Shown: positions 1 to 64,000 of the stretch, in pieces
How positions within the stretch are numbered: the stretch's first letter is position 1
Layout of the letters: each line of letters begins with the position of its first letter
Source of the DNA: Effrenium voratum
Taxonomy: Eukaryota; Sar; Dinophyceae; Suessiales; Symbiodiniaceae
Assembly: GCA_963377175.1 (NCBI GenBank)
Contig: CAUJNA010000513.1
Location: forward strand, 358,847-422,846
Direction: 5' to 3'
DNA: 64,000 nt
Translations under genes and position numbers: made by a program
Notes under the pieces: model-generated
What the model was told of the DNA's origin: nothing
Database searches by the model: none
Seen by the model: the letters and a program-made list of their open reading frames with translations, nothing else

Positions 1-553
1 TCTAGCTAATTTGGAGATGTCCCACCAAAACCAGGGAACTCAAATCTTTGTATGTTCTGAGCACGAGCCACATATGTTGATGGTGTCTGCGTCACATGAG
101 GATTGAGGTCCTCCAATAATGTTAAAGAGTTCCAACCACTGAATGTCATAGCAAAGCTGGTGCTATGGGTGGTCTATGGGCCATCCACCTGTCTCGGAAT
201 CCGAAGAAGTTGCCTTGCGCAACCAAGACATAAGTCGAACGACTGGTAAGTAGGTACTGTTCTTGCCCTTGCAACTAAACCCTGGGAACAAATCTTCCAA
301 CTAACTCCTTGCCTGTTTTTTCCTGATCGACCTCCACCCGCGTTTTCTTCCCTTTGAACTGGTTGGACGTACAGAATCGCAAGAGCCCACCCGTTGCTCC
401 CGGAGGCGGGTTTCCAGGTCCCGCACCGAGGGAGTCCGTATCTCCAGGAAGGCGGCGAAGGGGTCGTGCAGCCCTGGGCGGGGAGCTGGTGGACACTCCA
501 CAAGCTAACCGCAAGGCCCAGCGAAAACTGAGATGTGTATCGTACATACGCAA

Positions 554-584
<31 letters not shown>

Positions 585-1299
585 TGCTACCCCCCCCCCC
601 CCACCCCCCCAAAAAAACAAAAAGGAGTTGGCTGCACTTTGCCCCCTCTCTCCCAAAAAGATTTGAAACAAATAGCATGGCCCTCCTCAACATTAAAAAC
701 CACCAAACCACAAAAAAAATCGCATGTGTGCTTCTTCTGTCCAGCCGCGATGATGCGCAACAATTCCCAAACGTTGCACAAAAAGTTGGCCAACATTTGG
801 CAGTCAAATGGAACAAATAAAAACCAAAAAACAATCCTGCCCCACCATGGTTGAAAACTTATGTTGGTTTTTGGTCCAGTTGACATACATTTCCCAATTT
901 TGCGCAGCACTATGGTCAACACTTGGCAAACCAACAAAAACCAAAAAACACAAAACCAAACACCCACAAATCAATTACTCCGCTTCGAGCAATCCCCACC
1001 CGCCACACAGCTTACGAGCGTAAACACAGTTGTGTGAATTCAAGCATGGTTTTCGAGTGGCTTGGGGCCTATGACTGCTCAACATTGAGAGCCTTATCCA
1101 CCTGTCTGTGTGTCAAACTCCACTTGGGCTGCGAGCCGATCTCGAGGACTCAAACATCGGTTCCGTTAACAAATGCCAAGCCCCTTCCAAAAACAAACCT
1201 GACGGGGGATTAAACGAAGCTGCTTGTTCACAACCCAAAGCAACACAAAAGCATCACCCTTCCGAGCCTCAGGGCACACTCAAAACACGAAGGCACACT
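1..1299. other. No gene recognised; simple repeats
   Basis: It holds a TA run (550-586), a C-run (590-612) and A-rich sequence. Open frames here lack protein-like composition and overlap on both strands. Confidence 0.6.
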
Positions 1300-1304
1300 G
1301 GCGA

Positions 1305-1620
1305 GCCGCTCTGGCAGGATACTCGGCGGGTCCACTGGCCAGCTGCTCTGGCAGGATGCTGGCGAGCCGCTCTGGCGGGATACTTGGCGGGATCCACTGG
1401 CGAACCGCTGTGGCGGGATACTCGACGGGATCCACTCGCGAGCAGATCTGGCGGAATACTGGGCGGGATCCACCGGCGAGCCACTGACAATCTGCTCTAA
1501 CAAGATGCGAGCAGCTCTGGCGGGATACTGGGCGGGATCCACTGGCGAACAGCTCTGACAAGATACTTGGCGAGATCCGGCGGGATACTTGGCGGGATCC
1601 ACTGGCGAGCTGCTCTGGTG
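1305..1620. repeat. Degenerate minisatellite of GGCGGGATCCACTGGCGAGC type
   Basis: The blocks GCGGGATACTTGGCGGGATC and CACTGGCGAGCCGCTCTGG recur about seven times with variable spacing (roughly 35-55 bp). Open frames on both strands are by-products of the repeat. Confidence 0.75.
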
Positions 1621-3359
1621 GGGGCGTGGTGTAGAACATCGCAAACGCGGATTCCAACATAAAATCTAACAACCCCTTCCTGTCGTCGGGTGGGGAAAAA
1701 CAAGCATCCTACCCCCATCATAGCTAAAAAGCTTTGGTTGTTTGGCTTTGCTTTGTTGGTCCAGTGGAAATGTTGCGCAACATATCTCAAACGTTGCGCA
1801 ACATGTTGGGTAGACGGGGGGTTGGCCCGGACTTGAGTGTTGGTGATGGGGGTAGTTCTGTTCGGACATCTTTGACTTCTGAAGCACTGCAAGACACAGC
1901 AACACATTGACTGGCCAGAAACGCGAGTATGTGGTGTATGGCATGCGTCGTGCAGTGATAGCCTGGGCGCAGCTTGCACAAAGCCAGAAAGAAGTGTTTC
2001 CATCAGGCATTCTGGAAGTTGCGTGCAGCAGCTCGGCGCCCGCGCAGCGCAGTATGCGAAGATAAGTTTGTAGCTTAAAGCTCCGCTCTCAATCAGACCG
2101 CCCCAGCAGCGGCTTTATGAGTGCGCTGCTGAAAAAGTAGCTAGGCGCAGGCAGCCCTTCTCAGAAGGTCGGACCCATCATGCGCACGTCCAGAGGCTTT
2201 CTGCAGCGCTTGTGCTCGAGAATACGCTGCGACTACAAGGATTTTGCCCAGCACAACGTAGCCCGCGCAGACCGCTCTTGGCTTCTCGCGGATCTACAGC
2301 CCGAGACCACAAAAGCGCGTGTGAGAACCGCCACGCCTGCCAACGTGGCGTGTCCGAGTTCCTTAACACGAGTACGCGGAAGACACCAGTTGGCCACGAA
2401 CCCCAAAAACACCGCGCTTGCACACCCCGGACTTCGCGTCCTCTGCACCCCCCAGTCAACCCAACATGTTGCGAAACAAGCTGACCCATGACCTAGCTTG
2501 TGCATCCCAGTTGAATTGAGGCGGTGGAAAAGTTGCAGAACAGCTGCGCGCCAAATGTTTCTGAACAAACTCTTGGGTAAAGGAGGTCTGCTCGGAGACT
2601 GCCCGAAACCGCACGCGCGCTTCGAAAAAGTGAAACTTCCGGCTGCAATCCTCACACGGCGAAGCAAGAAAGGGCGAACAGAGGGATGACAGAATACAGG
2701 TGTCTGAGCGGAGTTGCGTGCTTTCTTATACGCACCCTTTCCCTGTTGAGACTTCCGACCGCCAGCTCGCCAGGGCTCTCCTGGTTAGAGCTGGAGCTGC
2801 CAATCCCGTACTAGAAGTGGATAAGATTCAAGACTCAAGACGCTGGAGAAAGATGTCTGTGGAATTGTTCCCCAAAGTGGCAGAAAAGCCACGCTTCTCA
2901 AGATTCAAGAGTCAGGATTCTAAAGAAAAAAACCGCGGAGTATGGCTTTTGTCTTTTCAGGCGGGCCGGTGGGTAGAACATAGCATGTAGATATATACAT
3001 ATATACATATATATATATATATTCTTCTCACGGCCCCATGACCCTTCTGGACCATTAACAAACAATTAAAAAAACTGGTGCAAAAAAACACCCGTTTTTC
3101 TGGTTCTCGACAAAAAAAGAAACAACACAGCCAACCATTGAAATACCAACACAAACTGCTTTGTAGGGTTTCAGCAAACAATGAAGAACTTGCATGTTCT
3201 TTCTAGAAAGCCAGGCAAGCCTCAAGAGAAACAAGGGTACAAAAAATGTCTTCAGGGAGGTCCTTAACTGGGAATGTCAAGAATTCAATTCCCATGGTTT
3301 TTACGGTGTTCCTTGAGTGTTCAGCTTTTGTTGAAAGCATTGCGAATCGCCAGCCTTAT
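1621..3359. other. No gene recognised; TA microsatellite
   Basis: A TA/TATACA microsatellite lies at about 2989-3021. Open frames at 2.2-2.7 kb on both strands are unsupported by any motif. Confidence 0.5.
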
Positions 3360-3364
3360 CGCAC

Positions 3365-3735
3365 AGCCAAGCTTGCACGAGCCAACTTGTGCAAGCCAAC
3401 TCGCAAGGAAAGTTATCGCACCGTCAAAACTTGAACGACACGACCAAACTTGCACGAGCCAACTTGCGCGAGCCAACTTGCAGGAGAATTTCTCGCGCCT
3501 CTTGGACCAGCCAACTTGCACGAGAAATCGCACGACCAAACTTGCACGAGCCAGCTTGCACGAGAAAGATCGCGCAGCCAAACTTGCACGAGCCAACTTG
3601 CACGAGAAAGATCGCACGGCCAAACTTGCACGAGCCACCTTTCACGAGAAAGGTCGCACAGCCAAACTTGCACGAGCCAACTTGCACGAGAAAGCTCGTG
3701 CAGCCGAACTTGCACGAGAAAGCTCGCACGAGACA
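3365..3735. repeat. 42-bp tandem minisatellite
   Basis: The unit contains CTTGCACGAGCCAACTTGCA followed by a CGAGAAAGATCGCAC segment. Period is 42 bp (14 codons), so several frames on both strands stay open. About seven full units plus degenerate edges. Confidence 0.85.
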
Positions 3736-3828
3736 TGTGGACAGGAAAGTAAAGTTACCCGCAAAAATATACGTGTCGCCCACAAGGTCTTATTATGCTG
3801 TACGATCGTGCTGGCAGGTTTGGGATTC

Positions 3829-3984
3829 TTAGGGTTTAGGTTTAGGGTTTTTAGGGTTTAGGTTTAGGGTTTTAAGGGTTTAGGTTTAATTTAGGTTTAA
3901 GGTTTTTAGGGTTTAGGTCTAAGGTTTTTAGGGTTTTGGTTTATGGTTTTTAAGGCTCAGGTTTAGGGTTTCTAGGGTTTAGGT
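3829..3984 (+). repeat. Interstitial telomere-type repeat (TTTAGGG)
   Basis: TTTAGGG and variants (TTTTTAGGG, TTTAAGG, TCTAGGG) recur about fifteen times, with a short outlier at 4031-4046. Dinoflagellate telomeres use TTTAGGG. The degeneracy and position inside unique DNA mark it as an internal relic rather than a chromosome end. Confidence 0.9.
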
Positions 3985-4277
3985 GCGCTTTGAGCTGGCT
4001 GTCCGGTGCATCCGAGGCTGGCATTTCTGGCTTAGGTTTAGGGTGATGCTAGCAGTTTATAACCAGGAAAGGTCGCCGCGGGTATGCAGCATGGAGTTGG
4101 GCAGGGCCCGGGGAGCTCGGAAGTGCGTTTTTGCTGCGCCTGCCACGTTTTTTGAGGTCTCGGGGACCCGCTTCCGGGTGGTCGCGGGCAACACGTACGT
4201 TTTGGCCGTAAAGTTAAGTAGTCTCGTAAGGCAGCGCGGTGGGACCGGACCCGCTCTGTCGAAAATGACACCCTCTA

Positions 4278-4440
4278 CATGGATTGGCATGGTCAAGGTG
4301 CAAAAACTGTACCGTACTATTTCGAAACGCGGGGATTGGCGCGATCGATGTGCGAAAACTGCGGGCGTTTTACGATTTCAGCGGTTCGCGCGCGACCCGC
4401 GCCGGGGATTGGCGCAGTCGAAAAACTGAGAGCTTGCGAG
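4278..4440. repeat. Degenerate three-fold repeat of GATTGGC and AAAACTG blocks
   Basis: GATTGGC occurs at about 4280, 4335 and 4408, each followed after 14-25 bp by AAAACTG. It lies beside the telomere-type block and may be old subtelomeric sequence. Confidence 0.5.
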
Positions 4441-4748
4441 GTCCGGACTTGGCCCCTTGCGCTGACAGAGACTGTCTTGCACTTGGAAGCTTGAAGACCT
4501 TGGTGTAGCGCGGCTTAATCCAAGCCTGCACAACGACCCGCTTCTTCTTGCGCACCACATCGTCATGGGTCGTACGCTCGGGCTCCGTCCGTATGCAAGA
4601 TCACTTGTCGAACCTGACAGGCGCTTGCGCGAGATGGCTGCTTGAGCACGCCAGCCTTTTTCACTCGCTCTACAGCATGCGTTTTCAAGGCAAGCTGCAT
4701 CAATGGCCAACTGCAAGCCCGTGTTCTGTCCATTGCAAGCCGTCCTTT

Positions 4749-5446
4749 TTAGTTCTTATATCTATCACACGCGCCGGCGTCCTCCGCCACATCCATGTTG
4801 TCAGCGGCGCCTTCCTCGTCCTGCGCTGATCTGGACACCAGGCTGGACTCTGTCTCTCCAACACTTGAAGGAAGGGGCAAATGAGTCCTCTTCTCTCGCA
4901 CGATCTGCTCCCAGAACTGCCTGTCCGCGGCCTCGACGATGGCGCGGGCCCTCCAGGCGAACTGGGCCAACTACGGGCAAATGAGCGCCGCCGGCTCTCA
5001 GGTCGGGTTCGAGCACCTCGTGCGGATAACGAACTCACGGACACCAGCGGCGAAGCTGTCGAGCGCAACGAGGAGGAGCATTTTGTTGAGAAACCTCACC
5101 GCCATCATTTGTTTGGACGACCCCGCGCATCAATCTCATGCGCCGGGCCTTGTCCTCCGTCAAGGACACGACCGCCACCAACCACGCCAACGCGGCCATC
5201 CTGGAGACTGAGTCCTCGTCCGTGCCGTTCCCCCAAATGAACGTAGAGAAGATCGACGCGTGGGTCGCCCTCGAGCTGGCGCTGAGATTCGGCCCAGATT
5301 TCGTCCGGCATGAGGTTGGCCAAAAGGTCCGAAAGGCGCATCTGAAGAATGGCTTGCTGGCCGACCCCCCCGCCCGGGACAGCGCCAGCCAATGGCATGC
5401 ACACAATCAGAGCCGCCAAGAAGAACAGCATCTTCGTCTGACCCAT
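4749..5446 (-). pseudogene. Signal-peptide-bearing protein, frame-disrupted or multi-exon
   Basis: On the minus strand, 5446 starts MGQTKMLFFLAALIVCMPLA, a clear secretory signal peptide with likely cleavage after AGA. A helical stretch follows (LSDLLANLMPDEIWAESQRQ). Protein-like sequence then moves to a second frame (EDSVSRMAALAWLVAVVSL, about 5.15-5.22 kb), a third frame (RFLNKMLLLVALDSFAAGV, about 5.05-5.10 kb) and finally FAWRARAIVEAADRQFWEQI, which runs to a stop at 4749. Several hydrophobic stretches suggest a secreted or membrane protein. Either indels have broken it, or there are small introns whose ends I could not place. No family recognised. Confidence 0.45.
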
Positions 5447-5459
5447 GGTCCCACTTAAA

Positions 5460-6840
5460 GTGGATCAATGACTTGTTTCACAGCTTCTGAACAATGCGTG
5501 TTTGCTTTGAGCAGATGAGATCCTTCTTTGCAGCCAGAAAGGTGGGTCATGCAGAGAGTCGTGAGTATATATATACACACATATATAAGACAGCACCAGT
5601 GGCTGGATAGTTTTTTTTGCCCCCAGGCCCACATAAAGGTTGTACATGTTGTAGCCAAATTCATCTGGCAGGTTAATAGGCGGTGCTTCCCGAGTGATCA
5701 CTTTTCAAGCTGGGACATTGGCCGAAATCTCCAGGGGCTTTCTCTCGAGCATCCTGGTTTGGGTGTGAGAAACTACCGGCAGATTCAAGGTTGTAGAGTT
5801 GTATAAACCCTTACGGTCGTGCAAAACACGGGCCTGTAGTACAAGGTCTTGGGCTAAATGACTGGTTTTGGGGCTCACACTAGTGTGTGTTTTTGTGTTG
5901 CTACCCCTCTTTTGGATAGATGTTTCATGGAATGCCAAGAGGAAACCCATTTTGGTGGTACGACTCTGCCAGACTCCTAGCTCCGACCCAAGGGACACCA
6001 AGGCTCAAAGCCCAAATCCAATCCAAGCCACTGTGTATCTGTGTGTGTGTGTGTTGATTCCATGCTGGACTTGATGAAGGTCAAGCTTTGGGTCAATGAA
6101 TCGGTTGACTTAAATCGCCCCTGTATGGTCGCATAAGTCAGTTCAATGGCATCTGGGACTCTCCCAACAGATTGGTACATTTGGGTGGCTCGTGTTTTTT
6201 GAGTTGGTACCCCTTTCATGTGGGTTTCACAAAAAATAACCAAAAGAAACACACCATTTTGGTGGTCCCCTAAAAATGACAGACCCCCCCCCCGGCTCGG
6301 CCGGGCCCTCGCACCCATGGCTGTCATGGTCACAAGCCCCGCCAGAAAGGCAGGGCCTTTTCGCCCCGTTTGGGGCCCGTTTCTGAAGCCGAGAAGTCGA
6401 ATTCTCCAAGTCGGGGAAACCGGCGCCTTCGGAGCGATCCAAACCGGTCCGCCGCAAAAAAGGTTCTTGTAGCTTGGGTGATTGATTCACCAAGTTAGTT
6501 GTTGGGAACCGTTCGGTCATACTCCATGAGTCCCCCGAAGTGAGGCTCACCTTGTCGTAAGGGCTTGAACGTCACAGGCTAAACCTCCACACCAATCTTT
6601 ACATCACTTGCATTTCAGCATGAAGCTCGGCAATGCCTAGCTGGGTACCGCACCAAGCAGTGCGGTCTGGACAAACTACTTGGATGTTCGGCAGAGTTTG
6701 TAAGTAGTTAGCCGCTTGGGGTATACCCATCCAGCATGTAACACAAGTGCGCACATGTGCGAGCGAATAGTTGTATAAATATGCATATGTACCATCTGCA
6801 TAAAATGTGCACACTCACAGACAGACAGACACACACACAA
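5460..6840. other. No gene recognised; dispersed foldback repeats
   Basis: Two copies of the dispersed foldback family lie at about 5884-5975 and 6190-6290. The rest shows no coding signal. Confidence 0.5.
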
Positions 6841-6847
6841 GCACAAG

Positions 6848-7530
6848 CAAAGAAACAAACAGCAAACAAACAAACAAACAAACAAACAAACAAACAAGCA
6901 AACAAACAAACAAACAAACAAACAAACAAACAAACAAAACAAGCAAAACAAGCAAAACAAACAAACAAACAAACAAACAAACAAACAAACAAACAAACAA
7001 ACAAACAAACAAACAAACAAAAAACAAGCAAGCAAAACAAACAAACAAAATAACAAACAAACACACAAAACAAACAAACAAACAAACAAACAAACAAACA
7101 AACAAACAAACAAACAAACAAACAAACAAACAAACACACAAACAAACAAACAAAAAACCAGCAAAACCAGCAAAAAAACAAAAAACAAACAAGCAAGCAA
7201 GCAAGCAAACAAACAAACAAACAAACAAGCAAAACAAACAAAAACAAACAAAAACAAACAAACAAACAAAACACAAACAAACAAACAAACAAGCAAAACA
7301 AACAAAAACAAACAAAAACAAACAAACAACACAAACAAACAAACAAACAAAAACACAAACAAACAAAAAGACAAACAAACAAACAAAAAGACAAACAAAC
7401 AAACAAAAAGACAAACAAACAAACAAAAACAAACAAACAAAAAAAAACAAACAAACAAACAAACAAACAAACAAACAAACAAACAAAAACCATCAAGCAA
7501 AACAAAACAAACAAACAAAAAAACAAACAA
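6848..7530. repeat. AAAC tetranucleotide microsatellite, about 680 bp
   Basis: Nearly pure AAAC (read as CAAA or AACA) with interruptions by AAGC, AAAAAG and ACAC. It keeps long frames open on both strands (Cys-Leu-Phe-Val on minus, Lys-Gln-Thr-Asn on plus), which are not genes. Confidence 0.97.
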
Positions 7531-8834
7531 TGCACAGTCGTGCTGAAAATATGAGCGCCTACCATTCGCCATTGCTTGCATGCTTCATTTCCCCGCTCAC
7601 CCAGCGCGGGGAGATCCGCCTCGCTCCCTGGAATCCCTCCAATGCAGAAGAAACACCCATGGAAGAATGCGGCTTTCCAGACCCCGGGTGCCTCGTGGTT
7701 TTTGTTGAGGCTTCCCTTTGTGTTGTGAACTAACCGGATTTCCCCACCACTTGGGGGGAGCCCACAAAAAGGCAAACATGCGCACATGTGTGGCCCACAC
7801 TTCCCAATGCCCAGCTGACCCAAAGCCAGCTCCTCTCGCTCCCATTAAAGTGTGTCTCAAATGAGTCCCCCGTGGTTGGTATTTCAAGGAAACCAAAAGG
7901 AAACCACTATTTTGGGAAACCCCGATTTGCAGCACTCATGTGTTTTCTTCTTCGCATGATGGTGCTTTCGGTTTGGGAGAAAAAAGAGAACCGGCTCCTC
8001 GGGACGTGCCAATACCATCTTCAATCAAGCGAACATTTGAAAGGGAAATTGGCTGCAACTTACAAACTGAGCTAGGCAGTCAGTCCAGTGAGGAACCGGA
8101 AGCCGGCGAGACTCCCAACGAAGTCTCTGGCAAAAGCAATGTTGGCCCGCGGGCACTCGGGAAGCAGCAAAAGCACATGCGGACTAGACCACGCCTCATT
8201 CTCATGTCCTGTCCTTGGACACGTTCTGGTCGAAAAGGCAACTACGCTGACTCCAGCATGCAAATGTAAGGATTGATATGAGCAATCTGCTTCCCGGGAA
8301 GGCGTAAGTCAGGTCTCCATTTGCGCGTCCACCTCACCATGTTTTCGGCATGCTGAGAACAGGAGGGGTCCATGAGGAAAGCATTCGTCCACCGAGGCCA
8401 TGACCAAACCCCCACCCACCCACCCACCCACCCACACGCCCACCCACAGACACAGCAACTCGGCTCGGTCAACCAAAACCTTCCTTGTCGCACAATCCTG
8501 GTCTGGAAACGGGGATGTGTTTTGCCCGCGCTCACATCGAAGCGCTGTTTGAAGACAGCAGGGCTCACAAATCAGAGATCGCTATGGTTTTTTCGTACGG
8601 CTATCTCTCGTCTTTCTTCAGGATTTGGCCTGCAAACATCTGGCCCACTGGCTTCCCTGGGAAAATCACCCGCAAAATGGTAGGCTTCCTTGTGGCTTCC
8701 CTTTAACACCGACCAAACGGTTGGCTGCCCTTTAAAAGATCCACCCGCAAAATGGGAGGCTTCCTTGTTGCCTTGTGGCTTCCCACTTAGAGACCACCCC
8801 CAAAACGGGTAACCGGGGCCGCGGCGTGGATCGA
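7531..8834. other. No gene recognised; region 3' of array gene 1
   Basis: It contains a foldback repeat copy (about 7843-7925) and a CCCA microsatellite (8406-8440). The 3' untranslated end of array gene 1 should lie just left of 8835, but no end signal could be defined. Confidence 0.4.
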
Positions 8835-10420
8835 TCAGTCCTGAGAAATGCGAGCAGGGCCGCGTGTGGATTCGGATTCCCCCGGTGGTTTGCGTCCGGC
8901 TTGGTGTCCCATGCTTCCCGTTACCAGAACGGTAAAACCCAAACCAATCCAAACCACCGAGTAAGGGTAACCTGACGGATTGTAGACACTTCTCCAAAGA
9001 AACATGCAGGCTATATGATGTACGCCTTCCCTGAGTAAGTGGCATGTAAGCTGCATTACTCAAATTCTATCCCTCGAAGGCCATTTGAGGTCCGGCATTT
9101 GGAGGAACAAGTGGAAGCACAAAAATGCGATTCACCACCAATCCAAAATCAGGGCACAAATGATGTCACAAGCCCTTGCAACATCCAAAACAAATCTGCA
9201 GCTCCCGTCGCCTCCTGGTGCCTGTTGGGGTCATGGATGAACTTCCAGTGCAGCTGCTTGGCCTGCGCAAATAGCTCGGGGCATAATTTGTTTAGCTCGC
9301 TCTTTGAACTGCTGCGCCCCACACATGCATCATTTGGTACAGGCTATGCTCTGTCAAACACGTCAGTCTGCACACGTACGCGTGAGCGCTCGCCGCTCGC
9401 GCTCATGAAGCGGTGTGTCATGCATGTGGACCTGGTAGTCGATTGCAGTGGAACCAATTTTAACATGTGTGCTGACGATTGACTGCACTTGCGTGTAAAT
9501 ATGCCACCTTCTCAGAGTCAAACTTCTGACGGCACTCGGCACCTGGGCAAAGAGGTTCATGCTGGAGTCTGAGTGGCTTTGCTCCTGCCCCCTGAACCGC
9601 CACCTCGAAAATGTAAAGAGCAAACAAATTGCCATTGAAATGATGACAAGAACCCATCTGTATACGGAATGGCTCGTAGGAACTCCTTCAGCGACAAACA
9701 CAAACACACACACACACACACACACAGAGAGAGATACAGGAGCAAAACAAAAACCTATTTCTTACATATAATGGACGAGGTGTCACCTTTGAAAAGCAGC
9801 CGTGGCTTCGTAAGCTTCAGCAGTCCACACAGCGAAGCCCCTTGGCAACCAACCCTTTCCAACATGCAACCTTTGTTTCAAGGTCCTTTTGCTTTCTCTG
9901 AGAACCAGAAAAAAAGGCTGCCCGACCCCAGCACCCCAAGACTCGCCCGGCAAGCAACTTCAAGAAATGGGTACGTGTCGCAATAGCGGGGGCACAACAA
10001 AATAGTGGTCATGTTCCTTTGAATTTTGGAGGGTGTCTTCTTCCATTTGAATTCTGGCGTCCCTTTAAACCAACCCCAAGAGCGGACCCGTTTTCACCTC
10101 GCCAAAACAAGGGCCTTGTCAACTGCTTTGGACCCAAGCGACCGGGCCCCTCGACATTGAGGTCGGCTGTGACTGAGGCGGCAGCATTGGAACTTGGCGT
10201 CCACCTTGATACCCACCTCAGCTGCTCCAAGTCCCACCTCTCCCAAAAATATTCCACCCAGCCATAGGACCTGCAAACACCCCAGCGCCGAAACCAAACA
10301 ATCCCGGCAAGTTTGCAAACCCCGGACAGAACTCCACCGCGGATTCGCCGGGCTCCGGGCGTTCTGGGTGCTGCCATCGCCCGACTTGGCGGCATCGCTG
10401 ATCTCCATGGTCTCCGGCAT
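8835..10420 (-). CDS. Array gene 1: 60-aa C2H2 zinc-finger protein, five exons
   Basis: Coding exons on the minus strand, in order, are 10420-10361, 10216-10186, 9542-9508, 9262-9212 and 8840-8835 (60, 31, 35, 51 and 6 nt; 183 nt in all). The product is 60 residues: a polar N-terminus (MPETMEISDAAKSGDGSTQN), then VGIKVDAKFQ leading into one zinc finger with ligands C31, C34, H47 and H52 (C-X2-C-X12-H-X4-H), and the tail DPNRHQED. The C31 codon is split by the second intron; its last base lies in exon 3. Donors here are GC, GC, GT and GC; every acceptor is AG before G. Finger spacing and small size recall ZNF706/At2g23090-like proteins; binding partner and role are unknown. Exon 4 might end three bases earlier (GA donor), dropping Glu59. 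The model rests on six matching copies, not on transcripts. Confidence 0.85.
9700..9736. repeat. CA/GA microsatellite in intron 2 of array gene 1
   Basis: An (AC)n run is followed by AGAGAGA. Confidence 0.9.
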
Positions 10421-10429
10421 GCTGAGGAC

Positions 10430-10431
10430 CT
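10430..10431 (-). promoter_or_regulatory. Candidate spliced-leader acceptor AG of array gene 1
   Basis: On the minus strand AG precedes GTCCTCAGC and the ATG, giving a 9-nt untranslated stretch. All six copies have AG-GTC 7-12 nt before the ATG, with lengths that differ modulo 3, so this stretch is not coding. In dinoflagellates such a site usually receives the trans-spliced leader; a cis intron in the 5' UTR is the alternative. Confidence 0.55.
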
Positions 10432-10675
10432 CTGCCGGCGGCAAGGCCACTTCATGAGAACCATAATCAAAACCCGGTACAAAGGTGGTTGACCCGGAAC
10501 CATGTAAACAACTAAGAAGGCGGCTGCAGCTATTTATGGTTGGGAGCGTCCCTTACCAACCTTCACTTACCCGGGTTTTGATTGTGACACATGCGTCCTC
10601 CCCAAACGAACACAACCAGTAGTCCTGTCAGTTGCTCACATGAAGCTCAACGCTGCAGGAGGAAACAAAGGCACG

Positions 10676-10760
10676 ATTCATACTGTGGATGGACAAAATC
10701 CTGCGGTTTTGTAGGCGGTTTATCCCAGTGTTCAAATCGGGTGTCATCCATCCCAAATGG
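10676..10760 (+). repeat. Dispersed repeat with CATACTGTGGATGGACAAA core
   Basis: The core and the following GGCGGTTTATCCCAGT recur in part at 11127-11175 (plus) and inverted at 27127-27172 and 27290-27312. A shorter core lies inverted at 48364-48379. No coding capacity. Confidence 0.6.
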
Positions 10761-11126
10761 TGCTTCCATTGCAGCCCTCACATGAGCCCGGCCTTGGGGC
10801 AAAACCAACTTGACGCTGCCGTGGGCGAAGTGGCTGCGGGCATCAACTGATCTTGTAGGCGCCGGAATGCTTCGCAGCTTCGCAAAAATACTGGAATCCC
10901 TGCAGATAAGAATGGGATTTCGCCTCAACGTTTCGTCAGTCCTGTCCCTTTCAAAGCTTGCCTTTTAATAACTGTCAGCATGATTATACTAATAGCACAA
11001 CGTCCAGCTCCAGCGGCTCACTGCTTTTGCCAGCCCACTGTCTATCCGCGGGCTTCTCACTAAGCAATGGTCCAAAGAGACCTCAGGCCGCACAGCCAAC
11101 GACACCACCCAATGGGGTGGGGGGGG

Positions 11127-11175
11127 ACATACTGTGGATGGACAAAATCCTGCACTAGTTGGTAGGTGGCTCATT
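11127..11175 (+). repeat. Second copy of the CATACTGTGGATGGACAAA repeat
   Basis: Shares the first 27 bases with the copy at 10676 and then diverges (GGTAGGTGG remains). It lies between genes 1 and 2 of the array. Confidence 0.6.
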
Positions 11176-11431
11176 TCACTACTTACAGGGCTTCATCTAT
11201 CTCAAGCGGGGCAGGATTTCGTCCACCCACAGTAGCCAACATCGGCATGAGCTGGGACAAATGTTGCTCCCATAATCTGCATGGGGTTTCAGGACATTTC
11301 AAGACGCTGCCACCTTTCATTATCACAAGCGCTTGATACAGTTTCTTTCCCAAAGCTTGCAGAAACAACCGATTCGACCAAAAGGGCGATGTGGCCAGGA
11401 TCACCTGGTCCCGGGCTCCCACGCACACCGA

Positions 11432-12930
11432 TCAGTCCTGGCCGGCTGTTGATGCGCTGAGCTGCTGACTACATTGAATCTGATTTTGCTCTCCCAGAAC
11501 AGAAGCGTGCCTTGAAAGTACTGCCACAAAGCAAGTTGATATTTACTGTATGCCTGGCACGCTGCTGTGTATGTAGCTACTGCCAAGCGCTAACAAATTC
11601 TTGCACTGTTCATAGACCTGGCGACACAGTAGCTTGATCTCCACGCAATAAGAAATTGGGGCCTGAGAAACTTGTTTACCAGAGTCACAAACGACCGCCA
11701 AACTTCCTAGGTTGCAAAGGCTGCGGTTGGCGTATTGGACGTCAGGGTCGAAAATACTTCAGAAGTGAAACCTACGCAAGCCGCTTCTGGCAAGTGTTTG
11801 TCTTATCGATAGTATTAAGGTCGCCACATCTAGTGCAACCAGAATCCCCCAACTACCCATGAATCAGAAATGGACTCCTTGGAATCAGCTGACTATCATG
11901 CTCCACTCTGGCGCAACTTTCCGCAATGCCTCAAAGGCCGAGCACTCAGGTGAGAGCGCTCCTTCTGCGCGGTCTCCGTTCTGTTGGAAATCATACAAAA
12001 TGCCACATGTAGTCGCCTCAACTCTGGCCGGTGACGCTCAAAACTACGCTACAGCCAGCGGCGTCGCTGAATGGACACGCGCAGGATCTTTTGGCCTCCG
12101 CGCGAGACCCAGGTAAAGTCCACTAAGATCGCAAGCGTAGCTGTTGCCAGTCTTTCTATGACCATGTATGGCCCCCCGCAAAACGGGTGCCAAAGGTTTG
12201 GCTACTGTCTGCAGATGATGCTAGCTGATGCGTTCGCCGAACATAAGCATGTCGTGGATCTCTTCCACGCCGCTCTGTGTAGACACCAGCTGGCTTGAAG
12301 CCTCCGCCCTTGCCTAGAGGAAAGGTTCAAGACCTCCGGCCACGCATGTCCCGCGCAGGTTCCGCTTGCGCAGGTCCGTCCAGCAACGTGCGCTTAAGCC
12401 TGGCAGCGCTCTCGAAGCTTCGGGTTTGGCTGACTGCATGACGCTCTGCCTACTTGTGATTTGCCGCACAAGCGCAGCTTCGTGCCCGTGCCTATGAAGA
12501 TTCAGTGGCTCAGCAGGCGAGCGCACGCACTGTCTCTGTTGACTGGCGGGCGCTGGCCAGGGTGATCTAAAGCCACTGATCACTTCCATCTCGGGCATGT
12601 GCCCTTCACGAGGGCTCCAGGTCTGATAAGGAGCTTGCAGCCTCGGAAGACATCGACTTGAGGCTTAGGCTGAGCCATGCTGAAACTACATCAAGAGCTA
12701 TCGTGGTCCATCTCCCTGTGTCTTGCACTTCCGCTCCGCTGCGCTTGCCGAACTCCACCAAAGTGTGCAAGATCTGTACAGAGGGAGTTTCAACAGAGAA
12801 GCCACCAGGCTGCGTCTCTGACTGTGCATCGACCGCAGCGGAACTTCAGATCAGGAAAGAGCCGCATGGGTGCCATCCCGGGTGGGAACATGATGTATTA
12901 TCCCACATATACATGTGTGTGTGTGTTGTG

Positions 12931-12961
<31 letters not shown>

Positions 12962-15557
12962 AATACCTATGCACGTAAATCAACGTCAGCATGAATGAAC
13001 AAATACATTCATGCACGTTTGTATCTGAAAGCCGGACAGTATCTTTCGAAGCCCACCAACAAATTGGTGCTAAAACAACACCTCTTGGCCCTCGTGCGTG
13101 GGTTTACGAAAAATCGGTTTGTTGCTTTGTTACCGTCTGTCCTCCTGGTGGCGGTTGGGGTCATGGATGAACTTCCAGTGCAGCTGCTTGGCCTGCAAAA
13201 CATGTTCAATGTTCCTCCACTGGGGCAAAGGAGGACCGGGAAGGACTGTGAAGGAATGCTCAGAGAAAAGCCGTCCTCCGCGGAGAAGCTTTCTGGCAAG
13301 TCCCCCCCTTGAAGACCAAAGGCCAAGATATGTTTCAAGAGTCTTAGATTAACGTCCTTTCCAAAGAGTTGCAATGTCAAGAAGGGGCAAACAAACAACT
13401 GTAAAGAGATTGACTGCAAGAAAGCAAGCAAGCAAGCAAGCAAGCAAAGGGCAGGGCAGGGCAGGGCAGGGCAGGGCAGGGCAGGGCAGGGCAGGGCAGG
13501 GCAGGGCAGGGCAGGGCAGGGCAGGGCAGGGCAGGGCAGGGCAGGGCAGGGGTAGCAGCAGGTGCAAGGGCAGTAGCAGGTGCAAGGGCAGGGCAGGCGG
13601 GCAGACATGTGCAAGTGTGTCCCATCTGAGCAAAGCTGATCTCTTCAAGTTCTGGGCAGAGCGCCACACGTCTTCCGATCAGTTGATACGGAACCAGGCC
13701 AATCCACCAGAGTGGCCGCTTGACTCGCTTTCCTGTTACAGAATCAACGGATAATTTGGCTGACTGAATGGCAAATTCATGTCCCCAAGGAAAGTTCCGT
13801 CCTCGTCTCCGGTGGCCAAGTGCCTCTTTAAGCACACTTGAAACCTGAGACATCCTCCGACCACAGAAGGGCTGACTACCTCTTAAAGCACACTTTATTC
13901 AAAGGGCCATCAGGGTTCCTATACCCTCCACCGGAAGGTTGCCCTCGAAAATGGCCGTTGCCCTCTGGAAAATGGCGATTTTCGCTTGGTCTGGTGGAAA
14001 AGAAACCATGTTTCAAGTTAAATCCAAACTGGCCCAAAGGAAACCGTATGTCAGGGGCTACGATATGTAGAGGGAGCGAGAGCCATAAGGCTTTCAACTG
14101 GTAAAGTGGCTACAGTGGCCGCATTTGGAAGCTCGGCCATTTTTAGGGCCCCTCATTTGGGTATGGGTCAAAATGAAACCACCTGGATATGGGCCGCAGG
14201 TTGTACTCGTCTCCATTCACCAGGGAAGCACATCTTGGGGTTACCCTACTTTTCGGCCATGCCCAAAATAGTGTTTCTCAAAATACGAGACCCTACCAAA
14301 CGGGCCATGGTTCCTTTTGCCGCCCCTTCCAAACCGTGAAAAAAAGGGTACCCCCCCTGTCCCCCCCCCAACCAAAAACAAGAAAAAACAACACGAGAGA
14401 ACACGAGCCACGCCCAAAGCCGCCGCGGACCTTCTCAGAGTCGAACTTCTGCCGGCACTCGGCGCCTCGGAGTCGGGTCACACGCCCGAAGCTTTGCCGG
14501 TGTCAACCAACAAAAACGAGTCCGCTAGCGTGTCCCATCACATGCCCTCAAACGGCCAAGGGGTCTAAGAGTCTTAAAGCATCACACAAAGGAAACTCCA
14601 ACAAACCATGGTGCCCGGCGAAAACACCGAACATGCCGTCTGAAGCTGAAAAAGAAATTTGGAGGTCTGGGGTTGATTTAAGACAAAGGCGCGGAATCGA
14701 GGAACAGTTGGCTTTGGTGCCCTTGTCCAACTTCGTAGAGTCTGCGCCCTGTGTCCTTGAATAAAAAGGAATCTAGGCGGGATACTAACTGCGAGGGCAA
14801 CATGTTGACGAGACTTAGCTCTGAGGACCTTAAGGGATTTGATCGTCTGGACCCTGCTGCTGTCAAAGGGATCCGCTTGAAACGATCTCGCAAAGACTCA
14901 TTGACGTCCGGTGTCAATATCTTCCTCAGCAGAATGAAAGTCTGCTCCCAGGCCCCCAAGTTGAAGGCCCAAACGCTGTAAGGCTGCGAGGCTGCAATGT
15001 CAGGCGGCAAAGTGAACCAAACACAGGGCAGAGACGAGCCACAGGCCTTGTAAGTACGTAACATTCTTGCAGCTTTGGCCATAAATGTTGACTTGCCCGA
15101 ATGCCCGACAGCACGTCCTTCCAAGAGGAATGCGTTGAGCGAAACAGCAAGCTGCCAGCCAAGCAAGCCGGTCAAGCAAGACAGAAGAAGCAAGCACGCA
15201 GAGAAGTGGCGCCTGATGCTTCCGACACGATTCCCAGCCAGTGCGTTCCATACAAATCAGATTTGCCAGACCTTCCGCCTGGGGCGCGCGCACTGGAATT
15301 TGGCGTCCACCTTGATGCCCACCTGGAAAGCTCTCGGCGCAGTGATTCACAGCCTCTGCAAACACAAATTCCCAGCAACGCAAGCCCCACACAAAAATTC
15401 CGTTCTCCAGACCATCCCAAGTTTGCCATGCCCCGCGCACCCGCGAAAACGAAGTGAAATCCATTTCGCGGAGGGCTTCCAGACTGAGCCGTCGGGCGTT
15501 CTGGGTGCTGCCATCGCCCGACTTGGCGGCATCGCTGATCTCCATGGTCTCCGGCAT
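11432..15557 (-). CDS. Array gene 2: 60-aa C2H2 zinc-finger protein, five exons
   Basis: Exons on the minus strand are 15557-15498, 15322-15292, 14465-14431, 13192-13142 and 11437-11432. The product is identical to that of array gene 1. Silent differences include AAA for Lys28 and CGG for Arg35. Donors are GC, GC, GT and GA; acceptors are all AG-G. The introns (175, 826, 1,238 and 1,704 bp) show no clear similarity to those of other copies. The third intron holds a GGGCA pentanucleotide array (13447-13551). The stop lies about 1.0 kb from the start of gene 1, the tightest intergenic gap of the array. A long open frame at 15000-15791 runs through exons 1 and 2 and their intron and is not a separate gene. 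Confidence 0.85.
12929..12959. repeat. TA microsatellite in the last intron of array gene 2
   Basis: An (AT)n run directly after a GTGTGTGTGTTGTGAT stretch. Confidence 0.9.
13420..13551. repeat. AAGC and GGGCA microsatellites in the third intron of array gene 2
   Basis: About six AAGC units are followed by about 21 perfect GGGCA units. The intron transcript (minus) reads TGCCC repeats. Overlapping open frames are artefacts. Confidence 0.97.
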
Positions 15558-15564
15558 TTCGGAC

Positions 15565-15566
15565 CT
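15565..15566 (-). promoter_or_regulatory. Candidate spliced-leader acceptor AG of array gene 2
   Basis: Minus-strand AAG precedes GTCCGAA and the ATG, so the predicted leader-to-ATG distance is 7 nt, the shortest of the six copies. Confidence 0.5.
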
Positions 15567-18473
15567 TGGAATGCGATGCGCCAAATCTGCATGGAGTCTG
15601 GAGGCAGAGCTCAATGGGGGAACTCGGCGTCTTTGCCGGTGTGATTCGAGTACTTGTTGGAATGAGGGACGCTTTGGTGAGCGTGGTTCACATGGAAGGC
15701 TTTTGTGCACCCACCATGATTTGGGCATTCCGATACTCCCGATTAATGTGCCCCAGCTTTCGTGCACCCTGAAAAGGGTCGCAGGTCGCACTGGCAGTGG
15801 GTGGACATCTGCACCATTCTTTTTGCGGACTTCAGACGGGGTTGATTCTCAAGGGTGAGGTGATTGCAGCAATGAGGTCCGCTTTTGCAAATGAACCACG
15901 TTGAGCATGAGTTCGGGTGAAATGAGATATCTGGCAGCTTGACAAAGCAGCGATTTGTCCCCTCTCTGGGCATCCAGCCTGGCAAAAACGCTCCCGCAAA
16001 TGGACGCTTCCCGCGAGAGCACAGTGGCTTGTCCGAACACAAGCGTCAAGCAGTCTGATCCAGCCACGACAAATGGCAAACCAAGCCGCCGGAATACATT
16101 CGGGGCCCAAAATTACGGGGCCCAAAACTGGAGGTGTCCGTTCGATTTCCCTCGACAACCAACCAAACGCAAAGCGAGTTGAGCAAAGCGAGCTCGCCAA
16201 ACATGACAAAGCATTTGCCTCTATATGCGCTCTGTTCCCTTCTTGTCAATTGACTGCGGTGGATGCCTGAACAGCAAAAACAAGCCAGCTTGGAGCTGCC
16301 AAAGCTCTTTGCGCGGACAGAATCGCACCTGATGAAGTTCCCTCTGTTTACTCTGGGCAAGCTTTGGGCGGCAGGATGCTGCAGCCGGACTCTTCCGTTG
16401 CTGAATCGGTCTCAACACGTTGCAAAATACTGAGAACTCGATCGAACAAGCTAACCACTGCATGCTGTTACTGTTGCTCAGTGTTGACAGCAGCTGTTAT
16501 TTATATATTATAATAATAATGATAATAACAATAATAGTAATAATAATAATAACAATAATAATAAACTAATAATAATAATACATAAATAAATAAAAATAGA
16601 ATAATAATGATAATAAATAGCAATTATAATACTAAATAATAATAATAATAACAATACTAATAATAATAAAATAATAAAATTATAAAATAGTAAATATATG
16701 TTTTAATAATACTATCAATAATAAAATCAATAATAATTAAAATAGCAATAATAATAATTAACAATAATAATAATAATAGAATAACAATGATAAAAATAAA
16801 AATAAAAATAAAAAAGTTGTAATAATAATAATGATAATGAACAATAATAATAATAGAATAATAATAATATAATAGTAATAATAATAATAATAACTCAGCA
16901 CCACCAGAACCAACACTACGCTACCACCAACCGCAAAACTAACGCAACTGCCAGCCAGGCGCAGCAGCAACAGGAGCAGCTACCTCTACGTGAAACAAAA
17001 CCGAGGACCCTTCCTAGGTCCTCCAGTAGAGAGGTTGGAATAAGGGTACCCGAGTTTTCTTCTGTCGTCCATTTTAGTAGGAGAACCCTCCCAACCAAAA
17101 AGGGGAGAGAAGGGCACCTAGCTGGGGGACCTGGCTTCGGCCTTGTGGCAATTAGATGAATCCTCGAAATTGGCCGGCCAGAATTCAGAAAATGGAAAGA
17201 AGGCATACTCTGCAATTTGGACATGGTGCCTTGTCTCTTTACAATGGTGTTGTCTTTTTAAAACAACACACAGGGTACTCTCAAAAAACCTCTTCTGATG
17301 TGTGGATGTGTGCGCTTGGGGAACATCAAAACCAAACGAATTCTTGAGTTTATGTCTGGGGCGTGGCTGTCCGAACCAGATCCTGTTGCAATTTGGACAA
17401 ATGCGTGCATCTGTTCAGAGACAAAAGTTCCTCTGCCAAATACTCAACAGGGATGAAGGTTCCAAGCTGGTATTATACGCCTCACGCACTTTTTGTCATG
17501 CTTTCACGCGCTGGCCGCCGCTTACAAGATGCAAGCGGGCAAGATACTCCGAAAAATCGAAGCCAGTTCTCCCTGGACACTCCTTGCTGTGCCAACAACT
17601 TCCAAACACGACCAAGAGCTTGTTAGATACAGTTCAACCCAAGGGTCATGGGAGGATTAGATGGTGATCTCGCCAAGAACTGGAGCCGGGAAAGTCTCCC
17701 AACGGAGGCTCCGCCGGCAAAAGCCATGGGCCCTATGGGGCTTGATCCGCGCCGGTACCCCATTGCTCCCCATCTGCAGGTGTCAAGCAAAGGCATCCCC
17801 CAAAAATGGCGGTTCTTGATGGTTTCCCCGTAAAGCCAACCAGAAGAGGGTTCCAAAAACTGACAAACCAATGTGGTAACCTTGGTTTAATCTGTCAAAC
17901 TCGCCCTGCATCATGAGGAGCAAATAAATGGATCGCTTGTTTCAGCGCGGAGCGCTTGCTGCAGTTGTGCAAGCCGTCAGTCAGATCTGTGCGTCTGCCT
18001 CACATACATGCCGCGCATACACACGTCCCACACGCATTCCTTTTTTTTGAAGCATGAAATAACTTGGACAACTCATCCTGCTTTGTGGACTGGGTCGTAC
18101 TTGCAGCAAACTGATTGAAGTCTGTTTGTGCTTGATATGTCCATCTCTCTACTGTGGAGCTAGGACAAGTCCCGGTACAAAACTCTTCCAAAAACAGGAA
18201 AAGACAGCTCTAGCACTTCTGCCCGCTGAACCTCTGGCATGCCGCATTCACAAGTCAGAACATGTCAGAAAACCAAACGCCAAACGCTCGCTCTTTCCCC
18301 CCTGAAAGTTGGTAGCCCTTTCAGGGCTTTCACGCAGCAATTTTCATGGCTCCACCACGGCTCTCCTTAGTTGTGGCTCACACTCCAAGATTCCAACTGC
18401 CGTAACTAAAAGTAATACAAGCCGCGGTGATAGAGAGCAACCTCTTCAAATCTCCGAGGCTCCCGCATGCAGA
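15567..18473. other. Intergenic region between array genes 3 and 2, with AAT-rich tract
   Basis: An AT-rich stretch of AAT/AATA repeats spans about 16495-16895. A near-palindromic CCTCC-type motif lies at 17694-17712. No convincing gene. Confidence 0.6.
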
Positions 18474-21400
18474 TCAGTCCTCTAGCGGATGAATTTGTCT
18501 TTTCTACAGGGAGGGGGCGTTGTAAGCAAGACAAAAACGCGATTTTGTCACCATGACAAGGTGCAATGTTACCACGGCAGAAAAAAAGCGGTACAGCGAT
18601 ATGTTTCTTGCGGGCTTATCCCGACAGGCAAGGAAATAGAAATGAATAATAAGGTCAATACAAAGTATTCAGAAGGAATAAGAAGGTCAATAGAAAGGAA
18701 TAAGAAGGAATGAGAAGGTCAATAGAAAGGAATAAGAAGGAATGAGAAGGTCAATGGAAAGGAATGAGAAGGAATGAGAAGGTTAATAGAAAGGAATAAG
18801 AAGGTCAATCGCAAGGAATAAGAAGGTCAATAGAAAGGAAAAAGAAGGAATAGGAAGGTCAATAGAAAGGAATAAGAAGGTCAATAGAAAGGAATAAGAA
18901 GGTCAATAGAAAGGAATAAGAAGGTCAATAGACAGGAATAAGAAGGTCAATAGAAAGGAATAATAAGGAATAAGAAGGTCAATAGAAAGGAATAAGAAGG
19001 AATAAGAAGGTCAATAGGAAGGAGTAAGGAATAAGAAGGAATAAGAAGGTCAATAGAAAGGGACAAGGAGGTCAATAGAAAGGAATAAGAAGGTCAATAG
19101 AAAGGAATAAGAAGGTCAATAGAAAGGAATGAGAAGGAATGAGAAGGTCAATAGAAAAGAATAAGCAGGAATAAGAAGGTCAATAGAAAGGAATAAGAAG
19201 GAATAAGAAGGTCAATAGAAAGGAATGAGAAGGTCAATAGAAAGGAATAAGAAGGAATGACAAGGTTAATAGAAAGGAATACGAAGGTCAATAGCAAGGA
19301 ATAAGAAGGTCAATAGCAAGGAATAAGAAGGAATGAGAAGGTCAATAGAAAGGAATAAGAAGGAATGAGAAGGTCAATAGAAAGGAATAAGAAGGAATGA
19401 GAAGGTCAATAGAAAGGAATAAGAAGGTCAGTAGAAAGGAATAAGAAGGTCAATAGAAAGGAATAAGAAGGTCAATAGAAAGGAATAAGAAGGAATAAGA
19501 AGGTCAATAGAAAGGAATGGGAAGGTCAATAGAAAGGAATAAGAAGGAATGTGATTCATTGACCTTCTCATTCCTTCTTATTCTTTCTATTGGCCTTCTT
19601 ATTCCTTTCTATTGACCTTCTCATTCCTTCTTATTCCTTTCTATTGACCTTCTTATTCCTTTCTATTGACCTTCTCATTCCTTTATTCCTTTCTATTGAC
19701 ATTCTTACCTTGTCGGGATAGTCTTCACTGAAACTTGTCGGTGTAACGATGTTCTTTGTCGTTGTAACATGTTCTTTGTCGTGGTTACAACCCTCTCTAT
19801 TCCACAGGATACCCTCTGTAAGTCTTTCTGCATTGTTCTGCAAGGGTGGCAAAGCGTCTGCTGGCCAGATGCTTTAGCCATTCCTTTATTCCTTTCTGTT
19901 GACATTCTTACCTTGTCGGGGTAGTCTTCACTGAAACTTGTCGGTGTAACGATGTTCTTTGTCGTTGTAACATGTTCTTTGTCGTGGTTACAACCCTCTC
20001 TATTCCACAGGATACCCTCTGTAAGTCTTTCTGCATTGTTCTGCAAGGGTGGCAAAGCGTCTGCTGGCCAGATGCTTTAGCCATTCCTTTATTCCTTTCT
20101 GTTGACATTCTTACCTTGTCGGGGTAGTCTTCACTGAAACTTGTCGGTGTAACGATGTTCTTTGTCGTTGTAACATGTTCTTTGTCGTGGTTACAACCCT
20201 CTCTATTCCACAGGATACCCTCTGTAAGTCTTTCTGCATTGTTCTGCAAGGGTGGCAAAGCGTCTGCTGGCCAGATGCTTTAGCCAAGTGCCAATCCATC
20301 AGACTCTGCAAAAAAAAATGAAGCACGTGCAGCAGTACGTGAGATCAAATATCATGGAGCCATGGCTATTGCTCATGGAACGAATCTTTGCAGCACCGAA
20401 AGCAGGTTCTAAGAGGAAAGTCATGTCCACACCCGGCCTTTCCAAACAAACAAACAAAAACAGCATGCGGTCTCCTCCTGGTGGCGGTTGGGGTCGTGGA
20501 TGAACTTCCAGTGCAGCTGCTTGGCCTACGGGAGCTCTCTCCGCTCGCTTCCGCCTCGGCCCTTTCGGCGCCTTCTCAGAATCGAACTTCTGGCGGCACT
20601 CGGCGCCTGCCGGATCGGGAGGCCAAAAAAAGCAAAAGCAAAAGAAAAAACAAAAAAACGGAAAAATCCGGTCTCAAGATTGCCAGCGAAGGAACTCAGG
20701 CAAACAAACCCGCGGCAGAAAGATCAACGCTCGACATGACGATTTGTGTGCCGCGGCTGTCTGCCATGAGCAGCAGGCCAGCGAGAAGGTAGGCAGGTGG
20801 TCAACGTAACAGCTAAAAAAGAAAATCAAGATTCTGCAGCCCGGAAATACTCATTGAAGAATTGTAGTGGACAAAGAGGCAAAAGGAAGGACTTGGAGCG
20901 TGGTACTCCGTCTAACTTGCATAGCTGCAAGTTCGCAGTGTCTGACTGGGGCACGCACACTGGAACTTGGCATCCACCTTGATGCCCACCTCAGCTAGAA
21001 TGCAAGAAAGCCCCTGCCTCACCACCATACTGTGGTATTGAAGTGGATGATGACTATAATCATGCAGTGCTGATAATGTTACAGTTTCAAGATGATCATA
21101 TTCTGCAATGTGTATATATATATATATATATTATCAGATTTATTATTTTCTAAACGTGGCTAAGTGCTTGAAGGTTCTGGATTCGCCTCCCTCTCGCCCT
21201 ACACTCCTGCATTTGGCAGGTGCTTCATTGGACCTGCCAAAGTAGCCCCATCTCGTGTTCCTTGCGCTTTGCGCTGAGATGTGCATTTCATCTCAAGCTG
21301 CCTTGGGCATCTGCCTTGACCAAAGGCGGTTCCTAGGCAGGAGAAGTTGGCTCATTCCACGCATTGGTTCTTCCCCACCTTGCCCTTTGCGGCGGAAAAT

Positions 21401-21507
21401 CTGAACATTGGCTCGCGAGTCTCTTCGCATCTCGCTGGGATTCCGGCGTTCTGGGTGCTGCCATCACCGGACTTGGCGGCATCGCTGATCTCCATGGTCT
21501 CCGGCAT
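18474..21507 (-). CDS. Array gene 3: 60-aa C2H2 zinc-finger protein, five exons
   Basis: Exons on the minus strand are 21507-21448, 20989-20959, 20606-20572, 20525-20475 and 18479-18474. The protein is unchanged from the other copies; differences such as TCC-GGT in exon 1, GAT for Asp26 and GAT for Asp39 are silent. Donors are GC, GT, GC and GA. The third intron is only 46 bp (20571-20526), far shorter than its counterparts (245-5,567 bp). The last intron (1,995 bp) holds an AAGG-rich satellite, its inverted continuation and three 203-bp repeats, all between the penultimate exon and the final Asp-stop exon. Confidence 0.85.
18650..19550. repeat. 22/32-bp AAGG-rich satellite
   Basis: The core unit AATAGAAAGGAATAAGAAGG plus TC (22 bp) alternates with a form carrying one extra AATGAGAAGG or AATAAGAAGG block (32 bp). 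About 35 units. It lies in the last intron of array gene 3. Confidence 0.95.
19556..19690. repeat. Inverted continuation of the AAGG satellite
   Basis: From 19556 the same units run in reverse (TTGACCTTCTCATTCCTTCT). RNA from either strand could fold into a stem of about 130 bp with the adjoining array. Confidence 0.93.
19677..20285. repeat. Three tandem 203-bp repeats
   Basis: Units 19677-19879, 19880-20082 and 20083-20285 are nearly identical. Each begins with ATTCCTTTATTCCTTTCT, derived from the adjacent satellite, and ends with GCCAGATGCTTTAGCC. They keep a minus-strand frame open across units, without evidence of coding. Confidence 0.95.
21111..21132. repeat. TA microsatellite in intron 1 of array gene 3
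   Basis: A pure TA run between exons 1 and 2. Confidence 0.85.
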
Positions 21508-21519
21508 GGCGCAAAGGAC

Positions 21520-21521
21520 CT
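21520..21521 (-). promoter_or_regulatory. Candidate spliced-leader acceptor AG of array gene 3
   Basis: Minus-strand AAG precedes GTCCTTTGCGCC and the ATG (12 nt). The 12-nt stretch closely resembles that of gene 4 (GTCCTTGGCGCC), so these two copies may be recent relatives. An AAT microsatellite lies about 65 bp further upstream. Confidence 0.55.
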
Positions 21522-21584
21522 TGCCACAAATCCAGGACTTGGTGGCTTCCTTCGAAAACTGCGAAACCCGGAGGGCGTCGAAAA

Positions 21585-21597
21585 TAATGATAATAGA

Positions 21598-21642
<45 letters not shown>

Positions 21643-21663
21643 TGATAATGATAATAATAATAT
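21585..21663. repeat. AAT microsatellite upstream of array gene 3
   Basis: About 20 AAT units with some GATAAT variants, about 65 bp upstream of the candidate spliced-leader acceptor. Confidence 0.92.
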
Positions 21664-23320
21664 GATTTAGGACTGTGACCGGTCCGGGGAGTGCGCAATG
21701 CTTTGCGCATGGCTGACCTCGCCCCCCCTCCCAAGGCTGCCCGGCCTTCAGGCAAAAACGCAGACGCTGACGCGGCGCTTTCCGTATGGGCACAATGGCT
21801 GCCAAGTCGATGCTTGGAAAGGCTTCCCTCGTGGCTTCCTGTTTAGACCCACCAAAAATTGACACGACTCGGTGAAACGCAAAACAGTTCCGTTGGATCG
21901 GGGCGGGGCGAGGCTTGGCCTGGTTTGCTTGGGGCACCCCGGCAAGCAGTATGGGTGTGTCTTTGTTTGAGGCTTGGCACCCTTGTTTTTTGCGGTTTTA
22001 AAGGGAAACCAAAAGGCCAATTTATTGGGTCATCCAAAAGAAACACGCGCCACCCGTATCCTGCCCCTTACACCAACCTAGGCCAGGGACCGGCCTGCGG
22101 CCCGTATCCAAGCCCGTATCCAAGTAGAACCTCTATTTGATTTTGATTGGGGTTAGCCCAACTCCTTTCTCGTGGGAATCCGAATCACTTCGGTGACCCA
22201 GCACCAAATAAAACCCCAGAGAATGCCTCCTGCAAGTCTGTCCAGCTAGGCAATTCCTGGGCAAACCGAGTCGCTCTACTTGCGAATCGCCCGAAAGCTC
22301 GGAACGGCAAACCGGGCGGCCACGCACTTTTGCCTTCTTCGCATGGCTGCCACAGATCAAGAGCGGCTTCTCTCGGGACCGTTGAAAATGTGCCGAAAGC
22401 AAATCGACTCTACACCTGCCAAAAAAGAAAAGGAAACCGGATGATGCTAGTACCCCTCCCACACGGGTGCTCTTCTGCACAATAGTCCCTCTGAGAACCA
22501 GAGCCGGCAGCAGCCTCCTAATGGAGGCGTTGCCAGCATCAATGGCCCATGGCGCTGTGCAAGGCTCAGTCTGCAATCCGCCTCAGCGACGATTTTTTTC
22601 CGTGCTCAAGCCGATGTTGTATACATGTACATGTGCATGCGCAGGCACATAGATAGGCATGTGCACATGAGCATGCATGTGTGCGCAGCATTGCACTTCA
22701 TGTCATTGCATTACGCAACATGCACATAAACCTGTGCTGATGCAATTGTGCATGTCACAATATGCTGAGAATGAATCAACCGACCACAATGCCACATGAA
22801 AATTGCAATGCTAGTGCGCCTGTGCGATCAGTTGAGCCTCTGCCGCGCAATTCGACTTGTTCAATCTGGGGGTCTCCGCAGTAACCCTGCCGTCAAACAG
22901 GCAGAAGCAGCTGTTCGATTCTCTGACCGATGTTTGCAAACTCCAATCTTTGGACTAGCCACAAACTCGGAACATGCAAATGGCAAGATGAGGCGCCCAG
23001 ACTTTCTTTTCTTGGCCGGCCGGAAACCACCAGGTTGTTGCTTTACTGACGTAAAGCGGCCATCCCCTTGCTCATCTAAAAGCCAGACCGTCTACTTGGT
23101 GATCAAGTGTGGCATTCCCAGAGTTGCTATTCGGGACTTCTTGGGGTGTGTCTTATAATTTTGTAAGGACAAAACAATGCTGGTTTTCGTTTTGGTCCTC
23201 ATTCAAAACCACAATAAGGGGGTGCCAACTCCAAAAAAGGCACACCCTCTTCTCAAGGGTACACCATGGATCTGAGGTGTCAATCCGAGCGGAGAAATAG
23301 CTGGGGCTCCTGCACGCAAA
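21664..23320. other. Intergenic region between array genes 4 and 3
   Basis: It contains a foldback repeat copy (about 21955-22050), the CCTCCTAATGGAGG motif (22516-22529) and a stretch of alternating CATG/CACAT words at 22617-22760. No gene recognised. Confidence 0.5.
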
Positions 23321-25930
23321 TCAGTCCTTGTTGCGGTGACTTGGACAGTCTCTGGCTGATTGTTTCACAAACATCGGGAAGGAAGAAACAAGCGGGTCCA
23401 TCAAAGTGACATCCTCAAACTTAATCTAAATTGCGAAAAACCCAAAAAAAAACAAAAAAGACCAGGGAAAGGCCTGGAAAGCTCGCAAAACCCTGGCACA
23501 AAGGGCCCCCCCCATTTTTGTTGTTTTGGAGAACCTCTCCAATGTTCCCTGTAAGGGGCGCAATAGTGTGGTGCCTCGGGCTGACAATTTCGGCATTCCC
23601 CCTGCCCGCCAAGCAACTTGAGGAGCGGGTGAACGAAGGCTAGCAGTTGTTGCATGAGATGGGTCGGTGACAGAGTGGATTCATAGGTAGCTTGTGTACA
23701 ACGAGAGGCCCGGCAAGATTCGAAGGATGCGACACGCAAACGCACATGGTGGCGTGGCAAACCTTGAAAGATGAACAACGAGAGGCGTCAGAAGCTGTCT
23801 TAAAGCACCTCTGGGTTCTGCATGCTGCGTGTGCAAAGATTCTTGCGAGGTGGTTTACCGAGAAGACTGAGGTCTCAAATGAACAAGCTGAATCGGTGGA
23901 ACATGTAAAAGTTCGTAGCACCAAGTCCAAAACGGGCAAACCGAGACTGCTGAACACTGAGCCACTGCCTGGGGGATGGACCAGGGAGGAATCGAGCCTG
24001 AGACCGGGGGGGGGGGGAGGGGGGGGGGGTCTAAATGATTGATGTTTTTCAATCTTTTCGGCTCAAATAATTGAAAAAATCAATCTTTCGGCATTTGAGC
24101 CCCTTACCTTGCTTACGCAAGGAGAAACTTCAGCTAGCTAAAGCTAGCTTTCGTGATAAACTGGAACACCGGTAGCAATGCGAGGGGCGACTCTGATTGC
24201 AGCATGCAGCTGAAAACGAATCGTTGGGTAGTTGTCACTTCCCACAACATGAGCCAACGAGGGAGAGCTAAAACTAAAGACTGCAAAACAACAGGCAACT
24301 CCAAAGTTTGTCACACCAACAACTTCATCTGAAGTGTCCAACAACAAATATAGCTGTCCCCTTATCCCTCTACTGCGTTCTAGATGTCAAATGGGGCCAA
24401 ACCCAAGCGCAGCCCGTCTGCTGCCCATCTCGGCCAGCGTCCTCCTGGTGGCGATTGGGGTCGTGGATGAACTTCCAGTGCAGCTGCTTGGCCTACGAAG
24501 CAAAGGAAAGACGACTGGGTCCAGCTCACAATGGGCAAGTCACTTGGGGATGGAAATCCTTCATCCATGGGTTTAGTGCATGTGTATGTATAATATGTAT
24601 ATATATATATGTAGAGAGAGAGAGAGAAAGATAAGATATTTGTCTTCAAATCGAGAACCCCCGAAAACAAGGTGCCCGGGAAAGAACACACTCTCAAAAC
24701 GGGCAACCTGCCCAGACCTCCAGTGGCCGGTGGGGGGAAAAAATCGACATCTCCTGGTTTGGTTAGATGGTTTTGCCGGGAAACCAGCCACATTCCAAAA
24801 TTAGGGGAACCCAAAAAAAGAATCAAGGAAAAAAAGGTTGTCCGGTTGGTTTCCCGATTTCTTCACAGATCGCCTTCTCCGAGTCGAACTTCTGGCGGCA
24901 CTCCGCGCCTATCGCCACCGCTCGGAGCGGAGCTTTTGGGAGCCAAGGGCGCGGAGCCAGGCGATGCCATTGGAACCATAGGTGTCCTTTTGGGGCAAAT
25001 AGATGGGTTTCCCTGGTAGATGATTAAACCACCAGGTAAACCAGGGCCATCTATTTTTCGACCAAAACAACCAAAAAAGACACCTATGAAATTGGAACCT
25101 TTCTCCCCCAAACTTGGCTCCATCAGGGAATTGGGGGAGCTTCTGGCTGTGAAATCGGGAGTGTAAGATGTTCTCAAAGCGTTCACAGAAATTCGGCACA
25201 CCCAGAAGAAAACCAGCGGAAGACCCCAGGGTTGCATGCCAGAGCTGCTTTGAGACGTGAGAACTGGCGCGTTCGCCTTCAGCTGTGTACTCGAACCCAT
25301 TTCTCCCCCCAGAGCGCGGACCGAAGAGAACCACGGGAAGCAAGCGACCCTTGCGGAAATGGTGCGTCACGAACCCAGCTATACCCGTCTGGAGTGGGTG
25401 TTCACCTCATGAACATGTCCACAATGTCCTGACAATAGAACGTACCAATGCCATGAGTATCCGAACCTTCTTCACAAGGCAAAGTCTATAAGGGGTCCTC
25501 AGCTAACAAGTGACCAACTCAATCCAAGCCCAAAACTCATCTCAAGCTGTCGCATAGCTGCCGGATGACAACAGAATCATCAAACAATGACTTCAATCAA
25601 AACATGGAGCGGCATGATCGCTTTAAGCATAGATCAGACCGTGCCCAAAAAACAAACTGGCTGATGCCCTGAGTTCCAAATGACATGGCGCTATCCAATT
25701 GGGACGCGCACACTGGAACTTGGCGTCCACCTTGATGCCCACCTCGGCACTGGACTCCCTCTCCCCCTGTCGTCCACACAGAAACCTTTCTCGCCACTCC
25801 AAACACAAACTTCAGCAGCAATCCATCGACCACGCGAGCAAGCCATCGATGAGTCGCGCGGGATCCCGGCGTTCTGGGTGCTGCCATCCCCCGACTTGGC
25901 GGCATCGCTGATCTCCATGGTCTCCGGCAT
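23321..25930 (-). CDS. Array gene 4: 60-aa C2H2 zinc-finger protein, five exons
   Basis: Exons on the minus strand are 25930-25871, 25742-25712, 24908-24874, 24492-24442 and 23326-23321. Silent changes include GCG for Ala32, TCG for Ser40 and AAT for Asn55; the protein is identical to the other five. Donors are GC, GT, GC and GA. Introns are 128, 803, 381 and 1,115 bp. The stop lies 1.8 kb from the start of gene 3. The start lies next to a CA-rich simple repeat (26115-26290). Confidence 0.85.
24005..24031. repeat. G-run in the last intron of array gene 4
   Basis: Almost pure G of about 25 bases with one A. It could form a quadruplex on the plus strand. Confidence 0.85.
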
Positions 25931-25942
25931 GGCGCCAAGGAC

Positions 25943-25944
25943 CT
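25943..25944 (-). promoter_or_regulatory. Candidate spliced-leader acceptor AG of array gene 4
   Basis: Minus-strand GAG precedes GTCCTTGGCGCC and the ATG, leaving a 12-nt untranslated stretch. Confidence 0.5.
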
Positions 25945-26114
25945 CACGTCGCTGGCACACGACAAATGTTCCAATGAACCCCCCCCAATGGGGGAAAAAC
26001 GCTCCCCCCCCCCCCATGCAAGTTGTCTTGTAACCAGGGAAATATGGGGCTTGTCTTAAAACATGGGAACCTCAGTTTGGTTGGTTTCCCTTTGGATTCT
26101 CACTAACCCCAAAA

Positions 26115-26295
26115 CGACACACACCCACACACACACACACACACATCAAGACATACGAACACACGCACACGCGCACACGCACACGCACGCACGCAGCCCA
26201 CACCCACACGCCCACAAACGCCCACACACCACACGCCCACACGCCCACGCGCGCCCGCGCCCACGCGCCCGCCCCCACGCGCCCTCGCCCCACGC
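26115..26295. repeat. CA and CCCACG simple repeat near the start of array gene 4
   Basis: (AC)n, then ACGC, then CCCACACGCCC-type words. Strongly strand-biased to C and A. Confidence 0.9.
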
Positions 26296-27186
26296 GCCGG
26301 TTCCCGAAAAAATATCACACCCATGGGGAATGGTCCTTGATTGGCTAGTCAACGAAACCAGCATGAAACACGCCGGTTAAAAATGCTTGATGTTGAGACC
26401 AACTCACTCGCAATCTAGCAACTGCTGTTCCAGTCAACCACAAGTGGAGCGGAGGTGGATTTGAAACACCCAAGGTCCGAAAGCTTCGCAAAACCCCCCA
26501 AAAAAAACGTCAACTTCTGCCAGGCCGGCACTGAGTTCAAGAGAGATGACTCAACCACTCCATAGATGAAATTTTGAGTTCTCCATTGAAAATAGTGTGT
26601 TAGCGAGCGTGAGAATATTGAGCAACCAGTTGTCAATCACCAGACACCCCCGAAACCCCTCAAGTCGCTCAGGCCTTGAGGCAAAAACGCAGACGAGCGC
26701 GCGGGTTCGGCGTGGGTAAACAGCTGCGAGGTTAGTATCTAGGAACAACGTCGAGTCAGAGCCGGTCAAGCAAGAAAGGTTTTGCTTTGGGATCTAGATA
26801 ATTCAGCTCTTCTTGCATCTCATCTTCAGTTTGCAACCATCCACAAATGAAATGGGTGTCAGCCTTCTCAAGATTGCATATGGGGGGTTGATCAAAACGT
26901 CCTTTACATGGGATCGCCATTGGGGAAAACCACGAAAAGGCGATAATTCCCACCAAATGGGCAAAGTTACCCATGGTCGTTTTGGGGCCAGGAATATTGA
27001 TCAACCCGCATGTGTGTCTCTTTCGACCAAAAGGAAACTCATGTTTAAATGGCCAGCGCAAATGTGTGGTCGATTGAAAAGTCACAAGGGCAAAAATGCT
27101 GTCAAATCCTGTACCAGTTGGGCTATGGTGGGATGAATAGAACCCTACGAGTACTGGGATAAACCACCTACCCCCTTTCAAACAAA

Positions 27187-27265
27187 CATGGAAGCGGAAA
27201 ATCAATGTCTTCCCAAAAGGAAGATAGTCTTCCAAAACCCTCCTGTCAGCTTCCATGATTGGAGG
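27187..27265 (-). repeat. Dispersed repeat carrying ATGGAAGCTGACAG
   Basis: On the minus strand ATCATGGAAGCTGACAGGAG and TTTTGGAAGACT match a plus-strand copy at 50943-51020. Shared translated words (MEADRR, LEDY/LEDF) may reflect an old coding origin. Confidence 0.6.
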
Positions 27266-27509
27266 GAGGATATGAACTGGTGCAGACCTTTGTCCATCCA
27301 CAGTATGAGGACCTCTGACAGTCCTAGCAGCTGCTGAGCCTTTCTCGCTGCACTGCTGAAGGCACGCGAGGGTGCAACGAATCAAAAGTTGGCTCTCGCG
27401 GGTCGATCTCTCAAGTATCCAACTGCACCCAGACACCTGATACCAACTTGAAAGGAAACCGGAAGCTAGACCACCTCGGTGTTCGTGGAGAGCGAGTCCC
27501 GAGAACCGC

Positions 27510-27541
27510 AGCCGGCAGGCGCCTCCTAATGGAGGCTTTGC
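27510..27541 (-). repeat. Near-palindromic CCTCCATTAGGAGG motif downstream of array gene 5
   Basis: Minus-strand GGCAAAGCCTCCATTAGGAG recurs with changes at 22512-22534, 45690-45712 and 17694-17712. Each lies 0.4-1.2 kb downstream of the stop of array genes 5, 4, 6 and 3. Role unknown. Confidence 0.55.
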
Positions 27542-27964
27542 CAACATAATTGCCCGGCGCAGGGCTCAGACAGCCCGCCTCGGTGAGCGTGGAAATACTT
27601 CGGGAATCCCTCCAACAACCCGCCTGTGCAAATGTGTGGAAATTCCGGGCCTTGCATTGGCATATTTTCCCTAAAGGGGGCATCAACACTTTGTGAGATA
27701 CAAATTGTTCAAAGGGGATTCTCCCAAGGAAAGATGCGTCAGTAATCCCTATGTAGTAGGTGCATCACAAATCTGAAAAGCAAAGCTTTCGGCCTCACTG
27801 AGTCTTGGCCGATATCCCCCCCTGTTCCACTTACGACTCATGACCTCTTCGGGAAACTTAAGTGCCACGTGTCAGCAACAATCAGCAAGTCGACAAACTT
27901 GGTTCAATTGCACAGGCGCTGTTCAGGCAGATACCAATGCGAAACTGCTGAGGCTGCGCACGGA

Positions 27965-30900
27965 TCAGTCCTAGCCAGGCAATGTCACTGGAGACACAAT
28001 GAAAACCCCAGGACGGCTGCACTTTTCTTTGGGGCTCTCCCTCATTATTTAACCTTCAAATTCTACCCACCCTGTTTTGTGGCTTGTTGTTTTGTGGGGG
28101 AAGGGGCAGCTCAATGGCTTTCACCCTCTGGCTTGCTCGCAGCGGTGTGCAAAAAGGGCGGTGGCAGTCGTCTCTGCGACTCCTCCTGGTGGCGGTTGGG
28201 GTCATGGATGAACTTCCAGTGCAGCTGCTTGGCCTGCAAGATGCCAATGCTACGAAAACATGATTTAAGCAACAAGTGATATTTTGGATTCTCCATGCGC
28301 TCTGATTGTTTCCATGGCTGTCCAGCTTGTCACTGCCCACACTACACAAAGGTCTGTCTTCTTTGAGGATCCCCCGGTACCCCCTGTGTTGTGCTTTTAA
28401 TGTGCTTTTAAAAGGGAAACCAACAGAATAACCACCTTTCCCTTCTTTTTGCGAGGGGGGGAGGGGTCCCTGAAAAACAAGAGGAGCCCGGGAACCCAAA
28501 AGCAAACCAGCCGCACTCCCCATGGCATGTGGATCCCGTTGTTTTCCGGCTCAAGGGTCCGAAGGCAAACCAAGATTTAAGTTGTTCACAGTTGGGAAAT
28601 CAACCCCAAAACAGATGAAGAAGGGGAGCAACCGCGACTCAAGCCGGATTGGCAGCCAGCAGCCTGTGCTCTGACCAAGCACAGAGAAAAAGGCAAAGGC
28701 ACGGGTGAAACATGACAGGCCCCGCACTACATGGAAGGCACGAAGTCATCCGATTCATCATGAAGAACCAATCGCAGAAATCCGAAAATGGATCCGCACA
28801 AACTACCACTCCCAAATTGGAAGCAAGGCATAAGCTCGCTCTACACCCATCTGAAACAAGTCTGAGACACAGTGTTACAACACGATCTGAGTAGACCGGG
28901 GTCAGCTGTTCGGATGTTCATGCGCCCTTTTGTTTGGGCCGAGTGTGCTCAGCATATTCATGTCAACGTGCTTCCAGGCTGCTTCCAAATAAGTAGGGCG
29001 AACCCCAAGAGGCCACAGACTCTGAAGAGAGGGTTCGTCCTAGAAACACATTGGCGCCATTTGTTCGGGTCAGGTGTGCGGCAAAAAGGACAATCTTGGC
29101 GCACCTGGAACGCCGGGCTGTTCACATGGAGCCGCGCACGTGGCCTTCACAAACTTGCTTCGTAAGCTTGCTTGGATTCGTTAGTTTCTCCACCTATTTT
29201 CCCATTCGCAACCAATTGCAACCCGCGCACGTTGTCAATTGGATGCGTGTGGATGGCAAGTTGGGTGGATTCGCCGCAGGTGTGTGGAGACGGGGCCGGC
29301 GCTGCGCTTTTGCGGGGGGCTCGGTGTGGACAAGCCTCGGTCACTTGGTGGGTCTGACGCCTGTCCGAAACAAGTCTGAGACACAGTGTTACCACGATCT
29401 GCGTAGACCGGGGTCAGCTGTTTGGATGTTCATGCGCCCTTTTGTTTGGGCCGTGTGCTCAGCATATTCATGTCAACGTGCTGCCAGGCTGCTTCCAAAT
29501 AAGTACGGCGAACCCCAAGAGGCTACAGCTTCTGAAGAGAGGGTTCGTCCTAGAAACACGTTGGCACCATTTGTTCGGGTCAGGTGTGCGCAAAAATGAC
29601 AATTTTGGCGTACCTGGAACGCCGGGCTGTTCACATGGAGCCGTGCACGTGGCCTTCACAAACTTGCTTCGTAAGCTTGCTTGGATTCGTTAGTTTCTCC
29701 ACCTATTTTCCCATTCGCAACCAATTGCAACTGGTGACTTTGTGGAAAGGGCCGCGCACGTTGTCAATTGGATGCGTGTGGATGGCAAGTTGGGTGGATT
29801 CGCCGCAGGTGTGTGGAGACGGGGCCGGCGCTGCGCTTTTGCGGGGGGCTCGGTGTGGACAAGCCTCGGTCACTTGGTGGGTCTGACGCCTGTCCGAAAC
29901 AAGTCTGAGACACAGTGTTACCACGATCTGCGTAGACCGGGGTCAGCTGTTCGGATGTTCATGCGCCCTTTTGTTTGGGCCGGGTGTGCTCAGCATATTC
30001 ATGTCAACGTGCTGCCAGGCTGCTTCCAAATAAGCACGGCGAACCCCAAGAGGCTACAGCTTCTGAAGAGAGGGTTCGTCCTAGAAACACATTGGCGCCG
30101 TTTGTTCGGGTCAGGTGCGCGGCAAAAAGGACAATTATGGCGTACCTGGAGCGCCGGGCTGTTCACATGGAGCCGCCCACGTGGCGGTTGCCGCATGTCA
30201 TGAGCGTCCACCGCGCAAGTCTCGCTCGCGGGCGGGTTCCGCATGTCACGAGCGTCCACCGCGCCAGTCTCGCTCACGGGCGGTTTCCGCATGTCACGAG
30301 CGTCCACCGCGCCAGTCTCGCTCGCGGGCGGTTTCCGCATGCACGAGCGTCCGCCGCGCCAGTCTCGCTCGCGGACGGTTGCCGCATGTCACGAGCGTCC
30401 ACCGCGCGAGTCTCGCTCGCGGGCGGTTTCCGCATGTCACGAGTGTCCACTGCGCCAGTCTCGCTCGCGGGCGGTTTCCGCATGTCACGAGCGTCCACCG
30501 CGCCAGTCTCGCTCGCGGGCGGTTTCCGCATGTCACAAGTGTGCACCGCGCCAGTCTCGCTTGCGGTCGTTTCCGCATGTCACGAGCGTCCACCGCGCCA
30601 GTCTCGTTGGCGGTTTCCGCATGTCACGAGCGTCCGCCGCGCCAGTCTCGCTTGCGGGCGGTTTCCGCATGTCACAAGCGTTTCACCGCGCCAGTCTCGC
30701 CCGCGGGCGGTTTCCGCATGTCACGAGCGTCCACCGCGCCAGTCTCGCTCGCGAACGGTTTCCGCATGTCACGAGCGTCCACCGCGCCAGTCTCGCTCGC
30801 GGGCGGTGTCCGCATGTCACGAGCGTCCACCGCGCCAGTCTCGCTCGCGGGCGGTTTCCGCCTGTCACGAGCCGCGGGCGGCTTTTGCCTGTCACGAGCG

Positions 30901-33900
30901 TCCACCGCGCCAGTCTCGCTCGCGGGCGGTTTCCGCATGTCACAAGCTTCCACCGCACCAGTCTCGCTCGCGGGCGGTTTCCGCATGTCACGAGCGTCCC
31001 CCGCGCCAGTCTCGCTCGGGGGCGGTTTCCGCATGTCACGAGCGTCCACCGCGCCAGTCTCGCTCGCGGGCGGTTTCCGCATGTCACGAGCGTCCACCGC
31101 GCCAGTCTCGCTCGCGGGCGGTTTAATTCCGCATGTCACGAGCGTCCACCGCGCCAGTCTCGCTCGCGGGCGGGTTCCGCATGTCACGAGCGTCCACCGC
31201 GCCAGTCTCGCTCACGGGCGGTTTCCGCATGTCACGAGCATCCACCGCGCCAGTCTCGCTCGCGGGCGGTTTCCGCATGTCACGAGCGTCCACCGCGCCA
31301 GTCTCGCCCACGGGCGGTTTCCGCATGTCACGAGCGTCCACCGCGCCAGTCTCGCTCGCGGGCGGTTTCCGCATGTCACGAGCGTCCACCACGCCAGTCT
31401 CGCCAGTCTCGCTCGCGGGCGGTTTCCGCATGTCACGAGCGCCCCACCGCGCCAGTCTCGCTCGCGGGCGGTTTGCGCATGTCACGAGCGTCCACCGCGC
31501 CAGTTCGCTTGCGGGCGGTTTCCGCATGTCACGAGCGTCCACCGCGCCAGTCTCGCTCGCGGGCGGTTTCCGCATGTCACCAGCGTCCACTGCGCCAGTC
31601 TCGCTCGCGGGCGTGTCGAGCGTCCACCGTGCCAGTCTGGCCCGCGGGCGGTTTCCGCATGTCACGAGCGTCCACCGCGCCAGTCTCTCTCGCGGGCGGT
31701 TTGCGCATGTCACGAGCGTCCACTGCGCCAGTCTCGCTTGCGGGCGGTTTCCGCATGTCACGAGCGTGCACCGCGCCAGGCTCGCTCGCGGGCGGTCTCC
31801 GAATGTCGCGAGCGTCCACTGCGCCAGTCTCGCTCGCGGGCGTTTTCCGCATGTCACGAGCGTCCACCGCGCCAGTCTCGCTTGCGGGCGGTTTCCGCAT
31901 GTCACCAGCGTCCACCGCGCCAGTCTCGCTCTCGGGCGGTTTCCGCATGTCACAAGCGTCCACCGCGCCAGTCTCGCTCGGGGGCGGTTTCCGCATGTCA
32001 CGAGCGTCCACTGCGCCAGTCTCGCTCGCGGGCGTTTTCCGCATGTCACGAGCGTCCCCCGCGCCAGTCTCGCTCGCGGGCGGTTTCCGCATGTCACGAG
32101 CGTCCACTACGCCAGTCTGGCTCGCGGGCGGTTTCCGCATGTCACGAGCGTCCACCGCGCCAGTCTCGCTCGCGGGCGGTTTCCGCCTGTCACGAGCCGC
32201 GGGCGGTTTCCGCCTGTCACGAGCGTCCACCACGCCAGTCTCGCTCGCGGGCGGTTTCCGCATGTCAGGAGCGCACCGCACCGTCTCGCTCGCGGGCGGT
32301 TAACTCCCGCATGTCACGAGCGTCCCCCGCCTCGCTGGGAAGCGGTTTCCGCATGTCACGAGCGTCCACCGCGCCAGTCTCGCTCGCGGGCGGTTTCCGC
32401 ATGTCACGAGCGTCCACCGCGCCAGTCTCGCTCGCGGGCGGTTTCCGCATGTCACGAGCGTCCACCGCGCCAGTCTCGCTCGCGGGCGGTTTCCGCATGT
32501 CACGAGCGTCCACCGCGCCAGTCTCGCTCGCGGGCGGTTTCCGCATGTCACGAGCGTCCACCGCGCCAGTCTCGCTCGCGGGCGGTTTCCGCATGTCACG
32601 AGCGTCCACCGCGCCAGTCTCGCTCGCGGGCGGTTTCCGCATGTCACGAGCGTCCACCGCGCCAGTCTCGCTCGCGGGCGGTTTCCGCATGTCACGAGCG
32701 TCCACCGTGCCAGTCTCGCTCGCGGGCGGTTTCCGCATGTCACGAGCGTCCACCGCGCCAGTCTCGCTCGCGGGCGGTTTCCGCATGTCACGAGCGTCCA
32801 CCGCGCCAGTCTCGCTTGCGGGCGGTTTCCGCATGTCACGAGCGTCGTCTCACCGCGCCAGTCTCGCTCGCGACCGCATGTCACGAGCGTCCACCGCGCC
32901 AGTCTCGCTCGCGGGCGGTTTCCGCATGTCAGGAGCGTCCACCGCGCCAGTCTCGCTCGCGGGCGGTTTCCGCATGTCACGAGCGTCCCCCGCGCCAGTC
33001 TCGCTTGCGGGCGGTTATCGCATGTCACGAACGTCCACCGCGCCAGTCTCGCTCGCGGGCGCTTTCCGAATGTCACGAGCGTCCACCGCGCCAGTCTCGC
33101 TCGGGGGCGGTCTCCGCATGTCACGAGCGTCCACCGCGCCAGTCTCGCTCCCGCGCGGTTAACTTCCGCATGTCACGAGCGTCCACCGCGCCAGTCTCGC
33201 TCGCGGGCGGTTTCCCCATGTCACGAGCGTCCACCACGCCAGTCGCTCGCGGGCGGTTTCCGCATGTGACGACCGTCCACCACGCCAGTCTCGCTCGCGG
33301 GCGGTTTCCCCATGTCACGAGCGTCCACCGCGCCAGTCTCGCTCGCGGGCGGTTTCCGCATGTCACGAGCTCGCGGGCCCAGTCTGCACCACACCGCCGT
33401 CCCCCCAGCCAGCCAGTCTCGCTCGCGGGCGGTTTCCAGCCACGCGCAGTCTGCGTCCCCCCAGCCAGCCAGTCTCGCTCGCGGGCAGTTTCCAGCCAGC
33501 CTCGCGCACCCAGTTTGCCGTCCCCCCAGCCAGCCCCACACCGCCGTCCCCCCAGCCTCGTACGCCCGGTCTGCACCCTCAGCCGGCATCGCACGCCCGG
33601 TCTGCAGCACAACGAAATGGAAATCCCTTCTTATCTCCGTCGTCGCAGCTTGTATCGCTCCCAGGCACCTTAAGAGAAAACCTAAAGCAGAACCCAAGCA
33701 TCAGAGATGCTTTTGGGAAAAACGACCTCACACGAAGGTTGTTTCTTCCTTGAGAAGAGCTTCCATCAAGCGCTCGCCAGCGGAAAACCGGTGACTCCGC
33801 CTTCTCAGAGTCAAACTTCTGGCGGCACTCGGCACCTCAAAAGCGCAAGGGCACCGCAAGGGCTCTTCAAAGATGGGTGGCTCGGTTTCGCTTGTTTTTA

Positions 33901-34646
33901 GGATTCGGACTGGGACCCAAACAGGGGGTGCTCCTTTAAAACCTAGCCAAAAGACGGGTGGTATCCTCACAAAAAGACGGAGTCTCATGTTCAATGAACC
34001 TCAGGTCAAGCCTCCAACCCCCCTGTCAAAAGCACTAGGCAAGGCGGCATGAGAGTACTGGATGGTGGCTGCATGCAAGCGCGATTGTCTGGGGACTTGC
34101 TCCAAGCGATCTGGCGATGTGGAGAGAGATGTTCCTTCCGCTTCCCAGCAATTTTCGTGCAGAGCATGCAGGGAATGAGGGAATGACCCCTATCCATCCC
34201 CTATGGTTTCCTTCAAGGAAATCCCTGGGTTCATTCCATTTCTCACTCCCGACCCATCGCACCAGCAAGTTAAATCCTGAGCCGAGCACACTGGAACTTG
34301 GCGTCCACCTTGATGCCCACCTACTGGGGTCACTTCCAAAAACGCCACGAGCCAATCACCTGGCTGCTGACATGAGTTGTTTGTGAGTATGATTGTCCAT
34401 CCCACGTTTTTCCCCCGCAGATGCTTGCGAAGCAAGCGGTCCCGAGAAAGAAAAGCATCGCATTTTCTGGGCTAAAAGCCTAAAAACGATCCTCAGACCA
34501 CACAAACTCTGAAGTTTGCCAACTGCGCAAGCTAGAATGAAAGGGACGTCGGCCGGTCGAGGCCTCCCACCTTTTGGGATCCCGGCGTTCTGGGTGCTGC
34601 CATCCCCCGACTTGGCGGCATCGCTGATCTCCATGGTCTCCGGCAT
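27965..34646 (-). CDS. Array gene 5: 60-aa C2H2 zinc-finger protein with a 5.6-kb repeat-filled intron
   Basis: Exons on the minus strand are 34646-34587, 34320-34290, 33835-33801, 28233-28183 and 27970-27965. All exons and splice signals are intact and the 60-residue product is unchanged. Donors are GC, GT, GC and GA. The third intron (33800-28234, 5,567 bp) separates the two zinc-binding Cys codons from the two zinc-binding His codons; it contains the 48-bp minisatellite and the 0.52-kb tandem repeat. Whether so long a repetitive intron is spliced efficiently is open. The intact exon sequence argues that the copy is, or recently was, functional, unless gene conversion maintains it. The Copia element starts about 430 bp upstream of the candidate spliced-leader acceptor. 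Confidence 0.82.
28852..30186. repeat. 0.52-kb tandem repeat, about 2.6 copies
   Basis: Units start at about 28852, 29368 and 29896 with GAAACAAGTCTGAGACACAG. The second unit has a roughly 12-bp insertion (TGGTGACTTTGTGG region). The third is cut off after about 285 bp, where the 48-bp minisatellite starts. No known element recognised. Confidence 0.92.
30187..33372. repeat. 48-bp minisatellite, about 66 copies
   Basis: The unit combines CGCATGTCACGAGCGTCCAC, CGCGCCAGTCTCGCTCGCGG and GCGGTTTC. As 48 is a multiple of 3 and the unit has no stops, frames of up to 1,015 codons stay open on plus, with 16-residue periods on both strands. Units at 32341-32825 are nearly identical; others carry indels. 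It fills most of the third intron of array gene 5. Confidence 0.97.
33373..33605. repeat. Degenerate tail of the minisatellite, GCCGTCCCCCCAGCCAGCC type
   Basis: Fragments of the 48-bp unit (AGTCTCGCTCGCGGGCGGTT) alternate with CCCCCCAGCCAGCC blocks about five times. Confidence 0.85.
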
Positions 34647-34656
34647 CGCTGAAGAC

Positions 34657-34658
34657 CT
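34657..34658 (-). promoter_or_regulatory. Candidate spliced-leader acceptor AG of array gene 5
   Basis: Minus-strand CTTGCAG precedes GTCTTCAGCG and the ATG (10 nt). This copy has the most pyrimidine-rich stretch before the AG. Confidence 0.6.
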
Positions 34659-35083
34659 GCAAGAGTTGTGGGCAAGAGGTGCAGTTCGTTTCAAAACAGA
34701 AAGCACATTGGCATGGCTTGAACAAAAATCAACGCCGGTTTTGGTGTGTGTGTGTGTTCAATCAAAACCCCACCCAATGCGCTTGAGTTTTGACATGAAA
34801 ATCAACACCCAAAAGAACACGGTTTGACCCAGCGGCTACAAAAGCCTTCCGTGCGACCTTTCTTGCATCGATGGTCCGCCTTCCCAAGATGAGAGTCTGA
34901 GAAGGAAAGAGGACAGCCCAGCCCATAGGAGTCTTTTTGATAGAATAGATGCGATTCCCTGGTACATGGCTCATAAATACAATCTAAACCAGTGGGTTCC
35001 CCATCTATTTCTAACCAAGCTAACCGATGAAAAGGATACCTTTTCGCCAGCATGGCCTTCAGCCTTCCCTGCGCACTTGCACT

Positions 35084-35088
35084 GAAAC
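35084..35088. repeat. Target-site duplication GAAAC, left copy
   Basis: The five bases next to the 5' LTR recur directly after the 3' LTR (44845-44849). Five base pairs is the usual size for Copia integrase. Confidence 0.88.
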
Positions 35089-35187
35089 TGTGAGTGACGC
35101 ACACCCGACCATGACGTTTGGCTCAAGAAAAAAGTGTGCGGCGCTGAGCTGTGCATTTGGACCCCTTTTTGGTTTTTGTGTTTCGTA
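35089..35187 (+). repeat. 5' LTR of the Copia element
   Basis: It begins TGTGAGTGACG and ends GTTTCGTA, 99 bp, unusually short for Copia. It differs from the 3' LTR at about 35117 (T against C) and 35175 (T against C). Positions 35117-35127 read TTTGGCTCAAG, identical to the 3' end of the dinoflagellate spliced leader. Confidence 0.93.
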
Positions 35188-35203
35188 GGTTATGAGCCCA
35201 AAG
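35188..35203 (+). other. Primer-binding site complementary to the initiator tRNA-Met anticodon arm
   Basis: The sequence GGTTATGAGCCCAAAG starts at the first internal base. Its complement contains GGGCTCATAACC, the anticodon stem-loop of initiator tRNA-Met. Drosophila copia likewise primes from an internal, half-tRNA site rather than the tRNA 3' end. Identity to the host tRNA beyond the anticodon arm cannot be checked here. Confidence 0.75.
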
Positions 35204-35212
35204 GAGCTCTGA

Positions 35213-36110
35213 TGGACCTGCTTCGTCGAAGGCGGCCCGCTATCGGAGCTGGAGGTCACGCGGGAGGGCAAGGTGATCTTCCAGAAGGTCGACAAGGGCA
35301 AGACTTGTTGGTCCAGGCGGGCGAGACGGCGGACCAGGCCTTGGATAGGCTGATCGTGGAGGACCCAAGGCGCGGAGCTTTTCGGAGATCGAGATTGGTG
35401 CCGCTGCCAGCTTCGGGACCGGAACTTAGGAGGCTGACCGATGCTGGAGATAGGACCGCGAGGATGGTGAGCGCGGGATCGCGTGAGGGGATACCTCCAC
35501 CCCCAGGCATTGTTCAAGGGCCAGGAGGTCAGGGTGCTCCAGGACGGGTGGCGAATCCGGTGGAAGAACCCAGACCTGGTCTTCGAGATCGTGGGATGCC
35601 GGGAGATGGAGCACATCCAGGACAAGTAGGTGAAGGTGCTCTACGGCAGGTCATCATCCGGGAGAAGGGCAGCGGCCTGGACCGGGAGATCAAGGATGGC
35701 AAGATGATGGAGGTCGTGGCGGTACGTATGGGCAGTTGAGGCCTTTGACCCTTTGGCCTGTTGATGAAAACGGTCCGGATCAAGAACAAAGAGGCAATGG
35801 ATCGGCTGGTCGAGGACGTCGCCCAGAAGGAGCTGCTGGTGCCGCTGGAGGGTGGCAATGGATACCTCCCCCAAAAGATGCTGGGATAATCGCGGGGGTC
35901 ATGGTGGACCGCCGCAGCAGCCGCCACAGGTGAACCCCTTCTGGAGCCCCGAGGTTCAGAGGAGGGCGATGGTGGCGGGAATGCCTGCTGCTGAGGGTCA
36001 TGGAGGTTTTGCGGGATCCCCTCAAAGGCCTGAGTCAGGGTCATGAAGGAAGCGGAGGAAGCATTTCAGCTGGAGCTGAACAGGCTGAACCAGGCTGGGG
36101 GGAGCTACAG
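35213..36110 (+). pseudogene. 5' leader and Gag N-terminal coding region of the element, frame-disrupted
   Basis: Protein-like stretches alternate between frames. Examples are LEVTREGKVIFQKVDKGK near 35.24 kb, QEVRVLQDGWRIRWKNPDL near 35.52 kb, VIIREKGSGLDREIKDGKMM near 35.66 kb, a 41-codon piece at 35764-35889, NPFWSPEVQRRAM near 35.94 kb and MKEAEEAFQLELNRLNQ at 36043. A 201-codon open frame (35134-35739) covers only parts. NPFWSPEVQ-type sequence is typical of the Gag N-terminus in dinoflagellate Copia elements (from memory). No single frame runs through, so I call the segment disrupted; indel errors in the assembly are the other explanation. Confidence 0.5.
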
Positions 36111-39100
36111 TCCTTCCGCACGGCCCAGAGTGACGCAGTCCCTCCTCCGCCACCACCACCTCCTCCGCCAAGGGGGATACCACCTGAGGATAGCGCTCTG
36201 CGGACAGCAACCAACATGACGGAAGCGTTGAGGAACTTGGAGCTCCCGGCTCTACCACCCCCTGGAGGGGATATGGCATCCTTGCAGTTTGGAGATTGGG
36301 TGACGGTGATCAACCCCCTGATGTCAGACATCGCTGGATCGGCCAGGAACTGGTGGATTAAGGTCGTGGAGCAAGCGGAACAGGCCTACGCGAAATGGTT
36401 GGTGGCGACTCCCCTGGAGAAGATTCGGCTACTACCTGAACTGGATTTGGGTCCGGAACACAACTTTCGGGTGGAGCAGAGGGGTGTCTCGATGCTCTTG
36501 GCGGCCGTGCCCGATGGGATACGTCGGGACATTATCTCATCAAGGAGGGTGATGTTCCGTCTGTACCAGATCTACCAACCTGGTGGTCAGTCGGAACGGG
36601 GGACCCTCCTAAAGAACCTGGCGGACCACAAGATCGGAACTTCCAATGCGGAGGCGCTCCAAACGCTGAGGCAGTGGAGGCGGTGGCTGAGCAGAGCGGA
36701 GGAGCTGGGGCTGGCGCTGCCAGATGGCCTGGTTCTCATGGCGGTGCTCAACAAGGTCGGGGAGGTCATCAGCAAGGGCAATGGGCAGGTTGGCTTCAGG
36801 ATTGCATCGGTCAGACAGGAGTTAATGGTGGATGTGAGGCCGGATTTGGAGTACATAAAGCTCTACGCGGAGTTTCTGCAGGCGGAGTCGGAGGAACTGG
36901 CTTTGGCATCATCGGCTAAAACTCCCGCGGCAAGTACAACCCCCGCTCCCAACGCCAATGCAGCAGCGAACCCGGTGCTCAAGGCGTTTGCGGATCAAAA
37001 GTACCAAGACGGCAAACCTGGTGGCTTCGACAAGAAAAAGGCGTCGGGTATGCCGTGCCGGTTTTGGGGCACGGAGGAAGGTTGCAGACGTGGCGGTGGT
37101 TGTAGCTTCGCGCACTCATGGGAGGGCATCTCGAAGACGAACCGCTGCTTCCAATGCTCGGGTGTTGGGCATGCGAAAAAGGACTGCCCCATCAAGGTGA
37201 AGGAACCTGTGGCACCCAAGGTGGCAGCGTCTAAGATAGCTAAAGGAAGAGACGAGGACGGGAAAAAGACCGTGGAGGGCCTCAAGGAAGCCATGAACGG
37301 CGTCCCGGAGCCCCCCAAGGAGACGATCACAGTAAGTGCCAAGGCACAGGCGGGGCCCACTAAACCGACGGTCAACAGCGGCCAAGCAGCAGGTTCGGGG
37401 GAGGACTTGATCAAGGAAGTGACGGGCCTCCTCAAAACGATGAGAGCGGCCAAGTTCAAGGTGAAGCAGATCTGCTATGGTGAAGCAGACGCAGATCAGG
37501 AGCTGGCGTTGCTCGATGGTGGGGCTACGCATCCGCTTCGTCAGGCACGTCCGGAAGAATTGAGCGGGCTGGTGGAGTGCGAAGTGGAGTTGGCATGTGG
37601 CACGGCGGTGATGTACAAGCATAAGAACACGATCGCCCTGCTGACAAAGGAGCCGGTAGAGCCAATCGTACCACTGAGGACGTTGGTGGAGGCTGGCTTC
37701 GTGATCAACTGGACGGCCAAGGGATGCCGTATTGAGCATCACCGTCTGGGAAGATTGGACTGCTGGTTGAGATCGGGCTGTCCGGTTATGGAAAGGAAGG
37801 CGGCAATGAGGCTCTTGGACTTCTTGGACTCGGCTGGGTCATCGGAGTGGGCAACCAACGATGAAGAATGGTGGAGATCGAGATTCCCGGAGCTGCCGAA
37901 GGAAGTGTTGGCCTACATGATGCGGGTCACGGACGAGAGCGAGACTAATGGCAGATGTCCTTTCAACCGGAGACTTCGACGACGGTGGGAGTCTGGCCGG
38001 GGAGTGGTGATTCACTTGTTCTCGGGCAAGGACGGAAGACAATGGAGAAAAACGGGCCTGGAAGGTTTCGAGATCATCACGGTGGACGTGCAAGAGGATT
38101 CGCGGCAGGATTTGCACAACCCGGCCCTGTGGGGCTATTTGTGGAAACTGGCAGAGATGGGTCTGATCAGGGCAGTGATCGGAGGACCTCCGTGCCGAAC
38201 AGTATCACGACTGCGGCACATCCAGCCGGGGCCCCCACCTCTTCGTGGACGGGATGATCGTCGGTATGGCCTCCCGGGACTCAGTGCGGAGAACCAGCAG
38301 AAGGTCAATGGAGACACAGCGCTGTTCTTTAAGCAGGTTGGGCTGTGGCTCAAGGCAATGGAAAATAAGCCACCGTGGATGCCAGACATCGGGTTTTTGC
38401 AAGAGAGCCCGATGGATCCCATGAAGTACATGGAGGAATCAAGGGCGAGATCCATACCCTCGTTCTGGAACTTCCCGGAGATCATGGAGTTCGGACGGGA
38501 GAATAACATGACGATGGTGGATTTGGATCAGGGTGCTTGCGGGCACCAAAGGAGAAAGCCTACTACCCTGCTCACGAACCTGCCGGGCATGGAAGACTTA
38601 GCGGGGATGAAGGGCAAGGGGAAGGAGGAACTGGAAGAAGATTTGGAAGGACGACTTCGGCAATCTCGAGAGTGGGCGGCCTGGGCCCCGCGGATGGTGG
38701 CGGCGATCAAGGCTTCGTTGCAGCTTTATCTCCGGAGCATCGGCCAGATGAACCACGCAAAGGTGAAGAAGGCGATGAGCTTGGAGCAGTGGAAACAACA
38801 CGGTCATCGTGGCCATACCCCCTTTGATCGGAGATGCCGGATGTGTCTCCAAGAAGCCGGAGTTGACCGCCCTCACCGAAGGTTGAATGCGGCGGTTTCG
38901 GCCTATGTGCTCAACGTCGACATCACGGGTCCCTTTACGGCAGGAAACGACGTGGGCACTGGCAAGAAGGTGAAGTACGCTTTGGTGGCTACGGTTGCTG
39001 TGCCTGTGAAGGAGATAGCCCCGGAGCCTGGGGAAGCAAACGGAGAAGACAAGGAACCTCTCGGCGAGCATGAACTTCGAGGAGGGCCAGATGACTCGGC

Positions 39101-39995
39101 GGATCCCGAAGACCATGTTGCCGAGGATGATACCCTTGAGGGCTTGGAGTGCGAGGACGATGAGCCTCGGGTCAGTGACGCAGTAGCAGAAGCAGTCAAC
39201 GTCAAGGTGCGGGACGAAATGAAGGACGCGCTACGTGGGTACCAGGTACAGAATGTCACGGCGGTGGAACTCCTGGAATCTCGCAAGACCAAGGACGTGC
39301 TGCTAGCTCTCGGACTCCTGTTTGCAAAATATCGGAGCATGGGCATTCCCCTCTACCGCATGCACTGCGACAGAGCCAAGGAGTTCCTTGCGAAGCCGGT
39401 CCGGCAGTGGTGCGCTGAACGCAACATGATCCTCACGCTCACGGGTGGGGATGACCATGCTGCAAACGGGCGAGTGGAGGGCGAGATCTGCCAGTTGAAA
39501 AGAAGGCTGCGAGTGACTCTCAAAGCATCCGGGGCGCCTATTCGATTGTGGCCGACAGCAATAAGACATGTGGCGCTGGAACGCATGCAGGACCAGCTCA
39601 AGAACCTGGGGATCACTCCGACGCCGATGCTGCCCTACTACGCACAGGTGATGGTCAAGACAAAACGCTGGCACAAGAGTGGTGGTTTGGCAGCGCCCTT
39701 CAAGGAAGTGAGGTTGCTAGGACCCAGCCCAACTATGATGTGGGGTTGGGTGGTCCAGACCGCGGATGGCAATGTTCAGCATGCGCGAGCGGCGATTTTG
39801 CCAGAACCGCTGGCTGACCGAGCCATGTACGAGCTCACTATAGACCCGAACCCTGGTAAACCATGGAGGAGATGTCGCGGCAAGCAAAGCCTCGAGCCGG
39901 GGGGAGTTCCTCGCCTAGGAGATGCAGAGGGTGGGGCAGGCCAAGGAGAACCCGCTCCACGACTTCTGCGAGCGGGGGGGGGAGTACGGAGATGA
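36000..39995 (+). CDS. Copia polyprotein: Gag, protease, C5-methyltransferase-like domain, integrase
   Basis: 1,331 codons in one frame. A proline run near residues 48-57 leads into a helical Gag region. A CCCH finger follows (C353, C362, C368, H372), then a CCHC knuckle (C383, C386, H391, C396). The protease active site reads D506-G-G-A instead of the usual D-S/T-G-A. Residues about 668-860 show C5-cytosine methyltransferase motifs: HLFSG (672-676), D696 of motif II, GGPPC with C732, E802 in QESP and the motif VIII-like GHQRRK (848-853). Integrase has an H/C zinc module (H934-H939, C946, C949) and catalytic D974, D1124 and E1160, the last two 35 residues apart. D974 and D1124 are separated by an acidic insertion of roughly 80 residues. 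The true N-terminus probably lies upstream in other frames, and the last 40 or so residues look frame-shifted. Confidence 0.9.
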   Translation: MEVLRDPLKGLSQGHEGSGGSISAGAEQAEPGWGELQSFRTAQSDAVPPPPPPPPPPRGIPPEDSALRTATNMTEALRNLELPALPPPGGDMASLQFGDWVTVINPLMSDIAGSARNWWIKVVEQAEQAYAKWLVATPLEKIRLLPELDLGPEHNFRVEQRGVSMLLAAVPDGIRRDIISSRRVMFRLYQIYQPGGQSERGTLLKNLADHKIGTSNAEALQTLRQWRRWLSRAEELGLALPDGLVLMAVLNKVGEVISKGNGQVGFRIASVRQELMVDVRPDLEYIKLYAEFLQAESEELALASSAKTPAASTTPAPNANAAANPVLKAFADQKYQDGKPGGFDKKKASGMPCRFWGTEEGCRRGGGCSFAHSWEGISKTNRCFQCSGVGHAKKDCPIKVKEPVAPKVAASKIAKGRDEDGKKTVEGLKEAMNGVPEPPKETITVSAKAQAGPTKPTVNSGQAAGSGEDLIKEVTGLLKTMRAAKFKVKQICYGEADADQELALLDGGATHPLRQARPEELSGLVECEVELACGTAVMYKHKNTIALLTKEPVEPIVPLRTLVEAGFVINWTAKGCRIEHHRLGRLDCWLRSGCPVMERKAAMRLLDFLDSAGSSEWATNDEEWWRSRFPELPKEVLAYMMRVTDESETNGRCPFNRRLRRRWESGRGVVIHLFSGKDGRQWRKTGLEGFEIITVDVQEDSRQDLHNPALWGYLWKLAEMGLIRAVIGGPPCRTVSRLRHIQPGPPPLRGRDDRRYGLPGLSAENQQKVNGDTALFFKQVGLWLKAMENKPPWMPDIGFLQESPMDPMKYMEESRARSIPSFWNFPEIMEFGRENNMTMVDLDQGACGHQRRKPTTLLTNLPGMEDLAGMKGKGKEELEEDLEGRLRQSREWAAWAPRMVAAIKASLQLYLRSIGQMNHAKVKKAMSLEQWKQHGHRGHTPFDRRCRMCLQEAGVDRPHRRLNAAVSAYVLNVDITGPFTAGNDVGTGKKVKYALVATVAVPVKEIAPEPGEANGEDKEPLGEHELRGGPDDSADPEDHVAEDDTLEGLECEDDEPRVSDAVAEAVNVKVRDEMKDALRGYQVQNVTAVELLESRKTKDVLLALGLLFAKYRSMGIPLYRMHCDRAKEFLAKPVRQWCAERNMILTLTGGDDHAANGRVEGEICQLKRRLRVTLKASGAPIRLWPTAIRHVALERMQDQLKNLGITPTPMLPYYAQVMVKTKRWHKSGGLAAPFKEVRLLGPSPTMMWGWVVQTADGNVQHARAAILPEPLADRAMYELTIDPNPGKPWRRCRGKQSLEPGGVPRLGDAEGGAGQGEPAPRLLRAGGGVRR

Positions 39996-40470
39996 TGATG
40001 AAAAAGTTCAAGCGGAAATGGCACTGCCTACGTGGAAAGAACGAGCGCTACCCGGTGGTTGGAACCCGGAAACATCAATCTGGAGGTCGTCATGGCCACT
40101 GAATTGGGATGTGGAAGAATACCGGGAAGCCCTGGGAGAAAGATATTGGAAGTGCAGAAGGCACTATGGAGAGGAGCTGAAACGGGTTTCTCTGCATGAG
40201 GACGGAGGTGCGGCGCAGGCCATTGTCATGGATTATCTCTCCAAAGAGCTGTCGCAGGCGGAGGAAGAGCTTGTATTCCTTAGGGATCAGGAGGTGGAGG
40301 GCATCAGTCGGTTGTGCTCCATGCAGGCGGCAGGCCCGGGGGAGATGGAGAAGGTGCTGCAGACGTACACGGTCCCACTGAGCTCTGGACTTGGAAAAGT
40401 GGAGGTCGGCTATGGAAGAGGAGTACCAAGCGATCACCGAGACGTCATGGGTTGTGGAGAAGGTGCATGA
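39922..40470 (+). pseudogene. Linker between integrase and reverse transcriptase, out of frame with both
   Basis: An open frame of 182 codons in a third reading frame. It continues the polyprotein with a charged, helical segment (for example YLSKELSQAEEELVFLRDQE) and reaches the LQTYTVPL motif that precedes reverse transcriptase in dinoflagellate Copia elements (from memory). The frame must change near 39.88-39.92 kb and again near 40.38 kb for a continuous Pol. It could be two mutations, two assembly errors, or programmed shifts; two programmed shifts would be unusual. Confidence 0.6.
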
Positions 40471-42358
40471 AGATGACCTGGCCAACATCCCGGGCATCGA
40501 GGATGCGGAATACGCCCCGGCCAAGCTGGTCACCACGATCAAGGCCCCTCATGGTCGGCACCGGGCTCGAGTGGTCATCTGCGGGAACATGCTCACAGCT
40601 ATGAACGGCGAGAAGGAGCAGACGCCCGTAGATAAGAAGGACAATTACGCTTCGGGCGTAGACGGAACAGCGATCAGGTGTGTCTTGCGGAAGGCGGCGC
40701 ACGAGAAGTGGGGGATTGCGGCGGTGGACGTGAAGGGCGCCTTCCTCCTAGCGCCAAGAAAGGAGACGAGAAGGACGTTAATTACGCGGCCCCCGCAGAT
40801 TCTCCTGCAAGCCGGGCTATGCGGCCCAAAGGAAAGGTGGTGGGTAAAGGGGGCGATGTATGGACTGGATAGCTCTCCGGCAGATTGGGCGGCTTTCCGG
40901 GACGCATCCCTGAAGAACTTCACTTGGCAGAATGGTGGTGCCCACTACTCGTTGACATCAACCTCAAAGTCAAATCTGTGGTCCGTGGTGGAGAAGAAGA
41001 ACGGCGGCAAGAGTGGCAAGGTCGTGGGCCACTTGGTGGTCTACGTGGACGACATGATGGTGTGTGGACCTGACAGTGTAGTTCAAGAATGCCTAGGCCG
41101 CATTGCCAGGGAATGGGCCTGTAGCCAGCCGGAGTGGGTTAGCTTGGAGAAGTGGATTAAGTTCTGCGGCTTCGAGCTCCGATGGGGTGAACGGGGACTG
41201 CTTCTAGGGCAGCCTTCCTACATTGGGGAACTTGCTCAACGACATGGAGTGCAACAACCTAGGCCAGTCCCGTTCTCCAAGCCGGAGGTGCTGGAAGGCG
41301 TAGATGTGAATGCAGAGGATGTTAAGAAGGCGCAAGGCCTGGTAGGGGAGCTTCTGTGGCTTTCGGTTAGGACAAGGCCTGACATCTCCTTCGGGGTTGC
41401 TTGGATGGCGCAGCACATCACCAAGTGCCCTCAGCTGGCGGTAAAGGCAGCGGAAGAGATGGTTGGCTACCTGCTGGGTACGCAGTCACTAGGACTGAGC
41501 TATGAAAGGTGTGTTGGAGGTCGTGGTGTTGATGGAGCGTTGCCTTTTGCCCATGCCCTGAACCGCATCGAGCTCTACGCGGATGTGTCTTACGCACCTG
41601 GCGGAGGTCGGAGTCATCAAGGGTTGATGGCACGCTATGGGGGGTCATTGGTGCAGTGGCTTTCTGTGAGGCAGGCGTTCACCACCCTGAGCACGGCGGA
41701 AGCTGAGTTGGTCGGCTACTTGGAGGCCATGACGATGGGCCAGTCGGTAGCGGTTGTGCTGGGCATCCTGGAGGACGGGGCTTGGGACGACATTCTCGTC
41801 GATGTGGCCCAGCGACGGGAATCGGTCTATCGAGATCTAATTCAACATGGAGAAAGACTATGTGAAGGAGAGGTTCAAGACGTGGATGCTCTCCTGGAGG
41901 AGGAACAAGGAGATTATGAAGATGAGAAGAAGCAACTACCGGCGGGATTTCGTGAAGGCGCGGGTGTCCGTTGTGGCAATGATCGGGAGAGGGTTCAAGC
42001 CGGTAGAGACTCTGGTGAGGGTCGAGGCGGGGACTTCGTGGTGTACGGGGACAACTCGAGTGCCATCACGATCATCGGGAGTGCTGACGGACCATGGCGC
42101 ACTCGTCATCTTCGCCTACGTGCCGAAGTACTTAGAGAAAAAGTAAAGGGCGGACGATGGGCTGTTCGACATCTACCGGGCACGAGGCTGGTTGCGGATC
42201 ATCTCACGAAGGCTATGACGGCAAAGGCTCAATGGCCTAAGTTCTACGAGCTGGCCGGGATGGTCAAGGTAGACTTGGAGTGTTCGACGGAGAATGTGAA
42301 CAAGCTGAAGTTGGCAGGACTGGGCGAGTCCGGAGAGCTGGGAGGAGAAGGAGGCTAA
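40391..42358 (+). CDS. Copia reverse transcriptase and RNase H
   Basis: The open frame starts without ATG (first codon TTG), so it is a downstream part of Pol rather than a separate gene. Reverse transcriptase residues include D113 in AAVDVKGAFLL and the YVDD box at 218-221. RNase H carries D398 (YADVSYAP), E437/E439 (STAEAELVGY), D554 (YGDNSSAI) and D603-H604 (VADHLTK). The E439-D554 spacing of 114 residues is longer than the roughly 45-60 of typical Copia RNase H. The extra part is charged and low in complexity (about residues 475-545). All catalytic residues are present. The frame closes 16 residues after a LGESGELGGEGG-like tail. Confidence 0.92.
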   Translation: MEKWRSAMEEEYQAITETSWVVEKVHEDDLANIPGIEDAEYAPAKLVTTIKAPHGRHRARVVICGNMLTAMNGEKEQTPVDKKDNYASGVDGTAIRCVLRKAAHEKWGIAAVDVKGAFLLAPRKETRRTLITRPPQILLQAGLCGPKERWWVKGAMYGLDSSPADWAAFRDASLKNFTWQNGGAHYSLTSTSKSNLWSVVEKKNGGKSGKVVGHLVVYVDDMMVCGPDSVVQECLGRIAREWACSQPEWVSLEKWIKFCGFELRWGERGLLLGQPSYIGELAQRHGVQQPRPVPFSKPEVLEGVDVNAEDVKKAQGLVGELLWLSVRTRPDISFGVAWMAQHITKCPQLAVKAAEEMVGYLLGTQSLGLSYERCVGGRGVDGALPFAHALNRIELYADVSYAPGGGRSHQGLMARYGGSLVQWLSVRQAFTTLSTAEAELVGYLEAMTMGQSVAVVLGILEDGAWDDILVDVAQRRESVYRDLIQHGERLCEGEVQDVDALLEEEQGDYEDEKKQLPAGFREGAGVRCGNDRERVQAGRDSGEGRGGDFVVYGDNSSAITIIGSADGPWRTRHLRLRAEVLREKVKGGRWAVRHLPGTRLVADHLTKAMTAKAQWPKFYELAGMVKVDLECSTENVNKLKLAGLGESGELGGEGG

Positions 42359-42398
42359 GACCCTCTGCCTAGCGGCTCTAGGAGTAGGTGTTGCTTAT

Positions 42399-43424
42399 GT
42401 GGCCACCCAGATCAATCGGGGCCACAGTGTCAAGAAGTTCACAAAAGAAGGAAGAAGATTTTCTAGGGAAAATGAACCAGGGGCAGGGGAAATGTCCAGG
42501 ATCCCTGAACCGGACACCCCAACGTGGGAAAGACCTAGGGTCCCTGAACCAGGTCCCCCAGCGGAGAACTCAAGGGAATATGAACCTGAGTTTTCGAACA
42601 AGATGCCTAGGGAAGATGAACCAGGCGCAATGGCCAGAATAGGTCGAGTTGGGGCCGGGGTAAGGGACTGGGAATCCGAAGGTACGTCTTTCCCCACGTT
42701 CAACCACTGCCCCGAGGGCTGCCCTGTAGAAGCTGAGGGTCTTGTGAATCGTCAGCCATGGCTCTTTGGTGGTGGAAAGCTGTTCGGAGGGGTGGAGAAG
42801 CCATCGGTGGAAGAGGAACCGGAGGACTTTTGGGACGTGCAGACAGGGGAATCGGAGATCGTTTTGACGCGAGTCCACATGTTGTCTCGGCACCGGGACT
42901 ACCAACCTCAAGCACTGGACTTGCCACCGGGTGTTTCTCTGGAACGGTTGGAACAGAGACGGCAGACAAGCGTAGTGTACGAGGATGTGAACATGGGGAG
43001 GAGGCTCATCAATGGCCGGTGGACAGAGGATAACTTCAGGTTTCGCGGAGCATGGAGAGGGGCAGCGACGTTCTGGATGCCTCTGCGGCGTGAGACGGCT
43101 GTGGCAAGGGCATCGGAGCATCCAAGGCAGGTTCGGCCCCGTCTACAAGCTCTGCGAGTTCCGGAGGTATGTGTTCTACCATCTGGCGAACAACCACCAC
43201 GGCCACTAGATGAAGCGGGTGGAGGATTGCCTGGAATCCATCAATGGATGATGAGCGAGAAGACCACTGGGAGGTGGAATTCCGGGAAGATGGTTTGGTG
43301 GTGGCCACGAGGGTGCACGAGGTGGAGAGGATTCGATCCTATCAACCCGAGCGTCGAGATCTGCCGGCTGGCCTCTTTCTGGAGGATTTTGAGGATAGGA
43401 GAGAATCGTTCATCAACCCGGTGA
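42399..43424 (+). CDS. Element accessory ORF, first part, with copy 1 of a duplicated domain
   Basis: 341 codons downstream of RNase H; such a 3' region is extra to the basic Copia plan. Residues about 20-85 are a Pro/Glu-rich stretch of short repeats (EPG, EPDTP). From about 42823 a segment reads FWDVQTGESEIVLTRVHML, then a D-Y-Q-P and D-L-P-P-G core. The same domain recurs in another frame at 43262-43485. After about 43.18 kb the frame becomes Arg/Trp-rich and probably no longer represents the original protein. Function unknown. Confidence 0.6.
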   Translation: MATQINRGHSVKKFTKEGRRFSRENEPGAGEMSRIPEPDTPTWERPRVPEPGPPAENSREYEPEFSNKMPREDEPGAMARIGRVGAGVRDWESEGTSFPTFNHCPEGCPVEAEGLVNRQPWLFGGGKLFGGVEKPSVEEEPEDFWDVQTGESEIVLTRVHMLSRHRDYQPQALDLPPGVSLERLEQRRQTSVVYEDVNMGRRLINGRWTEDNFRFRGAWRGAATFWMPLRRETAVARASEHPRQVRPRLQALRVPEVCVLPSGEQPPRPLDEAGGGLPGIHQWMMSEKTTGRWNSGKMVWWWPRGCTRWRGFDPINPSVEICRLASFWRILRIGENRSSTR

Positions 43425-43492
43425 ACAACCGCGAGGAAGCTCAGCGCGGGGTATGGACCCAGGTCGAGGACAACTGGAGGCGGGACGTCTAG
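43244..43492 (+). CDS. Element accessory ORF, second copy of the duplicated domain
   Basis: 82 codons. The line HWEVEFREDGLVVATRVHEV, followed by SYQPERRDLPAGLFLEDFEDR, matches the 42.82-43.06 kb domain in order and spacing (W-x-V, TRVH, YQP, DLP-G, R-R). It overlaps the preceding frame, so a frame change between copies is implied. No known family was recognised. Confidence 0.55.
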   Translation: MDDEREDHWEVEFREDGLVVATRVHEVERIRSYQPERRDLPAGLFLEDFEDRRESFINPVNNREEAQRGVWTQVEDNWRRDV

Positions 43493-44715
43493 AGAAGGCT
43501 GGGTTGGAAGTTCGCGATTCTGAGACCGAGATGCGGCGGATTGTGGTGCTGTCGGGACGACCCCTCACGGAGCTGGAGAGACGCAAGACGAGAGTCGGGT
43601 ACCTCTGGGCCGTCGGCTTCAGCGATTGCTACGGCTGGATCAATCAGGGCGAGCGCCACGGCTGGTGGAGATCAGAGGCCAAGGAACACCAAGAGGACAA
43701 GGAGGTCCAGCGGCGAGGCTGGAGAGAGCTTCCTCAAGGGAACAATAGTCTTGGCGGTGTTCTTCGGCATGATCAATGGAGCAGGAGCTCACGGCCCGGA
43801 TATGTTGGAGGAGGACCAGTTGCTGGTGTGGATGATGATCGCCTGAGGCGTTGTTCCTATGGCGGGGGGGTACCTCCGGTCAAGGTGGAACTGGAGTCAG
43901 AAAAAGGGAGAATTCAAGATCAAGACCCTAAGGAAGAAAAGGGCTCCCATCAAGAGACGTCCCCGGAAAGGGCTAGGGGCAGCCCGCAAGAGACTAAGAG
44001 GGGTTTCCCGGGGAGCTCTAAACAAGAAGTGAAGTGTCAAGATCCGCATGAAGAGGCCGAAGGGCCCACTGAAAGAGACCAGGTGGAAAGCGGCTCCACA
44101 AACGGACAGGACTTGGACAGACAGGACAGTCAGCCTGGACCCAGGAGTCTCACCAATAGCCTGTCGAGGCTCCATGGTAGAGAAGTAGCTTGTAGGACCA
44201 TCGGAGCCCATGGACGCTTGCAGGATGTCATGGTGCCGGTGGGTACCCTTGATGACCCTGCTCGGAGGAGGTATTTCAAAAATATGGCGGAGCAGTCTTG
44301 GAGGCACTGCTTCTTGGAACGGAGAGAGGAGGTTGAACGCGGAGGTGGATTCAAGGGGCCGGGAGAATTCAGGCTTCATCCCTTGGAGCCGACACCACCT
44401 ATGCCGCTGGCTATGTGGCCTCATGGAGATGCCGCGGAACCTGGCAGCGATTCTGGCCGGGGAAGCCAAGAAGGAGGATCTTCGTCAAGTGCGGTGCGAA
44501 GGGCAAACGCGGCGGGACCGGTTCACATGACCAGCATCAACCCGGTGCAGATCGGCGACACTATTTTGCAGATCAGCAAGCACCGTGGGAAGACCTACGA
44601 CCAGATCGCCAGTGATCATCCAGACTTTGTTCGCTGGGCGATAAGCACCGCGGCCGTCCAAGATGTGGATCCGCGGCTTGCGCATTTTGTCAACTGGGCG
44701 TTAGGCTCAGGTTAG
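43453..44715 (+). CDS. Element accessory ORF, C-terminal part ending in a K-H-R-G-K-T motif
   Basis: 420 codons, ending 30 bp before the 3' LTR. Residues about 150-230 are a highly charged, low-complexity Glu/Lys/Gln/Pro region. Near the C-terminus, around residues 366-400, the sequence ISKHRGKTYDQIASDHPDF followed by VRWA resembles the small motif (KGKT...P.Y..W) found at the ends of some nucleic-acid enzymes and in exonuclease-X-like tails. That similarity is from memory. No catalytic residues were identified. The stop at 44715 fits the element's natural end. Confidence 0.6.
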   Translation: MDPGRGQLEAGRLEKAGLEVRDSETEMRRIVVLSGRPLTELERRKTRVGYLWAVGFSDCYGWINQGERHGWWRSEAKEHQEDKEVQRRGWRELPQGNNSLGGVLRHDQWSRSSRPGYVGGGPVAGVDDDRLRRCSYGGGVPPVKVELESEKGRIQDQDPKEEKGSHQETSPERARGSPQETKRGFPGSSKQEVKCQDPHEEAEGPTERDQVESGSTNGQDLDRQDSQPGPRSLTNSLSRLHGREVACRTIGAHGRLQDVMVPVGTLDDPARRRYFKNMAEQSWRHCFLERREEVERGGGFKGPGEFRLHPLEPTPPMPLAMWPHGDAAEPGSDSGRGSQEGGSSSSAVRRANAAGPVHMTSINPVQIGDTILQISKHRGKTYDQIASDHPDFVRWAISTAAVQDVDPRLAHFVNWALGSG

Positions 44716-44736
44716 AAGTTGCTGTAAAAAAACAGC

Positions 44737-44745
44737 AAGGGGGAG
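44737..44745 (+). other. Polypurine tract for plus-strand priming
   Basis: AAGGGGGAG ends exactly where the 3' LTR begins, the position required for plus-strand primer generation. Confidence 0.85.
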
Positions 44746-44844
44746 TGTGAGTGACGCACACCCGACCATGACGCTTGGCTCAAGAAAAAAGTGTGCGGCG
44801 CTGAGCTGTGCATTTGGACCCCTTTTTGGTTCTTGTGTTTCGTA
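44746..44844 (+). repeat. 3' LTR of the Copia element
   Basis: Direct repeat of 35089-35187 with two substitutions. It follows the polypurine tract without a gap and is followed by the GAAAC target duplication. Confidence 0.93.
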
Positions 44845-44849
44845 GAAAC
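44845..44849. repeat. Target-site duplication GAAAC, right copy
   Basis: Matches 35084-35088 and fixes the element's outer border, so the LTR ends in TA rather than CA. Confidence 0.88.
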
Positions 44850-46836
44850 CAATCGACCCCCCCTCCGCACCTCAAAAAGCAAAGCCCGCAGAGGCGCAAG
44901 ACTTACGTGGGAGCTATGGCTGCGGTCAGCCTTTTGGCTGGACGGGTGAACCCCAGTTTCAAACAAGATCGCCCATGCCTTCTCGGATTGTACTCGGCTT
45001 TCGCTGTTGACACACCTTTCGTTTCATATCTGCAACACTTCTCTCGAACCTCGAAGCCCGGAAGTTGATGTTGGGTCCCGGGAAATGCTTCCATGACCCT
45101 GGGCTTTACCCAGGGTCAAATGTTAGGTGAAGTAACCCAACTCATCAAACACTCGCACATGTTTGAACATCCCCGTGAACAAGTGCTTTGACTTATTCTT
45201 TGTGGGGGCCGGAATGCAATGCGAACCACCCCGCCAAGCTTTTGTTTCAAACCAGGAACAGAACTTGCAGCTGAAGCGAAACAGCTTGTGTTTGTCGGAC
45301 CATCCTCTTCAAAAAGGCACCTTGTCCACAAACATCCTGGATTGAAGGAGCCCTGGAAAGAATGGTTGGAAGTGTCCCCCAGAACCTTGTCCACTTCCAT
45401 TGTTGGAAAACGGGTAGCCTTGAGGCCTCACTCTGAAAAGCAGGCGCTCGCTCAGCCGCTTTCTTTCACGGCTTCTCAAGGTGCAAGCTGAAGAATCGCA
45501 CAGACCCGGTCCTCTTGGGATCCCTCGTGCCAATCAATGGGGTGTGTCTTTTTTGATGGGACCCCCTTTTGGGTGTTTTTTTGAAGGAGACCCAAAAGGA
45601 AAACCACCATGTTGGAGGGGTCCCCCAAAAGAAAGACGCTCTCTTTGGCTATCAAGAGATCCCACAGGAGACCACAAGCCGGCACCCGACTCCCAATGGA
45701 GGCTGTGCCAACCAAAGCTTTTGAAATCCCTGCGTTGCCATGAGCACTCCAGCAGCCCATCCACAGCTGATCTGGCAATAAACTTTGAGAGCCGTATTTG
45801 GAAACCATACTCAAGCACAAAGCATTCCTTGCTCACTCAACGCACCGGCCTGCTCTTCACAATTAATCCATCAGATCTGCCCATCCACCTTCGCTGCATG
45901 CAACATCACAAGCCACACCGTTGCACAAAACTCCATCGCCCGCAGAAGTTCTCTGTTTGCCAGTTGAGGAAAACGGGGGTCACTGGATTTCCCCTTCAGC
46001 AGTTTCCCCTTCAAAGGTTGATCAATGTACCGGTGAATTCCACCGAAGCTGCCACTTTTGAAGGTGCAAAAAGAGGAAATGTATGATCCCTGGAAAGTGA
46101 TGGAAAGGTCAATCAAGTACGGCAATGGCTCATGGAACGGCGAAGAGGCACTAGCACTGCAAATGTGATTTGATTCATGTGGACCCCGGATTCATAAGCT
46201 GGTTCTATTCTTGGGTGCTCCCCTCCAAAAGTGATGAATCCCGGATTGAATCCCCCAAAACCCAGGGCTAACATTGCTTGATGCCTTCCAAACATTCAGT
46301 ACCAGCAACTGAGAACAAAGACATTTCCCGAGGATCCGGCAGTTCAAAAAGACACTAACACGAAGGGAAACGCGCACGAAGACTCCAGGCCAAAAACCCC
46401 AAAGCATGTCAGCAATCATGGCAATGCATGCTTTGACCCTCAGCAGCTGATCGGTTTGCTTTTGTGTCTTGGAGTTGTTTGATGTTTGGGGTGTATGAGA
46501 TCCTGCGTTGGCTTGTTGTTCTTTTTCGGGGGGGGGCACAACATCAACAGGAATGATACTGAGTGACAGGTGTGTTTTCAACATTTGAAAACAACTTATG
46601 CACTCGTCAGAGTCCATCCCACTCTGTACTTGTTTGTGTAAACACACGTTGGATGGCTAGGAATGACTCTCGGAATAACTCGGAATGTCTCCACTCGCTT
46701 GCTTTTTGGATGGGCTCAGCATGCGCCGTAAAACATGCCGCTTCTCCCTGACTTCTGGCCGAGCAAATTCCCAAGCACCAACTCCAAAGCCGCGAAGTCG
46801 CCCAAGAGACGAGATCCATCCGAGGGCCCTGCGAGA
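44850..46836. other. Intergenic region between array genes 6 and 5, right of the element
   Basis: Apart from a foldback repeat and a CCTCC-type motif it contains nothing recognisable. Confidence 0.5.
45542..45640. repeat. Foldback repeat of about 100 bp (family type copy)
   Basis: The left arm GTGTGTCTTTTTTGATGGGA pairs with the right-hand end (GGGGTCCCCCAAAAGAAAGA); an inner pair is TTTTGGGT and ACCCAAAA. No coding capacity, so it resembles a MITE or foldback element. Confidence 0.75.
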
Positions 46837-48544
46837 TCAGTCCTGAGAGGCCCCGAGGGGGCGGTCCCAAAACAACCCCAGCAACCCCAGCGAACCTGCC
46901 CGGAACCCCACCCAGCACCGGGCCGCCTCAAACTGCAGCTTAAAAAGGCCCAGGTCTGGCAATCCTCTTCCAATGTCAACTTGGGGGTACCAATCAGAAG
47001 AATCCCCCTATGAACTCATTCCCCAGGCGAAGGCGATCTCCTTTCAGATTCATCAGACTTCGGCCATAACTTGGACGGCTCATATTGATTCTCTATGGGT
47101 ACCTTCCCCATTCTTTCCAGGGATCCTTCTTTCCAGAAAACCTCCGGAAACCGGAAAAAAAAGCAGCCGGTTTTTGGAAAGAACGATGGTTGAAAAGAAT
47201 GGCAACGGAATCAACCCCTAGGGATTCGGCAAGACCTGCAACACGCCTTGCGATTGGCAACCCCTCCTCCTGGTGCCGGTTGGGGTCGTGGATGAACTTC
47301 CAGTGCAGCTGCTTGGCCTGCACCAAGCTCATCTTTTAAAAAAAAAAGAGGTGAAAGTCTTCTCACCCAAAATGAAAAGGAATTGCGCAACCCCTGCTTC
47401 TGCGATTCTGACTCCTGGAAACCGACAAGAGTCAAAGATCAGGAATATGGTCTGCTTGAGGGCAGCCCGGCTGCGAACAATAAACTTCAACCCGTTCTTT
47501 CTAGCGGTTCCCCTTTCCAACAAAAAGGTTTCACCCTCCAGGGACGCTCTCTTTGCCCAGCCAACGGCTCTGCCGACAGGGAATTGGGGGTGCGTAAAAA
47601 GTCCCTGCGCTGCTAGCCACTTCCGCGACATCTGGCGTTGGTGTACTGACATCCTCAATGGGTAGATTCTCCGGGCAGATGCCAACCAGTCCGCAGCCAA
47701 ACCAGCGGTTGTCACAACCAGCACAAGCCCAGCCAGATCATATCCCATGTCCGAGCCACTTCGCGGCCTTCTCAGAGTCGAACTTCTGGCGGCACTCGGC
47801 ACCTAAGACAAGCCCTTTGGCGCGACTCAAGGTGGATAACGACAAGCGGGTGTGAGTCTGTGTATGTGCGTATGCTTTTCCTGAGGGCGCCGATCCCTTT
47901 GGGTTCTTTAAAGGAGAAGAGTGAAACCACCAGTTTGGAGGTCCCCCGCCCAGTCCAAGACAGCAGCCCCGAACTGGTGCCAACTTAAATGCACTCAACC
48001 ATTAAATCGTCCAGAGTTTGAGAAACGGCTGACCTTCAGGCAATGCAAATCCTTCAGCATCCTTGAATAACTGCGCGGAAACTGCACCAAGAGTCCTTCG
48101 TTCAGCACCTGAGATGCGAGCACTGGAACTTGGCGTCCACCTTGATGCCAACCTTGGCCAAGGAAATTGCTATACCCGAGCCAACGGGCATCCCAGACTC
48201 CGAAACCCGGTAAATCCGTGTTCCATGGGCCCAAAAACACGGGGCGGCAAGCCAGAAACCTGAAGACCGTTCCGAAACCCTATATGACTCCCTACCAACA
48301 AACGTGATGGTTTCATGGTGATGGTTTCAACCCATTCATTTGGGGGTGCGAAATGGATTTCGCAACCATCCACAGTATGACAAGGCGTGGACCGTATAAA
48401 GCCGTGCCAGACAACCTCAATCAACATCCCCAAGCTGGCTTAGGACTGTCACACCTCTCTTGGCCAATTTGTAGGCTGCCAGGCGTTCTGGGTGCTGCCA
48501 TCACCCGACTTGGCTGCATCGCTGATCTCCATCGTCTCCGGCAT
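46837..48544 (-). CDS. Array gene 6: 60-aa C2H2 zinc-finger protein, five exons
   Basis: Exons on the minus strand are 48544-48485, 48152-48122, 47802-47768, 47317-47267 and 46842-46837. It is the most 5' copy in the array. It has the most silent changes in exon 1 (ACG for Thr4, GCA for Ala10, GGT for Gly14) and GTT for Val21, yet encodes the same protein. Donors are GC, GC, GC and GA. The introns are compact (332, 319, 450 and 424 bp). Gene 5 lies 12.2 kb downstream, of which 9.76 kb is the Copia insertion. No further copy was found to the right. Confidence 0.85.
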
Positions 48545-48554
48545 GGCGTCTGAC

Positions 48555-48556
48555 CT
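48555..48556 (-). promoter_or_regulatory. Candidate spliced-leader acceptor AG of array gene 6
   Basis: Minus-strand AAG precedes GTCAGACGCC and the ATG (10 nt). The upstream stretch is not clearly pyrimidine-rich. Confidence 0.5.
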
Positions 48557-49522
48557 TGCATGTGTCTTCCGTTCCGGGCACAACCTATGTGCAACAGGGG
48601 CGTCTCTTTTTCGAGGAGCCCAAAGATTGTGGCGCTCCTGTCAGAGCTCCCTTGAAACCACCCAAAAAGTAGCACCCTGAAAAGAAGACACACCCATATC
48701 CAGCCAACGCTGGCTTGTACAAGTGCAAGTCGGCCCTGAATAATCCAAAGGTTTGGTGAATCCGGGGTGTAGATTACACATCGCTCCAAAACAAGCACGC
48801 CGCTGCAATGCTTGAAATTGGAATGCATTGGACAGCTCGATTTGCACATCGAGCGGCAAAGTCCCAAATCGAAACCCCGAGCGGGTTCGGAACGTGTGGG
48901 ATGAGTTGCCCCGAAACCGGGAAGTCGCTCAGCCCCAGCTGCCTTGAAACCCAAGGCGCAAAATCGGCTCCCCTCCCCGGCCCCGGCCTTCGGACAAAAA
49001 CGCAGACACTCGCTGGCAGAGCTAGAGCCAAATGCCGACGAACCGGGGGATTAACGGGGCCTTCCCCAGAGCCCAGTTGATACAAACCAATGTGCTGAGG
49101 GAGACCCCCCCCAACCCACCAACCCCACCCTCATTCTTTTAGACATGTTGAATCAACCAGAATTGATCCGTCCCAGTTTTTACAGTGGATCGGGATTGGG
49201 AGGGAAGCACCCAGCAATCCACCTTGCAGGATCCGACACGAGCCCACCACGCGCCGAGGCCGGAGATCCGTTGGCCTTCGTTCGGTCCCAGAGTGAGCAA
49301 TGCCAGCGAAAGATATCTGGGTGAGAAACAAAAAAAAACCTAGCCGTTCTCTTTCGGAGATGTCTGAAAAAGGGAGTTTAGAACAACATGTGTTCAGTTG
49401 CAAACATGAGTTAAGCCCGCGGCTAGATACTGCCGGGCCTCGAAGTTTGAAGGCACCGCCCCAGCTCGGGCCGGGACAAAACTCTCGCACGACTTGTTTC
49501 GCGAGCCCAGAGCCGCGCTCGG

Positions 49523-49582
49523 TGGCCGAAGTGACAAGACCCTAACCTTCGGGGAGATTGGGCTGGGCGCACGTTCGAATCT
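49523..49582 (+). other. tRNA-like A-box and B-box pair
   Basis: TGGCCGAAGTGA (A-box-like, one extra base) lies about 37 bp before CGTTCGAATCT (B-box-like, 9 of 11 consensus bases). No proper cloverleaf forms: T-stem pairing is poor, while the hairpins CCGAAG/CTTCGG and GGAGATT/AATCTC are present. It may be a decayed tRNA or a tRNA-derived SINE head. Confidence 0.3.
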
Positions 49583-49914
49583 CTCCTCAAATGTCTCACA
49601 AGTTCAGGATCCCCGGTGAAACGTGAAGTTCTCACAGGAAAAACTTCCCCCGCCCTGCAGCCTGAAGTGCTTTAGTAAGTCTTAAGTGTTCGAGATCAAG
49701 CGATCAGAACTCCCGGAGTAAGGAGAGTCGAAGACCAGTAAGCCCACATGCCTTTGTTCTGCCATCTTGGTCTTCTTCCAAATAAACCTCCATGTTGTCA
49801 CTTCGAACACTGCCACAATTGCTCTGCGCTAATTCACTGGCGGCTGCCAACCCTTGCTTTCAGCGAGGGCAGCAGAGGCGTGCGACCCTCCAAGCATGTT
49901 CCTCTCGCACAGTC

Positions 49915-50015
49915 ATATGCGTGCATCTTTGTTTGAGGGTAAACCTTGTTGGCTTTTTGTTTTTAAAGGGAGACAAAAAGCAAAACCGAAGCCATTTTGG
50001 GGTGCCCCTAAAAAG
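49915..50015. repeat. Foldback repeat, dispersed family
   Basis: The core TTTTTAAAGGGAGACAAAAAG is flanked by GTTTGAGGGTAAACC and CATTTTGGGGTGCCCC. Confidence 0.55.
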
Positions 50016-51455
50016 CCACGCCCATATGATGCTGAATTTTGCTTCCCCTTCATTGCTTCACCTCCAATCTGCTCCGGTGTTCCTTGTCTTGGGTACCAGT
50101 AGACATCACCCAATGGCAACTCGAGGAAAACTTGGCCCTCGAACGTGTTCAAACACAAATGTTGCCGCTTGTTCAGGGCATCTGGTTGAATCATTGCGTA
50201 ACCTCTTCCAACCATGTGGCTGTGGGTCAAGAATAGGTACCCAAAATGGAACCCTGGTAAATGGAACCAAAGACTAAAACCTGTGGTCCCCTGGTGGCTT
50301 AATTTTGACCCACACCCATGTCTTCAAAACTACTCTCAAAGCACACGGGGACACATGAGGGACGCCGATCTCCGGAACTTCGCGCACATGCTGCGGCGGC
50401 TCAAGCTGAGCGCGAGCCCCGCAGCACCCGGCGAAGCAGCCGACCGCCGGCCGACTCGGATTGCTACCGAAAGGCCGGAGGTTTTGGTGGCTCGCAACTC
50501 ACCGAACCGGAACTGCCTGACTTGCTTGATTCAAGATGCTCTTATTCCTGTCCACCTAGCTGGCCCAACTTTGGTCGACTTGTTGTTGGAAGCGCCGCAA
50601 GCCATGCATGACACGGCATGCCACTGCTTAACACTTGCGGAAGGAAGGCTTCGGAATTTGGTGCTGAAATCATTGAACTGTGGACTGCCGTCCGCATCAA
50701 GTAGCCCGGCTCTTCTTCAGCCGCAGCACGCTCAACCTTCTGCTTCAACTTGACCGCTCTTTGCCCAGGCAACCCTGCCTTGAACAGGGATGCGCAACGC
50801 AGAGATGCACCTTCCCCATCTTCCAGGACACTTAGTGTTGACTCCGCTTGCTCAAGCCTGTTTGCACGGGTACTGCGTTTGCTGGTTGCTTCAGCCCTTT
50901 AGTGCGGGCATCTGGGGACCCTTGCCTTGGCCTGGCTTGGCTCCAACAACCATGGAAGCTGACAGAAGGGGGTTGGAAGACTTTTCCCTTCGGGCAAGCC
51001 CTGTCCACTTCCATGATTGCTGGAAAAAGAGTAGTGGTACACCCCCTGAAACTGGAAAGGGTCCGATCCTCAACAAGGGTATTGTACCCTTTAAACATCA
51101 CCGACCAACAGGAGCCGAGGATGATTCCCAAACTTGAACTAAGAATGCCCGGGCCAAGGCGCTGACACGAAGACCTTAAGAACGCGTCTAGGGCTGCTGT
51201 CCAAAGGAAGCCGATTTTGACACCCACGACTTGGAGCTCGAATCCTGAAAATGGCCCAAAAGCAGCATGGGAACTCACCGAAACCTCGCCCCGCGATCAA
51301 TAGGTGAGACAAGCTGCAGCAACGAGGCGCGTGGCGTCCGGAGCACCGAACAGTGCCAATTCGTGCCAAAAGAACCAGTCAGTTGCTGCAAAACAAGTGT
51401 GTGGATCCAAAAGCTCCCCCAAAGCTCCCCCCAAAGCTCCCCCCCCCCCGGAAAT

Positions 51456-51528
51456 TATATATACATATACATATACATATATATATATATACATATATAA
51501 ATACATATATATATATATATATAGATGC
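51456..51528. repeat. TATACA/TA microsatellite
   Basis: ATACATATAC words followed by (AT)n, directly after a C-run. Confidence 0.92.
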
Positions 51529-52779
51529 AAGCCGCCTTTTGCTGGCCTCAAAGGAGGCTACTCAAAGCAATGGCAAAAACGTAAAGAATCAGCAAGGGCG
51601 GTTTTGCCGCACCTGAAAGCCATGGCAAGCACATTCAACCTTGACTTCTCGACTTCCCCGGGCGTTGCTTCCCAGCTAGACCAGAGATTGCCAGAGCCCA
51701 GGACTTCCAGCGCAGGCGCCTCTCTTTGGCCGCAAAGAGATTCACTCGCCGTTCAATAGGCACCCCACCTCGGAAGGAGCAAACGCATGAGCCAAGAAAA
51801 TCCGAAACATGCAAGACCGGGGCCTTCTGAAATGATCAAAGAAAAAGCATGCTCAAAGGAAACTCACTTAAAGTCACCCCAAAAGATTTTTGGAGGCATA
51901 GGAACCCATAGACCTCATGCTCCTGTCAATGACGGCCAAATCTCGTGGACCTCAGAAGGGGATCCAACTGTTTGTTGCGTTGAGGTTCTCAAACGAACCT
52001 GAACGTCACAGTACCCACCCACCCACCCACCCTCAAGGGAAAAAATAAATAAGAAAAAAATGAAGAAAAAACAAGGGTTTCTGTTTGGTCTGGTGGAAAG
52101 GGTGGTTTTTGAATGGCCGAACTGTATCCTTGGAGCCCGCTCCAAGCAACGCTTGGACGTCGGTCAGAACAAAACGGACTAAGTGCTCTAGTTACTTGGA
52201 ACAGAAATGTCACATGAATCACAGGAAAAACATCTGAGCAGTTTTGTGTAAGTCTTGAACCGGATATCAAGAATTCCCCGTGGCACTTTCGCTATGGGTA
52301 TATAGCTGAGCTCGCCCCGAAATATGAGGGTGCTGTAAAGAACCTTCGAATACGAGTGACTCTTCGAGGCCGCGATTCATGCATCCCACGTGCCTCTATG
52401 AATCTAGACCGATCTCCTGGGCCAAGGGGCATTGGAGCGCCCAAAGGTGGGATGCGGCCGGTCGGAGACACCGCGGATCCTCCGAGCACAGAGGAACCTT
52501 GTGCCCCACACCCCAAAGCTTTCTGCAACCCAAACCCCCAGGGTGGGTTCGTTTAACTATCGAGTTCTCCATCCAAAACCCAACAAGAAACACAGAGACC
52601 AGACCAATCTAGAACCTACCAAAATCACACCCTCTCGATGGAATATGTTCATTCAAGCACTTGCCAAGAATCGAACCTACCAAAATCATGACAGCAGACC
52701 ACTCCCTCGACGGGAGTCTTTCGCCGCTCCATTTGGAAGCCAAACGGTGGCTTTGTTGAAATCTGAACAAGGTATCAGA

Positions 52780-52860
52780 AAGTACCCCTTTTTGTGATTT
52801 TAAAGGGAAACCAAAAGGAACACCAACCATTGCGGGAGGGTGCCGGAAAAAGAACAAAGG
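52780..52860. repeat. Foldback repeat, dispersed family
   Basis: Contains TTTTAAAGGGAAACCAAAAG then AACACCAACCATTGCGGGAG. Confidence 0.55.
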
Positions 52861-53089
52861 ACTCACCCACATCGCTTCTCGCACAACGCGGCGTGCATGG
52901 TGATTCAAGTCAGCAGGAGTGCATTATCCCCATAACAACAGCTGGTGCCTTTGACCCAATCTCGTATCCACCATCCCACCAACCGGGCCACGACGACCGC
53001 TCCTCCGATCACCGCCCTCCAAAATGGTGCTCGTGGCCCCACGGGACCAGCTGGGGATCCTGGGTGCTACCAAGTAGCACCAGTGTATG

Positions 53090-53270
53090 ATATACATGTG
53101 CATATATGTGTATATATATATACATATAGACACGTGCATATATATATATATATATGGAGATAGATGTTAGTACATGTATATGGACATGTGGTTGTACGTG
53201 TATATGCATGCATGTGTATACATATATATATATATATGTATTTATATATATATATATATATATGTTTGTA
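53090..53270. repeat. TA/TACATG microsatellite
   Basis: Several (TA)n blocks joined by CATGTGTATATG-like words. Confidence 0.9.
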
Positions 53271-54639
53271 CTTTGTTGTTGTGTTTTTGTTGATTCATTT
53301 GTTCCTATCTATATCTGACCATCAGTAACCTCATGAAAAAAAAAGTCAGGGCTTCCTGCATGCTACTGTCTCAGTCATGGATATTGCTGCGAACTTCAAC
53401 GGTTGGAACGTAAATGATGTTAACCAAAGGGTCCCTGATTGACATCAATTCCGATATGAGGTCAACATTGAGTATCCCACTTTCCAGCTTGTCTACTTTG
53501 GAAAGCAGGCATTCTGCAACACAAGGCCGTAGGTCAGTCTTGAAAACAGCTCTGTGTGTCATTGTCCTGATGGACGAAGCCTGCCCCGCCATCCCCACTG
53601 CTGATTCCCGAAGCTTGCAAGCCGGACTGTGCGGTGGTCGTGTCCTTGTAAAACGCTGTGCAATACCTGACACTACCACCGAGCAAGCGGGCTTGCAATG
53701 TGTTAAAGACAGTGTAGAGACGTACCACCGCCCATCATACATGTAGAGAAAACATGATCGTTCACGTCAGACAAACAAAACCCGCCCTGAATGTGTTCAT
53801 GTTGGTCCGAGCTAAACCTATTTGTTGTTCGGGTCTGAAGGGAAAACACCCACATGAACAATTTCGAGAAACCTTAACAACTGTTCATCCTTCGGAGTCT
53901 CACTACTAGTCTTGTACCAATCATCTTTGAGGAGATGGGGCTGTCACTGCACCTTGGGTGAACATCTGTTTGGCATGCCAAGTCCCCTTTGCAAAATGTC
54001 AGAACCCGCAAGCAGGATAAGCCAGTCGAATGCATCCCGTGTCAACTAAAATGTGGGCCCTCTGCAGCGCAGCCATGGGCCCGGGCCCGTGTAAGACTGG
54101 GCGCCCCAAGACGTCAGTCTGGCCGTCGCATCCGATTGGTGGTGCAAAGGGTACCATCGATGTATGGAGAGTTCTTGTCACCTGGTTTACACTCTGCCCA
54201 CCATGCTTACATATTTCCCAAGGTGTCAATAGCTTCTTCTGGGTATGGGTCAAAATTAAACCACCAGGAGCATATGGACCGCAGGTTTTAGTCCGCATGG
54301 CAACCCATTTTGGGGGCGAAGGTGTGAGTCCAGTGGAATCTCCAAAGACTTGGTGTTTGTTGTGTGAATAGACGAAGCTGGCGAGCTCCTCTTTTTGCTG
54401 TTCGGTTCGAAACTGGGTAGGTAAGCTGAAATTGGAGAGGGGAGAGCGGTTGGGACCTTGACCCGCACGCAAGCCAAGGATTCTATTTGGCATGCAACAC
54501 ATCTGAAGCTCCGAAGGGAACCATTCTGAGACCCGTTTTTTTGGGGGCGGCGGCATGGAATGACCATGGAGGTTCACGAATTCTCACAAACATTCTGGAG
54601 CCATCCCCGACGTGATAGGGGCACAGGAATGTCCAACAT

Positions 54640-54765
54640 GTGGGTGTGTCTTTTTTTTTGAGGGTATCCCGACGGTATCCCAGCAAAGGTGGCTTTCCTT
54701 TCGGTTTCCCCTCAAGGCTAACCAAAAGCGGGTTCCCTAAAAGAATGACGGGCCACCCATGTGCC
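54640..54765. repeat. Foldback repeat, dispersed family
   Basis: Left arm GTGGGTGTGTCTTTTTTTTT; right arm CCTAAAAGAATGACGGGCCA then CCCATG. The inner part holds TTTCGGTTTCCCC and GGCTAACCAAAAG. Confidence 0.65.
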
Positions 54766-56711
54766 ACTCGTGAGGCCACCTGGATTCATTCAACCAACTG
54801 GGCCCCCGTTCAAAAACTTCTGGGCCCCTGCAAAATCCGTGCCGGGCACGGATTGTGGGATTGGTGGCTGATCAGCCAGTATTCAAATCGCTAAAAGGTT
54901 TCAGTCCCAACTGCTGTGACTTTTCTTGATTTGGTAGCCCACAGCAAGGGAACGTAGATGCACAAGAATTACCCAAGACCGTTGTTCGCACTTCGATCGT
55001 ACATCCGGCCGCAATTCCCCATTCGTTGCACTGCCCAGACTTCATCCGCCTCAGCTTTCGCCCCAACCAAATCTAACTTGTGCTTCCAGTCCATGAATTG
55101 TCCTTGCCTCAACCTATATCTTGCCCCCTTCAGACCATAAGGAAGGAACGATGGACTCCGGTGCTGCTTCTAGCCCCCCCCCCCTCAGCCGATGCGAGAC
55201 GTGAAGCTGCCTTCCCCAAATCCGCGAAGCGGAGGTTGCGCGGAGGCGTCATGGACCGCGAGGGCCGCGGCAGATCCCACTCCTGACGGCTTTCCGGGGT
55301 TCATCGGGTTTGAGGCTACCCAGTGGGTGGGGTTCATTGGGTTTGAGGCTACCCAGGGGGTGCTCTTTTACTGAAAGCGCTAGGGCAAACCGCAGGAAAT
55401 TGAGAAATTATCCTGCCAGGTGGCCAGGTGGCCATGGGCCACAGCCATGTTTTTTTTCACGTGGGTTCAGGAAAAGGGAGCAATCCGAAGAATCCCTTTG
55501 GGGGTTCCACTGCTGACGGATGGGGTGAATTGAGTTTGTCTGAGGGTAGGGGATAAACAATCAGAATGGGAGTCTGGGGTACTGTAAAAGTAAAATCAGT
55601 CATGACCCAGAGAAAACATGGTTTGGGAAACCAAGAGAAAAAACAAAAACAAAAAAAGTAGGGTTCCCTTCCCCCTACAACTCTTTGAGAGAAGGTACCC
55701 TTAAAAAACCACCGACCCAAATCTCCGCCAAGGGGCCGCGAAGGTCGACGGCTTGCCAGCGGAGCCTTCGAACCTAAGCCGTGTCCCCACGCCATGGAGG
55801 CCTTTCGAGCTTGCACAATGGACCTTGCTTGGCCACCATATCTCCCCCCCCCCCCAAAAAAAAAAAGACATAGGGACGAAGCGTTGTCGCCCTTTGGAGA
55901 AAAGAAAAAGAGAGCAGAATGGGCCCAAAGTAGTGCACGCAGAAGTCTTCACTTCCCGAATCTTATAACCTGGACCTTTGGCTCTCTGCGCTTGGAGCAA
56001 CACCGCCTGACACACCGGAGAAATGGCCCGGAGAAAAAGAGTGAGAGCGGTAGAAAAAGGCCACAGACGCGGCCAAACCGTGGGCTTCAAACAAGTGTGA
56101 ACAACTCGGCGTGGTGTCCTCTTGGCGAGAAAAGATGTCTTGCCAGGGTCGCAATTCGGCGATATGGGTGCTTCTTTTTTAGAATCGTACCCCCCAACAT
56201 GGCGGTGTTCTTCTTGGTTCCCTCGAAAACCAGAAAAAGGTACCCGTTCAAAAAGACTGACCGATATAACGATTCGATTGCCTTTTGTCCCTAGCCCATC
56301 AGTTGAAAGGATATTGTTCTGAGGCAAAAGAGCGTATGCCAGAAGATGGCCAAATTTGTGCCAAAGGGACAATAACACTTTAGCATCCTCCTCCAAGTGC
56401 AAGAGCGACAACCCTGAAAGAACCTCCCGAGTGCGGGGCTGTCTTCCGGCCCAAATGCGGGGCTGCATGTAGAATCGATGTGACAACACGATGCGTTCGA
56501 AGGCAGCTGATTTTGCCGGAGGCGGCCAAATCTGGATCAATTGGTTTCAGAGGATTCGTGCATTGACGGGAAAAAAGGCACAAATGGCTTGCTTGTTAAA
56601 CAAACGAAACAGGGACTTACCCCCCTCAAAGAGAGAGGCACTTTCCTGGGCATCCCCGCAGGCTGTTGCTATGCCTGGGCGTCCCGAAACCTGAGAGCAC
56701 AGCGGATGGGT

Positions 56712-56822
56712 GTGTGACTTTTCTCGAGGAGCCCCCAAAATGGCTTCGGATTCCAGGAGAGTCCCATTACCAAAAAAGGAAACGGTAGGGAGGTACGCCG
56801 AAAAAAGACAAACCCATGTTTT
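56712..56822. repeat. Foldback repeat, dispersed family
   Basis: Left arm GTGTGTGACTTTTCTCGAGG; right arm ACGCCGAAAAAAGACAAACC. The AAAATGG core word lies near the left arm. Confidence 0.55.
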
Positions 56823-59734
56823 GGAAACTGAAACTCCGGGGAGCCCGACGTCAGGTTCGCTCTGGCTTGCCAAGCGTGAGTTGCCCCAGTACCACGGTTG
56901 TATTATGTGTACAACGGACAACGAAAAAGGAAAACCAACCAGTCGCTGCACATCCAAGCATGTCACCGCAACAAGCCGAACGGCCCCTACCAAATTCAGC
57001 CCTGCAGGAGCGCAGGCAGAGCAAAGCAGTAGCCATGCAAGCAGCGCAAGCAGATCGCAGGCTACCAGTTTCTGCAAAAGCACACTTCCCAGTTTTCAGG
57101 AACTAGACGAGCCGAGAATTCAGAGTTGGTCATTGTGGCTGCCAGTTGAGCCATCAAAAGAAGAGTTTCTACCAAAAGCCCCACTGGCAAGCCGCCCCAT
57201 GGGCGTCCCCAACTGATGAATGAGTCAACAAGCTGAATCCTGGGCTCCAAAAGGAGCGGCAGAGAAGGAAGGGATCTGTTCATGGAAAACTCCACCGTCA
57301 GCCCGTCTAGAAACTTGCATTTGCTTAAACAACTTTGCAAAATCTGTGTCTTGCTTCTTGAGTATCCAAAACAATGTGGGTCTGTCTTGTCTTGAGGGTA
57401 CCCAGTTTTGGTGGGTTGTGAAAGGAAACTAAAGGGAAAGTCACCACCTTGGGTGGATCCGATTCCTACAAAACAAAATGGGCTGGAGACGAAGGCAAGT
57501 TGCTTTCCTATGATCATGAACCTGCCAATCCGTCCCATGACCCTGTCACCGGCTTTGATACCGGCCAGAGATTTGCTTGATTCAAAAACCGGCTTGTTCT
57601 CACGGCTCCCAGCTTGTGATTGCTTCAGCGCGGCATCCAAAGTGCAACCCGGGATGCTGGAAAACCGACCGCTCCCAGATCTAGAGGTTCAAGACTTCCC
57701 AACTGCGCGTCTAGCAAACCTGCTGACTCATTGACATATGACATCTGTCCGCCTTCGCTTTCACCACTTGGGGATGTGTCATGATGTGTCATGCACTTGC
57801 TCACGCCTCCCTCTTTTTTTCAGAAAAGTGTTCACAAAACTAAGCCCAAAAAGACGGAAAAGATTCGCAGAGCCCACAAAGACCAATTCAGAGAGGAACA
57901 AAAATTGTTCAAGGGTTCCAAAGTCTGAAGGCTACCCCTACATGTGCGCCATATGTTACCCATTTAGCCCACTAAAGCTCTCCTTTTCTGAGGGTTGCGA
58001 CCTACAAGCAGCTGGATTCGAAGTTTCAAGTTTGCTTCTGTTGGCATGTTCTTTCAGCAACCGACACCAACTTCAGATTAACAAGCCACGGTTGATGCGT
58101 TGGATACGCAGAACACCCCCCTCACTCACCTTTCGGCGCCCCGGCCCGAGGGCGGCGTGCTGCTCCGGCCAAAGATGTCCGCTTGAGACGCCCTGACCGG
58201 CAGAAGGGAGGACAAGCTTCAGGAAACGCAAAGAAGCAAGCAAACAAACAAAGAAGTAAAGAAACAAAGAGACCGACGGCAGGCAAACAGGAAGGCAAGC
58301 GCAAATAAACAGGCAAAGATTCAAGCAAATAAAGCAGGGCATCTGTACTAGAAATGCCAGCCAGCACTGCAAACTGTGTATGCGCACTTTGCCTGAAAAA
58401 TAAACTGAACATGGTATCACTGAGACGACGTAGGCAGCTCAGCAGTAAACAAACACGACCAAATCATGCGCATCAATGGGAAGAGAGCCAGAACAGCTAG
58501 AGACGCGCCTGCGACGAGTCTGCAAAGGAACAACTCGCTGGGTATCAAGCTACTCTTACGGTCAATCCTTCATGTTGAAGCCTCCCCAAAAGACCAAAAT
58601 GCGCACAGAGGGAAATGCCCTGTCGAAGCTGGACATGCAGAGCCTCCACTGGATACCCGTGTCTCTCAAGTCAACCCCCAAAATTTGACATGCATCAAGC
58701 TCGGGATTGCAGATTGAACCACATCTCAAATCGGCGTTTGCTGGATGATGCAGAACCCAAATGCAGGGGCCGAGCAAGCGCAAGCCCGATATCAACAGGA
58801 CTGCCAAATATGCAAGGCGCCAGTGAAACTGGACCTCTCTCAAGCTCGTGAAAAAGAAACTGGGCGTCAAAGCCTGACAATGTCCAACCTTCTCAATGAC
58901 CCTGACCCGGGTGATATGAGTTGAGGACCCAGCCCCCAGCTTGCCACTTCCGAGATTGCGAGTTGCCATTTCCACCGCGTTCCATGCTCCCATGCCCGCT
59001 GGGCCCCCGTGCGCAGACGCCATGCCCACTCCCAGGTGCTTCTTCCTTGGTCCAGAGTCGGAGAGGCCCTGCGAAGGCCAACAGGTCAACCTAAGGAGCA
59101 AAGAAACCTGGCCGGCCATTTGGGCGATATCTCAGTCTGCTGGACAAAATAACTGAGAGGCACCTGACAAAGGATTTAGGGTGCACATGAAACTCTGCAG
59201 CAGAATATCACATCGCGAGGCTCTAATGTTTCACTCTGATATTCAATGCTGTTCCAGGTGAAACAGGGCGGTTGCTTGCCCCGATCAAGTAAGGGGCACT
59301 CGGAGATCATCGTTAGTCCCAGCCAGCCCGCAGGCTTCCATAGGTCAGAACTTCGCGCCGGTTGATACAACACGCCCTTGGGTCGTTGTGGAGCCTTGCG
59401 AGTTAATCCGTCGTGTTTCGCCAGCAAGCCAAGAACTGCCCAAGAGACTTTGGGCTGCCGCTTTGTGAGGGTACCCTGCTCGGATGGCTTTTTGAAGGGA
59501 AACCAACAGGAAACCGCCCATTTTGGGGTTCTTCTAGTTTGGAGACAAGTCCATGTCGCCTATAAAATCCCTTCACCACATCTTTGGGCCAACTCCTGGT
59601 GATCCGTAGGGGATCAACCGGGGGGGATACGGGCGAAAAGCCACGGCTGGGAGACCGTGCCCTGGCACCTCCCGGTGAATGTTCGCCTGCCGGAAGCCCA
59701 AGTTTGACCATCCGTGAGCACACCAACGAACCAA

Positions 59735-59905
59735 CCAACCCCAACCAACCGACCAACCAACCAACCAAACAAACAAACAAACTAACTAACTAACTAATAA
59801 ACAAACAAACAAATAAAGAACACAAAGCTAACAAACAAACAAACAAACAAACAAACAAACAAACAAACAAAGAAAGAAGGAAAGAAGGAAAGAAAGAAAG
59901 GAAGG
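59735..59905. repeat. ACCA, ACTA, ACAA and AAAG simple repeats
   Basis: Consecutive tetranucleotide runs that change unit from left to right. Confidence 0.92.
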
Positions 59906-60105
59906 AAGAAACACGCAAGCAAGCCTCATTGCTTGTGAACCAAATCAAAGCAAATGTGCGACCTGGAAAACCAATCCAACAAATTGGAAGGTGCCCAAAA
60001 ACTGGCACATCGCAACAAGTTGCGCGACAGATTTTCTGTGAGTCTCCCATGTCAGCCCCAAATTGACCATAGACGAACTGGAACCTTAAGGGGTCCAAAG
60101 CACCC

Positions 60106-60798
60106 ATGGTGTGTAAATCCGTTCCAATGAGCCTACGCAGGCCCCATATAGTGGATAAGGTCGTGATGGTTTACCCGCTCGCCTTCCCACTAAAGAGCAT
60201 CTTTGGAAGTGTGAAAGAGCGAATGGCGACCTCGAGCCTGATCGAAGCTTCCTGGGAGAAAGAAACTCGAGAGGCATTGCAAGACGTCTCGGGGGGCGAC
60301 GATGACGATGCGAACGGCAGTGACGACGACCCCGGCGGAAATGACCCACACAGTGGAGGAGGGAGTACCAAGGATCGGTCGAAGGAAATCAAGGATAGGT
60401 TTGGCATCGATGATACGTTTGGAGATGTTGATGCAGCCGTCGAAGGAGATGTCAAGAGTACCGAGCCAACCGCCAAACCGGACAAGAAGTCCCCGGAGCA
60501 AAAAAAGGTGGTGCACAAAGGGGCACAGGGTGAAATCCCAATGCCAGCTGGTCTCGAGCCGGGTTACCATAGATGGAGCCGGAGGGACGAGAAAGCCATA
60601 GTGTTCCAGACAACGAACGCAAAAGGGGGCCCCAAATGGAAAGATGTTGTAGGAAGTACGACTGTTAACAGCGATACGTACTTCCTTGCATCAGCATTGA
60701 TCCTAAAAAGGGAGAAGAATCGTAGTATCGAGGCCTGCCATGTCCCTCCCAACTTTTACCTTACCCATGACTCCCCTTCAGATGAACAAGGAACCTAA
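60106..60798 (+). CDS. Possible hypothetical protein with acidic low-complexity centre
   Basis: 230 codons, the longest non-repetitive open frame in the right-hand flank. Residues about 60-95 are rich in Asp, Gly and Ser (GGDDDDANGSDDDPGG). A Lys/Pro/Glu linker follows and then a folded-looking tail (GYHRWSRRDEKAIVFQ, then DTYFLASALILKREK). No family recognised. It could be an exon, or a decayed element fragment; the first 40 residues may not belong. Directly downstream is C-rich degenerate repeat. Confidence 0.35.
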   Translation: MVCKSVPMSLRRPHIVDKVVMVYPLAFPLKSIFGSVKERMATSSLIEASWEKETREALQDVSGGDDDDANGSDDDPGGNDPHSGGGSTKDRSKEIKDRFGIDDTFGDVDAAVEGDVKSTEPTAKPDKKSPEQKKVVHKGAQGEIPMPAGLEPGYHRWSRRDEKAIVFQTTNAKGGPKWKDVVGSTTVNSDTYFLASALILKREKNRSIEACHVPPNFYLTHDSPSDEQGT

Positions 60799-60869
60799 AA
60801 ACATACTCATGCAAATAGGACTCCCCGCAGGGAAGGCGCCCAAAACGCTTCAAGATCTGCAAAACCCCT

Positions 60870-61220
60870 TCCCAGCCCCCCCCATGTCTTGCGCTCCAAC
60901 TGCCTGCAGTCTCCAACCCCCCCCCAACCCCATGTCTCGCGGCCAAGAAGTCTCCCTGATCCCGCAAATCCCTCCAAAAACCTGTCCAATTCCATTAAAA
61001 AACCGATCAACCTCCCCATCTTGCTCCGGTCAAATCCCGCTAGAAACCGCCCAACTTCCTCCTCTCTCCCAACCGTCAAAATTCCCGGAAAACCGGTCAA
61101 AGCCTCCTTCAAAAACCAATCAAATGTTCTAAAACTCCCTTCTAGAAACCTGTCAAATCCCCTCTGAAAACCGGCCTAACTCCCGTCAAATCCCCGAGGA
61201 AACTGGCAAAATCCACCACC
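60870..61220. repeat. C-rich degenerate repeat with AAACCGGTCAAA words
   Basis: Words of the type GAAAACCGGTCAAA, AAACCTGTCAAATCCC and CCTCC recur at roughly 25-35 bp. Purine-poor on plus; it directly follows the hypothetical ORF. Confidence 0.55.
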
Positions 61221-64000
61221 CACCAAAAAAAGTCTGCGCTTGCGCTTGGCCCACCGTTCTGTAGCTCTCTGCGGCTCTCGTTCTGCCCCTTAAAGCCAGG
61301 TGGAATGCCGCGGACATGCTCCCACTCTAGCTTGGAAACCAGCTCACGCATTTCAGCGCCGACTCACTCACTTTAATACCAACAAATCAAGGCAAGCTAA
61401 AGCGCAGTATATACCTCAAAGCCAGCCAAAAGCGGGATGGTCAAGGCGGGCAACGCGAAGCGTTTACAATTAGAGGTGGCCACGCCAAAGCCCATAGAGA
61501 TACTGACAGAATAGATTTTGACCAAAAAGGTCGGGCTGAGATCCAAAAAACCCGCCCCAACCCACCGACCAACCGACCCGCAGCCCCGCCTTCCGCTCCG
61601 CCCACAGGGCCTCCTGCCGAGGCGTGGCCTGGCCGTTGAGGACCTGGCTTCGTTTCGCGCGACGCCGGCGGAAGCTGGGGGGTCCAAGTCTGGTTGGAGC
61701 CCGGCGGTCTGGAGGAGACGGGGAGCGTCCCATTTATCCAAGCTGGGGTTCAACTGCTAGAGTTTTAAGGGAAAACAAAAGAAAAGATCCTAGGGGATTT
61801 TGAGATGAGATAAGATGGAACCACAAATCAAAGGCTGAATGAATACGCCCATATATGAACCCAAACGCTTGTCAAAGGGCCAAGAAACAGTTTGACCCCT
61901 GAATGGCCATGAGTTCGTACTGCATATAAGAATGCCGAAAGGGGATTCCCAAGAGTCAAGTACTTGGATGTTTGGCCAAATTAGCAAGTGGTTAGCCACT
62001 TGAGGTATAACCCCCTTATAGCAAGGTCAACCCCACTGAACGGGGGACCCACAGGTGGGTTATAACCGTTACCAACAACTTACTAACTTGGCCAAACACC
62101 CAGGTAGACCGCACATGCTCCTTTGACATGATGCCCATTATGCCAATTGAGCAAGAAACTGCAATGGGGCCGTGTGCTCCTGCTCTGAGAGACAAGCCCA
62201 TATAGGTTTCATGGAGTCGTGTGAAACGGGACTTCAAGGAAAATCCCTGCTTCTGGGCAAAATTCCTTGTTCTGTCAGCTTTCACGATAGCTGAAAGGTT
62301 GATAACCATTCTTGTCAAGCTCAAGTAACCAATCCTTCACACATGGTTTGCCTCAGGGAAAAGCGGGCTGAGACACCCTCAGTTTGATGGAAGCCACGCG
62401 AATAGCTGGGTGTTTTACCAAAAAAACGAGGAGCCAAGTAACTGATTGCCCTGGTGGCTTCCCCGTCAACACCTATTTTTGGACACCACTCAACAAAACT
62501 TGCGAACCGCCACATCGGTATGTCCTGGAATCAGGGACCCGAAATCGTGGCTTTCCATTTGGTTTCTCTTGAAAACCAACCCGAAAAGGGCATCCTCAAC
62601 ACAAGACACGTCCAAAATGAATCTGCCTAGCCAACAGGATCTCCCTCACACCTGAACAAGCCATCAAGCAACCTTTTCCCCTTCAGGTATGTGCCTCTGC
62701 ACCGCAGCCGCCAGCAAGCTAACAACAGTAGCCTGGCCCCTTGTGCTTCTAAAAAGCTACCAAAAAGCTGCAATTGGGGCAAGCAAAGGAATCTCAACTC
62801 AGCCCTTCCCGCAAAAAGGCGCGGAGGGCCTTGCCGGACACACAGCGCATGGCGCAGTGAGGCTCCTCGAAGCCTGGCAGATCGAACTCCCCAAAGTGAC
62901 ATGGAGCCCAAGGCGTCCTCAAGGAGATTCCTTCAAGGATATGGCCATGGGTCAAAATCCCGTACCCCCAGCGAACATCCCAAGCCCCAATAAAATAGAC
63001 TAAAATGGGTGGTGCACCTACCCCAAAATGGTACCATTGGTTTTGAGCCACAGCCATATTGAGACAAAAAAAAAACTCCACATTGACATTGGGGGGACCC
63101 CAAAGATTATGTGAGGTAACCCCCCGTTGGGTTCCGTTCTCAAGATCTAAAGCTTGGCATCCGAAGACACTTTTGCTCGGGCTGGAGGTCCAATAGCTGA
63201 TCTGGCTAACTGGAGGTCAAAATTGGGTCCTCTGGACCCTTTGTTGGCCCCATGGGTGTGTGCGTATTTCAAGCCCCCCCAAAATGGTGGTGTTCCTTTT
63301 GGTTTGCATTTCAGATCAACCAAAAGGAGATACCCTCAAAAAAAGGACACGCCTCCACGTTCAGACAAGATCACCATGAAAGAAAGCAAAGTGCCTCAAT
63401 GTTAACACATAGCCGAAGAGCACGCTAAACCTTCGGCACGGATTAGCGCTCGTCCGCTGACCAACGCCAAGAAATGAATGAGCACAGCCAGCGCCATCAT
63501 CTAAACTAGGCCCTAAGCTGTCAAGAAGGTGCTCCTTTTCTTCTTACTTGAAACCTCGTGTGCCGCGGAACCAAATAGAACGGAATCGCTTCTGTGTGCC
63601 CCTTCAGTGTCAGATCCGCGACGCTGCGAGCAGCTGTTTGCTCATGCCTTCAGATACATGCAATTCCTGCTACATTGCAAAAAATCACCCGACACTTGAC
63701 CCACTACAAAACCCGAGTTTCCTGCATGCGATTCTGTGGGTTTCAATCCTATCAATTGGTTCCCTGGCTTTTGCTGCAGCGGCAGGCGAGCACACCGTTA
63801 TCACTGACTTGGTCTCAAGCAAGGCCCTAGTTTGGCAGTCAAGGTGCTTTCTTGCTTTGAGCAACCCAACTTTGGTCGGTGCAAGGCAGCTCGGAAGCGC
63901 CTTTGCCAACATTAAGCCGCAAGATTGAAATTAGAAAGTGTAGTGACTGCCGGTTGAGATTTCCAGCTGAAAGCGAATTGGCTGGCCTTGATAGGCTGCT
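61221..64000. other. No gene recognised at the right end
   Basis: It contains likely foldback repeats (about 62530-62605 and 63250-63358) and otherwise unique sequence. The open frame at 63548-63928 (plus) has a hydrophobic stretch but no other support. Confidence 0.4.
63250..63358. repeat. Foldback repeat, dispersed family
   Basis: Left part GGGTGTGTGCGTATTTCAAG; right part CCCTCAAAAAAAGGACACGC. The inner words TTCCTTTTGGTT and AACCAAAAGGAG pair. Confidence 0.7.

Follow-up and report, generated by a model that had tools for sequence, protein, structure and literature searches.

Four short coding blocks and a six-base stop block recur along a 64-kb window of the Effrenium voratum genome (the whole stretch of DNA analysed), raising the question of whether they belong to one gene, to one or two working genes among relics, or to six, and of what has kept their products alike.

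An array of five-exon genes

We scanned the entire window on both strands at up to 30% mismatch and found exactly six copies each of exons 1–4, all on the minus strand and in constant order, with the stop exon GACTGA placed directly after an AG and 3′ of exon 4 in all six copies. The minus strand holds six complete five-exon genes, with exon lengths of 60, 31, 35, 51 and 6 nt in each:

8835..10420, minus strand: copy 1 (exons 10420-10361, 10216-10186, 9542-9508, 9262-9212, 8840-8835)
11432..15557, minus strand: copy 2 (exons 15557-15498, 15322-15292, 14465-14431, 13192-13142, 11437-11432)
18474..21507, minus strand: copy 3 (exons 21507-21448, 20989-20959, 20606-20572, 20525-20475, 18479-18474; public model P0001)
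23321..25930, minus strand: copy 4 (exons 25930-25871, 25742-25712, 24908-24874, 24492-24442, 23326-23321; public model P0070)
27965..34646, minus strand: copy 5 (exons 34646-34587, 34320-34290, 33835-33801, 28233-28183, 27970-27965; public model P0036)
46837..48544, minus strand: copy 6 (exons 48544-48485, 48152-48122, 47802-47768, 47317-47267, 46842-46837)

Joined in matching phases, the five blocks of each copy form a single 183-nt frame encoding the same 60 residues followed by TGA in 6/6 copies, and we infer that the array genes are spliced into this coding sequence. The number, order and strand of the blocks, their phase-matched joining, the completion of codon 31 (Cys) across an intron by either GT (copies 1, 5 and 6) or GC (copies 2, 3 and 4), and a longest exon of 60 nt all agree with a preliminary description of this DNA. 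The proposed joining is further supported by uninterrupted 60-aa relatives in Pfiesteria piscicida (P0022), Kryptoperidinium triquetrum (P0023) and Pelagodinium (P0006), which place the family in other dinoflagellates and have exactly the block order and frame proposed here, and by the public E. voratum model P0001, which joins exons 1–4 in the same way. By sequence, the uncharacterised C2H2-type protein A3E3N2 of Pfiesteria and its relatives clearly belong to the same family as the array protein (60 aa, 78% identical, with a common C-terminus HQED); their database entries state no function and no array, and literature searches by family motif strings and by the A3E3N2 accession found no paper. 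Three models in Symbiodinium natans (P0018, P0019 and P0063) sit on contigs of one listed length, 277,832 bp, and may mark an orthologous array. The family is already in databases, and for E. voratum it is wrongly modelled in the three models identified: P0001, P0070 and P0036 are mis-modelled forms of copies 3, 4 and 5, and none of these models gives the 60-aa product.

The 1.16-Gb assembly adds an exon-4 fragment and one intact dispersed paralogue, with six exons and five residue differences, which shares the four intron positions of the array (again supporting the proposed junctions), has one intron more and keeps the AG|GTC...ATG arrangement described below. A further match, at C3181, was rejected as a family member and is a different C2H2 gene. 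A search of the same genome for a Cys-less sister form gave four weak matches, all in array exon 1, although introns may hide such a form, and in viral contigs four stretches fit a pattern and none encodes a relative.

The blocks share strand and order and one spacer is just 1011 bp, as would be expected if they all belonged to a single large gene or to an array of mutually exclusive exons, but an ATG, a stop and a candidate leader acceptor are present in every unit, and the relatives are complete 60-aa proteins, making either arrangement exceedingly improbable. On this evidence the array is a six-copy tandem family of intact five-exon 60-aa genes. Like the actin, PCP and luciferase arrays of dinoflagellates treated in Bachvaroff & Place 2008 (PMC2488372), it has same-strand copies, near-identical (here identical) products, mostly silent differences and candidate leader sites before the ATG. 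The general class of tandem genes outlined there is intron-poor with short spacers; the paper also has one intron-rich array, psbO, and mentions spacers of 1.5 and 2.7 kb in Karlodinium. In contrast to the general class, the array described here has four introns per 183-nt coding sequence that differ wholly between copies, and spacers of 1.0-12.2 kb (1011-12190 bp). Introns and spacers contain repeats, a foldback element, a retrotransposon and a 48-bp satellite, which lies within the 5567-bp intron 3 of copy 5.

Splice sites and a candidate leader acceptor

All 24 predicted introns end in AG, and their donors comprise 14 GC, 5 GT and 5 GA. GC, GT and GA donors with AG acceptors are described for Symbiodiniaceae introns (PMC11453091; PMC5177918), and the array resembles these in both respects; its non-GT share is 19/24 (79%), compared with the 25-74% quoted in one review (PMC11453091), and its donor dinucleotide differs between paralogues at the same position in introns 2, 3 and 4. 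Upstream of the coding sequence, AG|GTC sits 7-12 nt 5′ of the ATG in 6/6 copies, a pattern spotted post hoc, after inspection, and carried by about 1% of 18-nt windows. We regard it as a candidate spliced-leader acceptor site:

10421..10431, minus strand: candidate acceptor AG|GTC of copy 1, 9 nt 5′ of ATG
15558..15566, minus strand: candidate acceptor AG|GTC of copy 2, 7 nt 5′ of ATG
21508..21521, minus strand: candidate acceptor AG|GTC of copy 3, 12 nt 5′ of ATG
25931..25944, minus strand: candidate acceptor AG|GTC of copy 4, 12 nt 5′ of ATG
34647..34658, minus strand: candidate acceptor AG|GTC of copy 5, 10 nt 5′ of ATG
48545..48556, minus strand: candidate acceptor AG|GTC of copy 6, 10 nt 5′ of ATG

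The stretch between this site and the ATG is probably non-coding, since its predicted length varies (7, 9, 10, 10, 12 and 12 nt). A search tolerating up to 5 mismatches found no full spliced-leader relic, and two 12-nt near matches to the spliced-leader end lie in a retrotransposon LTR and in the copy 4 upstream block.

Silent variation, introns and flanks

All 18 variable codons among the six copies are silent, as the preliminary description had stated for every base difference, with no replacement change, at least 21 silent ones and a dS between copies of 0.17-0.50 (mean ~0.3). Three copies have public models with errors at one end or at a junction, as might be seen if most copies were pseudogenes or untranscribed relics and mRNA came from only one or two; six intact frames with zero replacement change, 48/48 splice dinucleotides that fit known classes and AG|GTC in 6/6 copies make this very unlikely.

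We compared 60 same-position intron pairs, cutting introns at 1500 nt and shuffling each 20 times, and only one pair, with a 20-nt match, passed the threshold of a score above all 20 shuffles and z > 5; nine further pairs scored slightly above all 20 shuffles (z ≤4.4), with about three expected. Simulated neutral introns at d = 0.3 gave mean scores of 45-329 with shuffles at or below 15.4, and introns of 130 nt became indistinguishable from shuffles once d reached 0.5 and indels were numerous. Despite a mean dS of ~0.3, the introns are essentially unalignable between copies. Introner-derived introns would be expected to share related sequences with terminal repeats; copy 6 intron 4 and intron 4 of the dispersed paralogue have a foldback element in common, and no clear similarity was found among the remaining introns compared.

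The earlier claim that introns and intergenic DNA are unalignable therefore holds, essentially, for introns but not wholly for the flanks, where blocks recur both upstream (copies 3, 4 and 6, less surely copy 1 and weakly copy 2) and downstream (copies 4, 5 and 6, with a shorter match at copy 3 and a weak one at copy 1):

21693..21833, minus strand: conserved upstream block (GTTTTTGCC...AAGGCC), copy 3
26620..26759, minus strand: conserved upstream block, copy 4
48932..49073, minus strand: conserved upstream block, copy 6
10741..10869, minus strand: probable upstream block of copy 1 (sub-threshold z of 4.5 against copy 3)
15955..16029, minus strand: weak upstream-block match, copy 2 (E 0.018)
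22422..22639, minus strand: conserved downstream stem-loop block, copy 4
27441..27638, minus strand: conserved downstream stem-loop block, copy 5
45601..45785, minus strand: conserved downstream stem-loop block, copy 6
17670..17724, minus strand: shorter downstream-block match, copy 3 (E 0.0005)
8095..8143, minus strand: weak downstream-block match, copy 1 (E 0.063)

The profile score of the copy 1 upstream block is not independent, because the block was chosen by eye and then built into the profile. Covariation for the downstream stem-loop gave a term of +0.72, with a double change in 5/23 pairs among 5 sequences, which we judged not convincing as support; Rfam at gathering scores returned 0 families across the whole window, and a search near the dispersed paralogue recovered neither flanking block (best E 1.6).

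As read from the coding sequences, purifying selection explains the six identical products, and it suffices alone because replacement changes are absent against at least 21 silent ones. Of the two causes named in the preliminary description, strong purifying selection or exon-level gene conversion, the first is therefore enough, and the second keeps a minor share of our belief because constraint within the array exceeds that between it and the dispersed paralogue: replacement to silent changes are 0:21 in the array and 10:17 between copy 2 and that paralogue (Fisher P = 0.0026, counting nucleotides), or 0:18 and 5:14 counting codons (P = 0.046). Homogenisation of exons, perhaps from cDNA, would also fit the unalignable introns, the position-specific choice of synonymous codons (7.73 codon differences per pair against 13.87 after shuffling codons within amino acids, a result that rejects codon bias alone as the reason for the low dS) and the phylogenetically incompatible silent sites at codons 31 versus 52 and 38 versus 56, read by eye. 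However, likeness between copies stops within 10-20 nt past the exon edges, where conversion tracts should overrun, the copies are still diverged at dS 0.17-0.50, C/T changes, which may be recurrent, account for three of the four incompatible sites, and conversion from cDNA should remove introns, of which no copy has lost any. We consider homogenisation the less probable cause and selection alone the better reading.

A single finger and a C-terminal module

The array protein bears one C2H2 finger in 60 residues, C31-X2-C34-X12-H47-X4-H52 with F38 and L46, which is the classical spacing without the several fingers of a multi-finger transcription factor; both Cys columns are ≥90% conserved in a 30-row alignment. 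An AlphaFold2 model of P0003, a 90%-identical relative, is beta-beta-alpha with a finger pLDDT of 88-90, and its top Foldseek matches are CTCF fingers (probability 0.96-0.99, best E 0.25), with zero matches at E ≤0.001 for a finger of only ~25 residues. Pfam gave no model at cut-off for the window protein (best PF23612, 15.3 bits against 27, and PF13894, 14.3 against 27) and likewise none for P0003. ZNF706 or zf-met2-type families are absent from the 3 Pfam matches of the window protein at E ≤10 and from the best 25 of 26 families at E ≤1 across 23 relatives, and a PDB sequence search returned generic fingers and weak chance-like matches only. Spacing and modelled fold thus bear out the earlier assignment as a C2H2 zinc finger, below Pfam cut-offs. 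Compared to classical C2H2 fingers (CTCF; EEA1 C2H2-Rab5), the protein shares the metal-ligand spacing and, as modelled in P0003, the beta-beta-alpha fold but has a single finger, scores under the Pfam cut-offs and belongs to a family with its own conserved flanks, EISDAAKSGDG and HDPNRHQED. As modelled, the protein is most likely a lone beta-beta-alpha finger, which would bind a partner, either protein or nucleic acid.

Relatives also show the 60-aa protein fused, as a C-terminal module, to other proteins, among them sulfite-oxidase-type, MOSC, ankyrin and FHA-RINGv forms, and a module found at the C-terminus of unrelated proteins may be a portable docking or localisation domain. These fused forms are mostly metagenome or transcriptome records, and most come from short contigs, as chimeric assembly would produce; the porin-like P0093 looks odd, and in E. 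voratum no sulfite oxidase with the module was found in the frames ≥250 aa read at loci L020-L023, four of 16 non-array matches, where introns could hide the module exon. L020 looks bacterial. Assembly artefact is nevertheless unlikely, since several sources are represented, two module forms occur, 31/65 matches are sulfite-oxidase-type (26 were aligned, and the first shares 34-76% identity with each of the remaining 25), and the module lies ≤6 residues from the C-terminus in 68/72 proteins with ≥75 residues before it. A literature search tying the module to molybdoenzymes gave nothing relevant, judged by titles.

Together, these data make it highly probable that the array comprises six apparently working copies of one single-finger C2H2 gene of 60 residues in free-living E. 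voratum. Each copy would be transcribed singly on its own strand; its mRNA would receive a spliced leader at the AG that immediately precedes GTC and would lose four introns through GC/GT/GA-AG splicing, a mode known in these algae. Having six copies would increase the amount of a single mRNA. Selection would purge nearly all replacement changes from the protein, while introns and spacers, where repeats, satellite, foldback element and retrotransposon can be seen, have been rebuilt until essentially unalignable. The stand-alone copies would provide, in free form, a docking or localisation module that is portable between proteins. More speculatively, and with more doubt than belief, the 60-aa protein could be the free form of a dinoflagellate-specific C-terminal module moved between genes as short exons (partly via repeats picking up flanking exon pieces, as at C2190). 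Molybdenum enzymes (sulfite oxidase/nitrate-reductase type, MOSC), FHA-RINGv and ankyrin proteins, among others, would then use it in common as a tag for docking or routing, with the array setting the supply of free module competing for a shared receptor.

The analysis exposes a gene family that the public annotation of E. voratum gets wrong, and the six copies form a natural experiment for tests of splice-site choice in dinoflagellates, in which one product is kept with GC, GT and GA donors at the same introns. If confirmed on genomic loci, the module on molybdoenzymes and signalling-type proteins would mean that dinoflagellates have a shared system for targeting or docking that has not been described.

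Six array copies and their surroundings

We scanned both strands of the window with four exon consensuses (≤30% mismatch) and found six matches per exon on the minus strand and none on the plus strand, with a GACTGA stop exon preceded by AG lying 3′ of all six copies. In-silico splicing gives each copy exons of 60, 31, 35, 51 and 6 nt and a single 60-aa product, MPETMEISDAAKSGDGSTQNVGIKVDAKFQCAECRQKFDSEKAKQLHWKFIHDPNRHQED, bearing out the six-copy tandem array with identical products claimed in the preliminary description. Acceptors are AG in 24/24 introns and donors are GC (14), GT (5) or GA (5): intron 1 has GC in every copy, both GC and GT occur among the copies at introns 2 and 3, and intron 4 has GA in five copies and GC in one. 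Earlier papers already record tandem arrays and GC/GA donors in dinoflagellates (PMC2488372, PMC5177918, PMC11453091).

An AG|GTC site, which occurs in about 1% of 18-nt windows, lies 7–12 nt 5′ of the ATG in all six copies. Dinoflagellate spliced leaders join at AG, and from its sequence we read AG|GTC as a candidate acceptor at which array transcripts would be trans-spliced. Copies 3, 4 and 6 are each preceded by a block containing GTTTTTGCC; copy 2 has a weak match to it (E 0.018), and the copy 1 block was chosen by eye and included in building the profile. The TTTT box is a promoter element, and the upstream block is a promoter candidate only. A stem-loop block follows copies 4, 5 and 6 and is shorter or weak in copies 3 and 1. 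The window also contains the following repeats.

Repeats in the window
3816-3984, interstitial TTTAGGG-like telomere-type repeats
30183-33370, 48-bp G+C-rich satellite of about 67 units, in copy 5 intron 3
35089-44845, plus strand, LTR retrotransposon with ~99-bp LTRs 98% identical

The retrotransposon, flanked by a 5-bp target duplication (GAAAC), inserted ~440 bp upstream of the copy 5 ATG and fills the greater part of the 12.2 kb that separate copy 5 from copy 6; our own reading of its frames suggests the copia class. Long open frames on both strands of the satellite look like periodic artefacts.

Silent divergence, intron turnover and a dispersed paralogue

The six copies vary at 18 of 60 codons and, as originally described, only silently. 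Pairwise dS values run from 0.168 to 0.501 (mean about 0.30), and with at least 21 silent changes and no replacement within the array, dN/dS between the six copies has an upper bound of roughly 0.03 (own arithmetic; ~147 replacement sites, ~33 silent sites). Codon bias as the sole cause of low dS is ruled out because copy pairs differ at 7.73 codons, below all 5,000 within-amino-acid shuffles (mean 13.87, minimum 11.87), and codon choice holds position-specific memory. The introns, previously called unalignable, largely are so: 59 of 60 pairs fall below threshold, one passes, and nine others slightly exceed all 20 shuffles. Simulated introns remain alignable at d = 0.3, while alignability becomes less certain for short introns carrying many indels at d = 0.5. 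Because dS is ~0.30 yet introns are nearly unalignable and similarity ends 10–20 nt or less past exon edges, rebuilding of non-coding DNA has outpaced change at silent sites. Repeat-driven turnover together with exon constraint fits this rapid rebuilding; of the two causes first offered for the identical products, purifying selection agrees with such constraint and exon-level conversion is a possible contributor.

A protein search of the whole E. voratum assembly (1,155,904,702 bp, 3,699 contigs; window at C513:358847-422846) returned 16 matches, counts that are lower bounds: 13 on the 1,320,506-bp contig C513 and one each on C3447, C2190 and C3181. The ~10 kb on either side of the window held no additional array exon (≤34% mismatch). 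The C3447 match is a seventh gene:

C3447:53055-49472, minus strand, intact dispersed paralogue with six exons

Its additional intron splits codon 14, its donors are in order GC, GC, GC, GC and GA, its leader reads AG|GTCCTCGCCATG, and it encodes MPETMEISDAAKSGDGTTINVGIKTDGKFQCAECRQKFDTEKAKQLHWKFIHDPNRHQED with a TAA stop; neither flanking block was found around it. Five residues separate its product from the array protein, and the replacement:silent ratio, 0:21 within the array, becomes 10:17 when copy 2 is compared with the paralogue (Fisher P 0.0026; counted by codons, 0:18 versus 5:14, P 0.046). Paralogue and array introns are unalignable save for one element common to the paralogue and copy 6 intron 4, where a ~130-bp foldback lies at 47092-47221; its relative in paralogue intron 4 has the opposite orientation. 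On C2190, a fragment of exon 4 plus intron 4, 88–89% identical to copy 6, stops near the foldback boundary, which looks as though the element took exon sequence along. The C3181 match, a different C2H2 gene, was rejected as a family member.

Public gene models and relatives in dinoflagellates

Three public E. voratum gene models, P0001 (copy 3), P0070 (copy 4) and P0036 (copy 5), independently splice together several of these exons, and P0001 links exons 1–4 as had been proposed. None of the three yields the right 60-aa protein. P0001 matches copy 3 exactly across exon 1 and where it erroneously runs through exon 4; a third, upstream piece was not found as a single stretch. P0070 splices to an early acceptor and adds an exon from further downstream; its extra GERESSAE comes from the 3′ end of intron 1 in copy 4, and its tail sits exactly 3′ of copy 4. 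P0036 uses a GT donor and a different start, in copy 5 exon 1 out of frame. E. voratum is free-living (PMC11114475).

The first protein search returned 60 relatives (E up to 1), with named sources E. voratum, Symbiodinium natans, S. pilosum, Symbiodinium sp. CCMP2592, Pelagodinium, Pfiesteria and Kryptoperidinium, every one a dinoflagellate. A profile search, with 7,992 candidates scored, gave 205 proteins, and the 120 listed add S. necroappetens and, by taxid, Alexandrium minutum and Amphidinium massartii. One single-exon model is known (P0008, 306-nt locus), presumably from Fugacium kawagutii given its Skav prefix. Departure from the family sequence comes after residue 56 in Symbiodinium models and after residues 24 and 43 in P0197; judged from such read-through models, the genera seem to differ in where their introns lie.

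Neither the window protein nor its 90%-identical relative P0003 reaches the cut-off of any Pfam family. P0003 is predicted to fold as a beta-beta-alpha finger, and the 60-aa protein would bind zinc. A sister form lacks CxxC and keeps both His. This form, FKSPVTNQ...LHLKYLHDPKK...VEE, recurs (P0074, P0076, P0090 and similar) and is also C-terminal on the sulfite-oxidase/nitrate-reductase-type proteins P0165, P0182 and P0185, and the sequence is therefore kept without CxxC. The strings HWKFIHDP, IHDPNRHQED and A3E3N2 had no match in the literature searched.

The finger on other proteins

Among longer proteins, a search for the finger module gave 65 matches (E up to 0.01), 31 of sulfite oxidase/nitrate reductase type (PF00174 and/or PF03404); other listed Pfam domains are ankyrin (7), MOSC (4), FHA with RINGv (2), ubiquitin (1, Polarella glacialis) and none (20). 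In a scan of 13 of these 20 domain-less proteins, P0153 reaches the MOSC cut-off, two show MOSC below cut-off and P0138 reaches an SH3 cut-off. Pooling the first, profile and longer-protein searches, the module is preceded by 75 residues or more in 72 of 199 proteins (P0063 and P0064 probably being stand-alone genes with read-through leaders), and in 68 of the 72 the C-terminus lies no more than 6 residues beyond it; a single match, P0161, has it at the N-terminus. In the model of the fused sulfite oxidase P0142 (mean pLDDT 68), a low-confidence linker at 372–387 precedes a finger whose ten-residue blocks reach pLDDT 84–91.

Literature search results held nothing on the enzyme–module fusion. 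In part because the frames read at four sulfite-oxidase-type loci of the E. voratum assembly (L020–L023) show no fusion, we treat a portable C-terminal module, as these sequences suggest, as a lead. The best sulfite-oxidase match, L020 (C2223), sits amid long overlapping frames of bacterial look, and the assembly may include bacterial contigs. Ubiquitin–ribosomal-protein fusions exist, and P0166 of Polarella glacialis, a gene model marked partial, resembles them in running from ubiquitin (LRLRGG) directly into the finger.

The array thus comprises intact genes with an identical product, silent-only differences and shared intron positions, belonging to a dinoflagellate family; its copies would serve dosage, and the finger may act in docking.
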